Assembly (NCBI RefSeq): GCF_018417535.1
Contig: NZ_CP070978.1
Coordinates: 496,001 to 560,000 of the forward strand
From: Burkholderia pyrrocinia
GTDB lineage: Bacteria > Pseudomonadota > Gammaproteobacteria > Burkholderiales > Burkholderiaceae
Direction of reading: 5' to 3'
DNA: 64,000 nucleotides
A program made the position numbers and the translations under genes. Shown here one piece after another: positions 1-64,000 of the stretch. A model generated the notes under the pieces. The model saw only the letters and a program-made list of their open reading frames with translations. It did not search any database and was not told where the DNA came from. Position 1 is the stretch's first letter, and the number at the start of each line of letters is the position of its first letter.

Positions 1-33
1 GACGAGCGCGCCCCGGCGCAGACTGCCTGAACG

Positions 34-315
34 TTAGATGGTACCCGCGACGGGCGATTCGGCGGCCGCCGCTCGCTCGAGAGCCGTAATGCGCTCATGT
101 TGAGCGAGCAGCAACGCCGCGAGCGCGATGAACGCCCCACCGTAGCCGTTACCAAAGCCGGTATGCGTCGCGCTGTACCGCTGTTCGAGCCGGTGTCGGT
201 CGCCGTTTTCCATCACAATGGTAAGCCCCTTACTGGCGCAGTCGAATTCCACCATCTTGATATCGCCGCGCTGTTCCTGCATGGCAAAGACGGGATAGGT
301 CATGGCGTCTTGCAT
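34..315 (-). CDS. Hypothetical prophage protein, 93 aa
   Basis: A small protein of unknown function at the visible downstream end of the minus-strand prophage operon. The N-terminal part is mixed, followed by a Gly-rich stretch (about residues 53-60) and then an Ala/Leu-rich helix (about 62-85) that could be a weak membrane segment or a coiled coil. Start choice is uncertain: a GTG at 318 overlaps the stop of the upstream gene (GTGA), the ATG at 315 directly follows, and another ATG lies at 303. A G-rich Shine-Dalgarno sequence just upstream favours one of the first two. I cannot assign a role. The overlap with the preceding gene implies translational coupling, and the operon may continue beyond the left edge. 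Confidence 0.6.
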   Translation of the reverse strand: MQDAMTYPVFAMQEQRGDIKMVEFDCASKGLTIVMENGDRHRLEQRYSATHTGFGNGYGGAFIALAALLLAQHERITALERAAAAESPVAGTI

Positions 316-833
316 CACTCCCCCTGAAATCGCACATGCGGCGTTGCCGCTTCAACAGGTGCCCGCTTAGAAACGGCAGCGCGAGACATTGCTTCACGAG
401 CACGCGCACGCGTGTCCGCATGCTCGTCCGGGTCGCTCGCTACCGATTCCGCAAAATCCCACAGCGGATCAATCGCAACATCAGGCGCCTGCACTGAGAG
501 ACGCACGACGCTGTACACCAGGGGCAGTATGTTGCGGTTACGGTGTTCCGCCCGCGCGTCGACGGCCCACGAGCGCGCCTCATCTTCGTCATAGGCAAGA
601 TGCACGAGCGCGCGGCCGTCGGTCACCCCCCATGCGGTCGACGATACCGCGCTCGGCGGCGTCCACGCGCGCGCGGCGCACTCCATCCACACGGCCCACC
701 CGATGCCGCGCCAGCCGCTGCTATCTCCAGCGTGGAACCACACACCCGATGCCCAATATTGAGCGAAGCGCGGTTCCTCAGCGTCAGCCAATGCCCGCAG
801 ATCGGCGGCGGTCATCGCCGCGAGCGCCGTCAT
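315..833 (-). CDS. Hypothetical prophage protein, 172 aa
   Basis: Soluble protein of unknown function, rich in Ala, Trp and acidic residues, with no signal peptide or membrane segment. The ATG overlaps the TGA of the upstream ParB-like gene (ATGA, 830-833) and its own stop overlaps the next start, so it is an internal member of a coupled operon. The composition (SSGWRGIGWAVWMECAARAW near residues 38-57, then an acidic middle) does not match a family I can name. It is probably an accessory protein of the prophage replication module. Confidence 0.6.
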   Translation of the reverse strand: MTALAAMTAADLRALADAEEPRFAQYWASGVWFHAGDSSGWRGIGWAVWMECAARAWTPPSAVSSTAWGVTDGRALVHLAYDEDEARSWAVDARAEHRNRNILPLVYSVVRLSVQAPDVAIDPLWDFAESVASDPDEHADTRARAREAMSRAAVSKRAPVEAATPHVRFQGE

Positions 834-1756
834 TTCGTGCCTCGCTCACGTGCGTTCACGATCGCCGCGCGCAGGTCGGCCCCCTCGCCGGACACCGGCT
901 TTTCCAGCAGATCGAGCATGCCGACCCGGAACACCGGCTGTTCACCCGCCACGTGCATTTTGCTGATCGCGACGTTGCCTTGCGCCTGAAGCCAGTCGAG
1001 CAGATCAGCATCGTTTGACCTGGCTGTTTGTTTCTGGCCGCCGACCGCTTTCAACGCCTTGGGCGTGACCTTCGTCTTACCGGCCGCCGTCGCAACCTCT
1101 TTCGCCGCTTGCAGGTGAGCAACCGCATTCGCGCCCTGTTCCTTCATGACCTTGACCGCGCTCGTCGCCGAGACTGCCCCCGACGTGACCATTTCCTTGA
1201 TCGGCTTCGGCGCGGCCACGAGCGTGAGCGCGTTTCGAATCGAGGCGACGTTGCGCGTCAAGCGTCGCGCGATTTCCTTCTCATCGATTCCGCGGCCGAT
1301 CAGGCGTTTGATCACCATCGCCTCGCCGAGCAGCGTCAGGCGGCGGCCAGAGTTATCGAGAATCAGGCCGAAAATCCGATCTTCTTCGGTGGTGCCGCGC
1401 ACCTCGTTGATCACCGGCACCGCTTCGATGCCTGCGCCCTCGCGATTCGCGAGCAACACGGCATCCCACCGCGTATGACCGTCGGATACGTACAGATAGC
1501 CGTCGGCCGCTGCCGCGACCTTGATCGGCTTGTGACGAAAGAAGCCGTTCGCCTTGATCGAATCCGCGATTTCCCGAACGGCCGTCGGGTACTCCGGGTC
1601 AGCTTCGCGCGCTTCATTGAACTCGGGCCGGACGCGGATCGCGTCGAGCGAAACCATGTAGACGTCGGCCGTGCCCTGCCGGAACGGCTTCACGATCTCT
1701 TTCACGTTGCCCGGCACCAGTTCCATTTCGGCCTGTACGTTCGTTGCAGCATTCAT
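830..1756 (-). CDS. ParB/Srx-like domain protein
   Basis: A 308-aa protein of the ParB/RepB/Spo0J-like superfamily. The N-terminal half (about 30-140) has the ParB/sulfiredoxin-like fold signature, with the box SDGHTRWDAV at residues 91-100 where partition ParB proteins carry a CTP-binding GERR-type motif. A helix-turn-helix-like segment (about 152-177, IDEKEIARRLTRNVASIRNA) follows, then a basic Lys/Ala-rich linker and an acidic C-terminal part. Family members act in plasmid or phage partition, as nucleases or as regulators. No parA lies nearby, so regulation or modification inside the phage replication operon is as likely as partition. The start overlaps the upstream zinc-finger gene by ATGA, showing coupling. 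Confidence 0.75.
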   Translation of the reverse strand: MNAATNVQAEMELVPGNVKEIVKPFRQGTADVYMVSLDAIRVRPEFNEAREADPEYPTAVREIADSIKANGFFRHKPIKVAAAADGYLYVSDGHTRWDAVLLANREGAGIEAVPVINEVRGTTEEDRIFGLILDNSGRRLTLLGEAMVIKRLIGRGIDEKEIARRLTRNVASIRNALTLVAAPKPIKEMVTSGAVSATSAVKVMKEQGANAVAHLQAAKEVATAAGKTKVTPKALKAVGGQKQTARSNDADLLDWLQAQGNVAISKMHVAGEQPVFRVGMLDLLEKPVSGEGADLRAAIVNARERGTK

Positions 1757-2034
1757 CGTTCATCCCCTTTCAAGTACCCCGGCGACGGAATGTCGCCATC
1801 ATCAGAAACCGACCCGCCGTCTGGCGAGTCATCAAAAAGCGAAAGCGACCCCCGACGCTCGGCACGGCGCACCGGCTGTTCAGCGGGCGTCATCGTGAGC
1901 GCCGTTCGGTACGTGTGACCGCACAGCACGTTGTCGCACTGGAAATCCACGTTCCAACATAGTTCCGACGTGCGCAGCATCGCGCGCGCTATGCCGCGCG
2001 CCCCGCAATGCGGACAAGGCATCGTCCACCGCAT
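1753..2034 (-). CDS. Ogr/Delta-like zinc-finger protein (downstream copy)
   Basis: A 93-aa protein whose N-terminus has two Cys pairs, CPHC at residues 7-10 and C33/C38 in FQCDNVLCGHTYRT. This matches the Ogr/Delta family of small zinc-binding activators that turn on late genes of P2-like phages by contacting RNA polymerase. The C-terminal half is hydrophilic with Arg and Asp/Ser/Gly clusters. I chose the ATG at 2034 because the preceding gene stops at 2036 and the zinc site begins six residues in; an upstream in-frame extension has no plausible coding content. Its stop overlaps the ParB-like start. It lies next to a second Ogr-like gene, so at least one of the two is likely the late-gene activator. 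Confidence 0.75.
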   Translation of the reverse strand: MRWTMPCPHCGARGIARAMLRTSELCWNVDFQCDNVLCGHTYRTALTMTPAEQPVRRAERRGSLSLFDDSPDGGSVSDDGDIPSPGYLKGDER

Positions 2035-2035
2035 G

Positions 2036-2314
2036 TCACAGCCCGATCCGCTTCGACGTGCGGGAATTGACCGTGCCGAGCAGCGGGCCTGCACGGACGA
2101 TCGGAATATCGAGCCCGTCACGTGGCGCGGCCGACGGCGAAAGCGAATACAGGATTTCGACCGACGCGGGCGCGCGGAACCCGCAATCCGGGCACCAGAA
2201 ATACAAGCGGCGCATCGTGTCGCTCATCGGCTCAGAATGACGCGCCTCGATCTTCCCGTCGCAGGCGGGACACTGGATCGACATGTCGTGCGGATCGCGA
2301 TAGCTGGCGTTCAT
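2036..2314 (-). CDS. Ogr/Delta-like zinc-finger protein (upstream copy)
   Basis: A 92-aa protein with two CxxC pairs, CPAC at 15-18 and CPDC at 41-44, spaced as in Ogr/Delta zinc proteins of P2-like phages. The motif YFWCPDCGFRAPASVEI resembles the second zinc knuckle. The ATG at 2314 overlaps the TGA of the replication endonuclease gene (2311-2314). The C-terminus is basic and could contact DNA or RNA polymerase. Its metal-ligand spacing differs slightly from the downstream copy (CxxC rather than C-x4-C in the second pair), so the two are probably not a recent duplication. The activator role is inferred from the family. Confidence 0.72.
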   Translation of the reverse strand: MNASYRDPHDMSIQCPACDGKIEARHSEPMSDTMRRLYFWCPDCGFRAPASVEILYSLSPSAAPRDGLDIPIVRAGPLLGTVNSRTSKRIGL

Positions 2315-4218
2315 ACGGCTCCCGAATGGTTGGGTTGCAGGTTCAGCGTGGCGTCGGCCTGTTCGTAGTCGGCCAGCCAGTCGGATACGTCGTGCGCAAC
2401 GCACGCGCGTGCGCCTTCGCGGCGTGTGCGGCCCGGATCTGCGGGCGAATCGATGCAGAAGGACTCTGCGTATTCGAGCCATGCGTCGACGGTCGCCTCT
2501 GGCGCCTCGACCCGCTCGGGCTCCTGCGTACAGTTATTGACACCAGTCCAAGGGCGGGCGGCTGCGCCGCCGCGCCGAACCACCCGCCACACGTGACGCG
2601 TCGACGGCACAAAAATCTCCGTTTCGCGGGTGTACGAGCAAAGCCCATCAACGATGCTCGCGACGCCGATAGCCTCGACACCGTGCGGCACGCGCACCGG
2701 CGCGATGCCATATCGGCCTTCGCGGTGCTCGATCGTGTGGCGGATATAGACCATGCGGGCTTCGCCCGCGATACCGCCCATCGCGCGCGAGTACGCGGCC
2801 CAATCGGCGGGTTTGTCGTCGCGCTTCTGCGCTGCCGTCCACGCGGCAACGATGCGCGCCGATTCTTCGATCGCGGGCAAATCGTCCTCTTTGACGCGGC
2901 GCAGCTCACGCCACACACCGACCGGCGCACCGCCGAACTGTTGGAACTGTCTGATGCCCCACAACGCGGCCCATGTCTCAACGCGAGCCGACGGCGTGAT
3001 TTCGTCGTCGTCCCAAAAATCCGACTGCACCACGTAGCCTTCAGTCGTCTTGTGGTCGCCGACCGCGTGACCGTCGATGTTCTTGGAAATGTATTTGGCG
3101 ATGTATCCGACCGCCGAGCCTTTCGCCTTGTCGATCAGTTCGAAGCGCACGCGATGCTCGCGCGCACCCGGTTCGTTGCCAGAATCGCGCAGCCCGTGTT
3201 TGCGCATGACTTCGCAGAACCGCTTGATGTCGTTCGAGAACACCAGACCGTGCCAATGCGGCGAGCCGTCGTGATGCGGCTCCGCAACGCGCATGCCAAA
3301 GTAGGTCACGCCCTCGCGGCTCAACTCGGCGCGGATGCGTTGCCACACCTTACGCAAATACGCTTGCCCGTCGCGGGGGGTGACGCCCGCATAGTGCGGG
3401 TTCGGCTTGAACCAGCTACCGGTCTGCTTGACCGCGTGGAACCGGCTCGGGCAAGTCAGCGTGAACATGACGCCGCGATACCGCGCACCGTCGGCCAGTT
3501 CTTCCAGTCCACGCAAGCGCGTGAACAGTTCGCCGCGCTTCAATGCCTTGTTCGAAATGCCCTTCGACGCCAGTTCGGCGAGCGTGAAGCGCTGCCCGTC
3601 CTCGTTCTCCATCGTCACCGCTTCGAGCGTGCGCGCGTTGCGCCGGTTCTGCGCGATGCGTCGCCGAACGGCTTCATCGCTCGCGTACGGTTCCGCTTTC
3701 AGGTGGACGAAGTGCAGGCGAATGTTCGAGTGTTCCAGGCTCCGAATGTGCATCTTCCGCAACTGGCGACGCCACCACAGTTCGCACTTCACGCGCGCGA
3801 CCTGATCGGCCGGGTGCTCGAAATTCGGCATCTCGACGTTGTATGCGCCGCACGTCGCGCGCGCGACGACGATCGCATCGGCCAGTTCCAGCCCGTACGC
3901 GCGCATCGTCACATCGGACGCGATGCGGCGGGCCTTCATGCAAATTTCATGATCGGTCGCATCAGGCGACACCGGCATGCCGTCTGGCGCATGATCTTCG
4001 AGAAAGTCACGCAGCGAGTTAGCGGCGGCGGCCAGATCGAACATGTGCGACGCGTCGAACCCGGTTCGCCGACGATATGCTCGTGCGCTTTCGCGCCCGG
4101 CTTCGCGCGCTTGTTCGAGCGCGCGGCGCATCCACTTCACGGGAAGGCGCTTTTTTGCCTTGTTCGCTTCGGCGAGTGCCGGAACGCTGCTTGCCGCGTC
4201 GTGCGCGTAAATCCACAT
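2311..4218 (-). CDS. Phage replication gene A protein (HUH endonuclease, P2 gpA-like)
   Basis: A 635-aa rolling-circle initiator. The catalytic region shows, in order, MFTLTCPSRFH near residue 250 (motif 1), PHWHGLVF near 318-325 (the metal-binding HUH-type motif 2) and GYIAKYISKNID near 370-380, where the two tyrosines four residues apart are the cleavage and joining residues typical of P2 gpA. The N-terminal 230 residues are helical and basic. The enzyme nicks the phage origin and starts rolling-circle replication. The start ATG overlaps the stop of the ORF overprinted on the methylase (TAATG), and a GGAG lies about 9 bases upstream. It heads the replication part of the operon and is full length for the family. 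Confidence 0.93.
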   Translation of the reverse strand: MWIYAHDAASSVPALAEANKAKKRLPVKWMRRALEQAREAGRESARAYRRRTGFDASHMFDLAAAANSLRDFLEDHAPDGMPVSPDATDHEICMKARRIASDVTMRAYGLELADAIVVARATCGAYNVEMPNFEHPADQVARVKCELWWRRQLRKMHIRSLEHSNIRLHFVHLKAEPYASDEAVRRRIAQNRRNARTLEAVTMENEDGQRFTLAELASKGISNKALKRGELFTRLRGLEELADGARYRGVMFTLTCPSRFHAVKQTGSWFKPNPHYAGVTPRDGQAYLRKVWQRIRAELSREGVTYFGMRVAEPHHDGSPHWHGLVFSNDIKRFCEVMRKHGLRDSGNEPGAREHRVRFELIDKAKGSAVGYIAKYISKNIDGHAVGDHKTTEGYVVQSDFWDDDEITPSARVETWAALWGIRQFQQFGGAPVGVWRELRRVKEDDLPAIEESARIVAAWTAAQKRDDKPADWAAYSRAMGGIAGEARMVYIRHTIEHREGRYGIAPVRVPHGVEAIGVASIVDGLCSYTRETEIFVPSTRHVWRVVRRGGAAARPWTGVNNCTQEPERVEAPEATVDAWLEYAESFCIDSPADPGRTRREGARACVAHDVSDWLADYEQADATLNLQPNHSGAV

Positions 4219-5063
4219 TACTGCTTACTCCAGGCACTCGCGCGCAGCGAGGATGAATTGCGTTGCCGCTTCGGCGTTGATCGCGTTGCCGTAGGCGCGC
4301 AGTCGTCCCACTCGCGAGGGAGCCCCATCAACCAGCGGGAATGTGCCGGGTTCAACCGGCCGCCACCGTCCATCCCGGCAGAGGAGCCAGTCAGCATCGC
4401 GCCAGAGACCGTTAGTCGGGCCGGCTGCGGCGCAATCTCCGGCAGTTCGATTCCGTGCCCCTTGATCGGCTTCCCGCAGAGCGCTTCCGTCTTGCGTGAG
4501 AAGTCGTTGTTCCCTGCCATGCTGTTGCCGTTCTGCGCAGGAGTTCCCGCCATCGGCGTCGGCCAACCGGACAGCCAGTGGTGCGCCGCAGCGTCCAAGC
4601 GCATGCCCTTCTTGCCGCCGCCGCGCTCCGAATACGGCTTCGAAGGCGCCCCCTTGAAATCGGTGCTGGTGGGCGTAGGCCAGCCAGAACATTCGGTCAC
4701 GGATGTGCGGGGAGCCGACGCCCGCAGACGGAAACGGGACACACCCGAAGGCGATGTCCAGCGCTTCCATGTCCGCGTGTACAAGGTCGATCCAAGGCTC
4801 GACAGCCGAGCTTGCAACCTGCTCTCCAAAGATGATTGCAGGTCGGCACTCGCCGATGAGCCAGTGCCACGCAGGCCACAAGTGCCGCTCGTCATCAAAC
4901 CCAGCTCCCTTGCCTGCCTGGGAGAAAGGTTGGCACGGACAGGAACCGGTCCAAACAGGTCGATCGTCGGGCCATCCGGCACGGCGAAGGGCGTACGACC
5001 AGACACCGATTCCTGCGAAGAAATGGCACTGCTCGTATCCTCTAAGGTCATCAGGTCGGACAT
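4218..5063 (-). CDS. Overprinted ORF inside the cytosine methylase gene
   Basis: A 281-aa reading frame lying almost wholly within the cytosine methylase gene but in another frame on the same strand. It looks like a real protein: it has two GWPTP motifs (SGWPTPTSTDFKGAP and LSGWPTPMAGTP), a Ser/Arg-rich N-terminus, and a C-terminal LNPAHSRWLMGLPREWD box. I associate this layout with phage proteins found beside Dcm-type methylases. The ATG at 5063 has GGAG 8 bases upstream; an in-frame GTG at 5090 is an alternative. Its TAA overlaps the ATG of the replication gene by one base (TAATG), as expected for translational coupling. The function is unknown. It could be a regulator or partner of the methylase, or a chance ORF in GC-rich DNA, though the motif content argues against chance. 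Confidence 0.55.
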   Translation of the reverse strand: MSDLMTLEDTSSAISSQESVSGRTPFAVPDGPTIDLFGPVPVRANLSPRQARELGLMTSGTCGLRGTGSSASADLQSSLESRLQARLSSLGSTLYTRTWKRWTSPSGVSRFRLRASAPRTSVTECSGWPTPTSTDFKGAPSKPYSERGGGKKGMRLDAAAHHWLSGWPTPMAGTPAQNGNSMAGNNDFSRKTEALCGKPIKGHGIELPEIAPQPARLTVSGAMLTGSSAGMDGGGRLNPAHSRWLMGLPREWDDCAPTATRSTPKRQRNSSSLRASAWSKQ

Positions 5064-5172
5064 CCTCAATGCTCCGTTCATCGACGTCACCAGGGGCGAT
5101 GTGCCCGGCGGCGATCAGGTTGCGCAGCCACTGCGCTGCGTATGGTTCGTGCTCGTTGTAATACGCCGTCAT
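4225..5172 (-). CDS. Phage C5-cytosine DNA methyltransferase
   Basis: A 315-aa m5C methylase. Visible motifs are FFAGIGVWSYAL at 51-62 (motif I, SAM binding), GSCPCQPFSQAGKG near 76-89 (motif IV, catalytic Cys80), FGEQVASS near 105-112 (motif VI, with Gln where ENV is usual), SPHIRDRMFW at 144-153 (motif VIII) and AYGNAINAEAA near 295 (motif X). The region between VIII and X is the target-recognition part and is the part most overlapped by the second ORF. The start at 5172 is set by a GAGG eight bases upstream; a longer frame to 5265 lacks methylase-like sequence. It would protect phage DNA from host restriction. Gene order after a small membrane peptide and before the replication protein suggests early expression. 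Confidence 0.92.
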   Translation of the reverse strand: MTAYYNEHEPYAAQWLRNLIAAGHIAPGDVDERSIEDVRPDDLRGYEQCHFFAGIGVWSYALRRAGWPDDRPVWTGSCPCQPFSQAGKGAGFDDERHLWPAWHWLIGECRPAIIFGEQVASSAVEPWIDLVHADMEALDIAFGCVPFPSAGVGSPHIRDRMFWLAYAHQHRFQGGAFEAVFGARRRQEGHALGRCGAPLAVRLADADGGNSCAERQQHGREQRLLTQDGSALREADQGARNRTAGDCAAAGPTNGLWRDADWLLCRDGRWRPVEPGTFPLVDGAPSRVGRLRAYGNAINAEAATQFILAARECLE

Positions 5173-5182
5173 TCGCGGTGCC

Positions 5183-5326
5183 TCACGCCCGATGCGTCGA
5201 CTTGATCGGCCACGCCGGTTCCGCACCTTCGTCGGGGTGCGCGCCGCACCACGCAAGCACGCCAACGATCGTGATCAGCCAAATGGCCCACAGCGGCATC
5301 GGCTTTTTCTCGTGCGTTCGTTTCAT
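5183..5326 (-). CDS. Small membrane peptide, 47 aa
   Basis: A short gene of 47 codons. The N-terminus is basic (MKRTHEKKP), followed by one clear transmembrane helix (about residues 12-30, PLWAIWLITIVGVLAWCGA) and a polar C-terminus. GGAG sits 9 bases upstream of the ATG, and the gene fills the gap between the 71-aa protein and the cytosine methylase with only 10 bases to the next start. This strongly suggests a real gene in the operon. A single-helix phage peptide could act in superinfection exclusion or host membrane modification; that is only inference. Confidence 0.6.
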   Translation of the reverse strand: MKRTHEKKPMPLWAIWLITIVGVLAWCGAHPDEGAEPAWPIKSTHRA

Positions 5327-5344
5327 CGTGTGAATCTCCAGTGA

Positions 5345-5560
5345 TCAACGGAAGAGAAAGCGTCGTTTCGACAGGTCGCGCAGTAGCGGACGGAGAACGC
5401 GCATTGCGTCGGCTTCTGCTTCGTCGGATTGCGCGGTGCGCGGCGGGCTCGACAGACTCGGCGCGGCGGCCAGCGCTCCGGCGCCGATGCCGAAATCGGC
5501 CAAATCCTCGATCAGCAGTTCGCGCGTCGAAACCGGGGTGTCGTCGCGGACCTGATCCAT
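5345..5560 (-). CDS. Hypothetical prophage protein, 71 aa
   Basis: A 71-aa soluble protein starting MDQVRDDTPVSTRELL, with an acidic N-terminal half, an Ala/Pro/Ser linker and a basic C-terminus (RPLLRDLSKRRFLFR). The start at 5560 is chosen because the adenine methylase stops at 5562, one base upstream; the longer in-frame extension would overlap the methylase. No family recognised. Operon position between two DNA methylase genes hints at a phage early accessory protein. Confidence 0.5.
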   Translation of the reverse strand: MDQVRDDTPVSTRELLIEDLADFGIGAGALAAAPSLSSPPRTAQSDEAEADAMRVLRPLLRDLSKRRFLFR

Positions 5561-5561
5561 G

Positions 5562-6467
5562 TCAAGTCCGTGTGGCGGCCGCTGCAAAGAGCGGCATTTC
5601 GTCCGCATCCTCGCCGACGCATGCCGACGTGCGCGGGTCAATGCCAGCCGCAAGGCATGCCGAAGGCGAAACCCAAATCACTTCTTCGCGCGGGACGGTG
5701 CCCGCCTGCCCGTTCGCACGCGTCTTTCGGGTGAAGCGCGCCCAACCAGCCAATGCGCGCTCATACATTCCCGACGCGTAGCCGCTGACGACTGCCATAC
5801 CGCGCAGGTTCGCAAGCATCGCCAGCAGATCGGCGTGTTCGAAGGGGGACATTTCGCATCGGTAGTCGCGCCCAAGGCCACGCGACACGCTGTTGCGTAC
5901 TTCCGGCAGATACGGCGGATCGACGTAGAACAGGACACCCGGCGCGTCGTACTTCGCGATCAACTCAACGGCGGGCATATGCTCGATCATGGTTCCGCGC
6001 AGGCGGGCGCCGACTGCCGCGAGGCGCGCCGGGTACCGCAACCACTGGCCCGGCCCATCAGACCAAACGTCGGCGGCGAAGCCGATCGGCGAATGCAGCG
6101 GGCGCGTCGAGCCAGTCGCGCCGAAACCCATCTGCGCACGAATGCACAAGCGGCGCGCGCGCTCGATTGGCTCGTCTGCAACCTGCCACGCTGCCTCGAA
6201 CTCGGCCCGAGCGTATGGCGTCGCATTCAATGCATCGATCAAATGCGCCCGCAGCGCGTCATCACGCACCACACGGAACAGGTTCACGATTTCGCCGTCC
6301 AGATCGTTGTAAATCTCGATACGGCTTCGCGGCTTTTGCAGAAGAACGGCGGCCGAGCCACCGAACGGTTCGACGTAGATTTCGTGCGGCGGCAGGTGCG
6401 AGAGCACCCACGGCGCGACGCGAAACTTGCTGCCGAAGTAGCTGATCAGGGGAGCCGTTACGGTCAC
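5562..6467 (-). CDS. DNA adenine methylase, D12 class (Dam-like)
   Basis: A 301-aa N6-adenine methyltransferase. SYFGSKFRVAPW (9-20) and EPFGGSAAVLL (33-43) form the SAM-binding motif, FYVDPPYLPEV (180-190) carries the catalytic DPPY, and NDLDGEIVNLFRVVR (about 54-68) is the typical D12 segment. Length fits the phage Dam family. The start overlaps the stop of the 76-aa gene upstream by ATGA. The C-terminal 40 residues are less conserved. It likely methylates GATC-like or related sites to evade restriction or to time replication, and works in parallel with the cytosine methylase encoded downstream. Confidence 0.92.
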   Translation of the reverse strand: MTVTAPLISYFGSKFRVAPWVLSHLPPHEIYVEPFGGSAAVLLQKPRSRIEIYNDLDGEIVNLFRVVRDDALRAHLIDALNATPYARAEFEAAWQVADEPIERARRLCIRAQMGFGATGSTRPLHSPIGFAADVWSDGPGQWLRYPARLAAVGARLRGTMIEHMPAVELIAKYDAPGVLFYVDPPYLPEVRNSVSRGLGRDYRCEMSPFEHADLLAMLANLRGMAVVSGYASGMYERALAGWARFTRKTRANGQAGTVPREEVIWVSPSACLAAGIDPRTSACVGEDADEMPLFAAAATRT

Positions 6468-6694
6468 GCAGCCTCCGCGTAGATCGTTCGACGGCTTTCA
6501 CGCGCTGCGCGCAGCGCGTCATCGCGCGACATGCAGCATGCCGGGGCGGCGCCGCGTTCCTCGTACCAGTGAAATTCCGAGCCGCGCACCGCGAAGTAGC
6601 CGCCCCTCGATCCGCGCTCGTAGTAGGGTCCGCTTTCAACGATACCGGGCTCGACCTGGCGCGGTGCCACTGCTTGAATCTCCGCGAGCGTCAT
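6464..6694 (-). CDS. Hypothetical prophage protein, 76 aa
   Basis: A 76-aa soluble protein with aromatic-rich middle (YYERGSRGGYFAVRGSEFHWY) and an Arg-rich C-terminus. Both ends overlap neighbours by ATGA, the 59-aa gene upstream and the adenine methylase downstream, so it is translated as part of the chain. The CC pair near residue 53 is not enough to call a zinc site. Function unknown. Confidence 0.6.
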   Translation of the reverse strand: MTLAEIQAVAPRQVEPGIVESGPYYERGSRGGYFAVRGSEFHWYEERGAAPACCMSRDDALRAARESRRTIYAEAA

Positions 6695-6870
6695 ACCGAC
6701 CTCACGATCGCGAAAGCACGCTCGACGTTGCGCAGCGTCATCGCCTGACGGTCTGCCTCGTCAGTTGCGCGACGACGTGCCATTTGCTCCGCGTTGCTCG
6801 CGCGAATCACCCGCCGAATAGCGAGCGTTTCCGCGTCACGATGATTAGGAATGCTATAGACAGTTGCCAT
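6691..6870 (-). CDS. First gene of the minus-strand prophage operon, 59 aa
   Basis: A 59-codon gene. The product is basic and helical (Arg-rich from residue 19, AIRRVIRASNAEQMARRRAT), with no membrane segment. Its TGA overlaps the next ATG (6691-6694), and no other minus-strand gene lies upstream before the divergent gene at 6979, so it probably heads the early operon. A weak GTGAG precedes the start. A small DNA-binding protein is possible; I recognise no family. Confidence 0.5.
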   Translation of the reverse strand: MATVYSIPNHRDAETLAIRRVIRASNAEQMARRRATDEADRQAMTLRNVERAFAIVRSV

Positions 6871-6978
6871 TTACTCACCCGCAGTTGGTGTTCGCACTAT
6901 CAGGAAAATCGGCTTCCGGCGCGGGCTATACTTACGCCCCGCATATCGGCAACCGCACCGCAAGGACAGAGGGCAGAC
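6871..6978. promoter_or_regulatory. Divergent intergenic region upstream of the early operon
   Basis: This 108-bp gap separates the minus-strand early operon from a plus-strand 94-aa gene. On the plus strand a TATACT hexamer (6927-6932) makes a fair -10 with no good -35 at normal spacing, which would suit an activated promoter. A GAGGG lies before the ATG at 6979. On the minus strand no convincing hexamer pair was found. A bidirectional promoter is expected from the gene layout; the exact boxes are uncertain. Confidence 0.35.
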
Positions 6979-7263
6979 ATGAACAGAAAAGTTTCTTCCA
7001 ACACCCCGGCAACAATTGGCGACGTGCAGCAATACACCAATGCCGGTCTATTCATGACTGGTCAAGTCATCAGCCGTGTTCTACCGGTCTTTCTCCGCAA
7101 CCCCGTGACCGATCAGGCCAGCCTCGATCAATTGATCGAGGCGCTCAAGGCAGTCGGCAACGAGCTTGCGAAGGAGTCGCCGATGTTCAGTGTTCAGATA
7201 ATGGACGGCGTCATTGGGGAACTGCTCGACAACCCGCACAAGGTCTTCCCCGACGTAACCTGA
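6979..7263 (+). CDS. Hypothetical prophage protein, 94 aa (antisense to the next gene's 3' end)
   Basis: A 94-aa protein starting at an ATG with GAGGG about 5 bases upstream. It is mostly helical (DQASLDQLIEALKAVGNELA, about 55-74) and uses mostly G- or C-ending codons in its second half, which supports coding. Its last 183 bases lie opposite the 3' end of the minus-strand 232-aa gene, an unusually long convergent overlap. It is transcribed away from the early operon. Function unknown. Confidence 0.5.
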   Translation: MNRKVSSNTPATIGDVQQYTNAGLFMTGQVISRVLPVFLRNPVTDQASLDQLIEALKAVGNELAKESPMFSVQIMDGVIGELLDNPHKVFPDVT

Positions 7264-7779
7264 CTGCAACAACAGCAACGCTGCCTCGAAATCACGCACC
7301 CTGTCGCGGCGTGTACGTATCCGCCGCACCCACCCCCGGCCCGCGTAATCGGGCGCGACTTGCGCCTGATCGGCCGCCCCATTGATACGCAGCAGATCGC
7401 GCAAATCGACTTCCACTGCGCGCCTAAGCAGCACGGCGCGCTCGATTTGCCGGAACTGCTGACCGAAAGAGACGTTGACGCCATCCTGCCGATTCGCAAT
7501 CAGCAGCAGTTCGCGTTGATGCGCCGACAAGAGCGCGGCAACGTTGGCAATGATCCGATCGGCGCGCTCCAGTTCGGTCAACAGCGCGAGCCCGACGCCG
7601 GAAGCGATTGCCGTATGGCGCTCGTGAGCGCAAGTAACGCCCTCGCCGATCACACCATCCCGCTCGTTCGCGTTGCCCCACTCAATTTTCTGGTCGAACG
7701 TTGCGACGCCGAGCGCGTTGCGGATGATGACGTGTGCGGAGCTCAACTCGGCGCGCAGTTCGTTGACGATGGTTTTCAT
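7081..7779 (-). CDS. Hypothetical prophage protein, 232 aa
   Basis: A 232-aa soluble, mostly helical protein with several Leu/Ala/Arg-rich helices (ALLTELERADRIIANVAALL near 66-85, then a long Arg-rich helix). The ATG at 7779 overlaps the TGA of the 50-aa gene upstream, so the pair forms a unit read leftward from the regulator region. The C-terminal 60 residues are encoded opposite the 94-aa plus-strand gene. No known domain recognised. Placement beside the repressor suggests an early or regulatory protein. Confidence 0.5.
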   Translation of the reverse strand: MKTIVNELRAELSSAHVIIRNALGVATFDQKIEWGNANERDGVIGEGVTCAHERHTAIASGVGLALLTELERADRIIANVAALLSAHQRELLLIANRQDGVNVSFGQQFRQIERAVLLRRAVEVDLRDLLRINGAADQAQVAPDYAGRGWVRRIRTRRDRVRDFEAALLLLQSGYVGEDLVRVVEQFPNDAVHYLNTEHRRLLRKLVADCLERLDQLIEAGLIGHGVAEKDR

Positions 7780-7928
7780 GCCACCCACCCTGCGCACGGA
7801 GCGCCGTTGAATTCAGTCCATTTGCGGACCAAAGCAATCATTGCATCCATCCACGCACGGAAATGCGGCGTGAGCGATTGGCGCATCGGCGCCGAAGGTG
7901 TAAGCGTTTGTTGCAGCGAAACGTGCAT
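7776..7928 (-). CDS. Small prophage protein, 50 aa
   Basis: A short ORF with a strong ribosome site: AGGGGA six bases before the ATG at 7928. Product starts MHVSLQQTLTPSAP, with a helical middle (HFRAWMDAMIALVRKW) and ends close to a Cys and Trp. The stop is ATGA-coupled to the 232-aa gene. It is the first gene after the minus-strand promoter described at 8044-8089, so it may be a Cox- or antirepressor-like early protein; this is only a position argument. Confidence 0.5.
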   Translation of the reverse strand: MHVSLQQTLTPSAPMRQSLTPHFRAWMDAMIALVRKWTEFNGAPCAGWVA

Positions 7929-7973
7929 TTGACTTCCCCTATTCAACCCCTTGAACGGATGCAGCGAGAAACA

Positions 7974-8035
7974 TCACCCCGGCGCCTGAGTAGCTAGCTC
8001 AAGACCGGCGGGGTTGAGAACCGGTGCCGGGGTGA
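7974..8035 (-). promoter_or_regulatory. Structured leader: long inverted repeat
   Basis: Arms 7974-7986 (TCACCCCGGCGCC) and 8023-8035 pair with one mismatch over 13 bases and enclose 36 bases that contain a smaller palindrome (TAGCTA). The element lies between the predicted minus-strand promoter and the 50-aa gene, so it would be in that transcript's 5' leader. It has no T-run, so it is not a plain terminator. It could be an attenuator, an RNA stability element or a protein-binding site. Confidence 0.45.
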
Positions 8036-8043
8036 CGGGTCGG

Positions 8044-8089
8044 AGAATAGTCTCATCTAATGAAACGTGTCAATAGCTGATACGTATCA
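8044..8089 (-). promoter_or_regulatory. Predicted minus-strand promoter with palindromic operator
   Basis: On the minus strand TTGACA (8068-8073) is a perfect -35, followed by an 18-base spacer and TATTCT (8044-8049) as a -10 with 4 of 6 matches. Just upstream of the -35 is the perfect 12-bp palindrome TGATACGTATCA (8078-8089), well placed for the divergently encoded regulator. A further short dyad (AGTCTC at 8049-8054, GAGACT at 8096-8101) brackets the region. This looks like the prophage early promoter and its operator. Confidence 0.5.
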
Positions 8090-8167
8090 TCTTCGGAGAC
8101 TGTTGCATCTGTTGAAGCGTCGCAGTACCTTTGACGCCGGGTTGATTTGATTTGATAGGGGTTGTCT

Positions 8168-8506
8168 ATGAAAACGACAGTCGATTGGCTCGACGCGGTG
8201 AAAGCCCGCCTCGACCTTCCCTCCGACTACGCCGCAGCGAAAGTGCTGGGCGTGACGCGTGGTGCGGTCAGCAAGTACCGCAACCAGCAATCAGTGTTCG
8301 ATGAAAAAACGGCGATCCGCGTCGCGGAAATTCTGGGCGTCGATCCGTTCGAAGTGATCGCCGCTGCGCACGCCGAAAGCTCGCGCGACGATCGCACGAA
8401 GGCAATTTGGGTGCATGCTTTGGAAGTTTTTTCCAAGGGCCTTCAGGGTTTTCGGTGGCTGGCGCTACCCGCTAACGCTTGTGGGGCTTTGGTCCCACAG
8501 GTGTAA
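8168..8506 (+). CDS. Cro/CI-type phage regulator (XRE-like, DUF3693-like)
   Basis: A 112-aa protein with an N-terminal helix-turn-helix: DYAAAKVLGVTRGAVSKYRN (about residues 20-39) followed by KTAIRVAEILGVDPFEVIAAAHAE, the layout of small phage repressors of the DUF3693-type. The C-terminal third is hydrophobic and aromatic and may mediate dimerisation. I start at the ATG at 8168, which has AGGGG six bases upstream. It is read away from the 50-aa/232-aa unit, with a 12-bp palindrome between them, so it likely controls that promoter and lysogeny. No integrase gene lies next to it in this window. Confidence 0.8.
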   Translation: MKTTVDWLDAVKARLDLPSDYAAAKVLGVTRGAVSKYRNQQSVFDEKTAIRVAEILGVDPFEVIAAAHAESSRDDRTKAIWVHALEVFSKGLQGFRWLALPANACGALVPQV

Positions 8507-8524
8507 CGCCAGCTTTAGTTAGCG
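8458..8524 (+). repeat. Interleaved inverted repeats at the 3' end of the regulator gene
   Basis: Three inverted pairs overlap the last codons and stop of the regulator: GCTGGCG (8458-8464) with CGCCAGC (8507-8513), CGCTAAC (8470-8476) with GTTAGCG (8518-8524), and TGTGGG (8480-8485) with CCCACA (8494-8499). The first two pairs cross each other, so the RNA could form a pseudoknot or two exclusive folds. A further hairpin (TTGGAA/TTCCAA, 8420-8436) lies just upstream. It may end transcription, bind a protein or mark a recombination site. Confidence 0.45.
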
Positions 8525-8937
8525 ACCCTTCTTCACGTTATGTAAAATTGAAAATCATCCTCGCTCGCCACCCCTTGATGCGCCGGTTTGCATAAATTTG
8601 TTCCTGGTGACGTCTGTCGTCTGGGCGAGTATCTCGAATGTTCGAGCGATCTTGTGGCGGCCGCAAGAACCCTTATAACCCTGCTGCAGCTAGCCACCAC
8701 TCCGAAGGCTGGCACGGCAGCGTATATGCAATTTTTAGTGAGAAGCGGTTTCAAAAAAACGCAACACTGTATTCTCCGCGTCACACCCCCTACCCAATAT
8801 CAGCAATGCATTCACTAATACGCTACACCCATACAGGATTACATAAATGGTTGCCCACCACGGACCGACGCAATCCGTTCCGTGGCACACCTGGGACAAC
8901 CTGGAAAAAACGATCTATAACCGATTGCGCAATCTGG
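8525..8937. other. Gap with no convincing gene
   Basis: About 410 bases between the regulator and the frameshifted gene, less GC-rich than the flanks. A plus-strand frame from a TTG at 8588 to 8818 (76 aa, with a helical middle ARTLITLLQLATTP) is the best candidate but has no clear ribosome site. A minus-strand frame covers much of the same stretch. I see no promoter or repeat beyond a few A-runs. This may be a prophage or island boundary. Confidence 0.3.
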
Positions 8938-9920
8938 CTAGCCCGTGCGCGGCCATCCGAACGCCTCCCGGCTGTCATGCACCAAAGCCGCAATTCTTTC
9001 GCGGCTGCCGGGACGCAGGTCGGGAACAGTTTTGTCGAACACAAACGCGCCCAGAGCCAGCATTACCGCGCTCCCTATTCCGAGCCCCGGAATGGCGAAG
9101 TCGGCCAGTGGCACGGCAGCGGCGCCCACCTGTAGCGCGGTGAGCACTCGCGAGCGCGTACGGGACTTATCGACAATGTCGTTGAATTCGATCAGACATC
9201 GCAGCATTTCCGATCGTGCTTTCTCCGGGCCTACGTGATTCGCAATCAGCTTGCGCCGCCATTCGTGAAACTCCCGGCGGCTCTCGATAAAATCCTTTCT
9301 TTCAGCGAGCTTGACGGCACGTTCAAGAAGCACGCGACAACTGAGCCCGGATTCCTCGGGAACGACGAACTCCCAGCTGAACAACAGCGTTGCGCCCTCC
9401 GCGCCATCTGAAAAATCGCCAGTCGTTTCCAGCGGAGCGTCGGCCTGAAGCTGTCCGTACGATCCATAGCCGGCGACGATTTCAACGGTCGCCGCAGGAT
9501 CGAGGTCGATGGATTTGATCCGGCGGTAGTACGCTTCATCCGCCTCGTCGCTCGCGCGATCCGCCAGCAGTACCCGTGTCGCATGCTTTGCGAAGCCATC
9601 CTTGGGCATCTGCCTGGTATTTCCGATGTCAAAGGCCGCATGTTCGTTTAGTAACGAACGCCCATAACGTTCGCGATATCGGTCTCTTAGTTCCTTATCC
9701 CACGAAATCGGGGTTACAAGGTCGCCTAACACTTCAACGGTTTCCATCGCATGCTTCGGATTCCAAATTTTTTCTCCCAATTCGTGAATGCCTGTTTCTC
9801 ATCCAAGGCTGGAACTGGCACGATCAAATGATCGAATAGAAGTGCTTCCGCCACGAATGCTCTTTTCCGCAAATGGTCGTCGACGGCAAAAGTACCCCAT
9901 AGCTGATCTACGGCTGGCAT
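8938..9920 (-). pseudogene. Unknown protein gene interrupted by a frameshift (about 330 aa if joined)
   Basis: Two abutting frames make one apparent protein. The first part starts at 9920 (MPAVDQLWGTFAVDDHLRKR) behind GGGAGA six bases upstream and reads through DHLIVPVPALDEKQAFTNWEK. At a run of six A on the coding strand (9768-9773) the continuation moves to the -1 frame (KIWNPKHAMETVEVLGDLV) and reads to 8938. The joined product has an aromatic acidic middle and a C-terminal Gly/Ala-rich hydrophobic segment (PLADFAIPGLGIGSAVMLAL) that may span a membrane. Family unknown. The break could be a true mutation, a sequencing error in the homopolymer, or a programmed -1 slip on consecutive AAA codons. 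Confidence 0.55.
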
Positions 9921-10206
9921 GGATTTCTCCCGGATATCCGGCTGCGCGTTGGACAGGTACCTTGCGTGGCGAGCGGCGCAGCCCGTTTTCGAGATCGACG
10001 CAATCAGTGTAGTCAAGCGAGCCGTCGGCGCCGGAGAGCATGATGCATTCGCAGGTGAATAAACATTCGATACTGAAATGCTTAAATAATTTCCAACGAG
10101 AGATTCGTACGCGTGGCATGTCATGACTTGGGGAATGGGCAATGCGCCATCACGCCGTTTCTTGACAAGATTCAGCCATCGTCTACGCTCAATGCACGGC
10201 AAAGCC
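9921..10206. other. Scar-like intergenic stretch
   Basis: No firm gene between the frameshifted gene and the contractile locus. A minus-strand frame starting at 10119 (MPRVRISRWKLFKHFSIECL) has protein-like segments but overlaps the ribosome site and first 40 codons of the downstream gene, so it may be a fragment. A second minus-strand frame from 10202 merges with the frameshifted gene. Base composition varies along the stretch, consistent with an old junction. Confidence 0.3.
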
Positions 10207-10226
10207 TTTTGAATTTCAATTCAAAA
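10207..10226. promoter_or_regulatory. 20-bp perfect dyad upstream of the contractile locus
   Basis: TTTTGAATT and AATTCAAAA (9-bp arms, 2-base centre) form a perfect inverted repeat 65 bases before the first gene of the contractile operon. The AT-rich site stands out in GC-rich DNA. A smaller dyad (ATCGT at 10244-10248, ACGAT at 10255-10259) lies between it and the gene. It is a good candidate operator for a regulator encoded elsewhere; I saw no strong -35/-10 pair. Confidence 0.45.
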
Positions 10227-10291
10227 CAGTGCTGTCTGTTTTCATCGTAGTGCCACGATTGTCTGCAGGCTAGCGAAGAAAGGATGCCAGC

Positions 10292-11233
10292 GTGAACTTC
10301 GTCGATACGATCCTCATCAGGCTCGCTGACCCGGCGGCGCGCAATGGCGTTTTCGACAGCGACAGCCTCGCGCAAATTGCATCGACGGTTTACGACACCA
10401 GTACGATGCTCATTCAAGGACCGTACAGCGCGGTCTTCGACGATATCCAGCTCGGCCTCGCAGTCCCGCGCATCGCCACCCTCGAAGGCTACTGGGGACG
10501 CGCGACAACGGGCGAGCGCACCGACTCGCAATTCACGCTGTCGGGGTTCGGCGAGAGCTCGATCCGCGTGGACGCATTCTGGCGCGGCGCGATCATCGCT
10601 CGCTCGACACCGCCTACCGGACATGTGAGCGCCGCACGCGGCAACGTCGTCGATGCAGGACAGATCGATGCGGAGATCGTGACCGCGCTCGGCGCGCTGC
10701 CTGTCGATCCGGCCGCACTCGAGAACGAGCGGCGCACGCGCCTGTTGACGCATCTGCGCGCGGCGTTCGCCCAGCCCGATCTGATGACCGGCGATCTGCT
10801 CGACCAGTGGCTGCGCGAAAACGGTGCGTCGTCAGTGGGCGACCTGATCACGAACTTGCGCGGCGTGGTCTACGCCAATCCCCTGCAGATCACTTTTTCG
10901 CCGCCGAACGACGTCTCGTCGCTACCCGCGCCGCTGCCGATCGGCAGCGCGCTGCTGATCCGGGACGTGGGCTTTTCGGTCGGCGACTTGCTCACGGAAT
11001 CAAAAATCGTTCGTCAGCAGCTCGGGCCGATGGGGCTCACGCGCGCGGTGGACACGAAGCTGCCGGTTCGCGAGCCGCTGCCGATCACGTGGATCGTGCC
11101 GGCCGCGGCGTTCGACGACACCGGCTGGCCGGGCGCCGCCGCAGGCATGGCGGCCGATGCCGCGCGAACCGCGCGGCGCACGGCGGCCGCGGGCTGGCTG
11201 GTGCTCCAGGGCATCGGCCTCGCCGTCGTCTGA
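10292..11233 (+). CDS. Unknown first protein of the contractile locus, 313 aa
   Basis: A 313-aa protein that opens the contractile injection locus. It starts at a GTG with AGGA about eight bases upstream. No signal peptide. The N-terminal part (FDSDSLAQIASTVYDTSTML, 21-40) and a hydrophobic-aromatic middle are followed by Ala-rich helices at the end. I recognise no family. Its position just before the sheath gene is where related loci keep cap, terminator or regulatory proteins, so it may be a tail-end or sheath-associated protein. It is separated from the sheath by 128 bases that include an 11-bp tandem repeat. Confidence 0.6.
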   Translation: MNFVDTILIRLADPAARNGVFDSDSLAQIASTVYDTSTMLIQGPYSAVFDDIQLGLAVPRIATLEGYWGRATTGERTDSQFTLSGFGESSIRVDAFWRGAIIARSTPPTGHVSAARGNVVDAGQIDAEIVTALGALPVDPAALENERRTRLLTHLRAAFAQPDLMTGDLLDQWLRENGASSVGDLITNLRGVVYANPLQITFSPPNDVSSLPAPLPIGSALLIRDVGFSVGDLLTESKIVRQQLGPMGLTRAVDTKLPVREPLPITWIVPAAAFDDTGWPGAAAGMAADAARTARRTAAAGWLVLQGIGLAVV

Positions 11234-11361
11234 GGACCAGGCTCATCGATTGAGTGGTCACTAGCGATCTAAACCCGGCCTAAACCTGGCATTACGAAAT
11301 TTTCCCTGGCCTGCACGGATCGCCCGTTTCGTGTTCAGAACTGGCATCAAAGGAGCAACTT
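11234..11361. promoter_or_regulatory. Leader of the sheath gene with an 11-bp tandem repeat
   Basis: The gap holds CTAAACCCGGC (11269-11279) directly followed by CTAAACCTGGC (11280-11290), a tandem repeat with one mismatch, and a short dyad AGTG/CACT near 11253-11262. A strong ribosome site (AAGGAG, six bases before the ATG) serves the sheath gene. The repeat could bind a regulator or modulate sheath expression relative to the first gene. No clear promoter hexamers were found. Confidence 0.35.
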
Positions 11362-12546
11362 ATGTCAGCAACCGTCCCTGCGGCGTTTCCCTTCATCCTG
11401 GTCAACATCGATACGTCTGCGTTGATGCCCATCGCGCAGCGCTCGCCTGGCGTGATCGCCATCGTCGGCAAGACCCCCGCCGGAGCAGACGGCGGCGATG
11501 CGGCATTCGACATGCCTACCGTTGTCGACACGGCGTCCGACGTGTCGCAGCACTTCGCGAAGATCAATGCCGATGGCAGCGTGGCCGATACGACGCTTTC
11601 GACGTCGCTCAAGCTCGCGATGCTGCAAAACCCGGCTCCCTCCAAAATTTACGGCGTCAAGGTGAACGGCACCGACTACGCCGGCGCGCTGGCGTCGCTC
11701 GAAGCCGCCGACGACGTCGACTTCGTCTGCCTCGCCAACGAGACCGACGTCGGCGTGGCGGCCGGCGGCGGGAATCCGCCGACCAACCTGCTGGCGCTCA
11801 AGGCGCACGTCGAGACCATGTCGTCGCAAGGCCAGAAGCGGCTCGGCGTGGCGATGGTCAATCCGGTGACCGTCAAGTCGCCGACTTACGTCCATGACGT
11901 CGACGCCACAGCCACGCCGCTAAAGAGCGACTCCAGCCGCATGGTGCTCGTGGCCGCGCGCGGCGCGACGGTCGACGTCGCCTCGGCTGCCACCGGCGCA
12001 ATTGCCGGCTATGCGCCGCAGGTCTCGATGGTGCTCAAGCAGGTGCGCGGCGTCAGCGTGCCGACTGCCAGCCAGTACGGGCCGAGCGAGATCAAGGGGC
12101 TCTCGGAGGCCGGCATCGTGCCGATCATCCAGCCCTCGCTGATCGTCGGCGGCGGCTTCTACTTCGGCGAGGGCCGCTGCTACACCACCGACGCCAGCCA
12201 GCTCTACATTGACATCGTGCGCGTGCTCGACGACATCGACTTTCGGCTCAAGGCTGGGCTGATCGGTTTGATCGGCGATTCGCGCATCACCAAGGCGGGC
12301 CTCACGCAGGTCAAGGTGCGCATCGATTCGATCCTCGGGCCGCTGCTCAACGCCGCCGTGATCGACGACTACTCGACCACGATCCCCGTGCTGAACATCC
12401 TGATGACGCCGGAATCGGCCTGGAGCGCGACCGACAGCTCGCTGGTCGTGACGGCGCGCGCGAACCGGACCGTCGACGTGTTCGTGTCGATCACCTATGG
12501 CCCGGCGGTACATCAGCTCCGCGTCACGCTGGCGCCGAGTTTCTGA
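11362..12546 (+). CDS. Contractile tail sheath protein
   Basis: A 394-aa sheath protein. The N-terminal region (SPGVIAIVGKTPAGADGGDA) and the central and C-terminal part (VSMVLKQVRGVSVP, IVPIIQPSLIVGGGFYFGEG, YIDIVRVLDDIDFRLKAGL) match the layout of phage and R-tailocin sheaths, where the C-terminal domain forms the contractile mesh. Length is near that of P2 gpFI. It would surround the inner tube and contract to drive it forward. It has a strong ribosome site and is followed 45 bases later by the tube gene, the order found in phage tails and extracellular injection systems. Confidence 0.88.
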   Translation: MSATVPAAFPFILVNIDTSALMPIAQRSPGVIAIVGKTPAGADGGDAAFDMPTVVDTASDVSQHFAKINADGSVADTTLSTSLKLAMLQNPAPSKIYGVKVNGTDYAGALASLEAADDVDFVCLANETDVGVAAGGGNPPTNLLALKAHVETMSSQGQKRLGVAMVNPVTVKSPTYVHDVDATATPLKSDSSRMVLVAARGATVDVASAATGAIAGYAPQVSMVLKQVRGVSVPTASQYGPSEIKGLSEAGIVPIIQPSLIVGGGFYFGEGRCYTTDASQLYIDIVRVLDDIDFRLKAGLIGLIGDSRITKAGLTQVKVRIDSILGPLLNAAVIDDYSTTIPVLNILMTPESAWSATDSSLVVTARANRTVDVFVSITYGPAVHQLRVTLAPSF

Positions 12547-12591
12547 CCGACCGCTTCGCTACCGCGCTTCCTACCCGAAGAGGAGCCCAAC

Positions 12592-13026
12592 ATGCCCGAC
12601 TGGAACACCCGGCTGGCCGTGTCCTATACGGCAAACAACCAGACCAAAACGATCACGCCGATCGATTCGTTCACCCCCACCTTCGCGCTCGCGGCGGAGC
12701 CGCTGCACTCGATCGAACACACGCACATCGGCGTGATCTACTCGCCGCAGGCGATGACATTCACGATGACCGTGAAGGCCATCGGCACGATCGCCGCCGA
12801 GCTGACCGCGCTGGCGATCAACCGCACGCCGTTCGATGTCACGCTGCAGGAATCGGCGAACGGCAACGACTGGTCGTACGCCTCGGTGGTGATGCACAAC
12901 TGCGTCATCACGAGCGCGGTGCCCTCCACCGCCCTCGTCACGGGTGCGCCTACGGCGACGTTCACCGGCTTCTGTCTCGGCGCGTCCGAGACCGACAAGA
13001 ACAACACGACCGCCACGCTGCCCTAG
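12592..13026 (+). CDS. Inner tail tube protein
   Basis: A 144-aa beta-rich protein directly after the sheath gene, with GAGGAG upstream of its ATG. Segments such as DSFTPTFALAAEPLHSIEHT and FDVTLQESANGNDWSYAS resemble tube subunits of contractile tails, which stack as hexameric rings. Size fits the family (about 140-170 aa). The assignment rests on position plus general pattern rather than a decisive motif. Confidence 0.65.
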   Translation: MPDWNTRLAVSYTANNQTKTITPIDSFTPTFALAAEPLHSIEHTHIGVIYSPQAMTFTMTVKAIGTIAAELTALAINRTPFDVTLQESANGNDWSYASVVMHNCVITSAVPSTALVTGAPTATFTGFCLGASETDKNNTTATLP

Positions 13027-13046
13027 CCCGCACGGAGTGACCGACG

Positions 13047-13280
13047 ATGCCAAACGGACACGACACGCAGGATCCGACCTCGGGAACCCTCGTGCACGAC
13101 GGCCATTCGGTCGGCTGGTCGCTCGGTTCCGAAGCGGACGAGACGCGCGGCAGCGGCCCCCCGGAGATCCACTATCACTTCCCGGTGGAGATCGAAGTCC
13201 GCAACACGGTGGCGGCCATCGACGAGGACCGCCTGATTCACGCGACGCTGGCCCGGCTCGCCCGCGAGCTGGCCGGCTGA
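13047..13280 (+). CDS. Small protein, 77 aa, between tube and giant gene
   Basis: A 77-aa protein with an acidic/polar N-terminus and a C-terminal strand-helix unit (HFPVEIEVRNTVAAIDEDRL, 46-65, then ATLARLARELAG). It lies where P2-like tails encode the tape-measure chaperones E/E'. The terminal unit resembles the first 45 residues of the following 1590-aa protein, so the two may share a docking motif. It is short, soluble and probably a chaperone or connector. Only 17 bases separate it from the next start. Confidence 0.5.
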   Translation: MPNGHDTQDPTSGTLVHDGHSVGWSLGSEADETRGSGPPEIHYHFPVEIEVRNTVAAIDEDRLIHATLARLARELAG

Positions 13281-13297
13281 CTCCGCTTCACGCGCGT

Positions 13298-16200
13298 ATG
13301 CGGATCAACGTCAACATACCGGTCCGGCTGTCGGTGGATCTCGACGCGATCGAGCATCGTCCGGGCGACCTCGACGAAGCGCTCGCGGCCGCGATGACGC
13401 GCGCGCTGCGACGCTCGGCCACGGCGACGTCGCGCGCGGGCGACCCTTCGGCCATCGTCGTGCACGATCCGACCTTCACGTGGCGCGGCGCGAATCTGCG
13501 CAGCGTTTCGGCCGACACGCGCCACGACACCGAAGCGCGCCTCGCGCGCGTGATCCAGCGTTCGGCGCGCAGCGGCGGCGCGCTGGCGCGCACGCCGGCG
13601 GCGGCAACGCCGGGCGCGAGCCTGCGCCGGCGGCCGTGGCGCGGCTGGCAGACGCTCACGAGCATTAATTTTCACGCCGAGGTCGGCGACTACCTCGCTT
13701 ACGTCGACGACTCCATTCACAGCCGCCACGCCGACTACGGCACCATCTACGCGGACTACGAGGAGCAGTTGAAATGGGTCTCGCTGTGGGTCGTGCGAGT
13801 CGACCGTCCGTACCGGCTCTCGGATCTTTCGGCGGAACTGTCCGCACGCGGGACGGAGCTGAGCCATCTGCGCACCGGACGCGACGACGCGTTCTGGGTG
13901 TTGAGCGCATCGGAACGGGACCGGCAGCGCGTGATCCAGTTCGATCGCGACAACCTCGTGGCGGGCGCCACGCCCGACCTGTCGGGCAACAATCGCTACC
14001 TCAGGGCCTACGGCGGCGAGGTCTATCTGATGCCCGGCGCGCAGGTGATCTTCACGCTGATGGTCCTGCCGACCATCACAGTGGAGACCTATGCGCGGCT
14101 CGGCACGCCTGTCGACGTCGAGATCCGTAACCGCGACCTGGAGTTCCTGGTCTACCAGGACGGGTTTCGCGAAGCGCTGCGCGTCTCGTGGCCGGATTTC
14201 ATCGCCGCGATGGGCGACGAGACCACGATGCTGCACGTTTCGCCGGTCGAGGTAACGGCGCCGGTGAGCCCGCCGACGCTGGAGCTACTCGCCGAGAATC
14301 GCGACTTGCTGCCGCCCGCCGGCCAGCTCGCCTACCGCAAGCGCGACCTCCGCCTGCTCAACCAGGAAAACATCGATGCGCTGCCCGATGCCGTTCGCAC
14401 CGCTGTCGCGCCGCTGACGACCCCGGCCACGCTGGCGCTCGGCCCGGACAGCCGCTGGGGCCGCTGGCAGGCCGGATGGCGCGGCGCGCTGCTGTCCGCG
14501 ACCTTCACGCTGTCCGAGGACCAGCAGTTCGCGATCAGCAATCGCACGCATGCCGAGACGGTCGCGAATGCGATCGTCGATTTGCTGGGCCACTACCCGG
14601 ACGACTCGCTGGAACAGATCCCCTGGTGGAGCCGCCTCGACGGCATCTACACCGGCAACTTCGGAGCCTACGCTGGCGCGGACGGCGTTCGCACGATGTT
14701 CGACCTGGTGATGGAGACGCTAGAGGCGCGCGAGGGCGGCCGGTGGTTCAACGCGCTGCTGGACAAAATGGCGGCCACGCGCGGCGACGCCGCGCTGCAC
14801 TTTATCCAGGCGGCCACGGCGTCGCTGCGCTACAACGCGCATCCGCGCATCAGCCAGATGCGCGCCGACTACAACGCGGCGACGCGCGCGGCGCTCGCGA
14901 ACCGCTACTTCCCGGACAGCGGCGCCATGTGGCTGCACCAGGACGCCGATCAGCGCGTAGGGCTCAACGGGGTCGTCGCGGACGCGTACTCCGATTACGC
15001 GACGCACGCGCGCGTGCGGCACCTCGTCGAAACGCGCCGCGCGCAATTCGACGCCGCGCTGGAGACCGCGGCCAATCAGCTCCTCGCGGACATCATGGCC
15101 GGCCGCGTCGCTCAGGACTTCAGCAACGAGCAGTTCGCCAATGAAGCGATCAACCGCGCGGCGGCCGCGATCCACCTGACGAACGACGACTTCGACACCG
15201 TCAACCAGATCACGTCGCTGCGCGTCACCGCGATCGAGTTCGTGGTTGACCGCGGCATCGAGCGCTACAACGTAACGTTCAACGTGGTCCAGAAGATCGA
15301 GGGCGAAGCGAACTGGACCGACGTTCCCGGCACGAGCCGCAAGACCTCGGAACTCGATTTCGAGTGGCTCCTGTTCGGCTGGCAACTGGGCCGCATGGGC
15401 GACCGCTTCGAGAAGGTGGGGCTCGTGATCGGCGGTATCGCGGTGATCGCCGTCGCGTGGGAAGCCGGCATCATCGGCGCGCTGGTCGAGGCGGCCGGCG
15501 GCGCGGGGGCCGTGCTGACCTCGGTACTCATCTCGGAGATCCTCTATCTAGCGACCGCGAAGCACTACAGCCTCGAAGGCTTCGTGATGGCGGCAATCGA
15601 CGGCTACCTGTTCGCGCTGACCTTCCGCTTCGCGGGCATCGGCGGGCGCGCAATCGCGCTGCGCATCGGGCGCGCGACGATGCCGCAAATCGTCGGCGGC
15701 TGGGTCGCGGAGCGGCTGTTCGTGGGCGTCGTGGGCGGCTCGCTCGGCGGCGGCGCGGTCGTCTTCTCGCACGGGCTCGCCGACACCCTGCTGCACGACG
15801 GGCCAGGGCCGAGCCTCGGCCAATACGTGCGCGGGATGACGATAGGCGCCTTGTTCGGGCTGTTCGGCGAGTTCGTGATCGGTCCGGCGCTGCAGGGCGC
15901 GTTCCGTGTCGGCGGGCAGACTGTGCTGAACACCGTCGAGGACGCCGCCCGCGTGATCCGCGAATCGGGTGCTTCGCCGGCCCGCTATGCGGCCGAGATC
16001 TCGCAGGCGCTCTCCGCGATCCGCCAGCGTCTCGCGACCTTCCTCGAGGAATCGAGCGTCCGGACCATCATCGACGGTCTGCGCGAGCGCATGGCGACGA
16101 TCGGCGAGAATCTGACCGGAGGTGCCATCCGGCGGCGCTTCGAGTTCGCGATGTTCCGCCGGATCTTCGAACTGGCCGACGTCGGCATGGGCGCAGTCGA

Positions 16201-18070
16201 GACCGACGGGCTCGAAAGGCTCCTGTCGACGACCGAGGCCGGCGCGGCGCGCATGTCGCAGGAGGACCTGCTGGCGTTCCTGAACCGGGTGGCGACCGAT
16301 CCGGGCCGCGCGCGGCGACTGCTGAACGCGCTCGGGCGGCTTTCCGACGAACGCGCGAGCGCGCTGATCGGCGGCGGGCAGCTCGATGGCCTGGCTTCGT
16401 CGTCCAATCTGCTGCACCACCTGACGACCGGCGAGATCGACCATGTCGACCGCATCTGGGACGTGCTCTCGGGGCCATCGTTCCGGCTCTCGGTGGCCGA
16501 TTGCGATGCCTTCCTCGGCCGGCTCGCGCGCTTCAACGATGCGCAGCAGACCTCGGCGCTGGAAATGCTTCGTCGTCCGGAGCAACTCGTCACGCCGGAA
16601 GGTATCGCGCAGGCGCTCGAGAAAGGCGGCCTCGACGTTAGCGTCGGCGAGGGGCTCGACCGCCTGTACGGCGCGCTCGAGTCCGCGGCGGCGGACACGC
16701 TGATGCGCGCGATCCCGAGCGCCGATATGCCCGCGTACTTGCGCTGGCTCGGCTCGCTGCGGCAGGAAACCACGAATCAGCTTGCGCAGGACGGCTTCCT
16801 CGAACCGCTGGCGAGCGCGCCGCACGCGCTCGACTTCATCGGCCGCAATGGGTTCGATTCGTTCCGCGCGCTCGCGGCCGCGCATGGTCCGTTCGGCAAC
16901 ACGATTGCCGAGGCGGTGGCCGGTTTCGACGCCTTCGCCGGGGCGCTGCGCGCGTTTGCGCAGGACCAGCAGGATCTCGCGGTCGCCACGCTGCTGCGCA
17001 CCGGCAACCGCGTTCCGCCCGACGCCCTGCTGTTCGCGTTGCAGCAGCGGCTCACGCTCGACGCGGAACTCCAGCGCGCTCTGGACAACGTCTACGTCGA
17101 ACGCTCGGGCATGACCGTGCAGGAATTCCAGCGGCTCTCGGGCGCGCGCTTCGACTCTGCGCTGCGCGGGCTATACCGCACCGACTTGCCGCTCTGGCGC
17201 GAACTCGGGCACGTCGAGGCCATCGTACGCCACGACGAGGTGATGGAACTGCTGCGCCACGGCGCCAACCGCGCCACGTTCCGGTCCTTCGTGGGCCGCT
17301 ATCCCGGCAACGAAGGCGTGGCGATCGATGCGCTCGGCCGGCTCCTTTCGCGCGTGCGCACGCTGAGCGGCGGCAACCTGCAGCGATTCGAGATGACCGA
17401 CCTGATCCAGGCGCTCCAGTCGGTGACCGAACGCGGACCGACACCGATCGCCGAAATCGACCAGATCGCGGCAGATATTGGCCAGTCGGGATTTCCGACC
17501 CGCACGGTCGGCACCGGGCCGAGGGCCACCACCTTCCCGTCCGCGGCGGAGGAGGCGCGCGCGTACGTCCGGCTGCTCGGCGACAACGTCACGCCGACCC
17601 AGGCGCAAACGATGCTCACACTGCCAACCGATGTCAATGTGGCTAGAGTCGAAGTCGCGGGTGAAGGCGAGAGAGGTCCGGACGTCCTGCTCACGACCGA
17701 CACGGGGCAAACCATCGGCCGCGAGTCGGTGGCCACGCGCATTCCCACCGTCGACCGTGCCGATCCGCTCGGCTCGCTCCAGCGGAACCTGAACAGCGTG
17801 AGTCTCAGCACCAAGGTTGACGCATACGCCAGCGGTGGCACCTATGCCAGGCGTGGGGGGATTCGCTGGCTGCGCCGGGAGATCGACGTGCGCATCGATC
17901 CCTCCGTGGACGGCTTCTCCTATGACGATCTGCTCGCACAGATGCAGGCGGACGGCTCGCTCGCGCCGTTTCTGGACCGCGTGATCCGCGATAACGCGGG
18001 CTGGACGAATATCAGCCGGATTCGCTTCTACAATTCGCGGGGCGCCCTGATTCACTCCTGGACGCCCTGA
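13298..18070 (+). CDS. Giant protein (1590 aa) at the tape-measure position, with membrane segments and nuclease-like tail
   Basis: The largest gene of the locus. I start at the ATG at 13298; the open frame extends further upstream but overlaps the tube and 77-aa genes. The N-terminus (MRINVNIPVRLSVDLDAIEH) resembles the end of the 77-aa protein. Residues 1-700 are mixed beta and helical and highly charged. Residues about 705-835 hold several hydrophobic Gly/Ala-rich segments that could cross membranes. Residues 840-1440 are almost all helical. The last 145 residues change character: GERGPDVLLTTDTGQTIGRE (near 1455-1475) resembles a PD-(D/E)xK nuclease core, although the usual Lys is not evident. 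It may be a tape measure, an effector carried in the tube, or both. No family recognised. Confidence 0.65.
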   Translation: MRINVNIPVRLSVDLDAIEHRPGDLDEALAAAMTRALRRSATATSRAGDPSAIVVHDPTFTWRGANLRSVSADTRHDTEARLARVIQRSARSGGALARTPAAATPGASLRRRPWRGWQTLTSINFHAEVGDYLAYVDDSIHSRHADYGTIYADYEEQLKWVSLWVVRVDRPYRLSDLSAELSARGTELSHLRTGRDDAFWVLSASERDRQRVIQFDRDNLVAGATPDLSGNNRYLRAYGGEVYLMPGAQVIFTLMVLPTITVETYARLGTPVDVEIRNRDLEFLVYQDGFREALRVSWPDFIAAMGDETTMLHVSPVEVTAPVSPPTLELLAENRDLLPPAGQLAYRKRDLRLLNQENIDALPDAVRTAVAPLTTPATLALGPDSRWGRWQAGWRGALLSATFTLSEDQQFAISNRTHAETVANAIVDLLGHYPDDSLEQIPWWSRLDGIYTGNFGAYAGADGVRTMFDLVMETLEAREGGRWFNALLDKMAATRGDAALHFIQAATASLRYNAHPRISQMRADYNAATRAALANRYFPDSGAMWLHQDADQRVGLNGVVADAYSDYATHARVRHLVETRRAQFDAALETAANQLLADIMAGRVAQDFSNEQFANEAINRAAAAIHLTNDDFDTVNQITSLRVTAIEFVVDRGIERYNVTFNVVQKIEGEANWTDVPGTSRKTSELDFEWLLFGWQLGRMGDRFEKVGLVIGGIAVIAVAWEAGIIGALVEAAGGAGAVLTSVLISEILYLATAKHYSLEGFVMAAIDGYLFALTFRFAGIGGRAIALRIGRATMPQIVGGWVAERLFVGVVGGSLGGGAVVFSHGLADTLLHDGPGPSLGQYVRGMTIGALFGLFGEFVIGPALQGAFRVGGQTVLNTVEDAARVIRESGASPARYAAEISQALSAIRQRLATFLEESSVRTIIDGLRERMATIGENLTGGAIRRRFEFAMFRRIFELADVGMGAVETDGLERLLSTTEAGAARMSQEDLLAFLNRVATDPGRARRLLNALGRLSDERASALIGGGQLDGLASSSNLLHHLTTGEIDHVDRIWDVLSGPSFRLSVADCDAFLGRLARFNDAQQTSALEMLRRPEQLVTPEGIAQALEKGGLDVSVGEGLDRLYGALESAAADTLMRAIPSADMPAYLRWLGSLRQETTNQLAQDGFLEPLASAPHALDFIGRNGFDSFRALAAAHGPFGNTIAEAVAGFDAFAGALRAFAQDQQDLAVATLLRTGNRVPPDALLFALQQRLTLDAELQRALDNVYVERSGMTVQEFQRLSGARFDSALRGLYRTDLPLWRELGHVEAIVRHDEVMELLRHGANRATFRSFVGRYPGNEGVAIDALGRLLSRVRTLSGGNLQRFEMTDLIQALQSVTERGPTPIAEIDQIAADIGQSGFPTRTVGTGPRATTFPSAAEEARAYVRLLGDNVTPTQAQTMLTLPTDVNVARVEVAGEGERGPDVLLTTDTGQTIGRESVATRIPTVDRADPLGSLQRNLNSVSLSTKVDAYASGGTYARRGGIRWLRREIDVRIDPSVDGFSYDDLLAQMQADGSLAPFLDRVIRDNAGWTNISRIRFYNSRGALIHSWTP

Positions 18071-18081
18071 CCGACGAGACC

Positions 18082-18816
18082 ATGCGGGACGATACGATGC
18101 ATGCAATAAACCTGATATTGGAGCTTCCGCTGACGGGCGATCTGGCCGGCAATCCGACCGAGATCCTCCGCCGCCTGGTGGAGCGCTGGTCGCCGGAGGT
18201 CTTTCTGCCGATGGAGTGTCGCGCGGCCGTCTCCGGAGAGCCGTTCTACTGGCCGCCCTCCGCCGCCCCGGATCTCGACGCGGCCCCCTGGCCTGGCGAG
18301 ACGGTCGCGCAGTGGCCGGTCACGAAGCTCGACGGACATGCCGCACTGAAGCCGAACGTCTTCGAGCACCTTCCCGCAGGGGACCGCTATGCTGTGCAGT
18401 TGATCGGCGGCCTGCGCTTTGTCGAGCCGGACCTGTCTGCCGAGCCGGCCTGGTACGGCCGGGTCACCGCTGCGGACACGGCCGGCCAACCACCGATTCT
18501 GCTTACGCTCGCCTACGTCAGCTTCCATTGGCAGACCAACTGGCACGAGATCCGCCTGCGCTTCCCGATGCTCGGCTACCCGCTCAGCGGCCAACTCCCA
18601 CGCTTCGACGACGAAGGCAGGCCATTTGGACAACAGCCGGCGGACATTATTGAGCGCAACCGGCGCAGCGTGATCGGCGCGTTCGCGCACTGCGCGAGCG
18701 CCCTCGGCTTCGAGCCTGCACAAGTGTCGTGGTCGGTGGAAACCGAAGAAGGCACGCCGGCGGCCGTGCACGAAACCGTCTCCGCGTTGCTGAAAGCCTC
18801 GACCGGGAGGACGTAA
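18082..18816 (+). CDS. Unknown protein after the giant gene, 244 aa (candidate immunity protein)
   Basis: A 244-aa soluble protein, Trp- and Pro-rich, with an even mixture of strands and helices (LILELPLTGDLAGNPTEILR near 10-29; TLAYVSFHWQTNWHEIRLRF near 142-161). It lies 11 bases after the giant gene and directly before a gpU-like gene, a position without a counterpart in P2 tails. Because the giant protein ends in a nuclease-like domain, a cognate immunity role is plausible, but I see no known immunity motif. An in-frame ATG at 18097 is an alternative start. Confidence 0.5.
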   Translation: MRDDTMHAINLILELPLTGDLAGNPTEILRRLVERWSPEVFLPMECRAAVSGEPFYWPPSAAPDLDAAPWPGETVAQWPVTKLDGHAALKPNVFEHLPAGDRYAVQLIGGLRFVEPDLSAEPAWYGRVTAADTAGQPPILLTLAYVSFHWQTNWHEIRLRFPMLGYPLSGQLPRFDDEGRPFGQQPADIIERNRRSVIGAFAHCASALGFEPAQVSWSVETEEGTPAAVHETVSALLKASTGRT

Positions 18817-19311
18817 ATGGCCACCAGCTACCAGAACTACGCGAACATCCCGTCGGCGATCATCTCGGACGGCATCCTGCCGATTCCGATCTGGGCCGTC
18901 ACGACGATGAAGCTCCAGGAAACGTATCACCTGCCGCCGATCGGCTCCACCGGCGCGAAGGCAATCGTGGGCGTGCACGACGACACGATCGACCTGACCG
19001 GCGTGCTGGTGGGCATGGAGCGTTTCGCGTGGAAGCTCGCGCTCGAAACGCTGGCCGAATCGAGCAAGCGCGGCACCGCGCTCGGCTCGTTCACTGGCGG
19101 CAAGGTGTCGGGCCTGATCCTGATCACCGCGATGACGATCCGCACCGACATGCAGATCCAGCAGCTGACCTTCACGGCGAGCTCGGCCAAGCGCGACGCG
19201 CTCGACGTGATGATCCAGCTCGCCTACATGCCGCTGCCCGGCGCGCTCGGCAAGCTGCTCGATCTCGCGAGCGTGGGCGTGGGCGCGCTGATGGACGCAG
19301 GAGGGAACTGA
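18817..19311 (+). CDS. Tail protein, gpU-like, 164 aa
   Basis: A 164-aa protein with GGGAGG upstream and an ATG immediately after the preceding TAA. Its pattern (TMKLQETYHLPPIGSTGAKA, DLTGVLVGMERFAWKLALET, DALDVMIQLAYMPLP) resembles P2 gpU-type tail completion or tube-initiating proteins, which sit between tube and baseplate hub. In P2 the order T-U-D matches giant-gene, this gene, hub gene here. Alternatively it is a second tube protein. No signal peptide. Confidence 0.5.
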   Translation: MATSYQNYANIPSAIISDGILPIPIWAVTTMKLQETYHLPPIGSTGAKAIVGVHDDTIDLTGVLVGMERFAWKLALETLAESSKRGTALGSFTGGKVSGLILITAMTIRTDMQIQQLTFTASSAKRDALDVMIQLAYMPLPGALGKLLDLASVGVGALMDAGGN

Positions 19312-19313
19312 CG

Positions 19314-19961
19314 ATGCCCGCGCCGCCCATCCCCGTCGACCGCTACCTGACGCCTGCGGACCCGCCGGCCGCTCCCGACGGCTTCGCGGCGATCACGCAA
19401 AAGATCATGACCGGCATTCCGCAGCCCATCACACTCGACGCCGACTTCACTGCGGTGCTTGCAGTGCCCACCGGCCTCGCCGGCGAGTGGCAGCAGGCGG
19501 ACCCGGCCGCCGCGGTGTCGTCCAGCACCGTGCAGACGGACCTGTGCGATCCGACGGCAAATCCGGCAGCAAGCGCGCCGGTCGGCAACGTCGAGCGCTC
19601 GACGGCGCGGCTGCTGATCCAGCGCAACGGCACGAACGTCGCGTCGGTCCCGCTCACTGCCGGACTCACGTTCACCGTGCCCGCCGACGGCGGCGACGCG
19701 GCGGGCCGTCTCGAAGTGGCCGTGGTGTCGTGGGATCTGCGCGCGGGCTCCATGATGGGCCCGGGCGACTACGGCTCGACGCTCACGCTCGCGTGGCGCC
19801 GCAACGATACGGGCGTGCAGACCTTCGGGCCGGTGCCGCTCAATCCGTTCCTGCGCCTGCGTCTGCCGCCGCACATCACGATGCGCTCGGTGGTCGAGCT
19901 GAGCGTCGTGCAGACGATCTACGACCGCCTGCGCATCACGATCCCGAGGATCCTGCGATGA
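19314..19961 (+). CDS. Baseplate-region protein of unknown family, 215 aa
   Basis: A 215-aa beta-rich protein starting at 19314 with GGAGGG eight bases upstream. It is Thr/Ala/Pro-rich, with segments such as GDYGSTLTLAWRRNDTGVQT, and ends in a basic helix (YDRLRITIPRILR). The stop overlaps the hub start by ATGA, indicating coupled synthesis with the hub/spike protein. Related loci carry a LysM or tube-initiator protein here. I see no LysM motif, so the role stays open. Confidence 0.5.
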   Translation: MPAPPIPVDRYLTPADPPAAPDGFAAITQKIMTGIPQPITLDADFTAVLAVPTGLAGEWQQADPAAAVSSSTVQTDLCDPTANPAASAPVGNVERSTARLLIQRNGTNVASVPLTAGLTFTVPADGGDAAGRLEVAVVSWDLRAGSMMGPGDYGSTLTLAWRRNDTGVQTFGPVPLNPFLRLRLPPHITMRSVVELSVVQTIYDRLRITIPRILR

Positions 19962-22084
19962 GCCTCCCGACGCTGTCCGCGAACCAGGTGATGATCGGCA
20001 ACGCGTCCGGCTGGGCGCTCACTTTCCACCAGGAAGAAAACGGGAAGATCTCGCAGAAGCAGGCGCCGCTGACCCTCTGCTCCGCCGATTACGAGGCGCG
20101 GCTGAGCGCAACGCTGCCGGCCGGGCTCGAACCCGGTTCCTGCTCGATCACGATCGAGGGCATGACCGACGCGCATTACGCGCAGATCGCCCAGACCGGT
20201 GCGGCGTCGCAGCCGACGGTCGTGCAGCTCTATCTGTACTGGGTCGACGCGAATGCGAGCCCGCTCGGCTATCTCGCCAACCTCGGCGGGCTGACCGACA
20301 CCCTCGGGCGCTTCGACCCGGCGTCGATGGCTTCGTCGCTGGTCGCGGTGCTGCGCATCGTCAAGGTGACGCGCGCGGTGGGCGTGCGCCGCTACGAGGC
20401 GACGATCGAGTGCAAGGAGCGGGTCTATCAAAACCTCTCGACGATTCGGATCGCGCAGCCAGTGGGCGGGACAAAGCTCAGCGAAGCGGTCACGACGATC
20501 GGACAGCGCACGGGCATCGACATCAAGTTGCAGGGCTTCGGCGCGGCCGGCTCGATGCCGGCTAGCAGTGGCAACCCCAGCGGCAGCCCGGGGGCGAGTT
20601 CCAGCGCCAATTCCGCCGCAAGCCCCGGCGACGAGCAGGTGTCGATCGAATCGGGCGGCACCTATGCCACCGCGCTCGCGGACCTCGCGACCCGGATGGA
20701 GCACGCGAGCGGCAAGTACGGGCGCGGCCTGATGTTGATCCGCGACGGCTCGCTTTATTTCGGAGTCCGTCAATTTCCGCTCGCCGGCGATTCGAAGCCG
20801 CTGACGCTCGGCAGCGGACTACTCGCAGTCGAGACGCTCGATCGCGTATCGGCCGATCCGGACGCGACGCCCGATTCGGCAAAGCCGGCTGCGGGATCGG
20901 CCACGACGTCCGCCGCCACACAGGCAACGACGCCGGCAACGACACCCGCCGCAACGCGCCGCCAGTTCAAGCTCACGCTCAAGGGCCGGCCCGACCTCAA
21001 GCCCGGCGACATGGCGACCTTCGACAGCCCCGCCGAGGAGATGGTGACCCAACCGAGCTTTCTGAACGCGCTGCTCGGCGGCGCATTCGCCGGCTCGATT
21101 CTTCCGGGGATGGGCGCCGACACGATCGCCCATCCGATCAATCTTTACGTGACGTCGGTGACGCATGCGCTTGGCCGCGCGACCGGGTTCGTGACGACCG
21201 TGGCGGGTGTCGAGATCGTGGACCTGTCGCGGCCGTGGGATACGGCCTCCGGCACGGGCGCTCATGCGCCCGGCCGCACGACCGGCACTACGGGCGCCCG
21301 ATCGGACGGCGCCGCGTCGGCGGTCTCGGCGATCCGCCAGGCGGTGCGCGAAGGCGCCGAAACACCGCGCAGCGTCGACATCGGCGAGGTGCGCGGCTTT
21401 CATCCGTCCGGCGACGGCACGACCGAGCCGCCGGGCCAGACCGAGCGCGTCTTTCGCGGGCTGGTCGAGCCGGACGGGCGCGCGAACCAGGCCCGGCGCC
21501 TCGATATCCGGCGTGACAGCCCCGCGCCGATCGAAGGCGTGAGCTACGCGTCGCCGTTCGCGTGGGGCAAGTGCGGGCTTGTGCTGCCGCGCTACCCCGG
21601 CATGCGCGTGGTGCTCGCCCATCGCAACGGCCGCGCCGAGGACCCGGTGGAAGTCGGCGCGTTGTGGACGTCGGGGCACGGGCCGACGTCGCAGGCCGGC
21701 GACTACTGGCTGATCCTGCCTGTCGGCGTCGATCAGGCAAGCCGCAGCCAGGTGGCCGACACGGCGACGCCCGCCGAGTATGCCGGCAAGGTCACGAACG
21801 ACCTGATCGACGCCGACGGCAACCGCGTCATCGAGGTCGGTGAGCTCACGCTGCGCGTCGGCAGCGACCATCTCAAGAATGCAGGCGAGCGGCCCGCGCG
21901 GCCGGCGGACCAGGGATCGGTGACGATCGAGCACGCGAGCGGGCAGTCGTCGATCGTCATGAAGCAGGACGGCAGCGTGATCATCACCGCGAAGAACATC
22001 ACGCTCGACGCCGGGACCGGGACCATCACGATGAAGGCGAACAGCGTCGACGTCCAGGTGCAGTCCAACATGAACGTTCATTGA
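19958..22084 (+). CDS. Baseplate hub and spike protein (gpD/gpV or VgrG-like fusion)
   Basis: A 708-aa protein. The N-terminal 380 residues resemble the hub (gpD-like) fold, interrupted by a Ser/Gly/Ala-rich linker (about 200-220) and a Thr/Ala-rich linker (about 310-330). The central part (RVFRGLVEPDGRANQARRLD through KCGLVLPRYPGMRVVLAHRN, about 490-560) looks like the gp5/V OB-fold. The last 70 residues form beta-repeats (SVTIEHASGQSSIVMKQDGS) like the spike helix of VgrG. It would form the trimeric centre of the baseplate and carry the PAAR-like tip encoded next. The start is coupled to the previous gene by ATGA. Confidence 0.8.
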   Translation: MSLPTLSANQVMIGNASGWALTFHQEENGKISQKQAPLTLCSADYEARLSATLPAGLEPGSCSITIEGMTDAHYAQIAQTGAASQPTVVQLYLYWVDANASPLGYLANLGGLTDTLGRFDPASMASSLVAVLRIVKVTRAVGVRRYEATIECKERVYQNLSTIRIAQPVGGTKLSEAVTTIGQRTGIDIKLQGFGAAGSMPASSGNPSGSPGASSSANSAASPGDEQVSIESGGTYATALADLATRMEHASGKYGRGLMLIRDGSLYFGVRQFPLAGDSKPLTLGSGLLAVETLDRVSADPDATPDSAKPAAGSATTSAATQATTPATTPAATRRQFKLTLKGRPDLKPGDMATFDSPAEEMVTQPSFLNALLGGAFAGSILPGMGADTIAHPINLYVTSVTHALGRATGFVTTVAGVEIVDLSRPWDTASGTGAHAPGRTTGTTGARSDGAASAVSAIRQAVREGAETPRSVDIGEVRGFHPSGDGTTEPPGQTERVFRGLVEPDGRANQARRLDIRRDSPAPIEGVSYASPFAWGKCGLVLPRYPGMRVVLAHRNGRAEDPVEVGALWTSGHGPTSQAGDYWLILPVGVDQASRSQVADTATPAEYAGKVTNDLIDADGNRVIEVGELTLRVGSDHLKNAGERPARPADQGSVTIEHASGQSSIVMKQDGSVIITAKNITLDAGTGTITMKANSVDVQVQSNMNVH

Positions 22085-22095
22085 GGAGCACCGCC

Positions 22096-22443
22096 ATGCC
22101 AGGCGTGCTGACCACCGCGAGCAACGTGACGTGCGGCCACGCGGGAAGCGTATCGACGTCGAGCTCCACGAAGCTGCAGGTGAACGGAACGGCCGTTTTG
22201 CTTCAAAGCGGCATCGTGGGCCAGTCGATCGCGGGATGTATTACGCCGAATTCGTCCAACCCGCCCTCGCAGCTGTGCAAGACGGTCTCGTCGGTGACGG
22301 CCGGCTCCGCGACCAAGCTTCAGGCCAATGGCCAGCCGGTGATTCTCGACACGCTGGCGGGCACCACGGACGGCGTCGTGCCCAATGCCCAGCCAAACCT
22401 GCTCGCGGGTACCGCCGGCCAAACGAAACTCACCGCGAGTTAA
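22096..22443 (+). CDS. PAAR-like spike-tip protein
   Basis: A 115-aa protein behind GAGGAG, immediately after the hub/spike gene. It shows the PAAR-like pattern of short Gly/Val/Thr strands with paired Cys (TCGHAG at 12-17, AGC near 47, LCKT near 60) and the repeated motif KLQVNGTAVLLQ and KLQANGQPVILD. Such proteins cap the spike and sharpen it, sometimes carrying effectors. Order hub, tip, gp25 fits extracellular contractile systems. Confidence 0.7.
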   Translation: MPGVLTTASNVTCGHAGSVSTSSSTKLQVNGTAVLLQSGIVGQSIAGCITPNSSNPPSQLCKTVSSVTAGSATKLQANGQPVILDTLAGTTDGVVPNAQPNLLAGTAGQTKLTAS

Positions 22444-22502
22444 GACAGACGCGAATCAGGACAACGCAACTGCAAACGCGAGGGCATCCCCAGGGAGGAT
22501 CG

Positions 22503-22997
22503 ATGATCGACCAACAGAAAGACCCGTTGCGGCGCAGGGTGCTGGGCTGGGGCGTCGCGTGCGACCTCGTCGAGGCGACCGCCGATATCGGCCGCGACAT
22601 CCGCTTCGTAACGACGAACAGCCTGCTCGATCTCGCGCGTGTCGAACTGATCGACAACCTCGGCCAGTCGCTCTCCATCGCGCTGACGACGGCGCTCGGA
22701 AGCGACCTGTTCAACGTCGGCTACGGCTTCGACGGCATCAACGCCATCGCCGAGGAGACGAACCCGGTCCTGATGCGTGAGCGCATTCGCATCGCGATCA
22801 TCAAGGTGCTGCGCGCCGACCCGCGCATCCGGCGCATCGTCGACGTCAAGCTGGAAGACGGCCGTCTCGACGCCGTGACGGCCGGCAGCAGCATTCTCGA
22901 TGTGCGCGTCGCCTTCGAAACGCTCTCGGGCGACGCGTACTCCATCAACATCGATCAAATCGCGCTGGGCGCGGGCCAGGTGACGACGAATGGCTGA
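22503..22997 (+). CDS. Baseplate wedge protein, gpW/gp25-like
   Basis: A 164-aa protein of the gp25/gpW lysozyme-like baseplate family. RIRIAIIKVLRADPRIRRIV (about 99-118) is the typical conserved helix-strand with its Arg/Pro pattern, and the N-terminal part resembles the domain's start. It joins the hub to the sheath in the baseplate. The ATG at 22503 has GGGAGG upstream. The stop overlaps the gpJ-like gene start by 8 bases. Confidence 0.85.
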   Translation: MIDQQKDPLRRRVLGWGVACDLVEATADIGRDIRFVTTNSLLDLARVELIDNLGQSLSIALTTALGSDLFNVGYGFDGINAIAEETNPVLMRERIRIAIIKVLRADPRIRRIVDVKLEDGRLDAVTAGSSILDVRVAFETLSGDAYSINIDQIALGAGQVTTNG

Positions 22998-24438
22998 CCA
23001 GAATCCGACCAGTATCGACACCGCCGACGTGCTGGCGGTGGACGCGTCCGTGATCCGGACCACCAGCGCGGCCCCTTACGGCGTCACGCCGCAAGGGTTC
23101 TACGCGAAGCCGTTCGCACGGCTGCTCGCCGAAAAGCTCGCGCTCGGCCGCGCGCTGTTCGGCACCGACCTCGACCTCACCTCGGGCTCCGTCGTGCGCA
23201 AGCTCTTCGAGGTCGCAGCGCTCGAGGATGCCCGCACCTGGACGGCGCTCGGTGCGATCTACGACAATATGTTCGTGGTGTCGGCCGAGGGCCAGGCGCT
23301 GAGTGGCCTAGGCGCGGAGCTCGGCCTGCCGCGCCCCTACCTGGAGGCGACTGGCAAGATCACGCTGAAGCTCACGGGCACGCTGCCGGCTGGCGTCGCG
23401 CAGATCGCGATCCCGCGCGGCGCGCGGCTGCTGACGCCCGGCGGACATCACGTCGCGACCGACGAATCGGCGACGATCACCGCCGCGAGCCCGCAGGCCG
23501 ACATCGCCGTCGTCGCGTTCTACCCGGGGCCCTCGCACAATCTCGATCCGGCCGTCACGGCGCCGGACGGCAGCCATCCCGAGCAGATCGACCGCTGGAA
23601 CCCCTACGACACGAAGCTCGCCGACTTGCGTGCGGCCGAAGAAGCCGCGAACAAGACGCTGATGACCATCACGCACAGCGGGAAGCTGGCCGGCGGCGAA
23701 TTGCAGTGGCCGGACGCGCGCTATCGCTCGATGCTGCTGCGCGCGCCGCGCTCGATCTGGACCGTCGACGCGATCCAGATCGCCGTGTCGCTCGTGCCGG
23801 GCGTGCGCCAGGCGCTGATCCGCGACGCGTGGGGCGGGCTCGACATCAACCAGTCGATCTTCGGCAACTTCAACTTCGTCGAGCGCGTGTTCGGCAGCGA
23901 GCGCGATCTCGGGAATCCTTACTATTTCACCGTGCTCGTGTCCCCCACGGATTCGGCGATCTGGGATGGGCCCGACGGGCTCGAGGCCTCCGTGCTTTCG
24001 GCCATCGAAGATCTGCGTCCGCTCGGCATTTTTCCGCAGGTGCAGCAGGCCGAGCAGATCGGCATCTGCGTGAACGCGGACCTGGTCGTGCGCGGCATTC
24101 CCATGCCGTTCGGCTCGAAGGCGTCCGTCAACGCGTCGGCGCCGGCCCAGGCGCTGAAGGCGCGGCTCAACGAACGGTTGCGCCGCTACGTCGACAGCCT
24201 GTCGTTCGGCGAGCCGGTGCGGGTTTCGGAAGTGATCTGGGCGATGATGAGCGAGCCCGGTATCACCGACGTCCAGAACGTCCAGCTGCTCCGCTATCCG
24301 CCGGCGATGGACAACATCGACTTCACTCAGCCGCCCCCGGGCGGCCCAGCCGGCCCCGGCTGCGGCCTGAACATCGATCTGGCGATCAACCAAGTGGCCG
24401 ACTTCGTGGACACCGCCACGGAGCTGACGATCATATGA
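22990..24438 (+). CDS. Baseplate J-like protein
   Basis: A 482-aa gpJ/gp6-type baseplate protein. The order is an N-terminal helical region (FAKPFARLL, SGSVVRKLFEVAALEDARTW, about 53-75), a beta sandwich (TGKITLKLTGTLPAGVAQIA, 121-140) and a C-terminal half with PPGGPAGPGCGLNID near the end. Such proteins form the wedge ring that triggers sheath contraction. It follows gp25 with an 8-base overlap, as in P2 (W-J) and extracellular injection systems. Confidence 0.8.
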   Translation: MADQNPTSIDTADVLAVDASVIRTTSAAPYGVTPQGFYAKPFARLLAEKLALGRALFGTDLDLTSGSVVRKLFEVAALEDARTWTALGAIYDNMFVVSAEGQALSGLGAELGLPRPYLEATGKITLKLTGTLPAGVAQIAIPRGARLLTPGGHHVATDESATITAASPQADIAVVAFYPGPSHNLDPAVTAPDGSHPEQIDRWNPYDTKLADLRAAEEAANKTLMTITHSGKLAGGELQWPDARYRSMLLRAPRSIWTVDAIQIAVSLVPGVRQALIRDAWGGLDINQSIFGNFNFVERVFGSERDLGNPYYFTVLVSPTDSAIWDGPDGLEASVLSAIEDLRPLGIFPQVQQAEQIGICVNADLVVRGIPMPFGSKASVNASAPAQALKARLNERLRRYVDSLSFGEPVRVSEVIWAMMSEPGITDVQNVQLLRYPPAMDNIDFTQPPPGGPAGPGCGLNIDLAINQVADFVDTATELTII

Positions 24439-24468
24439 GCCGCGCACGCGACGGCGCAAGGAGGCGCT

Positions 24469-26829
24469 ATGCCTGACATCCTGAAGCCCGACCGCTGGGC
24501 GGCTTCGTCGCAAGGCAATATGTTCGCGAATCTCACGACGCCGTTTGCCGGCGGCGCCCGTGCGCGAGACGTCGCGTGCGACGCCACGGGCCAGGCAGCA
24601 ATGCCCGAGGTGACTCGCGACCCGCTGCTCGTCGTGGCGCCGGCCGCCGCGCTCGGTACAACCGGTCTGCGAGTCACCGCCGTGCTGCTTCCGGGCAACG
24701 CGCCGGCCAGTTTCGGGACCGTGGTGTTCGCCCCCTGGAGCGAGGCGGGCGCGTTTTTGCCGCTCCATCTGCCGACGGTCGACCCGAACGTCCGGACCGC
24801 CGCGCCCTTCACGCTCCTCCTGACGCTGGCCTCGATCGCCGCCGACGGCACGGCGACCGCCATCGCCGCCAACCGGATCGCGGGCCTGATCCGGCTTCAA
24901 CTGATCGAGGGGATCTTCGGCCGCCTCCTCTACGCGCTTTCTGCCGAGAAGCACACGATCCGGCGTCAGGCGCGCGAGCTGGCCGCGATGCGGCAACTGT
25001 CCGGCGCGGCGGGCGATGCGCTCGACCGGGTGGGCGCGGAAGTGGGCGTGCCGCGCCTCGCGGACCGGCTCGCCGCCGATGCGGGCCACATCGTCCTCCA
25101 GCCATGGACCGATGCCGGCGGCGTGCCGATTCCAGAACCCGACGACAACTACCGTCGCCGGCTCGCGCTGTTCAGGCCGTTCCTGCGCGCGACCCGGGCG
25201 CGGCTCGACGACACGCTCAACGGCCCCGGCGCCAGCAACGCGCCCAATGCCGGGCTCCTCGCCGGCCTGGGCGTGCAGGCGCGCCTGCGGATCGACGAAC
25301 AGGTCAATCCGTTCGCGGTCGCGGCCCATCTGATCAGTGCAGGCAGCGACGCCGTGCGCACCAACTTCCTCGGCTTCATTCGCGCGGCCCATCTGATCTG
25401 GCCTCAGGATGAAGCGACGGCGAAAGGCGTCCACCTCGCGCGGGCGCTGTCCCCCGAACGCCGCGCCAGCGTCGAGACATTGCGCGCGAGCCTGCGCCAG
25501 AGCTTCGATTTCCCGGCCCAGGCCGCGCTGGCGCCGCTGCTTGCGTCCGCGCTGGAGCGCGTCGGCCGTTGCCGGCGTGCGCTCGGCCAGGCCGCGCACT
25601 GGAGCGTCACGCGCGCGCAGGACGGCAGCGCGGGCAGCCGCTACGAGCTGGGGCTGGGCGTCGACCTCAAACCACCGGCTGCGGCGGACCTCGACGCGCT
25701 CGCCGCGGCCGTCGCTCACCCGCCGGCCATCGCCGACGCGGAACTGGCGGCGCTCGTGAGCGCGATGGCGCCGGTGCCCTCCGCGACCGATCCCACCGGC
25801 GCGTGGTTCCTGAATGCGTGCGGCCTACAAACCGTCTATACGGTCGATGCCGCGACGCTCTACGTTTCGCACCTGCCCGCGTTCGGCCTCGTGATCGCCG
25901 GGCCGGCCAACGCAGCTGTGGACGCAGCGGTCAATCTGCAGGCCGCTTACCAGGCGCCGGGCGACCCTGCGGTGAACGTCGTGATCCACGACGGGCTGGC
26001 GGCCTCGCTCGCCCAGTGGACGGCGTCGGGCGCCGCCGCGTGGACCGCGCTTTCGGCTGTCGATGCCACCACCGCGTGGAACGCCGCCGCGCCTCACGCG
26101 GCGGCGGACCCGCCACTCGCCGTGTTCCGGGCCGCCGGCCTTGCCGACCTCACGGTGCCCGCGCCCATCGTCGCCCAACTGGAGGTGCTCCCGGCGGAGC
26201 TCGTCACCGCGATCGCGCTGCCGGCCGCGCTGGCCTCGGCGGTGCTGGCCGGCACGCCGTCGGCGGCCGACGACCTGAAGCGGCTCGTCGGCCTGCTCGC
26301 GGCGAACGGTCTCGCCTCGGTGCTGCCGTTCACCACCACCGACCACCGCGTGATCCTGACCATCGGCGCGATCGGCCTGCCCGGCGCGGGCGTGAATCTG
26401 TCCGATCGCCGCTCGGTCGGCTTCCGCTGGTACACCGTCGCGCTCGCGGGCAGCGGCGGCAAAATCAAGCCGATCGGCAGCCGGACCGTCTTCACGTCCG
26501 CATCGGCCGGGCTTACGGCGGTCGTCGTACTCGGCTACGCGCGCCGGCCGGGCCTGAACGACCCCTACGAATTCCGGACCGATTTGCCGGACGGCACGCT
26601 GCTCACGATCCCGCAGTACGAATATCTGATGAACGTGCTCGGGGAAATCCTGCCGATCGGCGTGCTGGTCAACACCTTCGCGCTGCGCCAGAGCGGCGTC
26701 GACCTGAACGGCGACGGCCATCCCGATCCGCTCCCGCCGGGCGCTGCGCGCACCTTCCGCCCGTTCCGGCAAGACCGCCATCGCGGTCTAGTCGTTCCGC
26801 CACTGACCGCCGCCGACGCCGGCGCATAG
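24469..26829 (+). CDS. Large baseplate protein, gpI-like, 786 aa
   Basis: A 786-aa protein after gpJ. The N-terminal 300 residues contain helical, wedge-like sequence (IRRQARELAAMRQLSGAAGD near 164-183), consistent with a gpI or Afp12-like role. It has a long Ala-rich middle (about 400-620). A beta-rich part near 630-720 ends with DLNGDGHPD (about 745-753), an EF-hand-like calcium loop. It is far longer than P2 gpI, so it may fuse wedge and accessory domains. The start has AAGGAGG upstream, 30 bases after gpJ. Confidence 0.6.
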   Translation: MPDILKPDRWAASSQGNMFANLTTPFAGGARARDVACDATGQAAMPEVTRDPLLVVAPAAALGTTGLRVTAVLLPGNAPASFGTVVFAPWSEAGAFLPLHLPTVDPNVRTAAPFTLLLTLASIAADGTATAIAANRIAGLIRLQLIEGIFGRLLYALSAEKHTIRRQARELAAMRQLSGAAGDALDRVGAEVGVPRLADRLAADAGHIVLQPWTDAGGVPIPEPDDNYRRRLALFRPFLRATRARLDDTLNGPGASNAPNAGLLAGLGVQARLRIDEQVNPFAVAAHLISAGSDAVRTNFLGFIRAAHLIWPQDEATAKGVHLARALSPERRASVETLRASLRQSFDFPAQAALAPLLASALERVGRCRRALGQAAHWSVTRAQDGSAGSRYELGLGVDLKPPAAADLDALAAAVAHPPAIADAELAALVSAMAPVPSATDPTGAWFLNACGLQTVYTVDAATLYVSHLPAFGLVIAGPANAAVDAAVNLQAAYQAPGDPAVNVVIHDGLAASLAQWTASGAAAWTALSAVDATTAWNAAAPHAAADPPLAVFRAAGLADLTVPAPIVAQLEVLPAELVTAIALPAALASAVLAGTPSAADDLKRLVGLLAANGLASVLPFTTTDHRVILTIGAIGLPGAGVNLSDRRSVGFRWYTVALAGSGGKIKPIGSRTVFTSASAGLTAVVVLGYARRPGLNDPYEFRTDLPDGTLLTIPQYEYLMNVLGEILPIGVLVNTFALRQSGVDLNGDGHPDPLPPGAARTFRPFRQDRHRGLVVPPLTAADAGA

Positions 26830-26838
26830 GAGATCGAA

Positions 26839-27975
26839 ATGGCTGTCAATACACTGCAACTCGATGGAATGGCGATCTCCGACGTGATGAAGTCCATTCG
26901 GGACACGGGCGTCGGCGATTCGGAAGCGTCGATCATCCTCGGCAACTGGTTGATCCAGCAGGGCGCGCGCCAGCAGCGGGTCTTCAACTATCAGACCGAC
27001 TTTCCGGCCACGGAGCCCGACTGCGTCGAGACCTTCACGCCGACTTTCCACCACACGGACTGGGTGGACGGCGAGAGCGTCGTACAGGCCCAGCAATCGG
27101 CGGGCGAGGAAGGGTTCAACTCGCGCCTGCGCAAGATCGAGCAGGATTTCGCCGCCGTGCGCACGGACCTCGGCCAGGTATTCGCGTGCCTCGCGCACAT
27201 GCGCGCCGAGATCCGCAGCCTGCTCGACGAGCTGCGGACCCAGATCAATCTGATCAACGCGGACCTGTTCAACCTGGCGCAGGCGCACGGAACCTACCAA
27301 CCGCCGAGCTTCCCCCCGGTGTCCTTCATTCCGCCCTTCGACGCCACGAACGCGCATTTCGTCGGTTCGACGAAATATTTTGACAAGGACGTCGCCGTCT
27401 GGCAGACCAGCCAGGGGACGATCATGCTGCCCAACGTGACGCCGACGCCGTCGAACCCGGCCAGCGATCCGCGCGTCTCGGGTACGGCGAGCCTGGCGAA
27501 GTTCATGACGTCGAACCCGCAACTCCTCCAGCAGTTCGGCGGCAAGCCGATCACCAAGGCGGACCTGATCAAGAACTACGGCACGCAGACGCTCGACAAC
27601 GGCATGAGCGTCGCCGACGCCGTCAGCATTCTTCCGGATACGGCCTCGTATGCGACCCCGGATGTGCTCGTCTCCGACCTCGCCGAGCGCCAGGCCGGCG
27701 CGATTCGCTCGTCGGGCGGGAGCGACGTGGTCAACGCGGCGCTCGGCGTCCAGGGCGCGCCTGGCGCGGCTTCCGGCGCAGCAATCGCCAACCTGCCCGG
27801 CCTGTCATCGAGTGCCGCCGCCGCGCTGAGCAAGAGCGGCATCACCACGGTCGGGCAACTCGCGGCCGCCAACCCCACCGACATCACCAAGGCGCTGTCG
27901 ACAGGAGGCGTTGCGATGAATTCGGGCGACGTGGCCGCGACCTCGGCGCTGGCCAAGACGTTGACGCACCTCTAG
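26839..27975 (+). CDS. Terminal locus protein with helix-hairpin-helix end, 378 aa
   Basis: A 378-aa protein closing the locus. The N-terminal part is helical and charged, with a coiled-coil-like stretch (LRKIEQDFAAVRTDLGQVFA, near 96-115). A Pro/aromatic middle follows (PPSFPPVSFIPPF). The last 60 residues read like a helix-hairpin-helix unit (NLPGLSSSAAAALSKSGITT then VGQLAAANPTDITKAL). It may be a fibre, a docking protein or a DNA-contacting part. Its stop codon shares CTAG with the oppositely oriented gene remnant that follows. Confidence 0.55.
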   Translation: MAVNTLQLDGMAISDVMKSIRDTGVGDSEASIILGNWLIQQGARQQRVFNYQTDFPATEPDCVETFTPTFHHTDWVDGESVVQAQQSAGEEGFNSRLRKIEQDFAAVRTDLGQVFACLAHMRAEIRSLLDELRTQINLINADLFNLAQAHGTYQPPSFPPVSFIPPFDATNAHFVGSTKYFDKDVAVWQTSQGTIMLPNVTPTPSNPASDPRVSGTASLAKFMTSNPQLLQQFGGKPITKADLIKNYGTQTLDNGMSVADAVSILPDTASYATPDVLVSDLAERQAGAIRSSGGSDVVNAALGVQGAPGAASGAAIANLPGLSSSAAAALSKSGITTVGQLAAANPTDITKALSTGGVAMNSGDVAATSALAKTLTHL

Positions 27976-28478
27976 CCCGTGCTCCCGGCGCGGCGAGTCC
28001 AGTCCGTCACATAACCGGGCACGCCGCCTTCCGGCTGCGCACCGTCGGGCTCGGGCGCGAGCGGCGTGAGCGCCAGCGGCAGCACGCCCGCCGAGACGGG
28101 GCGGGCGAGATCTTCGTCGTCGTCCTTCGAGCCGCCGGTGCGGATCTTCGCGACCGCTTCGTCGAGCGGCAGCCGCAGCACCGTCGTCGCGGCCAGCTCG
28201 TTGCGGTTGCCGGCGCGCACCTCGTGCGCACGGCCTTGCGCGATGTGATCGAGAAACGCGTCGAGCGCGGCGGTATTGCGATCAGCGCCGACCACTTCGA
28301 ACGCGCCATAGATCATCGCCGAGCGGTAGTTCATCGAGTGATGAAACGCGGAGCGTGCGAGCACTAGGCCGTCGAGGTGCGTGACCGTCACGCAGACCTG
28401 CGCGCCCTCCGCTGCAAGCCGCGGCATGCGGCTGCAGTTGGAGCGGTGGATGTAGAGATGATCGCCCTCGCGCCAGCA
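27972..28478 (-). pseudogene. Truncated pyridoxamine-phosphate-oxidase-like (flavin-binding) protein
   Basis: C-terminal portion of a PNPOx-like split-barrel protein. WREGDHLYIHRSNCSR (upstream of the first ATG at 28427) and the following VCVTVTHLDGLVLARSAFHH and SMNYRSAMIYGAFEVV match the core of FMN-binding pyridoxamine 5'-phosphate oxidase-like proteins. About 50-60 N-terminal residues and the normal start are missing; the readable homology begins near 28478 without a start codon. The ATG at 28427 leaves 151 aa, too short for the fold. It marks a break point between the contractile locus and the T6SS region. Confidence 0.65.
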
Positions 28479-28710
28479 CGCCGTGCTCCAATGCCCGCTT
28501 CATTGGGCTCGACCCCAAACGGCGAATACACCAACACCTTCCGCGACATGAGCAAGGTGCGGGTGTATGCCGTCGAACCCAGCGAGGGCGTGGAGCAACT
28601 GCGAGTGCCGCCGTGGTTCTGGAACAGCGCGGAATGGAGTGCGTTCACCCAGGCCAGCGCCAAGGCCCAGCATGCGGCATCCATCTCGCTCCTTGATGTT
28701 GATTCGCAGC
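28479..28710. other. Unassigned junction segment
   Basis: About 230 bases between the truncated flavin-binding gene and the immunity gene. Every frame is open for part of the stretch, as is common in GC-rich DNA. The plus frame (MSKVRVYAVEPSEGVEQLRV) looks the most protein-like but starts without a clear ribosome site and runs on into the immunity gene in antisense. I cannot identify it; it may be a fragment brought in by the rearrangement. Confidence 0.3.
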
Positions 28711-29142
28711 TTAAAAGCACAGATTCTCTCCGTCCTCAGTTTGCACAACCGTTCGATAAACAGGACTCCAAGATGAAGGTTCAGAATTAATCTTGGCCTT
28801 CAATCCAAAAACAAAAACGGTATCGCCGGCCGCAAATCGGTCTTGCATCTGGTTGTTGTTATCAATAACGCGAAATTGATGCAAAAACACCATGGGCTCA
28901 TCATTGAAATAGGCCCACCTGGGTTCGCCAACCCAGTCTGGAGGAGTGTTCATATACAAAAACTCTCCTGCCATTCTCTCTGCAAGCCATTTTTTTCTGT
29001 TGCTCGGAGAGCCTGAGACTTTATATTCATCGAAAATTTTCTTGACGAAATTTTCCGCTTGATCATCGTCGACCGATGCTTTCAATTTCTCTGCCACAAG
29101 TATTGCGTCAGCGCAAAAGTAATTAAATTCAGTGATTACCAT
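28711..29142 (-). CDS. Probable immunity protein for the Rhs toxin, 143 aa
   Basis: A 143-aa soluble acidic protein directly downstream of the Rhs gene, in an AT-richer stretch than its surroundings, as toxin-tail/immunity modules often are. Aromatic residues and Asp/Glu are frequent (MVITEFNYFCADAILVAEKL; DWVGEPRWAYFNDEPMVFLH). No immunity family recognised by name. The gap after the Rhs gene is 29 bases. Role inferred from position: it would neutralise the HNH-like C-terminal domain in the producing cell. Confidence 0.65.
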   Translation of the reverse strand: MVITEFNYFCADAILVAEKLKASVDDDQAENFVKKIFDEYKVSGSPSNRKKWLAERMAGEFLYMNTPPDWVGEPRWAYFNDEPMVFLHQFRVIDNNNQMQDRFAAGDTVFVFGLKAKINSEPSSWSPVYRTVVQTEDGENLCF

Positions 29143-29171
29143 TTTGGGGCTCCTAAAATTTTATAAAATGA

Positions 29172-32100
29172 TTACCAATTCACAGGTGACTTGACGACCG
29201 ACAAAAGATCCCAGCCCAAGTTCCTATATGGATCCATGGATGAATGCGCCCACGGGGTAGCACGAACCAGGTTAAAGCTTTCATGCGCCGTCTTCTTTGA
29301 GCCGGATCGCTGGAAAATGAATTGATGGTGCAACTCCATTGGAACCTCGATTGTTGCTACTTTCCCAACGCGCCCTTTCTTTACATTTGTCAGGGTGTTC
29401 TTGTAGCGAACCTTGATTTTTATCATCGGTGCCTTTCCGGCCAACATTCTGCTTATATTTCTCGGAGAATATCTATGCGGATTTTTTAGTGCCTCTTCTT
29501 TCCAGAACTCCTCTCTCGCGCAGCTCCAACTCTTCAGGCCTAACGGGTCGATCCATCCAAATAAATTGGATGCAAATCGATACAGATTCTCGCCGCCTTC
29601 AAGACCAATTGGGTCCAGGGATACGAATCGACCAGTGCTTGGATCGAAATATCTGTAGCGATTATAATTGAGACCCGATTCGTCGTCGTGGTACTGCCCC
29701 TCCAGCCTAAGTGGCTGGTTAATTCCCGTGGTTTTGGAACACTCAATGTGTCCGGTTGGGGCATAACGCGCTTCCCATACAACACCTCCATCGGCTCCGT
29801 GCATTCGCACCGGTGCCCCATTCCCATCACACTGATAAAAATACATCGCGGGCATCGGTGGCACCTCGCGCTGCGGAGGCCCTCCGTAGTCCGGCAGTTT
29901 GCGAGGGATAACGCAGAACGGACGAAACGTTTCCGGGTAATAGACCCACTCGTATAGTTGAGCCGCCGCGGGAACATCGTTCCCTACGACGTCACATGAT
30001 GCACATTCGTCACTCTTGGCTGTGTCGCTTGCATGTTCCGCTACGAGCGTGTTGCCGTCCCAGAAGAATCTGCTGACGTGCGATGCGGCCCTCTCATCGC
30101 AAGGGCTCGCTACACCAGTATGCACGACCTTACGCACCCGTCGCTGAAATGCGTCGTACTCGTACCGGGCACGGATGCGAAGCTGCTCGTGTCCAATTTC
30201 TGCGACAGCTGGACGTGTCGCCACGGTCTCCGTGAGATGTCCGAGCGCATTCCAGTTCAGTCTCAGGTCCTGTCCTGCTTCCTGTCGACGCGTGAGGTTC
30301 CCCGCACGGTCGTACGCGTAGTAGCAGTTGTCATACTCGCCTTCACGCACCCATGTATCGGACGACGCCGCATCGGCAGCATCGACAGTGCGGCGCTCGC
30401 GGACATGCGTCTTCAGTAAATCCCCGGCTGGATCGTACAGAAATCGGTACAACCGTCCCATCGGATCAATGTGTGCGATGACAGGGCCTACAGGGTCGTA
30501 CTGGAAACGTTCGGTACCGATACGTGAATCACGCTTTTCGACCAATTCCCCGCTTGCGTCATACGCATACTCGCTTGCAAACAGCACACCTGCGCCCGCC
30601 AGCAGGGTCCGCTGCGAGGTGAGTTCGCCGCTAGCCTCGTATGCAAGCTCGCGCCGCAAGTCAGTGGTAAATTGCTCGGCTCGAACCCTTCCGAGCGCGT
30701 CACGTTCAAGTACGACGGGTGTTTCATTGTCGATCTGAATCGACGTCACGGCATCCAGCGCGTCGTACACATAGCGCACCGTATGTTCGACAACGTCATC
30801 ACCCACGACAAGCCTCGTTCTGCGTTCCGTTCTATTGCCTCCCGCGTCATAAGTGCTGGCAATCGTGAAGTCATCGCCCTGCCGTTCTTCGATCACACGG
30901 CCATCTGAGTCGTATCGAAATACGATACGGCAAGACGGATTTCCCGCAAGGCACAGATTGCCGCACGAGTCATATGCAAAGCGGTCTATCCACATACCGC
31001 TCGCCGGATCCAGATTGGGGGTGTGCTTTTCCGTTAGTCGCCCGAGCCGATCATAGCGATACCTGACGGTTTGCCCTAGTGGATCGGTGCTATCGAGTAA
31101 TTCACCGGCTGCACCGTATTGGTACCCTCGCGTCTGCCCCCAGTAGTCCGTTTCCAAGACGATGCGTCCGAGCGCGTCTCGCTCCAGCGTATACAGTTCG
31201 CCGCGCTCGTTGGCGACTTCGATCAGTTGCTCTTCGGTGTCGTATCGGTATTCGACGGTCGTGCCGTCGGGGGCGTTTCGTTTGCTGAGCTGTCCGACCG
31301 CCGTGTACTCCATTTGAGTCACATGACCTGCTGGATCTCGATAGCGAATCAGGTTTCCGTCGGCATCGTATATGCAATGGACTTTGCGCCCCCCTGGTTC
31401 GATGGCCTGAACCAGGTTGCCGTTGCGATCGTACTCATAGTGGCTCGACCTCCCGAGAGCATCGATCGTCTCGACGAGATTTCCATGCGCATCGTGCCGG
31501 TACCGGGTGAGATGGCCCAAGGCATCCGTCATTGCGGCGAGGTTGCCGTCGCGGTCAAACTCGAACTTCGTGGGCGCGCCGCGCGGATCGATGTGCTCGA
31601 CGGGTTGTCCGGATGCGTCATACCTGTAGCAAGATTTCGCGCCTGACGGCGCGGTTTGTCCGAGCAAGTTTCCTTGATCATCCCATTCATATCGCCACTG
31701 CCGTCCCCCCGGTAGCGTGACGCTGCAGGGGCGTTGATTGGCGTCGTATTCGGTACGGACTACACTGCCGTCGGGTAGCGTTTGCCTAACGATGCCACCT
31801 TGCTGGTCGTAATCCCATCTGACCGTACGGCCGGCGGGATCGGTTCGAGACTTCGTGCGACCTTGTGTGTCGTACTGATAGTGCGTCACGCCGCCGAGCG
31901 GGTCGATCTCGGCCACGGGCATGCGTCGCTCATTCAGTTGCAGGAGCGTGGTGTAGCCACGTGAATCAGTAATCTTCGTTTCCTTTCGCGCGGTATCGTA
32001 CGAAAAGTGGTAATCCAGGAGTCCTTCATCACCCCACGCCCGTTCGACTTGCCATACGCGATCATCTCCGGAGCAATAGCTGTAGTAAAACGACACGCCC

Positions 32101-33740
32101 CGTGCGCTGGTATGGCGGACCATCCGGTGATCGTCCGTGTAGTCGAAGCGGTGCGGCTGCGCCATCGCATCGATCACCGTGCGCAGGTTCCGCGCGCGGT
32201 CATGCTCGTACGCGACGAGCGGATGTGCAAGGCCATCTATATCGATCAGTGTCAGCGTATTCAGCCAGCCGGCTAAATTAACGCTGTCATGTGCTCCGTC
32301 TCGTATCCCGCATACGATCGCGCGAGCTGTCCTTCTGTCCAGTGCCCACTCCGAAATGCGCTCGACGTATCCGCACCCGTCACGCTCGAAAACCCATGCG
32401 TTGCCGTTCAAATCTGCAATGCGCTCGACGGGTAAAGTCAAGTGGGAATTGTCTTCAAACGCGCCGACCGTTTCTGGCCATTGCCGCGGAGGCACGAATT
32501 CATACTCGATGCCTTCCCGTGTGCGCAGCCTGAAGCTGTCGCCGTACAGGTACAGCGCGTACCCGTGCTGCCAGTCGTAGACCCGCGCCGGCCAGCCATC
32601 TTGTGCCGGCAGCGCATCGAACGCAGTCGAATGGTCTGGAAAGTATGCGACGGCCCCGATTGCCGCTTCGTTTGGCATCAGTTCGAGTCGAATGTCCGCG
32701 GGTGTCTGCCAACCGACGCCGACTGCCCCGGGACATGGGCTATGACTCGCGTAATGCCGCTCCCAATCGAGCGGCAATCGCCCAGAAATAGTGAAATCGC
32801 TGTGTTGAACGACAACTTCACCCGTCGAGGCGTCGACCGGCTCGGCCTTCAGGACATTGCACCGCAAGAACCCTGGCTTCAAATGCAACTTGTCCGCCAG
32901 CGCCTTTGCCCACTTCGACCCCTGAAACGCCTTGAACAACCCCTTCGCCGCCGCAGCCATGTTCATGATCGGCGGCCCGCCCACCAACACCGGCCGCCCG
33001 GCCGGAATCGGCAGCATCACTGAGCTTGGCATCGACGGATAGGTGCGATCCGTATGGGCGCTATTGTGCGGAGGCGGCTCCATGCCAACCGACCAGCAAC
33101 TCAACGCCTGCAGCGCCATGTACGACATCGGATCGTTGTTGGCGAGCACCGTCTTGCTGCCCATGAACGATTCCCCGTCGTTCGACGGCTCTGGATTCTC
33201 CGCCGGCGGCGGCGCAAACGATTCCCCGAGCGGGAAATGCAACCCCGGAACGTGATACGCATGCGTGCCCGCCGTGGCGCGCATCATCCCGTTCACAAAA
33301 ATCGGCCTGCCGCTACTGCCACCCGATCCGACGTTCGAGCCAAGATCGTCACTTATGCGGTTCTTGATCTTATTGGCCTCTTTCGCAAGCCTCATCCCCT
33401 CCGCGACATTGGGGTCATCCTTGAAGTCCGGCAGCTTTCCGCCGCCCATTAAGCCATCGAGCTGTTCATTGACCTGCTGGTTTGCCTCATCGGCCAGATG
33501 CTCCAGCTTCTTCACATCGTCTGGATGATCTTCGATGTATTCGGTCACCTTCTCCTGCGCGATCATCATCGCAATGGAGCCGACCACGGCCTTTGCCGCC
33601 TGGAGGTACTCGTGCAGATCGAGCATGAACCCGACATGAGGGTGCGGCAGGAACACCGGCGGCGTACCGGGAGTGACCAGTACCGAATGAACGTCGACGC
33701 CAACAACCGGATCGAGATGCTTGACGGCTGGTAGTGCCAC
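29172..33740 (-). CDS. rhs: Rhs effector with PAAR-like start and HNH-like toxin tail, 1522 aa
   Basis: A polymorphic T6SS toxin. The first 300 residues hold a PAAR-like region (IFVNGMMRATAGTHAYHVPG, then PAGRPVLVGGPPIMNM near 240-260) that can dock on VgrG. Residues about 300-1390 are the YD-repeat shell (many G-x-x-x-x-x-YD motifs such as YDTQGRTKSRTDPAGR). The core ends in the DPLGL motif near 1395-1400 where Rhs shells are cut. The variable tail (1401-1522) has VPMELHHQF near 1467-1475 and a following NLVRATPWAHSSMDPYRN, the look of an HNH/GH-E nuclease. It starts at a GTG with AAGGGA upstream. Tail and immunity gene are AT-richer than the shell. Confidence 0.85.
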   Translation of the reverse strand: MALPAVKHLDPVVGVDVHSVLVTPGTPPVFLPHPHVGFMLDLHEYLQAAKAVVGSIAMMIAQEKVTEYIEDHPDDVKKLEHLADEANQQVNEQLDGLMGGGKLPDFKDDPNVAEGMRLAKEANKIKNRISDDLGSNVGSGGSSGRPIFVNGMMRATAGTHAYHVPGLHFPLGESFAPPPAENPEPSNDGESFMGSKTVLANNDPMSYMALQALSCWSVGMEPPPHNSAHTDRTYPSMPSSVMLPIPAGRPVLVGGPPIMNMAAAAKGLFKAFQGSKWAKALADKLHLKPGFLRCNVLKAEPVDASTGEVVVQHSDFTISGRLPLDWERHYASHSPCPGAVGVGWQTPADIRLELMPNEAAIGAVAYFPDHSTAFDALPAQDGWPARVYDWQHGYALYLYGDSFRLRTREGIEYEFVPPRQWPETVGAFEDNSHLTLPVERIADLNGNAWVFERDGCGYVERISEWALDRRTARAIVCGIRDGAHDSVNLAGWLNTLTLIDIDGLAHPLVAYEHDRARNLRTVIDAMAQPHRFDYTDDHRMVRHTSARGVSFYYSYCSGDDRVWQVERAWGDEGLLDYHFSYDTARKETKITDSRGYTTLLQLNERRMPVAEIDPLGGVTHYQYDTQGRTKSRTDPAGRTVRWDYDQQGGIVRQTLPDGSVVRTEYDANQRPCSVTLPGGRQWRYEWDDQGNLLGQTAPSGAKSCYRYDASGQPVEHIDPRGAPTKFEFDRDGNLAAMTDALGHLTRYRHDAHGNLVETIDALGRSSHYEYDRNGNLVQAIEPGGRKVHCIYDADGNLIRYRDPAGHVTQMEYTAVGQLSKRNAPDGTTVEYRYDTEEQLIEVANERGELYTLERDALGRIVLETDYWGQTRGYQYGAAGELLDSTDPLGQTVRYRYDRLGRLTEKHTPNLDPASGMWIDRFAYDSCGNLCLAGNPSCRIVFRYDSDGRVIEERQGDDFTIASTYDAGGNRTERRTRLVVGDDVVEHTVRYVYDALDAVTSIQIDNETPVVLERDALGRVRAEQFTTDLRRELAYEASGELTSQRTLLAGAGVLFASEYAYDASGELVEKRDSRIGTERFQYDPVGPVIAHIDPMGRLYRFLYDPAGDLLKTHVRERRTVDAADAASSDTWVREGEYDNCYYAYDRAGNLTRRQEAGQDLRLNWNALGHLTETVATRPAVAEIGHEQLRIRARYEYDAFQRRVRKVVHTGVASPCDERAASHVSRFFWDGNTLVAEHASDTAKSDECASCDVVGNDVPAAAQLYEWVYYPETFRPFCVIPRKLPDYGGPPQREVPPMPAMYFYQCDGNGAPVRMHGADGGVVWEARYAPTGHIECSKTTGINQPLRLEGQYHDDESGLNYNRYRYFDPSTGRFVSLDPIGLEGGENLYRFASNLFGWIDPLGLKSWSCAREEFWKEEALKNPHRYSPRNISRMLAGKAPMIKIKVRYKNTLTNVKKGRVGKVATIEVPMELHHQFIFQRSGSKKTAHESFNLVRATPWAHSSMDPYRNLGWDLLSVVKSPVNW

Positions 33741-33761
33741 GATATCGTCCCTTGCTCGCGT

Positions 33762-35027
33762 TCAGCGTCCGCCACGCAACGCAGCGACCTTCTCGCTGAG
33801 CGCGTTGCGCCGCCGATCCTGCACACCCAACTGCGAAACCATCCACTCGACAACGAGCGGAAGGTTGCTGTTCGCCCGCATCGGCTCGTCGATCATCAAC
33901 CCCGCATCGAGCGCATTGAATCCCGCCTCCAGCGCATGCTCGCGCTCCCCTGCCCGCTCCCAGCACACGGCGCTCATGCGCCACGCCTCGACCGTCATCA
34001 GCCCATCCTTGGCAGCCGTGGTCGACGCCGCCGCGCGTTCGTAGCAATACGCCGAGTGCGCATAATCCTTGTGCGTCAGATGCACGCTTGCCTCGCCGAA
34101 CAACCCGTTCGCGACGAGCTTGTGCCCAGCCGGATGCTCGGCCTCAACCGCACGCATCCCGCTGTTGGCCGCACTCCGGTACGCCTCGATCGCACGCTCC
34201 CGATCGCGCCACTTCAGATACGCGGCACCGGCAATCAGATGCACGACAACACACTGATCGAACCACTGCTCGCGCTCTGCGACCTTCAGCGCCGCCGCAC
34301 GTAGTTCCTCCAGCCGAGCCGGATTACCGCTTTCGATGATCTCGGTCAGCAACACGAAATGCCGCCGGAACTCACCACTCGGCCCGCGTTCGCCCGACTC
34401 GGCAAGTAGTTCGCGCGGTACGCTCGCCATCGAATATTTGCCTTGCACGACACGCACCGCGGCCCGATGCCGATGCACCAGTGCTGCAAACGGCGCGATA
34501 TCCGTACGCGGCACGACAAAACGCACGCGCTCGCCAAGCTGCGGCGCGATCGCAATGATCGACAGCAAACCATCCATCCACTGCACCCATGCCGCGTCAT
34601 CTTGCACTTTCGCCGGCTCCAGCACGAAAACCATCGCCGGAAAAATGTCCGGATGGTGCTGCATCAGGCTGTCGGCAACCGTGAACAGATACAGCAAAGG
34701 ATTCTTCCCATCGTCGTACGGCGCTTGCCAATCCGCCCGCACGCCCTGCGCTTCGGACCCCTCGCGCCGGCTGTCGTAGAACGCAACGAGCTCGTCCGCC
34801 AGCGCCTTCGCATACCCCGCTTCATTGACGAACGACGCCCGCATCGTCCTTACCGCACACGACGTTTCATCCTGAACCTGGAAATACAGCCGCACGAGCT
34901 GCGCATCCGTCTCGTCGGTCTGCCAGATCATCAATCGCGCTTCGCGTTCCTTCGCGAAACTCATCCAGTCCGTATGCGCATCCATGAACCTGCGCTCCAC
35001 CGGATTGGTCGGCTGCCAGTTCTGCAT
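33762..35027 (-). CDS. VgrG-Rhs adaptor candidate with TPR-like repeats, 421 aa
   Basis: A 421-aa soluble protein between vgrG and rhs. The N-terminal half is mixed; the C-terminal half has helix pairs resembling tetratricopeptide repeats (AAYLKWRDRERAIEAYRSAA, SVHLTHKDYAHSAYCYERAA, ERAGEREHALEAGFNALDAG). A GGAGG lies nine bases before the ATG. Effectors of this kind often need a dedicated chaperone to reach VgrG, usually EagR or DUF4123 proteins. This one is neither, as far as I can see, but its position suggests the same job. Confidence 0.6.
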   Translation of the reverse strand: MQNWQPTNPVERRFMDAHTDWMSFAKEREARLMIWQTDETDAQLVRLYFQVQDETSCAVRTMRASFVNEAGYAKALADELVAFYDSRREGSEAQGVRADWQAPYDDGKNPLLYLFTVADSLMQHHPDIFPAMVFVLEPAKVQDDAAWVQWMDGLLSIIAIAPQLGERVRFVVPRTDIAPFAALVHRHRAAVRVVQGKYSMASVPRELLAESGERGPSGEFRRHFVLLTEIIESGNPARLEELRAAALKVAEREQWFDQCVVVHLIAGAAYLKWRDRERAIEAYRSAANSGMRAVEAEHPAGHKLVANGLFGEASVHLTHKDYAHSAYCYERAAASTTAAKDGLMTVEAWRMSAVCWERAGEREHALEAGFNALDAGLMIDEPMRANSNLPLVVEWMVSQLGVQDRRRNALSEKVAALRGGR

Positions 35028-35042
35028 TCGTGCGGACCTCCG

Positions 35043-37247
35043 TCACGGATTCAGTTTCAGGATCGTGCCTTCGACCGTGTGCTCGACCGACGCCGACGAC
35101 GTCACCTTCTTGCCGTTCACGCTGTGGGTTTCCGTGCCGCTCGATGCGACATTGACACCCTGGATCGTGATCGTGCCGTCGCTCTTCATCACGAGGCTGG
35201 ACATCCCGCAGACGAGCGAAAGCTGATCGCCGGCGTTGACGGTCACCTGATGCTGCACGTTCGTCGTATGGTTCGCACCGACGTTGACGGTGTGTTCGCC
35301 GCCGACCGTGTGCGTATGGGCTTTGGCGATCGTCGAGGTCCGCGTGCCGATCTCCTCGGTATGCGCCGACGCAACCAGCGTCTTCATGTCCTGCGACGTC
35401 GTCTGATACATCTGTCCGACGTTCAGCGTCTTGCCTTCGCCGATCGTTTCGGTCTTGGCATGCGTGACCGACTCCGTGTGGCTGCCGCCGATCGTCGCCT
35501 CACGATCCGACGCGATCGTCACGGTCTCCTTCTTCCCGACCGTTCGCGTCCGGTTCCCGCCAACCTCATGCGTCTCATCCACACCGATCTGCGCGACCCG
35601 GTTCTTGCCGATATTCACCGTCTCGTTCTGCCCCACACTCCGTTGCCGGTTGTTCTTCACCTGCATCGTTTCGTCATTCCCGACCGTATGCGTATGGTTG
35701 TTCCCGACAGAAAGCGAATGATCGGCCTCCGTCTCCGCATCGAAATTCCGTTCCGCATGCATCCAAAGCTGCTCAGCGCCTTTCTTGTCCTCGAACCTGA
35801 ACGCATTCGCATGCTCGGTCGTCCCGCCCGGCGACGACCGCGACAGCAGCCCGCTTTGCGTCGCGCTCCCCGGCAGCCCCCACGGCGGCATCTTCTCGCC
35901 GTTATAAACGCGCCCCGTCACGATCGGCTCATCCGGATCGCCGTTCAGGAAATCGACCACGACCTCGTCGCCCACACGCGGAATCTGCACGCCCCCGAAT
36001 CCACCGCCGGCCCAAGGACTCGACACCCGTACCCAGCACGACGAATCCTGGTTGCTCTGCCCATACCGGTCCCACCGGAACTGCAGCTTCACGCGCCCGT
36101 ATTGATCGGTCCAGATTTCCTCGCCCGGCGGCCCGACGACGGTCGCCGTCTGCGGCCCGTTCGTACGCGGCCTCGGCGTCTCACGCGGCGACCGGAACGG
36201 CAGGCTCGACGGCTGCACCAGCATCATCGTCTGATGCACGACGGCCTCCGCGCCCTGATCGCTCGCATACGCGTTCTCCTGAAAGCGGTACTGACACCGC
36301 ACGATCAGATACTCGCGGTTCTGGTCGGCGCGCGGACAATGCGCGAGCGTGAACAGATACCCGGGCGCGGCGCCGCGCACGTCCGTATCCGCGCTCGCCC
36401 GCTCGTGCTCGGCCTGCTGCTCCTCGAGCCGCACGCGGCTGTAGTGCGCGCCGGGCGCATCGTCGCGATAGCCGCCCGGCCATTCGAACGACGCGAAGCT
36501 GTCGTGATCGTGGCCGCGCGGGTCGACCTTCTGCGTCGACAGGTCGGCGCGCGGCTTCGTGTAGTCGTAGTCGGTGGTCTGGTGCTTGCCGACACTCACC
36601 TCCTGCGCGGGCAGCCAGCCGTCGACATGTTCCTCGTCGGCGATCGCGGTGCGGTCGCGCGCGATGTACGGAATCGTCTCGTAGCCGGGCAGCGCCGTGT
36701 GCGACGACATCGCGTCGCTCAGCATCAGCGTATGCGTGTCCTCGGCATGCCGGAACCAGTAATAGATGCCCTCGAACTCCATCAGCCGCGACACGAACGC
36801 GACATCGGTCTCGTTGTACTGCACGCAGTACTCGCGCGGCACATACGATTCGGCGAGGTGGTTCTCGATCGGAAAGCCGTACGTCGACAGCACCTCCTGC
36901 ACGATCTCGGGCACGGTCTTGTTCTGGAAGATCCGGCAATCGGAGCGGCGCGTCGCGAGCCACAGCCACGGGCGCACGACCAGCTCGTAGCCGTAGTACC
37001 GCTCGGCACGCCTGCCGGCAAGCGACGCGCGCGCGACGATGCCGTTCAGGTAGCGCGTCGACTGGTCCTGCTGTTCGATGCGGACCGTCACGGGCTTGCC
37101 GAGCATGTCCTTCAGCGACAGGCTGTGACTGTCCGCGAGTGCCTCGATCCGGAATTCGAACAGCCGGCCGAGTTCGTCGCTGCCGTCGAGCGTGTGGAAT
37201 TTCAGGTCGTCGCCGTGCGGGCTGTCGAGGGTGAAGACGCGATTCAC
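35043..37247 (-). CDS. vgrG: T6SS spike protein VgrG (TssI)
   Basis: A 734-aa VgrG. The N-terminal gpD/gp27-like hub spans about 1-380 (LFEFRIEALADSHSLSLKDM; DVAFVSRLMEFEGIYYWFRH). The gp5 OB-fold follows near 385-460 (SCWVRVSSPWAGGGFGGVQI). A long beta-helix with repeated HTHTVG and HTVNVG units makes the spike tip. No extra effector domain is fused. It starts at a GTG overlapping the clpV stop (GTGA) behind a strong AGGAGG seven bases away. It would carry the Rhs effector encoded two genes downstream. Confidence 0.95.
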   Translation of the reverse strand: MNRVFTLDSPHGDDLKFHTLDGSDELGRLFEFRIEALADSHSLSLKDMLGKPVTVRIEQQDQSTRYLNGIVARASLAGRRAERYYGYELVVRPWLWLATRRSDCRIFQNKTVPEIVQEVLSTYGFPIENHLAESYVPREYCVQYNETDVAFVSRLMEFEGIYYWFRHAEDTHTLMLSDAMSSHTALPGYETIPYIARDRTAIADEEHVDGWLPAQEVSVGKHQTTDYDYTKPRADLSTQKVDPRGHDHDSFASFEWPGGYRDDAPGAHYSRVRLEEQQAEHERASADTDVRGAAPGYLFTLAHCPRADQNREYLIVRCQYRFQENAYASDQGAEAVVHQTMMLVQPSSLPFRSPRETPRPRTNGPQTATVVGPPGEEIWTDQYGRVKLQFRWDRYGQSNQDSSCWVRVSSPWAGGGFGGVQIPRVGDEVVVDFLNGDPDEPIVTGRVYNGEKMPPWGLPGSATQSGLLSRSSPGGTTEHANAFRFEDKKGAEQLWMHAERNFDAETEADHSLSVGNNHTHTVGNDETMQVKNNRQRSVGQNETVNIGKNRVAQIGVDETHEVGGNRTRTVGKKETVTIASDREATIGGSHTESVTHAKTETIGEGKTLNVGQMYQTTSQDMKTLVASAHTEEIGTRTSTIAKAHTHTVGGEHTVNVGANHTTNVQHQVTVNAGDQLSLVCGMSSLVMKSDGTITIQGVNVASSGTETHSVNGKKVTSSASVEHTVEGTILKLNP

Positions 37248-39910
37248 GTCGTTGCCTCCTCGTCAAACCGGTAAGCGAATTCGCCGTCGGCCGCGCTGAC
37301 CTCGATCGACGACAACGCGCGGCCTTCGAGCGTGGCCTGCAGGATTGCGCGGCTGATGCGCGGCATCACGGTATGCGTGAGGATCGCGTCGACCATCCGG
37401 CCGCCGGATTCGATCGTCCGGCAGCGCTCGACGATCAGCGCGGTCGCCGCGTCGGTGCAGCGCAGCCGGATGCCGTGATGCGCGTCGATCCGCTTCTCGA
37501 TCCGCCGCAACTGCAACGCGACGATGCGCGCGAGCGTCGCGTCGGTGAGCGGGTAATACGGCACGACGGTCAGCCGGCCGAGCAGCGCGGCCGGAAATAC
37601 ATCGAGCAGCGGCGTGCGCAGCGCATCGGCGAGCGTCTGCACGTCGGGCAGGCGCTCGGGGGCGCGGCAGAGCTGCATCACGCGATCGGCGCCGACGTTC
37701 GACGTCAGCAGGATCACGGTGTGCCGGAAATCGATGTCGCGACCCTCGCCGTCCTCCATCCAGCCCTTGTCGAATACCTGGAAGAAAATCTCGTGCACGT
37801 CGCGGTGCGCCTTCTCGATCTCGTCGAGCAGCACGACGCTGTACGGCCGGCGGCGCACGGCCTCGGTCAGCACCCCGCCCTGCCCGTAGCCGACATAACC
37901 GGGCGGCGCACCCTTCAGCGTCGACACGGTATGCGCCTCCTGGAACTCGCTCATGTTGATCGTGATCGCGTTGTGCTCGCCGCCGTACAGCGTGTCGGCC
38001 AGCGCGAGCGCGGTCTCGGTCTTGCCGACGCCGGACGGGCCGCACAGCAGGAACACGCCGTGCGGCTTGGTCGGATCGTCGAGCTTCGCGCGAGCGGTCT
38101 GGATCCGTTGGGCGATCAGTTCGACCGCATGCCGCTGGCCGACGACGCGTTCGCCGAGCGTATCGGCGAGCTTCAGCACGGCCTGCGTCTCGTCGCGCAC
38201 CATCCGGCCGAGCGGAATGCCGGTCCAGTCGGCGACGACGGCCGCCACCGCGTGCGTGTCGACGGCGGGCAGCACGAGCGGCGCGTCGCCCTGCACGTCG
38301 GCCAGCGCCTGCTGCGCGGCGGCGAGGTGCGCCTGGATATCGGCGCGCGTGGCGGCGTCGAGTTCGCGCGACGGATCGTCGTCGAGCAACGCGGCGCGTG
38401 ATTCGACGATCGCCGCCAAGGCGTTGCGTTCGGTTTGCCAGCGCACGTCGAGCTGATCGAGCGCGGCCTGCGCGGCGGCAATGTCCGACTCGATCGCGTC
38501 GCGCCGTGCGGCATCACCGGTGCCGAGCGCGCACTCGCGGCCGATCCGCTCCTGCTCGACGCGCAGGCTGTCGATGCGGCGGCGCGCGTCCTCGATCGGC
38601 GCGGGCACCGCGTGCTGGCTGACGGCGACGCGCGCGCAGGCCGTATCGAGCAGGCTGATCGCCTTGTCCGGCAACTGTCGGGCGGGGATATACCGGTGCG
38701 ACAGCGTGACGGCAGCCTGCAGCGCGTCGTCGAGCACGAGCACGCGGTGGTGAGCCTCGAGCTTCGCGGCGAGGCCGCGCAGCATCGTCAGCGCGGCCGT
38801 CTCTTCCGGCTCGTGCACGTGCACGAGCTGGAAGCGCCGCGTCAGCGCGGGATCCTTCTCGATGTACTGCTTGTACTCGGACCACGTGGTCGCGCCGATC
38901 GTGCGCAGCAGGCCGCGCGCGAGCGCGGGCTTCAGCAGGTTCGCGGCGTCGCCGGTGCCGGCCGCCCCGCCCGCGCCGACGAGCGTATGCACTTCGTCGA
39001 TGAACAGGATCGCAGGCCGCTCGGACGACATCGCTTCGTCGATCACGCCGCGCAGCCGGCTCTCGAACTCGCCCTTTACGCTCGCGCCGGCCTGCAGCAG
39101 CCCGATGTCGAGCAGGTACAGCGCGACGTCGTGCAGCGACGGCGGCACGTCGCCGGCGGCGATCCGCAGCGCGAAGCCTTCGGCGACGGCCGTCTTGCCG
39201 ACGCCGGCCTCGCCGACCAGCAGCGGGTTGTTCTGCCTGCGCCGCAGCAGGATGTCGACGATCTGGCGGATCTCGGCGTCGCGCCCGACGACCGGGTCGA
39301 TCTCGCCGGCCCGCGCGCGGGCGGTCAGGTCGACGGCGAAGCGCGCGAGCGCCGAACCTTCGGCAGCCGTTGCGCCGCGCACCGCCGTGTCGCCGCCGAT
39401 GCCGGCCTTCGAAGCAGGTCCGGCCGGTTGCGCCTCGGGCGAGCCGGCGACGATCGGTTCGAGATCGTCGGCGAGCACATCGGGCACGATGCGCTCGAAT
39501 TCGCGCGTGATCGCAACCAGCACGTTGCGCAACTGCGGCGTCTTCAGGATCGCGAGCAGCAGCACCGCGCCGCGAATGCGCGTCGCGTCGTATTTCAGCG
39601 TCGCATAGACCCACGCGCGTTCGACCGCGTCGTCGATGTGCACGGACAGGTCCGACACCGAGCCCGCGCCACGCGGCAGCCGGTCGAGCGCGGTGACCAG
39701 CGCGCGGTCGATCACGGCCGCGTCGATTTCGAAGCGGCGCAGCACGCGCTGCAGGTCGCCGTCGGGCCGCTGCAGAAGCTGCTTGAACCAGTGCGCGAGT
39801 TCGACGTAAGGATTGCCGCGCAACCGGCAGAACCCGGTGGCCTGCTCGAGCGTCTCGTAGAGGAACGGATTCAGTTTTCCGAACAGGTTGACGCGGCCGA
39901 TATCGGACAT
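37244..39910 (-). CDS. clpV: T6SS sheath-recycling AAA+ ATPase ClpV (TssH)
   Basis: An 888-aa Clp/Hsp100-type ATPase. The N-terminal domain (1-160) has the T6SS-specific helices. The first AAA module has Walker A GEAGVGKTA near 230-238 and FIDEVHTLVGAGG. A coiled middle domain is present. The second module has GPSGVGKTE near 623-631 and VVLLDEIEKAH. It disassembles contracted TssB/TssC sheaths by pulling the TssC N-terminus. The ATG has GGGAG seven bases upstream, 12 bases after tssG, and its end overlaps vgrG, placing it within the structural operon. Confidence 0.95.
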   Translation of the reverse strand: MSDIGRVNLFGKLNPFLYETLEQATGFCRLRGNPYVELAHWFKQLLQRPDGDLQRVLRRFEIDAAVIDRALVTALDRLPRGAGSVSDLSVHIDDAVERAWVYATLKYDATRIRGAVLLLAILKTPQLRNVLVAITREFERIVPDVLADDLEPIVAGSPEAQPAGPASKAGIGGDTAVRGATAAEGSALARFAVDLTARARAGEIDPVVGRDAEIRQIVDILLRRRQNNPLLVGEAGVGKTAVAEGFALRIAAGDVPPSLHDVALYLLDIGLLQAGASVKGEFESRLRGVIDEAMSSERPAILFIDEVHTLVGAGGAAGTGDAANLLKPALARGLLRTIGATTWSEYKQYIEKDPALTRRFQLVHVHEPEETAALTMLRGLAAKLEAHHRVLVLDDALQAAVTLSHRYIPARQLPDKAISLLDTACARVAVSQHAVPAPIEDARRRIDSLRVEQERIGRECALGTGDAARRDAIESDIAAAQAALDQLDVRWQTERNALAAIVESRAALLDDDPSRELDAATRADIQAHLAAAQQALADVQGDAPLVLPAVDTHAVAAVVADWTGIPLGRMVRDETQAVLKLADTLGERVVGQRHAVELIAQRIQTARAKLDDPTKPHGVFLLCGPSGVGKTETALALADTLYGGEHNAITINMSEFQEAHTVSTLKGAPPGYVGYGQGGVLTEAVRRRPYSVVLLDEIEKAHRDVHEIFFQVFDKGWMEDGEGRDIDFRHTVILLTSNVGADRVMQLCRAPERLPDVQTLADALRTPLLDVFPAALLGRLTVVPYYPLTDATLARIVALQLRRIEKRIDAHHGIRLRCTDAATALIVERCRTIESGGRMVDAILTHTVMPRISRAILQATLEGRALSSIEVSAADGEFAYRFDEEATT

Positions 39911-39922
39911 GACGGCTCCCGT

Positions 39923-41044
39923 TTAGGCGGTTTCGCGATGAAAGGCCGCGCCGGCGCGCGGCGTGTCGCCACGGCGCACGTCGTAGCGGACGACGAGGTC
40001 GCGCGCGGGGCCCGGTTCGAGACGCTGCCCGAGCCACGCGGTGCGGCCGATGCCCTGCGGCGCGCCGAGCGCGATCGCAGGCACCGCGTCAGCCGCCAGT
40101 TCGAGCTGCACATCCCAGTCGAACTCGATGCCGACGTATTCGCGCACCCATTGCGCGAGCTGCCGCGCGTGCGGCCCGCCCGGCAGGAAGCGGCGGTACG
40201 CGTCGAGCGACAGCGGGCCGAGCACGATCCGGAAACGCGACTGCGCATCGCGCACCGCGACGCCGAGCGCGACGGCGCCGACGCGCAACGTCGGCCGCGT
40301 CGCGCGGATCGTGCAGCGCTGCGAGCGCTCGATCGCGACCCATTGCGGCACGTGCTCGACGATGCGCGCATCGACGCCGAAATGCCGGCGCAGGATCTGC
40401 ACGAGTCCTTCCGGGTTGCGGGTGTGTCGCACGAGATGGCCCGCATGGAAATAGCGCGCATGCGGCGCGAGCGCGTCGGCGATTGCAGTGGCCAAGGCAC
40501 CGGCTTGCGCGGCCGGCCTGTCGCCGTGCGTCGCACGTCCGATCAGGCTCGCGATGTAACCGTCGAACCGTGCGCGCTCGGGGCGATCCAGGCTCACCGT
40601 CGGCTGCGCGTCGGCCCATGCGCGGTAGAACAGCAGGATCAGCCGGTGATGGAACAGGTCCGCGAACGCGGCAAACGTCGGGTCGTCGTGCTGGGCCGCA
40701 CGCTCGTGCGCGTATTCGGTCAGGTGCGTCGGCAGCGGCCCGTTCGGCCCGAACAGTCCGAAACCGTGGATCGCGATGCGCGGCGGCGCGGCGCCGTCGT
40801 CGTGCACGCCGGCCAGCATCGACGCCGCGAACGCGAGCGACGGCTGCTGCCCGAGCCGCACGGGCTCGTCGCGCGGCCGCGCGGCATGACCGAGCGGTGC
40901 GCGGCCGGGCGACAGCGCGTCGAGCCAGCGCAGCGCCTGGAACAGGTCGTAGCCGTGCGGCGCGGCCCGCAGCCGTGCCCACCACGCGTCGCGGCGTGCG
41001 GCTTCGGCGGCCGGCCGGGCGCCGGGTGACGTGTCGCGTTTCAT
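39923..41044 (-). CDS. tssG: T6SS baseplate protein TssG
   Basis: A 373-aa TssG. It has PHGYDLFQALRWLDAL near 28-45, the FGLFGPNGPLPTHLTEY segment (about 100-116) typical of the family, and FADLFHHRLILLFYRAW near 130-147. It partners TssF, TssE and TssK in the baseplate wedge. The ATG at 41044 overlaps the tssF stop (ATGA), and the longer open frame upstream is a shadow of tssF. Length is normal. Confidence 0.93.
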   Translation of the reverse strand: MKRDTSPGARPAAEAARRDAWWARLRAAPHGYDLFQALRWLDALSPGRAPLGHAARPRDEPVRLGQQPSLAFAASMLAGVHDDGAAPPRIAIHGFGLFGPNGPLPTHLTEYAHERAAQHDDPTFAAFADLFHHRLILLFYRAWADAQPTVSLDRPERARFDGYIASLIGRATHGDRPAAQAGALATAIADALAPHARYFHAGHLVRHTRNPEGLVQILRRHFGVDARIVEHVPQWVAIERSQRCTIRATRPTLRVGAVALGVAVRDAQSRFRIVLGPLSLDAYRRFLPGGPHARQLAQWVREYVGIEFDWDVQLELAADAVPAIALGAPQGIGRTAWLGQRLEPGPARDLVVRYDVRRGDTPRAGAAFHRETA

Positions 41045-42912
41045 ATTGCAGGCCGCCTGCCGATGCGCGCGGGCCAGTGCGCGAGCGTGCCGCGCTGCGC
41101 GCTGGTCAGCACGCATTCGGCGAACGCGTTGATCGACACGTGACGCGCGAAGAACTGTTCGAGCACCGCGCCGAGCAGGAACGGGCTGTCGCCGGAGAAC
41201 GCGTGATCGTCGACGGTTACGTCGACCTGCACGCCGCGCCCGAACATCAGCGGCCCGAGTGCCGGCAGCCGGCGGAACACCGGCGAGAACGCGACGCGCT
41301 GCACGCCGTCGATCTGCCGGCGCATCGCGGCGTCGGCCGGGTCGGCGTGCAGGCCGAGCAGTTCGCGCAGCGCGTGCGCGCCCTCGTCGTCGTCGAGATC
41401 GGTCAGCGTGTGGCGTGCCAGCCCGAGATGGCGGATCAATCGCCACGCGGTTTGCGCATCGGCGATCGGCGGGCGCGGCCGCGACGGGCCGCGGATCGCG
41501 ACGATACGCTCGACCGGGGCCGACACGCGCAGCGTGAACGTGTTCGCGTCGCCGGGCGGCTGCAGCAGCACGAGATCGCGGTTCGTACACAGCGTGTCGG
41601 CGGACAGGTAGCGCATCGTCTCGTCGTACGGCGCGCACTGGCTGTCGACAAGCGATACATAGGTTTCGCTGCCGACGTAGCCGGTGCGCGTGCCGTTCGC
41701 GCGCGCCTGCGCGGATACCAGCCGCGGCTCGCGCCGCACCGTGTAGTACGCGCCGTAATTGCCGTCGTCGCCGGCGAACGACGCGTGAAACGGCCGGAAT
41801 TCGCGCGACTGGCCGTCGTCGCGCTGCTCGCTCGCGAGCCGCTGCACCGCATAGACCTCGTAGTCGAGCGGCCGGCTGCGGTCGACGACGACATGATGCT
41901 CGCGCGCGCCCGGCTGCAGCGGAATGCGGTCGGCGCGGCGCGCGAACAGGTTCACGGCCGGCGTGCAGTTCAGCGCGAGGTGGCGCGCGTCGACGGCGGC
42001 TTCGAGCGCTGCGTCGTGACGATCGAACAGCACGGTCAGCTCGCATTCGTCGCCGGTCGCGCGCGCGAGCGCGGCGCGCAGCCCGCCGATGCTGAAGAAC
42101 AGGAAGCGTGCCGGAAACGCGAAATACTCGCGCAGCAGCCGGTAGCCGTGGAAGCTGCGGCCGTCGTCGGGCAGGATCGCCTGCGCCGGATCGAAACCCT
42201 CGTGGACGATCGCGTCGGCGTCGAGCGTATGCAGCCAGCGCGGCGGCTGCCCGGGATCGTGACACACGACGCCGAGCGCATGCGCGGCGATCAGTTCGAG
42301 CAGATGCAGCGCGTCGCGTTCGGGGCCCGCGAGATGGAACGTCAGCCGGTCGAGCGGCAACTGCGAGAGTTTGGCGCCGCCGCGTGCCTTCAGCCGGATG
42401 CGCAGCGCGCCGCGCACGTCCTGCCGCGCCGCGACGGCGCCGCGCGGCAGCCACGACGGCGCACCCGTGACGGTCGCATCGATCAGTTCGAGCGGCCACA
42501 GCGTCAGGTCGTGCGCGGTGCGGAATTCGCACGCGGTCTGCTCGGACGCGGCCGGCCGCGCGCGCAGCGCGGTGCCGGCCGGCAGCCGCCAGCCTTGCGC
42601 AAGGCTGCCTTCGTTCATCATCGGCGCGAACCGCACGATCGCCATCGACGGCAGCGGCGCGATATAGCCGGGATACACGGCGTCGAGCAGCGCCTGCGTG
42701 AAGCGCGGGAATTCGGCGTCCATCTTCAACTGCACGCGCGCGGTGAGGAAGCTGAAGCCTTCGAGCAGCCGTTCGACGTACGGGTCGGGCGGCCCCGATT
42801 CGTGCAGCCGCAGCCGCGCGGCGACCTTCGGGAACTGCTGCGCGAATTCGCCACCGAGCTCGCGCAGGTACGCGAGTTCGCGGTTGTAGTAGTCGAGCAG
42901 GCGCGTATCCAT
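41041..42912 (-). CDS. tssF: T6SS baseplate protein TssF
   Basis: A 623-aa TssF. It begins MDTRLLDYYNRELAYLRELG and continues FPKVAARLRL and DPYVERLLEGFSFLTARVQL, the family's hallmark start. I chose 42912 because the upstream frame extension overlaps tssE without family sequence. It is the large wedge subunit binding TssG and the sheath. The gene follows tssE after four bases and its end overlaps tssG, so the three wedge genes are co-translated. Confidence 0.95.
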   Translation of the reverse strand: MDTRLLDYYNRELAYLRELGGEFAQQFPKVAARLRLHESGPPDPYVERLLEGFSFLTARVQLKMDAEFPRFTQALLDAVYPGYIAPLPSMAIVRFAPMMNEGSLAQGWRLPAGTALRARPAASEQTACEFRTAHDLTLWPLELIDATVTGAPSWLPRGAVAARQDVRGALRIRLKARGGAKLSQLPLDRLTFHLAGPERDALHLLELIAAHALGVVCHDPGQPPRWLHTLDADAIVHEGFDPAQAILPDDGRSFHGYRLLREYFAFPARFLFFSIGGLRAALARATGDECELTVLFDRHDAALEAAVDARHLALNCTPAVNLFARRADRIPLQPGAREHHVVVDRSRPLDYEVYAVQRLASEQRDDGQSREFRPFHASFAGDDGNYGAYYTVRREPRLVSAQARANGTRTGYVGSETYVSLVDSQCAPYDETMRYLSADTLCTNRDLVLLQPPGDANTFTLRVSAPVERIVAIRGPSRPRPPIADAQTAWRLIRHLGLARHTLTDLDDDEGAHALRELLGLHADPADAAMRRQIDGVQRVAFSPVFRRLPALGPLMFGRGVQVDVTVDDHAFSGDSPFLLGAVLEQFFARHVSINAFAECVLTSAQRGTLAHWPARIGRRPAI

Positions 42913-42916
42913 CGCG

Positions 42917-43465
42917 TCAGGCCCCCGCCACGGATTGCAGCGACATCGCGCCCGTCTCGAGATCGAGGTCGGAGCGCAGCACGAATTCGAGCGGATGCGG
43001 GATCGACCACAGCGTGCCGCGGATCTCGAACAGCAGCACGTTGTGGCGTCGTTCTCCCGCCCGGCCGCCCGGCGCGTCAATCACGCTGCGGACTTCGACG
43101 CTGTCGGGTGCGATGCGCGGCTCGAAGCGGACGATCGCGTCGCGGATCGACGCCTCGACCGACATCCGCTCGACGCCCGACATCGGCTTGCCGACGAGCG
43201 GCCGCATCCCGTAGTTCAGCACCGACGCCTGTGCGTGCGCGAACGCCGACCAGTCGACGAAACCGTCCTCGGCATTGCGCGTGTTGAGCAGCCATGCGAG
43301 ATCGCGCAGCACGGCGGCGCGCAGCCGCTCGGTGCCGATCCATTGCGCGCCGGGCGCTTCGGTTGCGCGCTGCGGCGCGTCGTCGGTGAGCCGGTCGAGC
43401 AGCGCGGGCTGCAGCCGGTCGCACAGGTTGCCCTCCCGGCCGTCGCGGGTTCGCGGGTCGTCCAT
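42917..43465 (-). CDS. tssE: T6SS baseplate protein TssE (gp25-like)
   Basis: A 182-aa TssE. It has the gp25-like core VEASIRDAIVRFEPRIAPDS (about 109-128) and EIRGTLWSIPHPLEFVLRSD. The N-terminus is polar. It joins baseplate and sheath. The start at 43465 has GGAG six bases upstream. The longer open frame above lies across hcp and lacks family sequence. It precedes tssF by four bases. Confidence 0.92.
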   Translation of the reverse strand: MDDPRTRDGREGNLCDRLQPALLDRLTDDAPQRATEAPGAQWIGTERLRAAVLRDLAWLLNTRNAEDGFVDWSAFAHAQASVLNYGMRPLVGKPMSGVERMSVEASIRDAIVRFEPRIAPDSVEVRSVIDAPGGRAGERRHNVLLFEIRGTLWSIPHPLEFVLRSDLDLETGAMSLQSVAGA

Positions 43466-43491
43466 CGTCGTCTCCGTGCCTGCTTGTACCC

Positions 43492-43983
43492 TCACATCTC
43501 GGTGTTTTCCTTGATGTTCCAGCCGACCGTGACCTCGGCGCCCTTGCCGCCGTTGTCGTTCTGCTGCCAGTACTGCTTCTTCACCTTCGCGGCCTGGAAG
43601 CCGTAGTGCATCATCAGCCGGTCGGCGACGTCGCCCGGATCGATGCCCGCGACCTGCGCGGACGTGACGAGCACCTCCTGCAGCGTCACGCGCATGAACT
43701 CGACCTGCGTGCCGCCCGTCTTGCACGCGGAAATCTCGACCGACGACAGGTGCTTGCCGTTCGCGCAGTTCTTGATGATCGCGGGCGCGCCCTTGTCCAT
43801 GTACGCGGCGACGACGAGATCGTTGAAGCTCGCCTTGCCCGCGTTGCCGCCGCTGCCGCTCGCCATCGCGCCCGGCTGGCTCGCGCCCCACGTGAACGAC
43901 TGGATGTCGGTCCAGCCCTTGTGCTGCGCGTCCGCCGATTCGCCGGTCACGCCGTCCACCTTCATAAACATTGCTACGCCCAT
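43492..43983 (-). CDS. hcp: T6SS tube protein Hcp (TssD)
   Basis: A 163-aa Hcp. MFMKVDGVTGESADAQHKGW and IQSFTWGASQPG are the classic opening, and IKNCANGKHLSSVEISACK marks the middle. Hcp rings stack into the tube and are released on firing. It has GGAG six bases before the ATG. A 71-base gap upstream holds two copies of TTGAATGCCG, leaving room for its own promoter or processing site, which would fit its high copy number. No effector extension. Confidence 0.95.
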   Translation of the reverse strand: MGVAMFMKVDGVTGESADAQHKGWTDIQSFTWGASQPGAMASGSGGNAGKASFNDLVVAAYMDKGAPAIIKNCANGKHLSSVEISACKTGGTQVEFMRVTLQEVLVTSAQVAGIDPGDVADRLMMHYGFQAAKVKKQYWQQNDNGGKGAEVTVGWNIKENTEM

Positions 43984-44054
43984 TGCCGTCTCCGTTTCAG
44001 TGCGAGGTCAGGTTGAATGCCGTGTTGAATGCCGCTTTCCGCTCGTTTTTCCGC

Positions 44055-45563
44055 TTACTCGTTCGCCGCCTTCGCGGTCGGCAACCGCGAGATGAGCCGC
44101 AGCGACACGGTGAGCCCTTCGAGCTGGTAGTGCGGTCTCAGGAAGAATTTCGACGTGTAGTAGCCGGGGTTGTCCTCGACTTCGTCGACGACCACCTGCG
44201 CGGCCGCGAGCGGCTTGCGCGCCTTGGTTTCCTGCGACGAGTTCACGGGGTCGCCGTCGACGTAGTTCATGATCCAGTCGTTCAGCCAGCGCTCCATGTC
44301 GTCGCGCTCGCGGAACGAGCCGATCTTGTCGCGCACGATGCACTTCAGGTAGTGCGCGAAGCGGCAGCACGCGAACAGGTACGGCAGGCGGCCGGACAGC
44401 CGTGCGTTCGCGGTCGCGTCGGGATCGTGGTACTCGGCCGGCTGGTACAGCGACTGCGCGCCGATGAACGCCGCGAAATCCGAGTTCTTCCGGTGTACGA
44501 ACGGCATGAAGCCGTTCTTCGCGAGCTCGGCCTCGCGGCGATCGCTGATCGCGATCTCGGTCGGGCATTTCTGGTCGACGCCGCCGTCGTCGGTCGGGAA
44601 CGTGTGGCTCGGCAGCCCTTCGACCGCCCCGCCCGATTCGACGCCGCGGATCGACGAACACCAGCCGTACTGCTTGAACGAGCGGTTGATGTTCGCGGCC
44701 ATCGCGTACGCGGAATTCGCCCACGTGTAGCGGTCGTGGTTCGCGGCGTCGGTGTCTTCCTCGAAGTCGAATTCGTCGACCGGGTTGGTGCGCGCGCCGT
44801 ACGGCAGCCGCGCAAGAAAACGCGGCATCGCGAGGCCGACGTAGCGCGAATCCTCCGACTGCCGCAGGCTGCGCCACGCCGCGTATTCGGTATTCTGGAA
44901 GATCTTCGTCAGGTCGCGCGGGTTCGACAGCTCCTGCCACGAATCCATCTGCATCAGCTCCGGCGACGCGCCGGCGATGAACGGCGCATGCGCGGCCGCC
45001 GCGATCTTCGACAGCTCGCCGAGCATCTCGACGTCGGGCGGGCTGTGATTGAAATGGAAATCGCCGACGAGGCAGCCGAACGGCTCGCCGCCGAACTGCC
45101 CGTACTCTTCCTCGTAGATCTTGCGGAACAGCGGACTCTGGTCCCACGCGACGCCCTTGTAGCGCTTCAGCATCCGCGCGACCTCGTTGCGCGACGCCGG
45201 CAGCGCCTTGATCTTCAGCAACTCGTCGGTCTCGGTGTGCGTGACGAGGTAATGCAGGCCGCGCCACGCGCCTTCGAGTGTCTGGAACTCGTCGTGATGC
45301 AGGATCTGGTTGATCTGGTCGGACAGCTTCCGGTCGATCTCCGCGATGATCTGCTTCACGCTGCCGTACGCGTCGGTCGTCATGCCGACCGTATGTTCGA
45401 GCGCCTGCTGCGCGAGCGTGCGCACCGCGCGCTCGACCGACTCGCGCGCCTCGGCCGTCTTCGGCTTGAATTCCTTCTGCAGCAGCGCGGCGAACTCGTC
45501 GTGAGCGACGGCTGGCTGCGCGAGGTCGCGCGTGTCGGCGCGGGATTGGACGGGGTCATTCAT
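44055..45563 (-). CDS. tssC: T6SS sheath large subunit TssC
   Basis: A 502-aa TssC (VipB-like). Segments TLEGAWRGLHYLVTHTETDE, FGCLVGDFHFNHSPPDVEML and MPRFLARLPYG are family marks, and the C-terminal ISRLPTAKAANE ends the sheath strand. With TssB it forms the contractile sheath. I start at the ATG at 45563, which overlaps tssB by eight bases, in preference to an ATG 24 bases further upstream. The N-terminal segment that ClpV grips is intact. Confidence 0.96.
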   Translation of the reverse strand: MNDPVQSRADTRDLAQPAVAHDEFAALLQKEFKPKTAEARESVERAVRTLAQQALEHTVGMTTDAYGSVKQIIAEIDRKLSDQINQILHHDEFQTLEGAWRGLHYLVTHTETDELLKIKALPASRNEVARMLKRYKGVAWDQSPLFRKIYEEEYGQFGGEPFGCLVGDFHFNHSPPDVEMLGELSKIAAAAHAPFIAGASPELMQMDSWQELSNPRDLTKIFQNTEYAAWRSLRQSEDSRYVGLAMPRFLARLPYGARTNPVDEFDFEEDTDAANHDRYTWANSAYAMAANINRSFKQYGWCSSIRGVESGGAVEGLPSHTFPTDDGGVDQKCPTEIAISDRREAELAKNGFMPFVHRKNSDFAAFIGAQSLYQPAEYHDPDATANARLSGRLPYLFACCRFAHYLKCIVRDKIGSFRERDDMERWLNDWIMNYVDGDPVNSSQETKARKPLAAAQVVVDEVEDNPGYYTSKFFLRPHYQLEGLTVSLRLISRLPTAKAANE

Positions 45564-46110
45564 CGCGGGCCTCCGATTCGGTCGCATCGCCGCGCTGCGC
45601 GGATTCGTGCGGATTGCGCACGAGCGTCTTCAGCAGGTCGGGATCGTTGATCGCGCGCTCGATCAGTTGTTCGGCGCCGTGCTTGCCGTCCATGTACGAC
45701 AGCAGGTTCGACAGCTCGGTGCGCGCTTCCAGCAGCCGGCGCAGCGCGTCGACGTTGCGCGCGATCGCGGCCGGCGAGAAATCGTCGATCTGCTCGAACG
45801 TCATGTCGACATTGAGCATCCCTTCGCCCGTCAGCGTGTTCGGCACCTGGAACGCGACGCGCGGCGCGACCGACTTCATCCGCTCGTCGAAGTTGTCGAC
45901 GTCGATCTCGAGAAACTTGCGCTCCGGCAGGTCCGGCAGCGGCTCGGCGCGCTTGCCCGCCAGGTCCGAAATCACGCCCATCACGAACGGCAGCTGCACC
46001 TTGCGCTCGGCGCCGTAGGTCTCGACGTCGTACTCGATCTGCACGCGCGGCGCCCGATTGCGCGCGATGAACTTCTGTCCGCTGCCCGCTGCCTTGGTTC
46101 TGTCAGTCAT
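45556..46110 (-). CDS. tssB: T6SS sheath small subunit TssB
   Basis: A 184-aa TssB (VipA-like). RNRAPRVQIEYDVETYGAER and LPFVMGVISDLAG are the conserved opening, and KFLEIDVDNFDERMKSVAPR the middle. It pairs with TssC. The ATG has AAGGAG six bases upstream, one of the best ribosome sites here, after an 87-base gap from tssA, so it may also be expressed separately. Normal length. Confidence 0.95.
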   Translation of the reverse strand: MTDRTKAAGSGQKFIARNRAPRVQIEYDVETYGAERKVQLPFVMGVISDLAGKRAEPLPDLPERKFLEIDVDNFDERMKSVAPRVAFQVPNTLTGEGMLNVDMTFEQIDDFSPAAIARNVDALRRLLEARTELSNLLSYMDGKHGAEQLIERAINDPDLLKTLVRNPHESAQRGDATESEARDE

Positions 46111-46197
46111 CGTCCACTCCTTCGCTTCGATCAGGTTGCGCAGTACGTTGTCGCCGCCCGCGTGACGGCTTCCTTTATCCGGTTTGTCCGGTTCGTT

Positions 46198-47313
46198 TCA
46201 TTCGCTTCGCTCGCCGCTCAGCAGGTCCAGCTTCGGCAGGCTCTCCGGCGCGAGATCGCGGATGATTTCGTAGAAGTCGAGCGCGAGCAGCCGCTGCGCG
46301 CGCCGCAGCAGCAGCGGCGCCGGATGGCTCGGTTCGTGCTGCTCGAAATAGCGGCACATCTTGTCGAGGCCGAGCCGCACGTCGTCGCGGCTCGTGACCT
46401 CCGCATCGCGCCACGCGTGCGCGTTCGACATGGTTGCCGGCGCAACCGGTGCGGTGCCGGTCTGCGATGCGTCGCCGGACGCGGCCTGCTGCGCGGAAAC
46501 TGCACCGTCCGGCGCGCCCGATTGCGGCTCGGGCACCGGCACTTCGCGCATGATCCGTTGCAACGCCTTCTCCGCATCGCCGGCATCGGGTGCCCATTCG
46601 CGGCCGAGCTTGTCGGTCACGGTCGCGCGGATCGTGTCCAGCGCTTGCAACGCGGCGCGCGCCGCGTCGAGCGGCGTCGTGCCGTCGCCGCGCGCGGCCG
46701 ACAGTGCGGCAATCAGGCTTGCGCGGCCGCCGGCTTCGTCGCGGCCGTCGAGCAGCCGTTCGGCGTCGCGCACGTTCGGGCCGCCGTCGAACAGCGGCTG
46801 GCGGCGTGCCGCGCGTGCGCAGTCGTGCGCGCCGGCCACGTCGGCGAGCGCGTTCATCCGCGGCGTCGGGTCCGGTTCGCCGTCAGCGTCGAGCCGCGGA
46901 TGCAGGTCGTCCCACCGGCGCTCGAGCAGGTTCGCGACGATTGCGAGCGCGTCCGCGTAGCCGGGCATGCCGTGCTGCTCGATCCAGCTACGCGCGAGAT
47001 ACGCGACGACGCGCAGGTCCTTCGTGCGTGCGGACAGCGCAAGCGCGAGCCGCTCGACCGCGCCCCAGTCGGGCGCCTCGGCCGGGATCACGGTGTCGCC
47101 GTACTGCTGCTCGGCGCGCGGCGTCGCGCGCTCCTGCAACTGCAGGAACTCGGCGTCGTATTCGAGGTTCGCGCCGCATGGCGCATCGGGCGCGACGTCC
47201 GCGAGCAGCCGGCCGATCAGGTCGGCACGCGGCGTCGCCGCCGGCAGGCCCGGCGACGCAGGGGAAAGCGCGGCGGCGGCGAGCGCCGCCTGGCTGACGT
47301 CATTCGAATGCAT
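46198..47313 (-). CDS. tssA: T6SS assembly protein TssA
   Basis: A 371-aa TssA. The N-terminal ImpA-like domain shows LLADVAPDAPCGANLEYDAE (about 37-56) and VAYLARSWIEQHG. An Ala/Pro-rich linker (about 260-295) leads to the C-terminal part LGLDKMCRYFEQHEPSHPAP and LDFYEIIRDLAPES, typical of the short TssA class. It caps the growing sheath or primes the baseplate. It overlaps the kinase stop by 14 bases. Confidence 0.92.
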   Translation of the reverse strand: MHSNDVSQAALAAAALSPASPGLPAATPRADLIGRLLADVAPDAPCGANLEYDAEFLQLQERATPRAEQQYGDTVIPAEAPDWGAVERLALALSARTKDLRVVAYLARSWIEQHGMPGYADALAIVANLLERRWDDLHPRLDADGEPDPTPRMNALADVAGAHDCARAARRQPLFDGGPNVRDAERLLDGRDEAGGRASLIAALSAARGDGTTPLDAARAALQALDTIRATVTDKLGREWAPDAGDAEKALQRIMREVPVPEPQSGAPDGAVSAQQAASGDASQTGTAPVAPATMSNAHAWRDAEVTSRDDVRLGLDKMCRYFEQHEPSHPAPLLLRRAQRLLALDFYEIIRDLAPESLPKLDLLSGERSE

Positions 47314-49651
47314 AGTCGATGTTGATCGGTTTGCTGCCGAAGTCGATCGCCACGGTGCGGCGCAACGGCGGCAGCGAGCCGTTGCGGATCTCGATCTGGT
47401 AGACGCCCGGCGTCAGCGACACCGAGCGCAGCGGCGGGCTCGCGCCGCGTCGCGCGCCGTTCACGTACACGTCGCCCCACGGCTGCACGTTGAAGCGCAC
47501 CTGGACGGTTTCCTGCGTCTTCGGCGGGCGCGGCTCGGCAGGCAGCACGTTCACGGCGGCAATGGCCGTTTCGGCTTCCGGTGACGGCTTGGGCGCCGGA
47601 GTTGGCGTGGACGCCGGTGACGAGGCGGTTCCCGACGGCGGCACGTTGACGACGCGCTCCGACGCGTCGAGGCTGCCGGCAGGCGCGATGGCGGAACGGG
47701 AGCGGGCTTGCGCCGGCGCCGGGTTCGTGACGGCGGTCGCGACCTGCGGTGCGGTGGCGGCGTCGACCGCAGGCGTGCTGGCCGGCGCGGCGGCAACGGG
47801 CGGCGGCGGAACCTGCGCCGACGATCCGGTAGGCAGGCTCGACGGCGGCACGACGATCGGCGTCGGTCCGTGCTGGGCCAGCGTGGCGTCCGGCGTGCTG
47901 GCGGGCGATGACGTGCCGGCCTGCGGCTGGCTCGCGCCGGGTGCGGCTTCGTCGGCGACGCGTGCGGGACGCGACAGATAGGTCGCGGCGAGGCCGACGG
48001 CGATCAGTGCGACGAGCGCGCTACCGACGTAGACCGGTATGCGACGGTTGCGCGATCCGGCGGGTGCGGAGCCGCGTTGGGTGCCGGTCGGCACGGACGC
48101 GCCGCCTGATGACGATGCCAATGCGGCGGGATGCGACGCGGTGGTGCCGGCGGCGCCGGCAGCCGCATACGCATTCCCGTTCGTGTTCCCGGAATCCGCT
48201 GCGCCGGGCTTGCCGATGTCTGCGTCGGCACGTGCGGATCGCGCATCTGCTTCGTCGTGCGCTTCGGTTCTTGCAGCAAGCGGTTCCTTTGCACGCTCCG
48301 CGTTTCCGTTCGGCGCACCGGATTCAACCGGCTTCGCCGCCGGCCGAGACGTATGCGATGCCGACGCTGCCGACGCGCCCGCAGCCGCAATCGCAGCGTT
48401 CTGCGCAGCCGCCTTCTGTGTTGAAGGTCCACCAGCCTCCGGCTTGGCACCGAGCGGGGCAGACGATGCAGATGCGTGATCCGATGGTGCCGACACATTG
48501 TCCGGACGCTCGGCCTTTGACGACTGCCCATCCGACGCAGCCTTTCCCGCAGCGGTTCCGCCCTCGCCGATCGCCGCCGCGGCAACAGCCGACGCGGTGC
48601 CCGACGCAGCGGAAGCCGCCGAAGCATCACCCTTCCCTTCCCCGCTCCTGCCCGCGTCACCCGCCGGCGGCACGACCGCCGCGCCATACCCACCGCCCGT
48701 CCGGTCGAAGTCCCGCAACCCGAGCTCCGCCGCGAACGCGGCGACCGATTCCGGCCGATCCGGAATCCGCAACTGCAGCGCATGATCGACGGCCGCGAGA
48801 AACGCCGGACTGTACACCTCGCCGGCCGGCAATTCGCGCGACACGAGCGGCCGGTACGTGTCCTTGATGCTGCGCACGACGGCCGCGGGCGGCAACTCGC
48901 CGGCGATCATCGCGTGCATCACCGCGCCGAGCGCATAGAGATCGGTCCACGGCCCCTGGCTGAACGCCGGATCGTCGGTGTACTGCTCGATCGGCGCGTA
49001 GCCGGGCTTGATCATCATCGCGCCGTCGTCGACGAGATCGCCGATCCGTTTGCGCGCCGCGCCGAAGTCGAGCAGGATCGCGCTGCCGTTCGGGCGGATC
49101 AGCACGTTGTCGAGCGCCACGTCGCGATGAAAGCATTGCGCGCGATGCAGCGTGTCGAGCGCGCCGAGCAGCGCGCCGACGATGTTGCGCAGTTGCGTCT
49201 CGCTGATCCGCATGCCGCCGTCGAGCAACTGCTTGAGCGTACGCCCTTCGTAGAACGGCATCACCATGTACGCGGTGCCGTGGCTTTCCCAGAAGTGCAG
49301 GACCTTGACGAGCCCCGGATGATCGAATTGCGCGAGCAGGCGCGCCTCGTTGAGGAACGCGCCGCGCCCCGCGTCGAACGCCTGCGCGAACCGCTCGGAA
49401 CGCAGCGACACCGTATAGTCGCCGCCGCGCGTGGCAAGCATCGACGGCATGTACTCCTTGATCGCGACCGCGCGCCGCAACGTGCGGTCGAACGCGCGAT
49501 AGACGATCCCGAAACCGCCGATCCCCAGCACCTCGTCGAGCTGCAGTTCGCCCAGGCGATGGCCGAGCGGCAGCGGCCGCACCGTGAATTCGGATGCGTC
49601 GCCGCGTGTCGCCGTGTCGTACTCGTTGTCTCTCGATCCAGCGTCCTTCAT
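47300..49651 (-). CDS. T6SS Ser/Thr kinase with PEGA-like periplasmic end (PpkA-type)
   Basis: A 783-aa membrane kinase. Visible motifs are GIGGFGIVYRAF (glycine loop), VAIKEYMP (Lys), HRDVALDNVLI (catalytic loop), LLDFGAARK (DFG) and PGYAPIEQY. A long Ala/Ser/Gly-rich linker (about 320-530) leads to one transmembrane helix (about 535-558) and a Pro/Ala-rich stretch. The last 90 residues look like a PEGA-type domain (VQVRFNVQPWGDVYVNGARR). It likely phosphorylates the FHA protein to activate the machine. I start at the ATG at 49651 because GAGAGG lies five bases away; a GTG at 49657 is less well placed. Confidence 0.88.
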   Translation of the reverse strand: MKDAGSRDNEYDTATRGDASEFTVRPLPLGHRLGELQLDEVLGIGGFGIVYRAFDRTLRRAVAIKEYMPSMLATRGGDYTVSLRSERFAQAFDAGRGAFLNEARLLAQFDHPGLVKVLHFWESHGTAYMVMPFYEGRTLKQLLDGGMRISETQLRNIVGALLGALDTLHRAQCFHRDVALDNVLIRPNGSAILLDFGAARKRIGDLVDDGAMMIKPGYAPIEQYTDDPAFSQGPWTDLYALGAVMHAMIAGELPPAAVVRSIKDTYRPLVSRELPAGEVYSPAFLAAVDHALQLRIPDRPESVAAFAAELGLRDFDRTGGGYGAAVVPPAGDAGRSGEGKGDASAASAASGTASAVAAAAIGEGGTAAGKAASDGQSSKAERPDNVSAPSDHASASSAPLGAKPEAGGPSTQKAAAQNAAIAAAGASAASASHTSRPAAKPVESGAPNGNAERAKEPLAARTEAHDEADARSARADADIGKPGAADSGNTNGNAYAAAGAAGTTASHPAALASSSGGASVPTGTQRGSAPAGSRNRRIPVYVGSALVALIAVGLAATYLSRPARVADEAAPGASQPQAGTSSPASTPDATLAQHGPTPIVVPPSSLPTGSSAQVPPPPVAAAPASTPAVDAATAPQVATAVTNPAPAQARSRSAIAPAGSLDASERVVNVPPSGTASSPASTPTPAPKPSPEAETAIAAVNVLPAEPRPPKTQETVQVRFNVQPWGDVYVNGARRGASPPLRSVSLTPGVYQIEIRNGSLPPLRRTVAIDFGSKPINIDYAFE

Positions 49652-49720
49652 GTCCACCTCTCGAAACCGCGCCCCATCTGCCCGCCGCGCCCGGCGGCTC
49701 GCCGACCTTTGGCCGGGCCG

Positions 49721-50416
49721 CTAACCGCCGCCGAACAGCGTCAGGAACAGCGCGTTGTCGGGCGTGCCCGTATGCGCATGCGTGCGCGGCGGCGATCCGT
49801 CGGCGCGGTTGGTCCACCAGAAACTGGTCCCGCCGTGCGGATCGAAATAACCGGACAGCCCGGGCCACGCGGCGGGCGCCGGCTGTTCCGGCAGCGTCGC
49901 CGGCGTGCCGCCAACGCGTTCCGCGTACCGGCCGCCGCCCGGTACGAGCCGCACGCGTTCGAGCGTCCGCTCGAGATCGCCCGGCGCGCGCGCATGGCGG
50001 ATCGCGTCGAGCAGCGCATGGCCGACCTGCCAGTAGAACGCGTCGGCGGCGTCCGGCAGCCCGTTCCAGTAATCGGTCGCGCGCATCGGCAGCGTGACGA
50101 GCACCGGGTAGTAGCGCCCCACGCGGTCGCAGCTCGGCGCGAGGCAGCCCGGCTGCACGCACGACGCGCCGGCGCCCGCCGGGATCAGGAAATTCCAGAC
50201 CGGCGCGACCGTGTAATGGCGCTCGATCTCGTCCGCGCCGCGCTGGCGCATCGCGGCCATCCCCTGCTGGAGCCAGCGTTCCCACCAGAGCGCGAGCGCA
50301 TGCGGCAGCCGGCTGTTCACGAAGTCGCCGGCGCCGGGAATCTTCCCGTACCAGGCCGGCGCGTCGCCGGCGGTGCTCGTGAGCGGCGGTGTGGGGCTCA
50401 TTGCTTCGGAGGGCAT
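49721..50416 (-). CDS. tagF: T6SS post-translational regulator TagF
   Basis: A 231-aa TagF. PAWYGKIPGAGDFVNSRLPH and LALWWERWLQQGMAAMRQRG are the family opening, and WNFLIPAGAGAS and SFWWTNRADGSPP follow. TagF restrains T6SS firing, opposed by the kinase and FHA pathway. The start at 50416 has GGAG eight bases upstream; the ATG at 50401, overlapping the tssM stop, is an alternative. It lies between tssM and the kinase, the partner it is known to counteract. Confidence 0.9.
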   Translation of the reverse strand: MPSEAMSPTPPLTSTAGDAPAWYGKIPGAGDFVNSRLPHALALWWERWLQQGMAAMRQRGADEIERHYTVAPVWNFLIPAGAGASCVQPGCLAPSCDRVGRYYPVLVTLPMRATDYWNGLPDAADAFYWQVGHALLDAIRHARAPGDLERTLERVRLVPGGGRYAERVGGTPATLPEQPAPAAWPGLSGYFDPHGGTSFWWTNRADGSPPRTHAHTGTPDNALFLTLFGGG

Positions 50417-53400
50417 GTAAAGGACTCCATCTGGGCCAGCCTGAACGGGTTGCGGACGCTGCCCGCATTCACCTGCAGCACGATCGGTTTGCCGTCGACC
50501 GTGAAGCGCGCCATCATCTGGTCCGAGCCGCGCCCGGCCGACACGGCCGCGCGGTCGAACAGCCGGTGCAGCGCCCACGGCCCGTCGGTCGTGAAGCCGT
50601 CGGCCGCGCCGGCCTGTCCCGACACCTGCAGCCGCACCTGGTTGCTGCCGCGCGGGCCCGGCCAGTCCACCGCGCTCTGCACGAGCGGGCCGTGCGCGTA
50701 GCGGACGATCTGCCCGTCGACGTCGAGCACCATCTCCGTGATCGACGGGTCCATTTCGAGCGGCTGGATCTGCACCTTCAGTTGCGCGGTGCGCGCACCG
50801 CTGCCGAAATACACGTCGCGGATCACCGCGGCCTTTTCGAACGACGCGAGCATCGCGGCCGCCGACGGATCGGCGTCCGCATTGCGGTTCGCGAAGCGCC
50901 ACGGGTGCGACGTCGTATCGACGATCGACTGCAGGTTCTTCTGGAAGAAATCGTCCATCAGCCCGCCCGGCGCGAACATCTGCGCGAAATCCGCCGGCGC
51001 GACGTCGCGCGACGATCCGCGCGCGAACGGATAGCGGCCCGCGATCGCCTGCCGGCAGAAATCGCCGACATTCGCGCCGGCCCGCAGCGCGACGCTGCGC
51101 TGCTCGACGGTCGCCACGCTGCCGTTCGCGACGTTCGACAGGTCGTCGAGCACTTCGCGGAACGGTGTCGGCAGGCGGCCGGCCTGCGCGCGCAGCCGCG
51201 CGGGCGCATCGGACGGCGGCGGCTGCGCGCCGCTGCGCAGCGCGTCGTCGGTGGCCGTCAGGTACGTGTAAAGCGCGTCGATCGACTTCAGCACCGCGTC
51301 GAATCCCTGCGCCTGGTCGCCGCTGCCCGGCGCGAACGCGCGGAACCCGGCGAAGTGGCTGTCGACCACCTGCTCGGGGCTCGCGGGCGCCGCCGCGGAC
51401 GGATTCGCGTCGCTGGCCTGGCCCGCGAAGATCTGCGACAGCGAGCTGCGCGCCTCGTCGACCTTGTCCTGCGCACGCGATGCGAGATTGCGCGCCCCGC
51501 CCGGCGCATCGCCGAGCGCCGTGTCGCGCGCGAGCGCGCCCATCAGCCGCGTGAGCGGCGAATCGGCCGACGACAGCGCGCGTGCCACCTGGATGCTCTG
51601 CGCGAGCGTGGCCGTGCGCTGCAGCTTGATGTCGGCGAGATAGTCGTCCCAGATCTTCAGGTAGTCGTTCAGGTAAAGCTGGCGGATATCGCGCGCCCAC
51701 GCGGCCGCGTCGTTCGGCCCGGGTATCTCCGACAATCCGAGGTTCAGCACCCACACTTCCTCGCGCCCGTACGCGTCGACCTCGCCGGTCAGGCGCGGCG
51801 CGAACACGTTGCGATAGCCGTTGCGCGTATAGAGGCCCGGCACGCCCTCCGACAGCGGCTTGCCGCTCTGGCGGCGGAACACCAGCGACGCGTCGGGGCC
51901 GACCGCGCGCGCGACGCTGAAGTCGAACGCGGACGTCGCCGGGCGCAACGTGCGCGTGAGCTGCCGGTACAGCCGCTGCGAGAACGGCACCTGCCGCAGC
52001 CGGTCGCGCACGTCGGCCACGAGCCGCTCGTTCATCGGATACGGCGACACCGCGACGCGGTTGCCGAACAACGCGGAGAGATGCGCGCGCAGCGCGGAAC
52101 GTTCGGCCGGCGAGAAATCCGGAGGCAGCGAGCGTTCCATTTCCAGATCGACGACGGCCTGCACGAACGCGGGATCGTAGTGCGCGCTGTCGTACAGCAT
52201 CAGGTATGCCTTCAGCGCCGCGTACGCGTAGTCGGTTTCGTCGGGCCGCGCGTCGCGCAGCGCGGCCTCCATCCGGCTCGCGGCGATCGGCAGCAGCACG
52301 TCGTTGAGCGCGCGCCGGTACACGGCATCGACGGCCTCGTCGATCTTCTCGCCCTGGAACAGCCCCCACCGATACGCGAGCGGCGGATGCTGCAGGTCGA
52401 CGCCGCCCGCGTTCGCGAGACCGCCGAGCGCGTCGAGCACGGGCAGCAGCCGGGCGATGTCGGCCGCGTCGGAGAATTTCGCGCCGGCGATCTGTGAATC
52501 GACGGCCGGCACGCGCGCGGCGATCTGGTCGAGATACGCGCGGTTGTTCGCATAGCTGCGCAGCCACGCGACCAAGACGGCCACGCATACCAGCGCGAGC
52601 AGCACGTAGCCGGCGATCTGCAGCACGCGCCGCTTCTGATGCCAGCGCAGGTCGCTGCCGGCGAGCGAGGCTTCGCGAAAGATATGTTCCTGCAGCAGCG
52701 ACTTCAGGAAGAAGCTGCGCCCGGTCGAGCCGACCTGTGCGACCGGCGGCACGCCCTCGATCTTCAGGAAGCGCTTGATGCCGCTCATCACGCGATCGAA
52801 CGCGGTGCCCTCCTGCGTGCCGCTCGTCAGGTAGACGCCGCGCAGCATCGGCATCGGTTCGTAGCTCGAGACGGAAAACACCTCGGCGACGAACTGGCCG
52901 AGCATGTCCTGCAGGTCGGCGATCTGCTGCGGCAGCAGGTACGTCATTTCGCGCTGGCGCGCATCGGTCTGCGCGGCGAGCAGTTCGGGCAGCCCGTCGT
53001 TCAACCGTTGATGCAGCAGCCGGTATTCGCGGTCGAATGCCGCGCGCAGGTCGAAGCCGGGCGCTTCGCTCTGCGCGAGCGGAAACGTGAAGCCCCACAC
53101 CTGCGCGCATTCCGTGCGGCCGTAGCTGCTGAAATACTCGGCGAAGCCCGCGAGCAGGTCGGCCTTCGTCACGAGCAGGTACACGGGAAAACGGATGCCG
53201 AGCTGCGCGCGCAGTTCGAGCAGCCGCTTGCGCAGCACCATCGCGTGTTGCGTGCGTTCGGCTTCCGACGCGCCGAGCAGGTCGGCGACGCTGATCGTCA
53301 GCATCGCGCCGTTCAGCGGCTGGCGCGTGCGGTATTTCTTCAGCAGGTCGACGAAGCCTTTCCACTCGGCTTCGTCGAGCGCGCGGTTGCCCTCGTGTGT

Positions 53401-54024
53401 CGTATAGCGGCCGGCCGTGTCGATCAGTACCGCGTCGTTCGTGAACCACCAGTCGCAGTGCCGCGTGCCGCCCACGCCGCGAATCGCCGCGCGGCCGAAC
53501 TGCTCGGCGAGCGGAAAGCTGAGCCCGGAATTCACGAGCGCGGTCGTCTTGCCCGAGCCCGGCGCGCCGATGAATACGTACCACGGCAACTGATACAGAT
53601 ACTGGCGCGACATCCGGTCGAACCAGCGCGGCAGGCCCTTGCGCACGGCATCGGCCTGCCCGAAGCGGACTTTCTTCAGCAGCGTCGCGGCTTCGTCGAA
53701 ACGGCTGCGCAGTTCGTCGAGTTGCGCTTTCGCCGGATCGTCGGCGGTGGCCGGCCCCGGCACGGCCTCGCGAAGCTGGTTCAGCAGTTGCGCGTTGAGG
53801 CGACCCGCGCGCCAGCTTCGCCACGCGACGCGCGCGCCCCACGCGGCGAACAGCACCGCGATCGTCAGCCCGCGCGCCCAGCCGCTTTCGAGCGGCCGGA
53901 TTTCGGCGAACGCGAACAGCGGGCCCGCGAGCCACACGAAGCACGCGAGCACGACCAGACCGGCGAAGGTCCAGATCTCCCGCGACGGCAACGGCCGGAC
54001 GAAACGCGCGACAGCCTGGTTCAT
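50398..54024 (-). CDS. tssM: T6SS inner-membrane protein TssM (IcmF)
   Basis: A 1208-aa TssM. Two N-terminal membrane helices (about 18-66) precede the cytoplasmic NTPase-like region with Walker A GAPGSGKTTAL (about 153-163) and DTAGRYTTHEG. A third helix lies near 465-485 (IAGYVLLALVCVAVLVAWLR), then the long periplasmic part that meets TssJ. The intact Walker motif suggests an active ATPase. It ends by overlapping tagF and starts two bases after tssL. Confidence 0.95.
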   Translation of the reverse strand: MNQAVARFVRPLPSREIWTFAGLVVLACFVWLAGPLFAFAEIRPLESGWARGLTIAVLFAAWGARVAWRSWRAGRLNAQLLNQLREAVPGPATADDPAKAQLDELRSRFDEAATLLKKVRFGQADAVRKGLPRWFDRMSRQYLYQLPWYVFIGAPGSGKTTALVNSGLSFPLAEQFGRAAIRGVGGTRHCDWWFTNDAVLIDTAGRYTTHEGNRALDEAEWKGFVDLLKKYRTRQPLNGAMLTISVADLLGASEAERTQHAMVLRKRLLELRAQLGIRFPVYLLVTKADLLAGFAEYFSSYGRTECAQVWGFTFPLAQSEAPGFDLRAAFDREYRLLHQRLNDGLPELLAAQTDARQREMTYLLPQQIADLQDMLGQFVAEVFSVSSYEPMPMLRGVYLTSGTQEGTAFDRVMSGIKRFLKIEGVPPVAQVGSTGRSFFLKSLLQEHIFREASLAGSDLRWHQKRRVLQIAGYVLLALVCVAVLVAWLRSYANNRAYLDQIAARVPAVDSQIAGAKFSDAADIARLLPVLDALGGLANAGGVDLQHPPLAYRWGLFQGEKIDEAVDAVYRRALNDVLLPIAASRMEAALRDARPDETDYAYAALKAYLMLYDSAHYDPAFVQAVVDLEMERSLPPDFSPAERSALRAHLSALFGNRVAVSPYPMNERLVADVRDRLRQVPFSQRLYRQLTRTLRPATSAFDFSVARAVGPDASLVFRRQSGKPLSEGVPGLYTRNGYRNVFAPRLTGEVDAYGREEVWVLNLGLSEIPGPNDAAAWARDIRQLYLNDYLKIWDDYLADIKLQRTATLAQSIQVARALSSADSPLTRLMGALARDTALGDAPGGARNLASRAQDKVDEARSSLSQIFAGQASDANPSAAAPASPEQVVDSHFAGFRAFAPGSGDQAQGFDAVLKSIDALYTYLTATDDALRSGAQPPPSDAPARLRAQAGRLPTPFREVLDDLSNVANGSVATVEQRSVALRAGANVGDFCRQAIAGRYPFARGSSRDVAPADFAQMFAPGGLMDDFFQKNLQSIVDTTSHPWRFANRNADADPSAAAMLASFEKAAVIRDVYFGSGARTAQLKVQIQPLEMDPSITEMVLDVDGQIVRYAHGPLVQSAVDWPGPRGSNQVRLQVSGQAGAADGFTTDGPWALHRLFDRAAVSAGRGSDQMMARFTVDGKPIVLQVNAGSVRNPFRLAQMESFTCPPKQ

Positions 54025-54025
54025 A

Positions 54026-55354
54026 TCAGTTGGCCCCCTGCGTCGCGCCGACGGCGGCGCTGCCGGGCGCCGGCAGCAGCGTGATCTCGACGCGCCGGTT
54101 CAGCGCGCGGTTTGCCGGCGAATCGTTCGGCGCGACCGGATCGAGCGTGCCGCGCCCTTCCGCCGCGAGCCGCTCCGGATGGTCGAGCCGCACGGCGATC
54201 ATGCTGCGCACGGCTTCCGCGCGTTCGCGCGACAGGTCCCAGTTCGACGCGAAGCGCGCGGTATGCACGGGCGTGTCGTCGGTATAGCCGGTCACGCGCA
54301 CGTTGCCGGGCACCTTGTTCAGCGCATCGGCGACGCGCGCGAGCACCGGCACGTAGCGGTCGATCACCGAGGTCGAACCGGACTTGAACAGCCCGTCGCC
54401 GCGCAGCACGATCACGCTGCGATCGGCATCGTCGCGCACTGACACGAGGCCGGCCGCGATTTCGGGTGCCAGGAATTTCGCGATGCGCGGCGCGGGTGCC
54501 GGGCGCGGCGGCGCCTGCGCGGGCTGCAGTTTCGGCACGTGCAGCGCGTCGATCGACGCGAACACTTGATCCGAATGCCCGGCGAGCGCGATGCGCAGCC
54601 CGACGAACACGCCGAAGCCGATCAGCAGCGCGAGCGCCACGCACACCCACAGCGGCACGACGAAACGGCGCGCGACATCACGCGTGACGACGTCGCGCCA
54701 GTGCGGCGACAGCGCGGGATCGAATTCGCCGCGCACCGAGCGGATCGTCTGCGCGAGCTGGCGGCGCAGCCCGTCGAGCTGCGCGTGACCGTTGTCGAGC
54801 ACGCGATAGCGGCCCTCGAAGCCGAGCGCGAGACAGAAATACAGCAGCTCGAGCAGGTCGAGATGCTGGCGCGGCTGCTGCGACAGGCGTTCGAGCAGGT
54901 GGAAGAATTTCTCGCCGCCCCAGGTTTCGTTGTGGAACGACACGAGCAGGCTGTGCGACGACCACACGCTGCCGCCCCACGGCGTCAGCGCGGCCGCTTC
55001 GTCGAGCGCCGTGCACAGGCAGTAGCGCGCGCCGATGATCGCCTCGGACGGCACGCCGGCTTCCTGCGCGCGCGCCTCGAACTGGCGGATCTCGACGACG
55101 AGATGCTCGCGCAGCCACGCCGGATTCGGATGATGGACGGTCGAGCGGATCTGCGGCACCAGATTGAGCAGCGGGTTCGCGGCCGCGACGAGCGGGTTCG
55201 TGCCGCTCGCGGCCCAGCGGCCGGGCCGCGGCTGCGTGGCCGTCGGCCCGGCCGCGCCGGACGAACCGGACGCGGCGGCCGGATGCATGCCGCCCGGATT
55301 CGGCGGCACGAATCCGCCTGCGCCGGTGGCGATCGAATCGGAGGAAGTATTCAT
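54026..55354 (-). CDS. tssL: T6SS inner-membrane protein TssL with OmpA-like domain
   Basis: A 442-aa TssL (DotU). The cytoplasmic domain (about 55-215) shows YCLCTALDEAAALTPWGG and LLELLYFCLALGFEGRYRV. One transmembrane helix (231-253) leads to an OmpA/Pal-like domain (about 300-430, VRVTGYTDDTPVHTARFASN, LSRERAEAVRSMI, GRGTLDPVAPND) that binds peptidoglycan. This is the extended form that anchors the complex to the wall. An Ala/Gly/Pro-rich N-terminus (1-50) is a bit unusual. Confidence 0.95.
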   Translation of the reverse strand: MNTSSDSIATGAGGFVPPNPGGMHPAAASGSSGAAGPTATQPRPGRWAASGTNPLVAAANPLLNLVPQIRSTVHHPNPAWLREHLVVEIRQFEARAQEAGVPSEAIIGARYCLCTALDEAAALTPWGGSVWSSHSLLVSFHNETWGGEKFFHLLERLSQQPRQHLDLLELLYFCLALGFEGRYRVLDNGHAQLDGLRRQLAQTIRSVRGEFDPALSPHWRDVVTRDVARRFVVPLWVCVALALLIGFGVFVGLRIALAGHSDQVFASIDALHVPKLQPAQAPPRPAPAPRIAKFLAPEIAAGLVSVRDDADRSVIVLRGDGLFKSGSTSVIDRYVPVLARVADALNKVPGNVRVTGYTDDTPVHTARFASNWDLSRERAEAVRSMIAVRLDHPERLAAEGRGTLDPVAPNDSPANRALNRRVEITLLPAPGSAAVGATQGAN

Positions 55355-55369
55355 CGCGATGCCCCGCCC

Positions 55370-56785
55370 TCACCCGCGTATCGCCCAGAACTCCATCGAG
55401 AGCCCAGGAAATTCGCCGGCGAAATGAAATGCGAGACCGCCGGAGCGCGCCAGTTGCTTCCACAGGTCGCTGCCCTTGTCGATCTCGAAGTACGTATGAC
55501 CCGCGTGATACGGGATCTGCCGCGGCGCGACCGGCAACTGGCGCATCGTGATGCCCGGCAGTTGCAACTGCACCAGATCGCGGATCCGCTCGACGGGCCC
55601 GAGCTTCGCCTGTGCGGGAAAGCGCGCGCGCAGGCTGTCGGCCGGCACGTCCGCGCGCACCGCGAGCACGAAGCCGGCCGTGTCGCGCAGCGCCGGGTCG
55701 GCCAGCGTCGCGACCCGGATGCCGTTGCCCGCGTCGCGCAGCTCGATCTGGATCGCGTTCTGTTCGAGCACCGTCGACAACGACCGGCGCAATTCCGTCA
55801 TCAGTTCCGCGAAGCTCGTGCGCAGGTCGTCGTGCACGTAGACCGCGAGCGACTGCGGGCGGCGGCCGGCCGCCGTGAACGTGCTCAGGTCGCACGCGAG
55901 CTTCAGCCAGTCGCAGAACAACGCTTCCGGATGCGTCGACACGTGCTGCTGTGCATGCCAGGTCAGCGCGAGATAGCGGTTCACGAGCTGCAGCAGCAGG
56001 AAGTCCGCGACTTCCGACACGCCGCCGCGCCCCGGCTCCGACAGCCGTTCCGCGAGCGCCTCGCTGCGCTGCGTGAGCAGCGCGTGCAGCTCGCGCGCAT
56101 ACGCCAGCAACACGGCATCGTGCTGCGCGACGAGCCGAGGCGGAATATAGCCGCCGTCGACGAGCAGCCGCGCGTCGGTGCGCCGCTCGACGACCCGTGC
56201 GACGCCGAGCGCGTGCCAGTCGCCGGTCAGTTCGGCTTCGAACATCAACCGCACGTTCAGGCGCCCCGTCTGCAGCAGCGCGGGGCCGAGCGCGACCGCG
56301 TTCGCGTCGGCCACTTCGTATTCGCGCACGACGTAGCGCGCAACGTCTGCGTTGCCGTTTACGCCATTGCCGCCATTGCCGCCGTTCGCGCCGTTTCCAG
56401 CGCCTGCGCCGAACGACACCTCCTCGCCGCCGCCGCGCCACAGCGGCAGCGCGAGCACGACGAGCTGGTCCTTCGCGTCGGCCGGTACGTCGAGCGGTTC
56501 GGGGAGATCGTCCGGATGCGCCAGGTCGAATGGCGTGCCGTCGCGCATCACGCCCGACGCGGCGCGCAGCGCGACCTTGCCGAGCGCGAGCTGCTCGCGA
56601 TCGATTTCCAGCGTATCGAAGCCCCAGTAGAAGCCCTGCAGCGGCAGGCAGCGCAGCGCGACGTAGCGTTCCCAGTGCCGTTCGAGCTGCTGGAAATGCT
56701 GCGGCCGCAGGAACATCCCCTCGGTCCACACCACGCGCTGGCGGAGTGCCGCGATCGGCGTCGCGGACATCGTCGGTTCGGTCAT
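55370..56785 (-). CDS. tssK: T6SS baseplate-membrane connector TssK
   Basis: A 471-aa TssK. VVWTEGMFLRPQHFQQLERH (about 18-37) is the hallmark, with LPLQGFYWGFDTLEIDREQL following, and QLPVAPRQIPYHAGHTYFEI near the end. A Gly/Asn-rich insert (about 127-145, GNGANGGNGGNGVNGN) built from a 9-bp repeat interrupts the shoulder domain and may vary in length between strains. It links TssF/TssG wedges to TssL and TssM. The start overlaps the tssJ stop by ATGA. Confidence 0.95.
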   Translation of the reverse strand: MTEPTMSATPIAALRQRVVWTEGMFLRPQHFQQLERHWERYVALRCLPLQGFYWGFDTLEIDREQLALGKVALRAASGVMRDGTPFDLAHPDDLPEPLDVPADAKDQLVVLALPLWRGGGEEVSFGAGAGNGANGGNGGNGVNGNADVARYVVREYEVADANAVALGPALLQTGRLNVRLMFEAELTGDWHALGVARVVERRTDARLLVDGGYIPPRLVAQHDAVLLAYARELHALLTQRSEALAERLSEPGRGGVSEVADFLLLQLVNRYLALTWHAQQHVSTHPEALFCDWLKLACDLSTFTAAGRRPQSLAVYVHDDLRTSFAELMTELRRSLSTVLEQNAIQIELRDAGNGIRVATLADPALRDTAGFVLAVRADVPADSLRARFPAQAKLGPVERIRDLVQLQLPGITMRQLPVAPRQIPYHAGHTYFEIDKGSDLWKQLARSGGLAFHFAGEFPGLSMEFWAIRG

Positions 56786-57297
56786 GGGCGCCCCCGCGCG
56801 TCGTTCAGCACGATGCCGCCGTTGCGGACCGCGACCGACAGCTTCAGCTCCCCCGGCGACGTCTGCCAGAACTTGTAGAGGTTGAGCTGCTTCGCGCGCG
56901 GCAGCGGCACCGTCAGCCGCCAGCGGTTCTTTTCGAGCATCCGGTATTCGGCGATCACGCCGATCGCGCCTGCCTCGACGTTGCCGCGATAGTGCAGCGT
57001 GCGCGATTCGCCCGGCCGCAGGATCACGCGGTCGGTGCCGAGCAGGTCCGCGCCGAGCACGTTCTCGGGCTTGTCCTGCAGCGAGAAGAAATCCGCGCTG
57101 TCGAACGCCGACGCCGCGCGAAGCTGGAACACCTTCAGCACGATCGGCGAAGGCTTGCGATTCATGTCAGGGTTGACGTCCGGCGCAACGTCGACCGTGA
57201 TCGCATACGGCACCGCGGCCGCGTGCTCCGTTGCGCCGCACCCCGGCAACAGCAATGCGCATCCCCATACGATGAAACTGCTCGACCGCCATTGCAT
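56782..57297 (-). CDS. tssJ: T6SS outer-membrane lipoprotein TssJ
   Basis: A 171-aa lipoprotein. It has a signal peptide with lipobox LLLPGC (Cys about 20) and the TssJ pattern SPIVLKVFQLRAASAFDSAD and LLGTDRVILRPGESRTLHYR. It binds the periplasmic end of TssM. I start at 57297 because GAGG lies seven bases upstream and the signal peptide begins here; upstream in-frame ATGs extend into sequence without signal character. It is first in the minus-strand T6SS operon, so the promoter should lie in the 627-base gap before it. Confidence 0.92.
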   Translation of the reverse strand: MQWRSSSFIVWGCALLLPGCGATEHAAAVPYAITVDVAPDVNPDMNRKPSPIVLKVFQLRAASAFDSADFFSLQDKPENVLGADLLGTDRVILRPGESRTLHYRGNVEAGAIGVIAEYRMLEKNRWRLTVPLPRAKQLNLYKFWQTSPGELKLSVAVRNGGIVLNDARGRP

Positions 57298-57924
57298 ATT
57301 CCACCCTCGCCACCCAATAGCCATCCGCCGGTTTCCAGGTTCGGAACCGGTTGATCGGATCAAAAAAGGGACAATTAATTGACCGGTAATTATGTAATTT
57401 GCATATCCTTCCGTTGAAGTTTTTTCCGGCAGATTGTTCTTGTGAAAAGCCGGGACAAATCATCCAGGGTTTATGAAAGTTGAATTATCGAGGCGACAGG
57501 TAATTGAATCGAGATTGGTTATTAATCGAAAACACTTGCCCGACCGGTTCGCCGTGGCGGCCCGGTTCTATTGCGTGGACACCTGTCGGATGGGCGCGGG
57601 GCGCAAGCCGGCCGCCGGGCAAGGGCTGCTCGCGACGCTGATGGTGTGCCAGGCTGTTCGTGTCGCCCGAACGGACGGTGCGGTTTTTCGTGCATTGACG
57701 AGCGCTGACCAAACAACTGACGAATCCGAAAAACACAGCGAACTATAGGTCGTTTTTTAAGATTAACAAGCCCTGAAATTCGTAGTCTATTTTCAGGTTC
57801 AAATGGAATCGGATCGATCAGTTGAAACAAAACGTAACAGCGATATCGATGCCGATGATTGGCACTAGAATCCAACAGCGCTTGTGCGTCACCGTCCAAT
57901 TACGCCAAAAACTTTATTTCAAAA
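57298..57924. promoter_or_regulatory. Divergent T6SS intergenic region
   Basis: About 630 bases separate tssJ from the lipoprotein gene, with AT-rich patches absent elsewhere in the cluster. The minus strand has CATAAT as a fair -10 near 57390-57395 with only a weak -35 (TTCAAC) 18 bases upstream. The palindrome CAATTAATTG lies at 57372-57381. A plus-strand frame at 57473-57748 (91 aa) lacks family features and is probably not a gene. The region should hold both T6SS promoters, but no strong pair was found. Confidence 0.4.
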
Positions 57925-58311
57925 ATGAAAGGCCGTTCATCGCTCGTGCTTTTCCTCGGCGCCTTGTTGCTGGGGGCTGGCGGGTGCAGCACGTCCCCGA
58001 CCCAGTCGGCCGCGCATGCGACGGTCGACAGCGCGCGCGCCGCGTATGGCGCCGGCGACTACGGGCGCACGATCGCGCTGCTGAGCCACGCGAAGGAGAT
58101 CGACGGCGCCGACACCGACACGCAGGTCGCCGCGCACAAGCTCCTTGCGTTCAGCTATTGCGTGACGAACCGCGTCGCGCCGTGCCGCGCCGAGTTCTCG
58201 AAGATTCTCGACCTCAACCCGCGCTTCGACTTGTCCCCCGCCGAGAAGGGGCATCCGGTCTGGGGGCCCGCGTTCGAATTCGCGCGCCGCAGACATGCGT
58301 CGTCATCCTGA
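57925..58311 (+). CDS. T6SS-linked lipoprotein with TPR-like helices, 128 aa
   Basis: A 128-aa lipoprotein. It has a signal peptide with lipobox LGAGGC (Cys about 20). After it come helix pairs like a tetratricopeptide repeat (AAYGAGDYGRTIALLSHAKE, KLLAFSYCVTNRVAPCRAEF). The ribosome site is weak, suggesting low expression. It lies between the divergent region and tagH, as in several Burkholderia-type clusters. Role unknown; it may be an outer-membrane or envelope accessory of the machine. Confidence 0.7.
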   Translation: MKGRSSLVLFLGALLLGAGGCSTSPTQSAAHATVDSARAAYGAGDYGRTIALLSHAKEIDGADTDTQVAAHKLLAFSYCVTNRVAPCRAEFSKILDLNPRFDLSPAEKGHPVWGPAFEFARRRHASSS

Positions 58312-58359
58312 ACGAACCGGTTTCCACGCGAGCGCTTCATCTACCGAGCGACGTATGAC

Positions 58360-59832
58360 ATGCAACTGATCGTGATCGAACATGCCGGCGAACCGGTCGA
58401 AAACGACTCCCACGACGCCGTCGTGTTTCATCCGCCGGGCGGCACCATCGGCCGGGCCAGCGACAACCATCTGGTGCTGCGCGACGACACGCGGCAGATT
58501 TCGCGGCTGCAGGCGCTGCTGCAGGTCGGCGACGACGCGTGCCTGCTGAAGAACCTGAGCAGCGTGTCGACGATCGAGGTGAATCGCGAGCCGGTCGGCT
58601 ATGCGCAGGAACGCCCGCTCAATACCGGCGACATCATCCGCATCGGGCCGTACGTGCTGCGGGCCGAACGCGATGATGGCGGTGATGGCGGCGACGCGCC
58701 GGTCATCGACATGGCGCCCGATACCGGTGTGCATGGCGACAGGCGCGGCGCGGCGGAGGCTGCCGCATCGTTGAAACCTTCGCCTACGCCATCACCCTCG
58801 CCTTCGCGCGACGACACGAAAGGCGCTGGCAACCGGCTGTGGGGGCTGCTCCAGGATCGTCTCGCCCCGCGCGGCAAGGCGGCGGACGTCGGTATCGGGC
58901 CGGGTGGTCCTGCCCGAGCGGACGCGGCGCAGCCGGCGAACCGTGCCGCGCAGCAGGGCGAGCCATCCGCACCGTCGCAGCGCGACCTGAATCAGCTGTC
59001 GACTGATCCGCTCGACCTGTTCGCGCAGTCGTCCGCCGATATCGGCGCATCGGGTGCGGCACCGTCGACCGATCACGGCAAGGCGGATCGCGAAGCGTCG
59101 TCCGCGACGCAGGCCGACCACGCGCCCGAGTGGACGCAGCACGTGCGCGTGCAGCCGGCGGCCGCGCGCGCCGATGTGCAGCCGGCCGACGAACCGGTGC
59201 CGCATGCCGCGCGCGCGCCGGCGCCGCCGACACCGGACGAACTGCTGAACGCGTTCTTCGAAGGCGCGGGGCTCGATACGGCCGCCGAATCGCATCAGTG
59301 GTCGGCCGAGCAGCTCTATATCGCGGGCCAGTTGCTTGCGCTGTTCGCGAACGGCACGGTCGAGCTGCTGTCGTCGCGCAGCATCCTGAAGCGCGAGGTG
59401 AAGGCGCACATGACGATGCTGCTCGATCGCGAGAACAATCCACTGAAGCTGCTGCCCGACGGCGGCGCCGTGCTGCGGCAGATGTTCGGGCTACCGCTGC
59501 CGGGCTTCATGTCGCCGCAGAGCGCGGTCAGCGATGCGTTCCAGGATCTGCACGCGCACCAGATCGGCATGGTCGCCGGCATGCGCGCTGCGCTGATGGA
59601 TCTGCTGACGCGTTTTTCGCCGCAACGGCTGCGCGAACGCGACGATGCGATGCGCTGGTACGAGAAGCGCGTGCCCGCGCTGTACAAGGCGCGGATGTGG
59701 GATCGCTACGCGGCGACCCATCGCGATACGGTGTTCGCGATCGAGGACGATTTCGCATCGGTATTCGGCAAGGCGTTTCTGGCGGCGTACGACGCGGAAG
59801 TGGAAAGCTATCGGGGGAGCGGCCGGCATTGA
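58360..59832 (+). CDS. tagH: T6SS FHA-domain protein TagH
   Basis: A 490-aa protein. The N-terminal FHA domain (about 20-105) has GGTIGRASDNHLVLRDD and ISRLQALLQV and binds phospho-threonine. A long Ala/Asp/Pro linker (about 110-300) follows. The C-terminal domain (from LLNAFFEGAG through YRGSGRH) matches the TagH/VasC type found after FHA domains. It is the likely substrate of the kinase and turns phosphorylation into assembly. The last 200 bases are duplicated at 62548-62747. Confidence 0.9.
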   Translation: MQLIVIEHAGEPVENDSHDAVVFHPPGGTIGRASDNHLVLRDDTRQISRLQALLQVGDDACLLKNLSSVSTIEVNREPVGYAQERPLNTGDIIRIGPYVLRAERDDGGDGGDAPVIDMAPDTGVHGDRRGAAEAAASLKPSPTPSPSPSRDDTKGAGNRLWGLLQDRLAPRGKAADVGIGPGGPARADAAQPANRAAQQGEPSAPSQRDLNQLSTDPLDLFAQSSADIGASGAAPSTDHGKADREASSATQADHAPEWTQHVRVQPAAARADVQPADEPVPHAARAPAPPTPDELLNAFFEGAGLDTAAESHQWSAEQLYIAGQLLALFANGTVELLSSRSILKREVKAHMTMLLDRENNPLKLLPDGGAVLRQMFGLPLPGFMSPQSAVSDAFQDLHAHQIGMVAGMRAALMDLLTRFSPQRLRERDDAMRWYEKRVPALYKARMWDRYAATHRDTVFAIEDDFASVFGKAFLAAYDAEVESYRGSGRH

Positions 59833-59875
59833 AGGGGCCGATGCCGGCCGCGTTGCGTGGATCGCGTGACGAACG

Positions 59876-60247
59876 TCAAACCAGCGGCGGATGAACGGCC
59901 TGCTTCAAGCCGCTCGAGTAGTGCTTGTAGTCCCAGGCCACGCTATCGCCGGGTTGCAGCGTGTAGACCGCACATGAGACGTCGGGCATGTGGCCGTTGA
60001 CGAAATACACCCACCAGTAGCCGTTGCCGCCCTGGTTGGCCTCTACTCCACCCAAGGCCGTAATGAACAGGCTCGCGCCCGAACCCTGCCATTGCGGGTT
60101 GAGAACGGGCGACACGCCGTCGGCCGTCAGCAGATCGAATACGGTTGTCACGCCGGGGGCAATCGCGATGCTGTCGTTCGCTTGCCACGGCGGATTGTGA
60201 AATTCCGAACCCCAATCGACGAATTGATTCGCTACCGAATTGGCCAT
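59876..60247 (-). CDS. DUF4430-like protein, 123 aa
   Basis: A 123-aa protein with the DUF4430 look: FITALGGVEANQGGNGYWWV, YFVNGHMPDVSC, then YTLQPGDSVAWDYKHY. In other bacteria this domain joins cobalamin-binding or surface proteins. Here it stands alone, with no signal peptide, behind GGAG eight bases before the ATG. It points toward tagH, leaving a 43-base convergent gap. A ligand-binding role is plausible; nothing links it to the T6SS beyond position. Confidence 0.6.
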   Translation of the reverse strand: MANSVANQFVDWGSEFHNPPWQANDSIAIAPGVTTVFDLLTADGVSPVLNPQWQGSGASLFITALGGVEANQGGNGYWWVYFVNGHMPDVSCAVYTLQPGDSVAWDYKHYSSGLKQAVHPPLV

Positions 60248-61331
60248 GAAGATATCTCCGTAGTGGTGGTTAATGCCTGAACTGCGCCCCTCTGCTCTTT
60301 TTCGTTGTTCGTTGAAAGTGCCAGGTTTTGACCTGGGTGCCGGAAAGCTGTATCGATCGTTTGCTGATCGATCAATTCAAGCCGATCGCCGAATCACAGG
60401 CAGACTGTTTCAATCAAATGGCGTCGCTCGGTGATTGTTGCAAGTTCTGTCGGCATGATCCCCGTTTCGTATGGCGCATTTTCCGTTCTTCTATTACTGG
60501 CGCCTTTGCCGTCCGTGAAATCCTGATATTCGTATTGATCAGAGAATAGGCGATGGACCGCCCCCCGGCAATGACAGTCACTCGACTAGTCCGGGTTCGC
60601 TTCACCGCGGACGTCGCTCGTCACGACAAACAAAGGAACCCTGACGATCACGGGTGCCAACGGCGCGCTCGGTGTGGCGACTGCACGGCTTCGCCCGCGA
60701 TGGCTGAAGACGGCTGGCGATGCAAGGGGCGACGGAACTGAGCTGGTTTTCGATGCTGTCGATCCGCTTGGTATGCCGTGTCGCGAGTTCAGGATTATCC
60801 CACTCGAGCCGGTCGTTGTTCCGCACGGATTCCCGGAGCTGTATCTCGCCATAGAAGTTAGCCGGCGCCGCTTCGAAAGCCCGCTGGCGCGCGACTCGAG
60901 TAACTCGGCGCACCGATTGGCCGGAAGTGCTTCAGACAGGTGTTGAATGCACATTGGGAACTGGAATCTACTATTGAAGGGCCGTCGCCCCCAATTCGAC
61001 AGGGATTACGGCCGATATTTTTCCCTGTTCCTCGTGCCGGGTTCTACACGGATTTCCTCACTGCTCAATCAAGAAGCGAATCAGAAAATAGCCAATGGAC
61101 CGGCGGCCCGTAATACCGCTCGGGCGTGACTAACGCCCAGCGGCACAGCGCCCCTCCGCTCCCCGGGCAGGTCACAACAGATCGCCCCGAACGTCCCTTT
61201 CTCCTGTGTCCTTCACCCCACGATGTCGGGCAGCGCTTTCGGCCCATAGGCCGTCTACGTGCGCCTGCTTATCGTTGGCGCATGCCCGCTCGTGGGCCCT
61301 CTCCCATCCACGAAATCACTGGAGCCCGTTC
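60248..61331. other. Degenerate 1.1-kb stretch with an SDR-like remnant
   Basis: No intact gene. Near 60640-60700 on the plus strand one frame reads GTLTITGANGALGVATARL, the nucleotide-binding start of a short-chain dehydrogenase-type protein, but the frame soon loses family sequence. Minus-strand frames across 60600-60913 also look partly protein-like. The rest is patchy in composition, with no clear promoter or terminator except the ribosome site for the next gene. Taken together this looks like decayed insertion material. Confidence 0.35.
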
Positions 61332-62381
61332 ATGGATATCGATCGTAACCTTATCGGCGGCCCCCTGGGGATCGCCGCATGTTCGTTTGCCGCCGCACTT
61401 TCTTTCGCCACGCAGGCGCAGGGGGCGACCGCCTGCTATGCCGTCGACATGCGCGGATCGCCGCTCTACGTGACGTCGAATGTGTTGCGCGAAGCCGCGC
61501 TCAAGGTCGCGAACGCGCGAGTCACCGTCATCGAGAATACGCCGTTGACGCCGGTAACGCCCCCGCCCGACCCGAAACGTTGCGACGGGGCGAACGATCA
61601 CCTTCCTGCGGCCGGTCCCGGCACCCGCAACTACTTCGGCAATGTCGTGAGCCCGTTGAAGTTCCTGCGTCTCGCGGCGTATCAATGCGCGGGAGCCGGA
61701 AACCAGAGTCAGTTCTTCTCGATGAACGAGGCCATTTATTATCGCCAGTGTGGAGGCGGGCAATACTCGAACTACATTCACTTCTGGGGACGCGCGAACG
61801 GGAACCCGAGCACGTGTTTCGCCAGCGACTACCCGACGATGTTTGCCAAGGCCACCAAAGACAGGAAGCCGGAGGACCTGCTCAACGCGATGAAGACGGT
61901 TTACTCGGGCGGCCTGAGTGGAACCGACGCGAACGATCAGGCGCTCGGCAACGCGATGGCGGCGATCCTGATCGCCGAAAGCAATCGCGACTATCTGGTC
62001 AACCTCGAGAACTACATGCTGATGGACCTGGCCGACGTGAAGAAGGCCAAGCCGGAGCAAATCATCGGGGGCCACTGCGTGCCGAATGCCGAGTCCTGCC
62101 AGAACCGCGGTGAGTCGCAGAACGGCAAGCACCCGATCGCGTGGGGCGGAGCGCAGGAAACCATGATGGTGAACGGCTGGGGCCAGGGGGCAGGTGCCAA
62201 TAGCGCCTTCGGCATGATATTCGAAGGCAATCTGTCGGCCGAATGGGCAGTCGCGAAAGGAAAGGTCGCAAGCGCGAAGGCCGCCGAATGCGGCAGGGTT
62301 CCGCTAACCTACGGAAATCTGAACGCCGACCAGCAGAAGGCAGTGAAAGGCGTCTTTGAAGGCATTCTGCCGGCCCGCTGA
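61332..62381 (+). CDS. Secreted cysteine-rich protein, 349 aa
   Basis: A 349-aa protein with a signal peptide (about 1-32, AACSFAAALSFATQAQGATA). The mature part has eight Cys, an even number that suits disulfides. It is rich in Asn, Tyr and Gly (FFSMNEAIYYRQCGGGQYSN; HFWGRANGNPSTCFASDYPT). An Asn/Leu helix (NRDYLVNLENYMLMDLADVK) lies in the C-terminal half. GGAG is seven bases before the ATG at 61332; the frame upstream has no signal peptide. No family recognised. Probably periplasmic or secreted. Confidence 0.65.
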   Translation: MDIDRNLIGGPLGIAACSFAAALSFATQAQGATACYAVDMRGSPLYVTSNVLREAALKVANARVTVIENTPLTPVTPPPDPKRCDGANDHLPAAGPGTRNYFGNVVSPLKFLRLAAYQCAGAGNQSQFFSMNEAIYYRQCGGGQYSNYIHFWGRANGNPSTCFASDYPTMFAKATKDRKPEDLLNAMKTVYSGGLSGTDANDQALGNAMAAILIAESNRDYLVNLENYMLMDLADVKKAKPEQIIGGHCVPNAESCQNRGESQNGKHPIAWGGAQETMMVNGWGQGAGANSAFGMIFEGNLSAEWAVAKGKVASAKAAECGRVPLTYGNLNADQQKAVKGVFEGILPAR

Positions 62382-62450
62382 GGTTCGCCGTCGGTCAACC
62401 GCCGCCGCCCCATACGCGGAAGCGGCGGCCTCACTACACTCAAGCTGTTG

Positions 62451-62546
62451 TCAAACCGCCATCACCGTCGCCGACTTCGTCACGAGATACGGCTCGAGCG
62501 CTTCCGACCCGTAGCCCGAGTCCGTCACGCCGCCGAACGGCATTTG
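62451..62546 (-). pseudogene. 3' remnant of an aldehyde dehydrogenase gene
   Basis: The minus strand encodes [20 protein letters not shown] followed by [10 protein letters not shown] and a stop. This is the C-terminal signature of NAD(P)-dependent aldehyde dehydrogenases. Only about 30 codons remain; reading further upstream runs into antisense tagH sequence at 62547. The missing body shows that a rearrangement joined an ALDH end to the tagH copy. Confidence 0.7.
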
Positions 62547-62547
62547 T

Positions 62548-62747
62548 GCGAACGCGACGATGCGATGCGCTGGCACGAGAAGTGCGTGCCCGCACTGTAC
62601 AAAGCGCGGATGTGGGATCGCTACGCGGCGACCCATCGCGATACGGTGTTCGCGATCGAGGACGATTTCGCGTCGGTGTTCGGCAAGGCGTTTCTCGCGG
62701 CGTACGACGCGGAAGTGGAAAGCTATCGCGGCAGCAGCCGGCACTGA
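62548..62747 (+). pseudogene. Second copy of the tagH 3' end
   Basis: This 200-base segment repeats tagH 59633-59832, including the stop codon, at a fixed offset of 2915 bases with about ten substitutions. It encodes [20 protein letters not shown] through the end of the protein (YRGSSRH). No FHA or linker sequence precedes it; instead an ALDH remnant abuts. Sequence diverges immediately after both stop codons. It is a dead fragment unless it serves as a recombination site. Confidence 0.8.
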
Positions 62748-62837
62748 CTCGCGTCACCGCGTAACCCCCGTAGCCGCGCATTCGCGAATTGGGATACGCT
62801 CGCCCTGCACAGGCAATCGACGCCGGTCAGGAGCGAA

Positions 62838-64000
62838 ATGAGCACGATGACGGGAACCCTCGATTCAGCGGCACCGCCGCCGCGTGTCGCGAGGCTGGTG
62901 CTGGTGACGCCGGATGGCGCGGTGGTCGGTTGCCTGCCGCCGATGCCTGTCGCCGTCCCGTGGTGGCAGGAAGTCGAGTCGGTCGTACGTGCCGCGCGCG
63001 AACGCCATGGCGTCGACGTGACGATCCTGCGCCTGCTGGAAACCGTTCGCGACCGGGCGCCCGGCGGCGAAGTCACCTACCTGGCCGAGATTTCGGAACC
63101 CGTCCCGGCCGAATCCTGGGCAGGGAACATCGAGCCCCATTCGCTGCGCCGAAGTTACGCGCGGCCGGGCGGCCCCGCGGCCGATCTCGGCTGGGCGGCG
63201 CGCGTGCTCGCCGGTCACGGCCTGTCGCCTACCGCCAAACCCGTGCAGGTTCGCACCTGGAATCTCTCCAGCGTCTGGCGCATCCCGATCGGGGCGCAAT
63301 CGGCATGGCTGAAAGTGGTGCCGCCCTTCCTCGAACACGAAGGCCGCGTCATCACTGCGCTGGCCGGCCGGCGCGTGCCGACGCTGCTGGGGTACGACGA
63401 ATGCGGACGCATTCTGCTCGCGGAGATCCCGGGCGACGACCTGTTCGACGCAGCGCTGCCGCAACTGCTCGACATGGTGACGCTGCTGGTCGACATACAG
63501 GCTTCGTGGATCGACCGCGTCGACGAATTGCACGCGATGCGATTACCGGACTGGCGCGGCGCGGGTCTGGCCGCCGATATCGCCGATGTCGTCGAACGGA
63601 GCGGCGAAGGGCTGTCGCGCAACGAACGTGCGTCGCTACGGCATTTCGTCAGCGGTCTTGCGGCACGGTTTGCCGGGATCGATGCATGCGGATTGCCGAA
63701 TACGCTGGTACATGGCGACTGCCATCCCGGCAATTTTCGCGGTACGCGATCGGAGCTCACGCTGCTTGATTGGGGCGACAGCGGCATCGGCCACCCGTTG
63801 CTCGACCAGTCCGCGTTTCTCGACGCCGTTCCGCGCGACTACGCGGCGGCGATCAAGGATCACTGGAATCGCGAATGGCTGGCGAAGGTGCCGGGCTGCG
63901 ACCCGGTGCGCGCCGCCGCCCTCCTCGCACCGATCGCCACGGCCAGACGGGCGGTGATCTACCAGCGATTCATCGACAATATCGAGCCGTCGGAAGAGAT
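62838..64000 (+). CDS. Aminoglycoside-phosphotransferase-like protein (cut by window edge)
   Basis: An open frame of at least 387 codons running off the right edge. The kinase-like part has LVHGDCHPGNFR (about 290-301, Brenner-type catalytic loop) and LLDWGDSGIGHPLLDQ (the DFG equivalent), typical of APH/choline-kinase proteins. The N-terminal 120 residues look like a separate alpha/beta domain, possibly NUDIX-like but without a visible GX5E core. AGGAG lies four to five bases before the ATG at 62838. The substrate is unknown; many such proteins are not resistance enzymes. Confidence 0.8.
   Translation, partial: MSTMTGTLDSAAPPPRVARLVLVTPDGAVVGCLPPMPVAVPWWQEVESVVRAARERHGVDVTILRLLETVRDRAPGGEVTYLAEISEPVPAESWAGNIEPHSLRRSYARPGGPAADLGWAARVLAGHGLSPTAKPVQVRTWNLSSVWRIPIGAQSAWLKVVPPFLEHEGRVITALAGRRVPTLLGYDECGRILLAEIPGDDLFDAALPQLLDMVTLLVDIQASWIDRVDELHAMRLPDWRGAGLAADIADVVERSGEGLSRNERASLRHFVSGLAARFAGIDACGLPNTLVHGDCHPGNFRGTRSELTLLDWGDSGIGHPLLDQSAFLDAVPRDYAAAIKDHWNREWLAKVPGCDPVRAAALLAPIATARRAVIYQRFIDNIEPSEE

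What the first reader, a model, noticed from the sequence alone, without database searches (positions are those of the whole stretch)
10292..27975. Contractile injection locus with no capsid, lysis, ATPase or fibre genes
Seen: sheath, tube, small protein, giant gene, gpU-like, hub/spike, PAAR-like tip, gp25, gpJ and gpI-like genes in one plus-strand array. Known: P2 tails run FI-FII-E-T-U-D and extracellular injection systems also need an AAA+ ATPase and a cap. Inference: this is a stripped or divergent injection system rather than a prophage tail, with a 313-aa first gene and a 378-aa last gene of unknown type. It is the best candidate for an undescribed system.
Basis: partly seen in the sequence, partly recalled or inferred. 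Interest (0 to 1): 0.8.

Follow-up and report, generated by a model that had tools for sequence, protein, structure and literature searches.

The report
Overlooked contractile injection system carrying toxin
A complete, non-phage "spring-loaded needle" gene cluster of a rarely recognised type sits between a phage and a type VI secretion cluster, and probably injects a large protein whose end part differs between bacteria like an exchangeable toxin warhead.

Summary
The array at 10,292-27,975 is real: 14 intact plus-strand genes (a 77-aa one included), under purifying selection where measured. It is not a prophage tail: a separate P2-like prophage with its own sheath and P2-type capsid lies to the left, and separate T6SS genes to the right. 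The sheath search found 693 proteins, among them Cyanobacteria, Nitrospira, Acidobacteria and Gammaproteobacteria, yet no relative in phage records or IMG/VR. Eleven genes have relatives in the same order on a Streptomyces canus plasmid. No product reaches a Pfam cut-off, so the Pfam criterion of the survey I read would not collect it. The 1,590-aa giant protein is probably cargo, not a plain tape measure: together with g5 it is missing from that slot in S. canus, it has hydrophobic segments at 703-865, and its C-terminus differs in distant relatives; the S. canus one ends in an AHH nuclease. Best reading: a divergent, minimal contractile injection lineage with polymorphic toxin cargo. No AAA+ ATPase, DUF4255 cap, tape measure or lysis family was recognised. 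Closest in print is the S. davawensis CIS with its Tme effector; I could not compare the sheaths. New variant of a known kind; function untested.

The parts
10292..11233 (+). g1, 313 aa, first gene; unknown type, conserved partner of the sheath (slot of a tail terminator, inferred)
   Evidence: 88 homologues; locus tags next to the sheath's in Cyanosarcina and Nodosilinea; 17 exact contig-length matches between the listed sheath and g1 proteins; g1 profile hits S. canus 2.7e-9; AF2 pLDDT 88.4, no Foldseek match
11362..12546 (+). contractile sheath, 394 aa
   Evidence: phrog_279 1.8e-6; 22 of 31 members hit phrog_23, 18 of 31 phrog_279; 693 proteins in its search, itself included
12592..13026 (+). 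probable inner tube, 144 aa
   Evidence: position after the sheath; 43% identity to the S. canus gene in the same slot; 96.7 bits against at most 6.3 in shuffles; no family match
13047..13280 (+). small gene, 77 aa, between tube and giant gene; unknown
   Evidence: ORF; 90-95% in the Paraburkholderia copies; 42% over 36 aa with the 62-aa S. canus gene in the same slot, 19.2 bits, 0 of 492 reported shuffles as high; no Pfam match
13298..18070 (+). giant cargo/effector candidate, 1590 aa, differing C-terminus (mechanical ORF begins 12944; ATG 13298 preferred from homologues)
   Evidence: 10 proteins in its search, itself included; C-terminal exchange; S. canus relative ends in Pfam AHH nuclease 4.4e-7; AF2
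18082..18816 (+). g5, 244 aa, directly downstream of the giant gene; immunity protein or chaperone candidate (inference)
   Evidence: 11-nt gap; no S. canus hit at E<=1; no match in Pfam, PHROGs at E<=0.1, or NCBIfam
18817..19311 (+). g6, 164 aa, probable tube-hub connector / tube initiator (inference)
   Evidence: 34% to S. canus gene; 51.1 bits against at most 5.4 in shuffles
19314..19961 (+). g7, 215 aa, unknown
   Evidence: 87-93% in Paraburkholderia; not above shuffles against the S. canus gene in that slot
19958..22084 (+). hub plus spike, 708 aa
   Evidence: S. canus relative matches baseplate hub phrog_196 1.2e-7; alignment A5; 105.8 bits against at most 3.3 in shuffles
22081..22443 (+). 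spike-tip (PAAR-like) candidate, 120 aa
   Evidence: position; 41% to S. canus; no PHROG match
22440..22997 (+). gp25-like sheath initiator / wedge, 185 aa
   Evidence: phrog_975 2.6e-8; Pfam GPW_gp25 17.2 bits, below cut-off 27.2
22990..24438 (+). gpJ-like baseplate wedge, 482 aa
   Evidence: phrog_6 1.6e-32; profile hits phage baseplate structures 9cuy, 9zd7, 21vq
24469..26829 (+). gpI-like baseplate wedge, 786 aa
   Evidence: phrog_6 4.6e-4; S. canus relative in the same slot, 27.8 bits against at most 1.7 in shuffles
26839..27975 (+). last gene, 378 aa, baseplate-attached adhesin/fibre candidate (inference)
   Evidence: residues 65-134 shared with the S. canus gene in the same slot; 25.3 bits against at most 6.2 in shuffles

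Best explanation
A complete contractile injection system of a divergent lineage, derived from a myophage-type tail and maintained as a bacterial gene cluster. Hub/spike, tip, gp25, J and I proteins would build a baseplate on which tube and sheath polymerise. The giant protein, encoded between tube and hub genes, would be loaded at the tube/hub by its N-terminal part. Sheath contraction would drive tube, spike and giant protein through a target membrane, the hydrophobic segments 703-865 would insert there, and the exchangeable C-terminus (from about residue 1,250) would be the toxin. g5 may be its immunity protein. Shown: gene content, conservation, non-phage distribution of the sheath, synteny with S. 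canus, modular giant protein. Inferred: assembly, loading, firing, toxicity and target. With no lysis family recognised, whether particles are released, stay in the cytoplasm or are anchored is open; membrane anchors were not looked for beyond family scans.
For: Sheath and gpJ/gp25/gpI matches. 693 proteins in the sheath search, with named hosts in Cyanobacteria, Nitrospira, Acidobacteria and Gammaproteobacteria (the Acidobacteria label recalled), with 0 in 50,697 phage records and 0 confirmed in two viral-contig scans; hub and tube also without a phage match. Eleven genes in the same order in S. canus, each above its shuffles. Giant gene and g5 have nothing in that slot in S. canus, as a cargo cassette would behave. 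Giant protein conserved to about residue 1,250, then different in P0127, P0128 and P0130; AHH nuclease on the S. canus relative. Mixed alpha/beta model for giant 1-690, not one long coiled coil. Purifying selection.
Against: No particle, secretion or toxicity has been seen. The giant/S. canus kinship is weak: 40.5 bits in the full-sensitivity run and tblastn 1.8e-13 in a small set, but only 9.9 bits (E 0.016) with default filters, where gpI gave no S. canus hit at all. No fold or family match for the giant protein or g1; the giant model is poor (pLDDT 63.6). gpJ has five partial phage matches (18-20% of the query). Outside Burkholderiaceae gene context was read only in S. canus; elsewhere co-occurrence rests on contig lengths and locus tags. 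The window's own C-terminus matches no family. Rare in Burkholderiaceae: 3 of 144 and 1 of 65 genomes.
Confidence: 0.62

Rival explanations
1. The giant protein is a tape-measure-derived effector: it sets tube length and is also the ejected cargo, like Tme of Streptomyces davawensis and Sle1 of S. lividans.
For: It lies in the tape-measure slot and is the largest ORF of the array; it has hydrophobic segments; Tme is described immediately upstream of baseplate genes, with transmembrane helices and a nuclease C-terminus (PMC11126660).
Against: No PHROG, Pfam or NCBIfam tape-measure match (HHpred-type search not available); residues 1-690 model as mixed alpha/beta; in S. canus the relative lies at the 3' end and only a 62-aa gene lies between tube and g6; no DUF4157.
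Confidence: 0.25
2. The cluster is a distant member of the multi-phylum CIS group described with S. davawensis, so the lineage is already known.
For: Both are spread over distant phyla, have a giant gene before baseplate genes, and a plasmid-borne member (PMC11126660).
Against: The sheaths of that study came from the eCIS database and the group is defined partly by a DUF4157 N-terminus, not found here; the window's sheath has no Pfam match.
Confidence: 0.25
3. A tailocin or decaying prophage tail that kills by membrane puncture, the giant gene being its tape measure.
For: The recognised structural genes are tail-like; a P2-like prophage is adjacent.
Against: No lysis family found; different sheath from the prophage's; sheath, hub and tube without match in phage records; C-terminal exchange and AHH nuclease; purifying selection in the 13 genes measured.
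Confidence: 0.08
4. The array is an accessory of the neighbouring T6SS and shares its ClpV.
For: T6SS genes flank it in the window and T6SS-like remnants flank it in P. sacchari.
Against: No T6SS gene seen in the 6 kb right of it in P. tagetis or P. caffeinitolerans (by eye) and none annotated in the S. canus stretch.
Confidence: 0.04

Closest known systems
Streptomyces davawensis CIS with Tme effector (PMC11126660: abstract, sections 6 and 22, passages)
   Same: Multi-phylum distribution; large gene just upstream of baseplate genes; hydrophobic segments; a plasmid-borne member; for Tme a nuclease C-terminus
   Different: Tme has DUF4157 and remote tape-measure homology, neither found here by family scans; its sheath was not available for comparison
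Streptomyces canus NBC_01585 plasmid cluster (NZ_CP109336, L006; read as DNA, not met in any paper seen)
   Same: Eleven related genes in the same order; related giant protein
   Different: 34% sheath identity; giant gene at the 3' end with AHH nuclease; extra Hint-like (by eye) and LysM genes; no g5 or g7 counterpart found
eCIS superfamily (Afp/PVC/AlgoCIS/tCIS/CIS-Sc)
   Same: Sheath, tube, hub, tip, gp25, J, I; modular cargo
   Different: No Pfam core domain over cut-off; no AAA+, DUF4255 or DUF4157 recognised; sheath profile matches no PDB chain at E<=1; none of seven PDB rows of the gpJ profile is named as an eCIS protein
Myophages with simple baseplates (phi92, Pam3; Mu recalled)
   Same: gpJ nearest to phage baseplate wedge entries; similar gene order (recalled)
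   Different: No head, terminase, tape-measure or lysis family
Type VI secretion system
   Same: Injects toxins; no tape measure (recalled)
   Different: No TssBC, TssJLM or ClpV match inside the array

Membership tests
eCIS (eCIStem Pfam criterion, PMC8213781) | at least four linked genes with eCIS Pfams, three different | tested here: not met
   14 of 14 products: none over cut-off, GPW_gp25 below it; rule from passages; the survey's extra HMMs were not available
eCIS | AAA+ ATPase (Cis15) | tested here: not met
   no AAA match among 14 products in Pfam or 13 in PHROGs
eCIS | DUF4255 cap | tested here: not met
   no Pfam match; a cap of another family is not excluded
eCIS / Tme group | DUF4157 on or beside the effector | tested here: not met
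   no match at E<=1 in giant protein, nor at E<=0.05 in four relatives and S. canus
S. davawensis CIS group | sheath in its clade | not testable with these tools
S. davawensis CIS group | giant gene between tube and baseplate genes | tested here: met
Contractile injection system in the broad sense | contractile sheath plus baseplate, no head genes in the array | tested here: met
P2-like prophage tail | P2-type sheath and FI-FII-E-T-U-D order | tested here: not met
   the only Phage_sheath_1 match of the genome is in the prophage, not here; order differs
R-type tailocin | lysis cassette and tape measure | tested here: not met
   no such family match; fibre inconclusive
T6SS | TssB/C, TssK, TssJLM, ClpV in the array | tested here: not met
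   no match; T6SS genes are separate, minus strand
Polymorphic toxin | conserved N part with exchanged C-terminal domains | tested here: met
   identity profile; AHH; activity not tested
Polymorphic toxin | cognate immunity gene downstream | tested here: inconclusive
   g5 is in the right place, no family match

The most novel reading that the evidence does not exclude
A widespread contractile injection lineage, independently domesticated from a myophage tail and missed by profile-based surveys, works with no tape measure, AAA+ ATPase or DUF4255 cap and delivers giant three-part toxins (docking, membrane-insertion, exchangeable warhead).
Probability: 0.4. Interest if true: 0.78.

Novelty: new variant of a known kind. 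Interest (0 to 1): 0.62.

Why it matters
The two surveys of contractile injection systems that I read in part start from known families (PMC8213781: eCIS Pfams and published HMMs; PMC12210884: genes of eight known systems). A conserved lineage that known families miss would mean the diversity of injection systems is undercounted, and would give a minimal machine in which to ask how tube length and cargo loading work without a recognised tape measure or AAA+ protein. The sheath alignment is a ready search profile.
Full report
What is there. Fourteen plus-strand genes fill 10,292-27,975 with small gaps or overlaps, except for 128 bases before the sheath. Against three Paraburkholderia copies 13 proteins are 74-96% identical and dN/dS is 0.06-0.53 in all 33 comparisons made of 39 possible. 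DNA similarity with P. sacchari begins at 10,048; it ends at 27,975 in P. sacchari and P. tagetis and 28,485 in P. caffeinitolerans, so this stretch is the shared unit. A consensus scan finds no more promoters or terminators than shuffles do.

It is not the neighbouring prophage. The genome holds one Pfam Phage_sheath_1 match, 19 kb left of the window. Around it lie tail, capsid-like and terminase-like genes (by eye); the capsid matches the P2 family model at 1.6e-94, while the terminase-like ORF tried had no NCBIfam match. A phage replication gene (Phage_GPA 1.2e-75) is inside the window at 2,311-4,218. To the right, minus-strand VgrG, ClpV, TssC and TssM match NCBIfam. In P. tagetis, P. sacchari and P. 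caffeinitolerans the array sits beside ordinary metabolic genes, with no phage gene seen; the left side was read only in P. sacchari (names by eye).

Identity of the genes. The sheath reaches PHROG tail sheath at 1.8e-6; 22 of 31 members of its alignment match phrog_23 and 18 of 31 phrog_279, best 6.5e-15. gpJ matches phrog_6 at 1.6e-32 and, as a profile, seven PDB sequences, best 3e-10, mostly named phage baseplate or wedge proteins and none named as an eCIS protein. gp25 matches phrog_975. The S. canus hub matches baseplate hub at 1.2e-7. No product reaches a Pfam cut-off (14 of 14); the one structural family among the matches below it, for gp25, is GPW_gp25 (with Sheath_initiator at 0.18). 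NCBIfam gives nothing near a cut-off for the 11 scanned. As a profile the sheath matches nothing in the PDB at E<=1.

Distribution. 693 proteins passed E 0.01 in the sheath search, itself included (7,998 candidates scored; 120 listed). Named hosts among those listed are Paraburkholderia, Cyanosarcina, Nodosilinea, Nostoc, Nitrospira, Candidatus Acidoferrum, Vicinamibacterales, Ectothiorhodospiraceae and Gammaproteobacteria, several of them metagenome-assembled; identity is 62-72% outside the closest four. No match in 50,697 phage records and none confirmed in two viral-contig scans; hub and tube have no phage match either, gpJ five partial ones. In genomes, samples overlapping: 2 of 398 of the family, 1 of 398 of the phylum, the own one, 2 of 399 of the order, one a weak partial hit, 1 of 369 of the class, 3 of 144 of the P. 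sacchari genus, 1 of 65 of the own genus. G177 is taken to be P. sacchari from its equal contig length.

g1 belongs to the system. 88 homologues. In Cyanosarcina and Nodosilinea its locus tags directly neighbour the sheath's. Of 120 listed sheath and 88 g1 entries, 17 share the exact longest-contig length, against 0-2 for each offset of 1 to 7 bases. Its fold, modelled at pLDDT 88.4 and pTM 0.65, has no convincing match. Its slot, before the sheath, is where a Mu-type tail terminator lies (recalled), so a terminator or cap role is possible but not shown.

A distant syntenic relative. A 269-kb S. canus plasmid carries relatives of g1, sheath, tube, the small gene, g6, hub, tip, gp25, J, I and the last gene in this order, with a giant relative at the 3' end. 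Each scores above all its shuffles (300 made per pair; 500 for the small gene). g5 and g7 have no counterpart. Thus giant gene and g5 look like a cassette set between the small gene and g6. With default filters the giant match is only E 0.016 and gpI is not found. The g1 profile finds its S. canus gene at 2.7e-9; the other profiles of that call contained the S. canus row.

The giant protein. Its search found 10 proteins, itself among them. In P0127, P0128 and P0130 identity is highest around residues 600-1,000 and falls from about 1,200-1,300 on to 26% or less with many gaps; S. canus is near 20% throughout. Hydrophobic stretches lie at 703-865, with one more at 242-262. Against S. canus, segments 1-690 (11.9 bits) and 690-1,000 (21.8) beat all shuffles and 1,000-1,590 does not. 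S. canus ends in an AHH nuclease domain. Residues 1-690 model as mixed alpha/beta and 690-1,050 as low-confidence helices; no fold match. This is the layout of a polymorphic toxin. One contig length links a cargo relative (P0127) with a 66% sheath (P0057).

How it probably works is given under Best explanation. Nothing past sequence and models has been shown: no particle, injection or toxicity. Length control, loading and release are open; the absence of an ATPase, cap or tape measure means only that no known family was recognised.

Comparison with print. The eCIStem survey kept groups of at least four linked genes with eCIS Pfams, three of them different, and supplemented this with published HMMs (PMC8213781, passages); this array has no such Pfam over cut-off. 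A metagenome survey built its gene families from eight known CISs and dropped clusters with fibre and tape measure but no ATPase (PMC12210884, sections 5 and 12). The nearest described system is the S. davawensis CIS, in a clade of distant phyla, whose Tme effector lies just upstream of baseplate genes, has transmembrane segments and a nuclease C-terminus; its group is defined partly by DUF4157 (PMC11126660: abstract, sections 6 and 22, passages). S. lividans Sle1 is another tape-measure-like effector (PMC13277306, passages). I could not obtain the S. davawensis sheath, so kinship is undecided. Searches of the open library that found nothing nearer. PMC8894136 and PMC9230969 were seen in passages only; PMC11566945 and PMC12998442 as outline and abstract.

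Verdict. Observation confirmed, interpretation supported with the giant gene re-read as cargo; a new variant of a known kind, interest 0.62.

Noticed in passing
window 1-8506 and G000:C2 ~471000-504500 (L008, L009): A P2-like prophage with its own sheath and capsid ends just left of the array; a phage replication gene, a ParB-like and a Dam-like gene are in the window.
   Followed up: partly
window 33762-60000: A T6SS cluster on the minus strand (VgrG, ClpV, TssC, TssM matched; others by eye).
   Followed up: partly
window 28711-33740: A 1,522-aa Rhs protein on the minus strand with a small gene (28711-29142) directly downstream, possibly its immunity gene.
   Followed up: no
L012:2945-9400 (P. 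sacchari): T6SS-like remnants, including a shortened ClpV-like ORF, lie between the injection array and the flanking metabolic genes (by eye).
   Followed up: no
L006:10678-17207 and 29827-37747: The S. canus cluster is flanked by a patatin-like protein, a DNA/RNA non-specific endonuclease, a Hint-like protein (by eye) and a LysM protein; candidate further cargo.
   Followed up: no
[not shown]
   Followed up: partly
window 26839-27975, residues 314-355 of the product: Sub-threshold DUF4332/helix-hairpin-helix-like stretch near the C-terminus of the last gene (Pfam 19.7 bits, cut-off 23.2).
   Followed up: no
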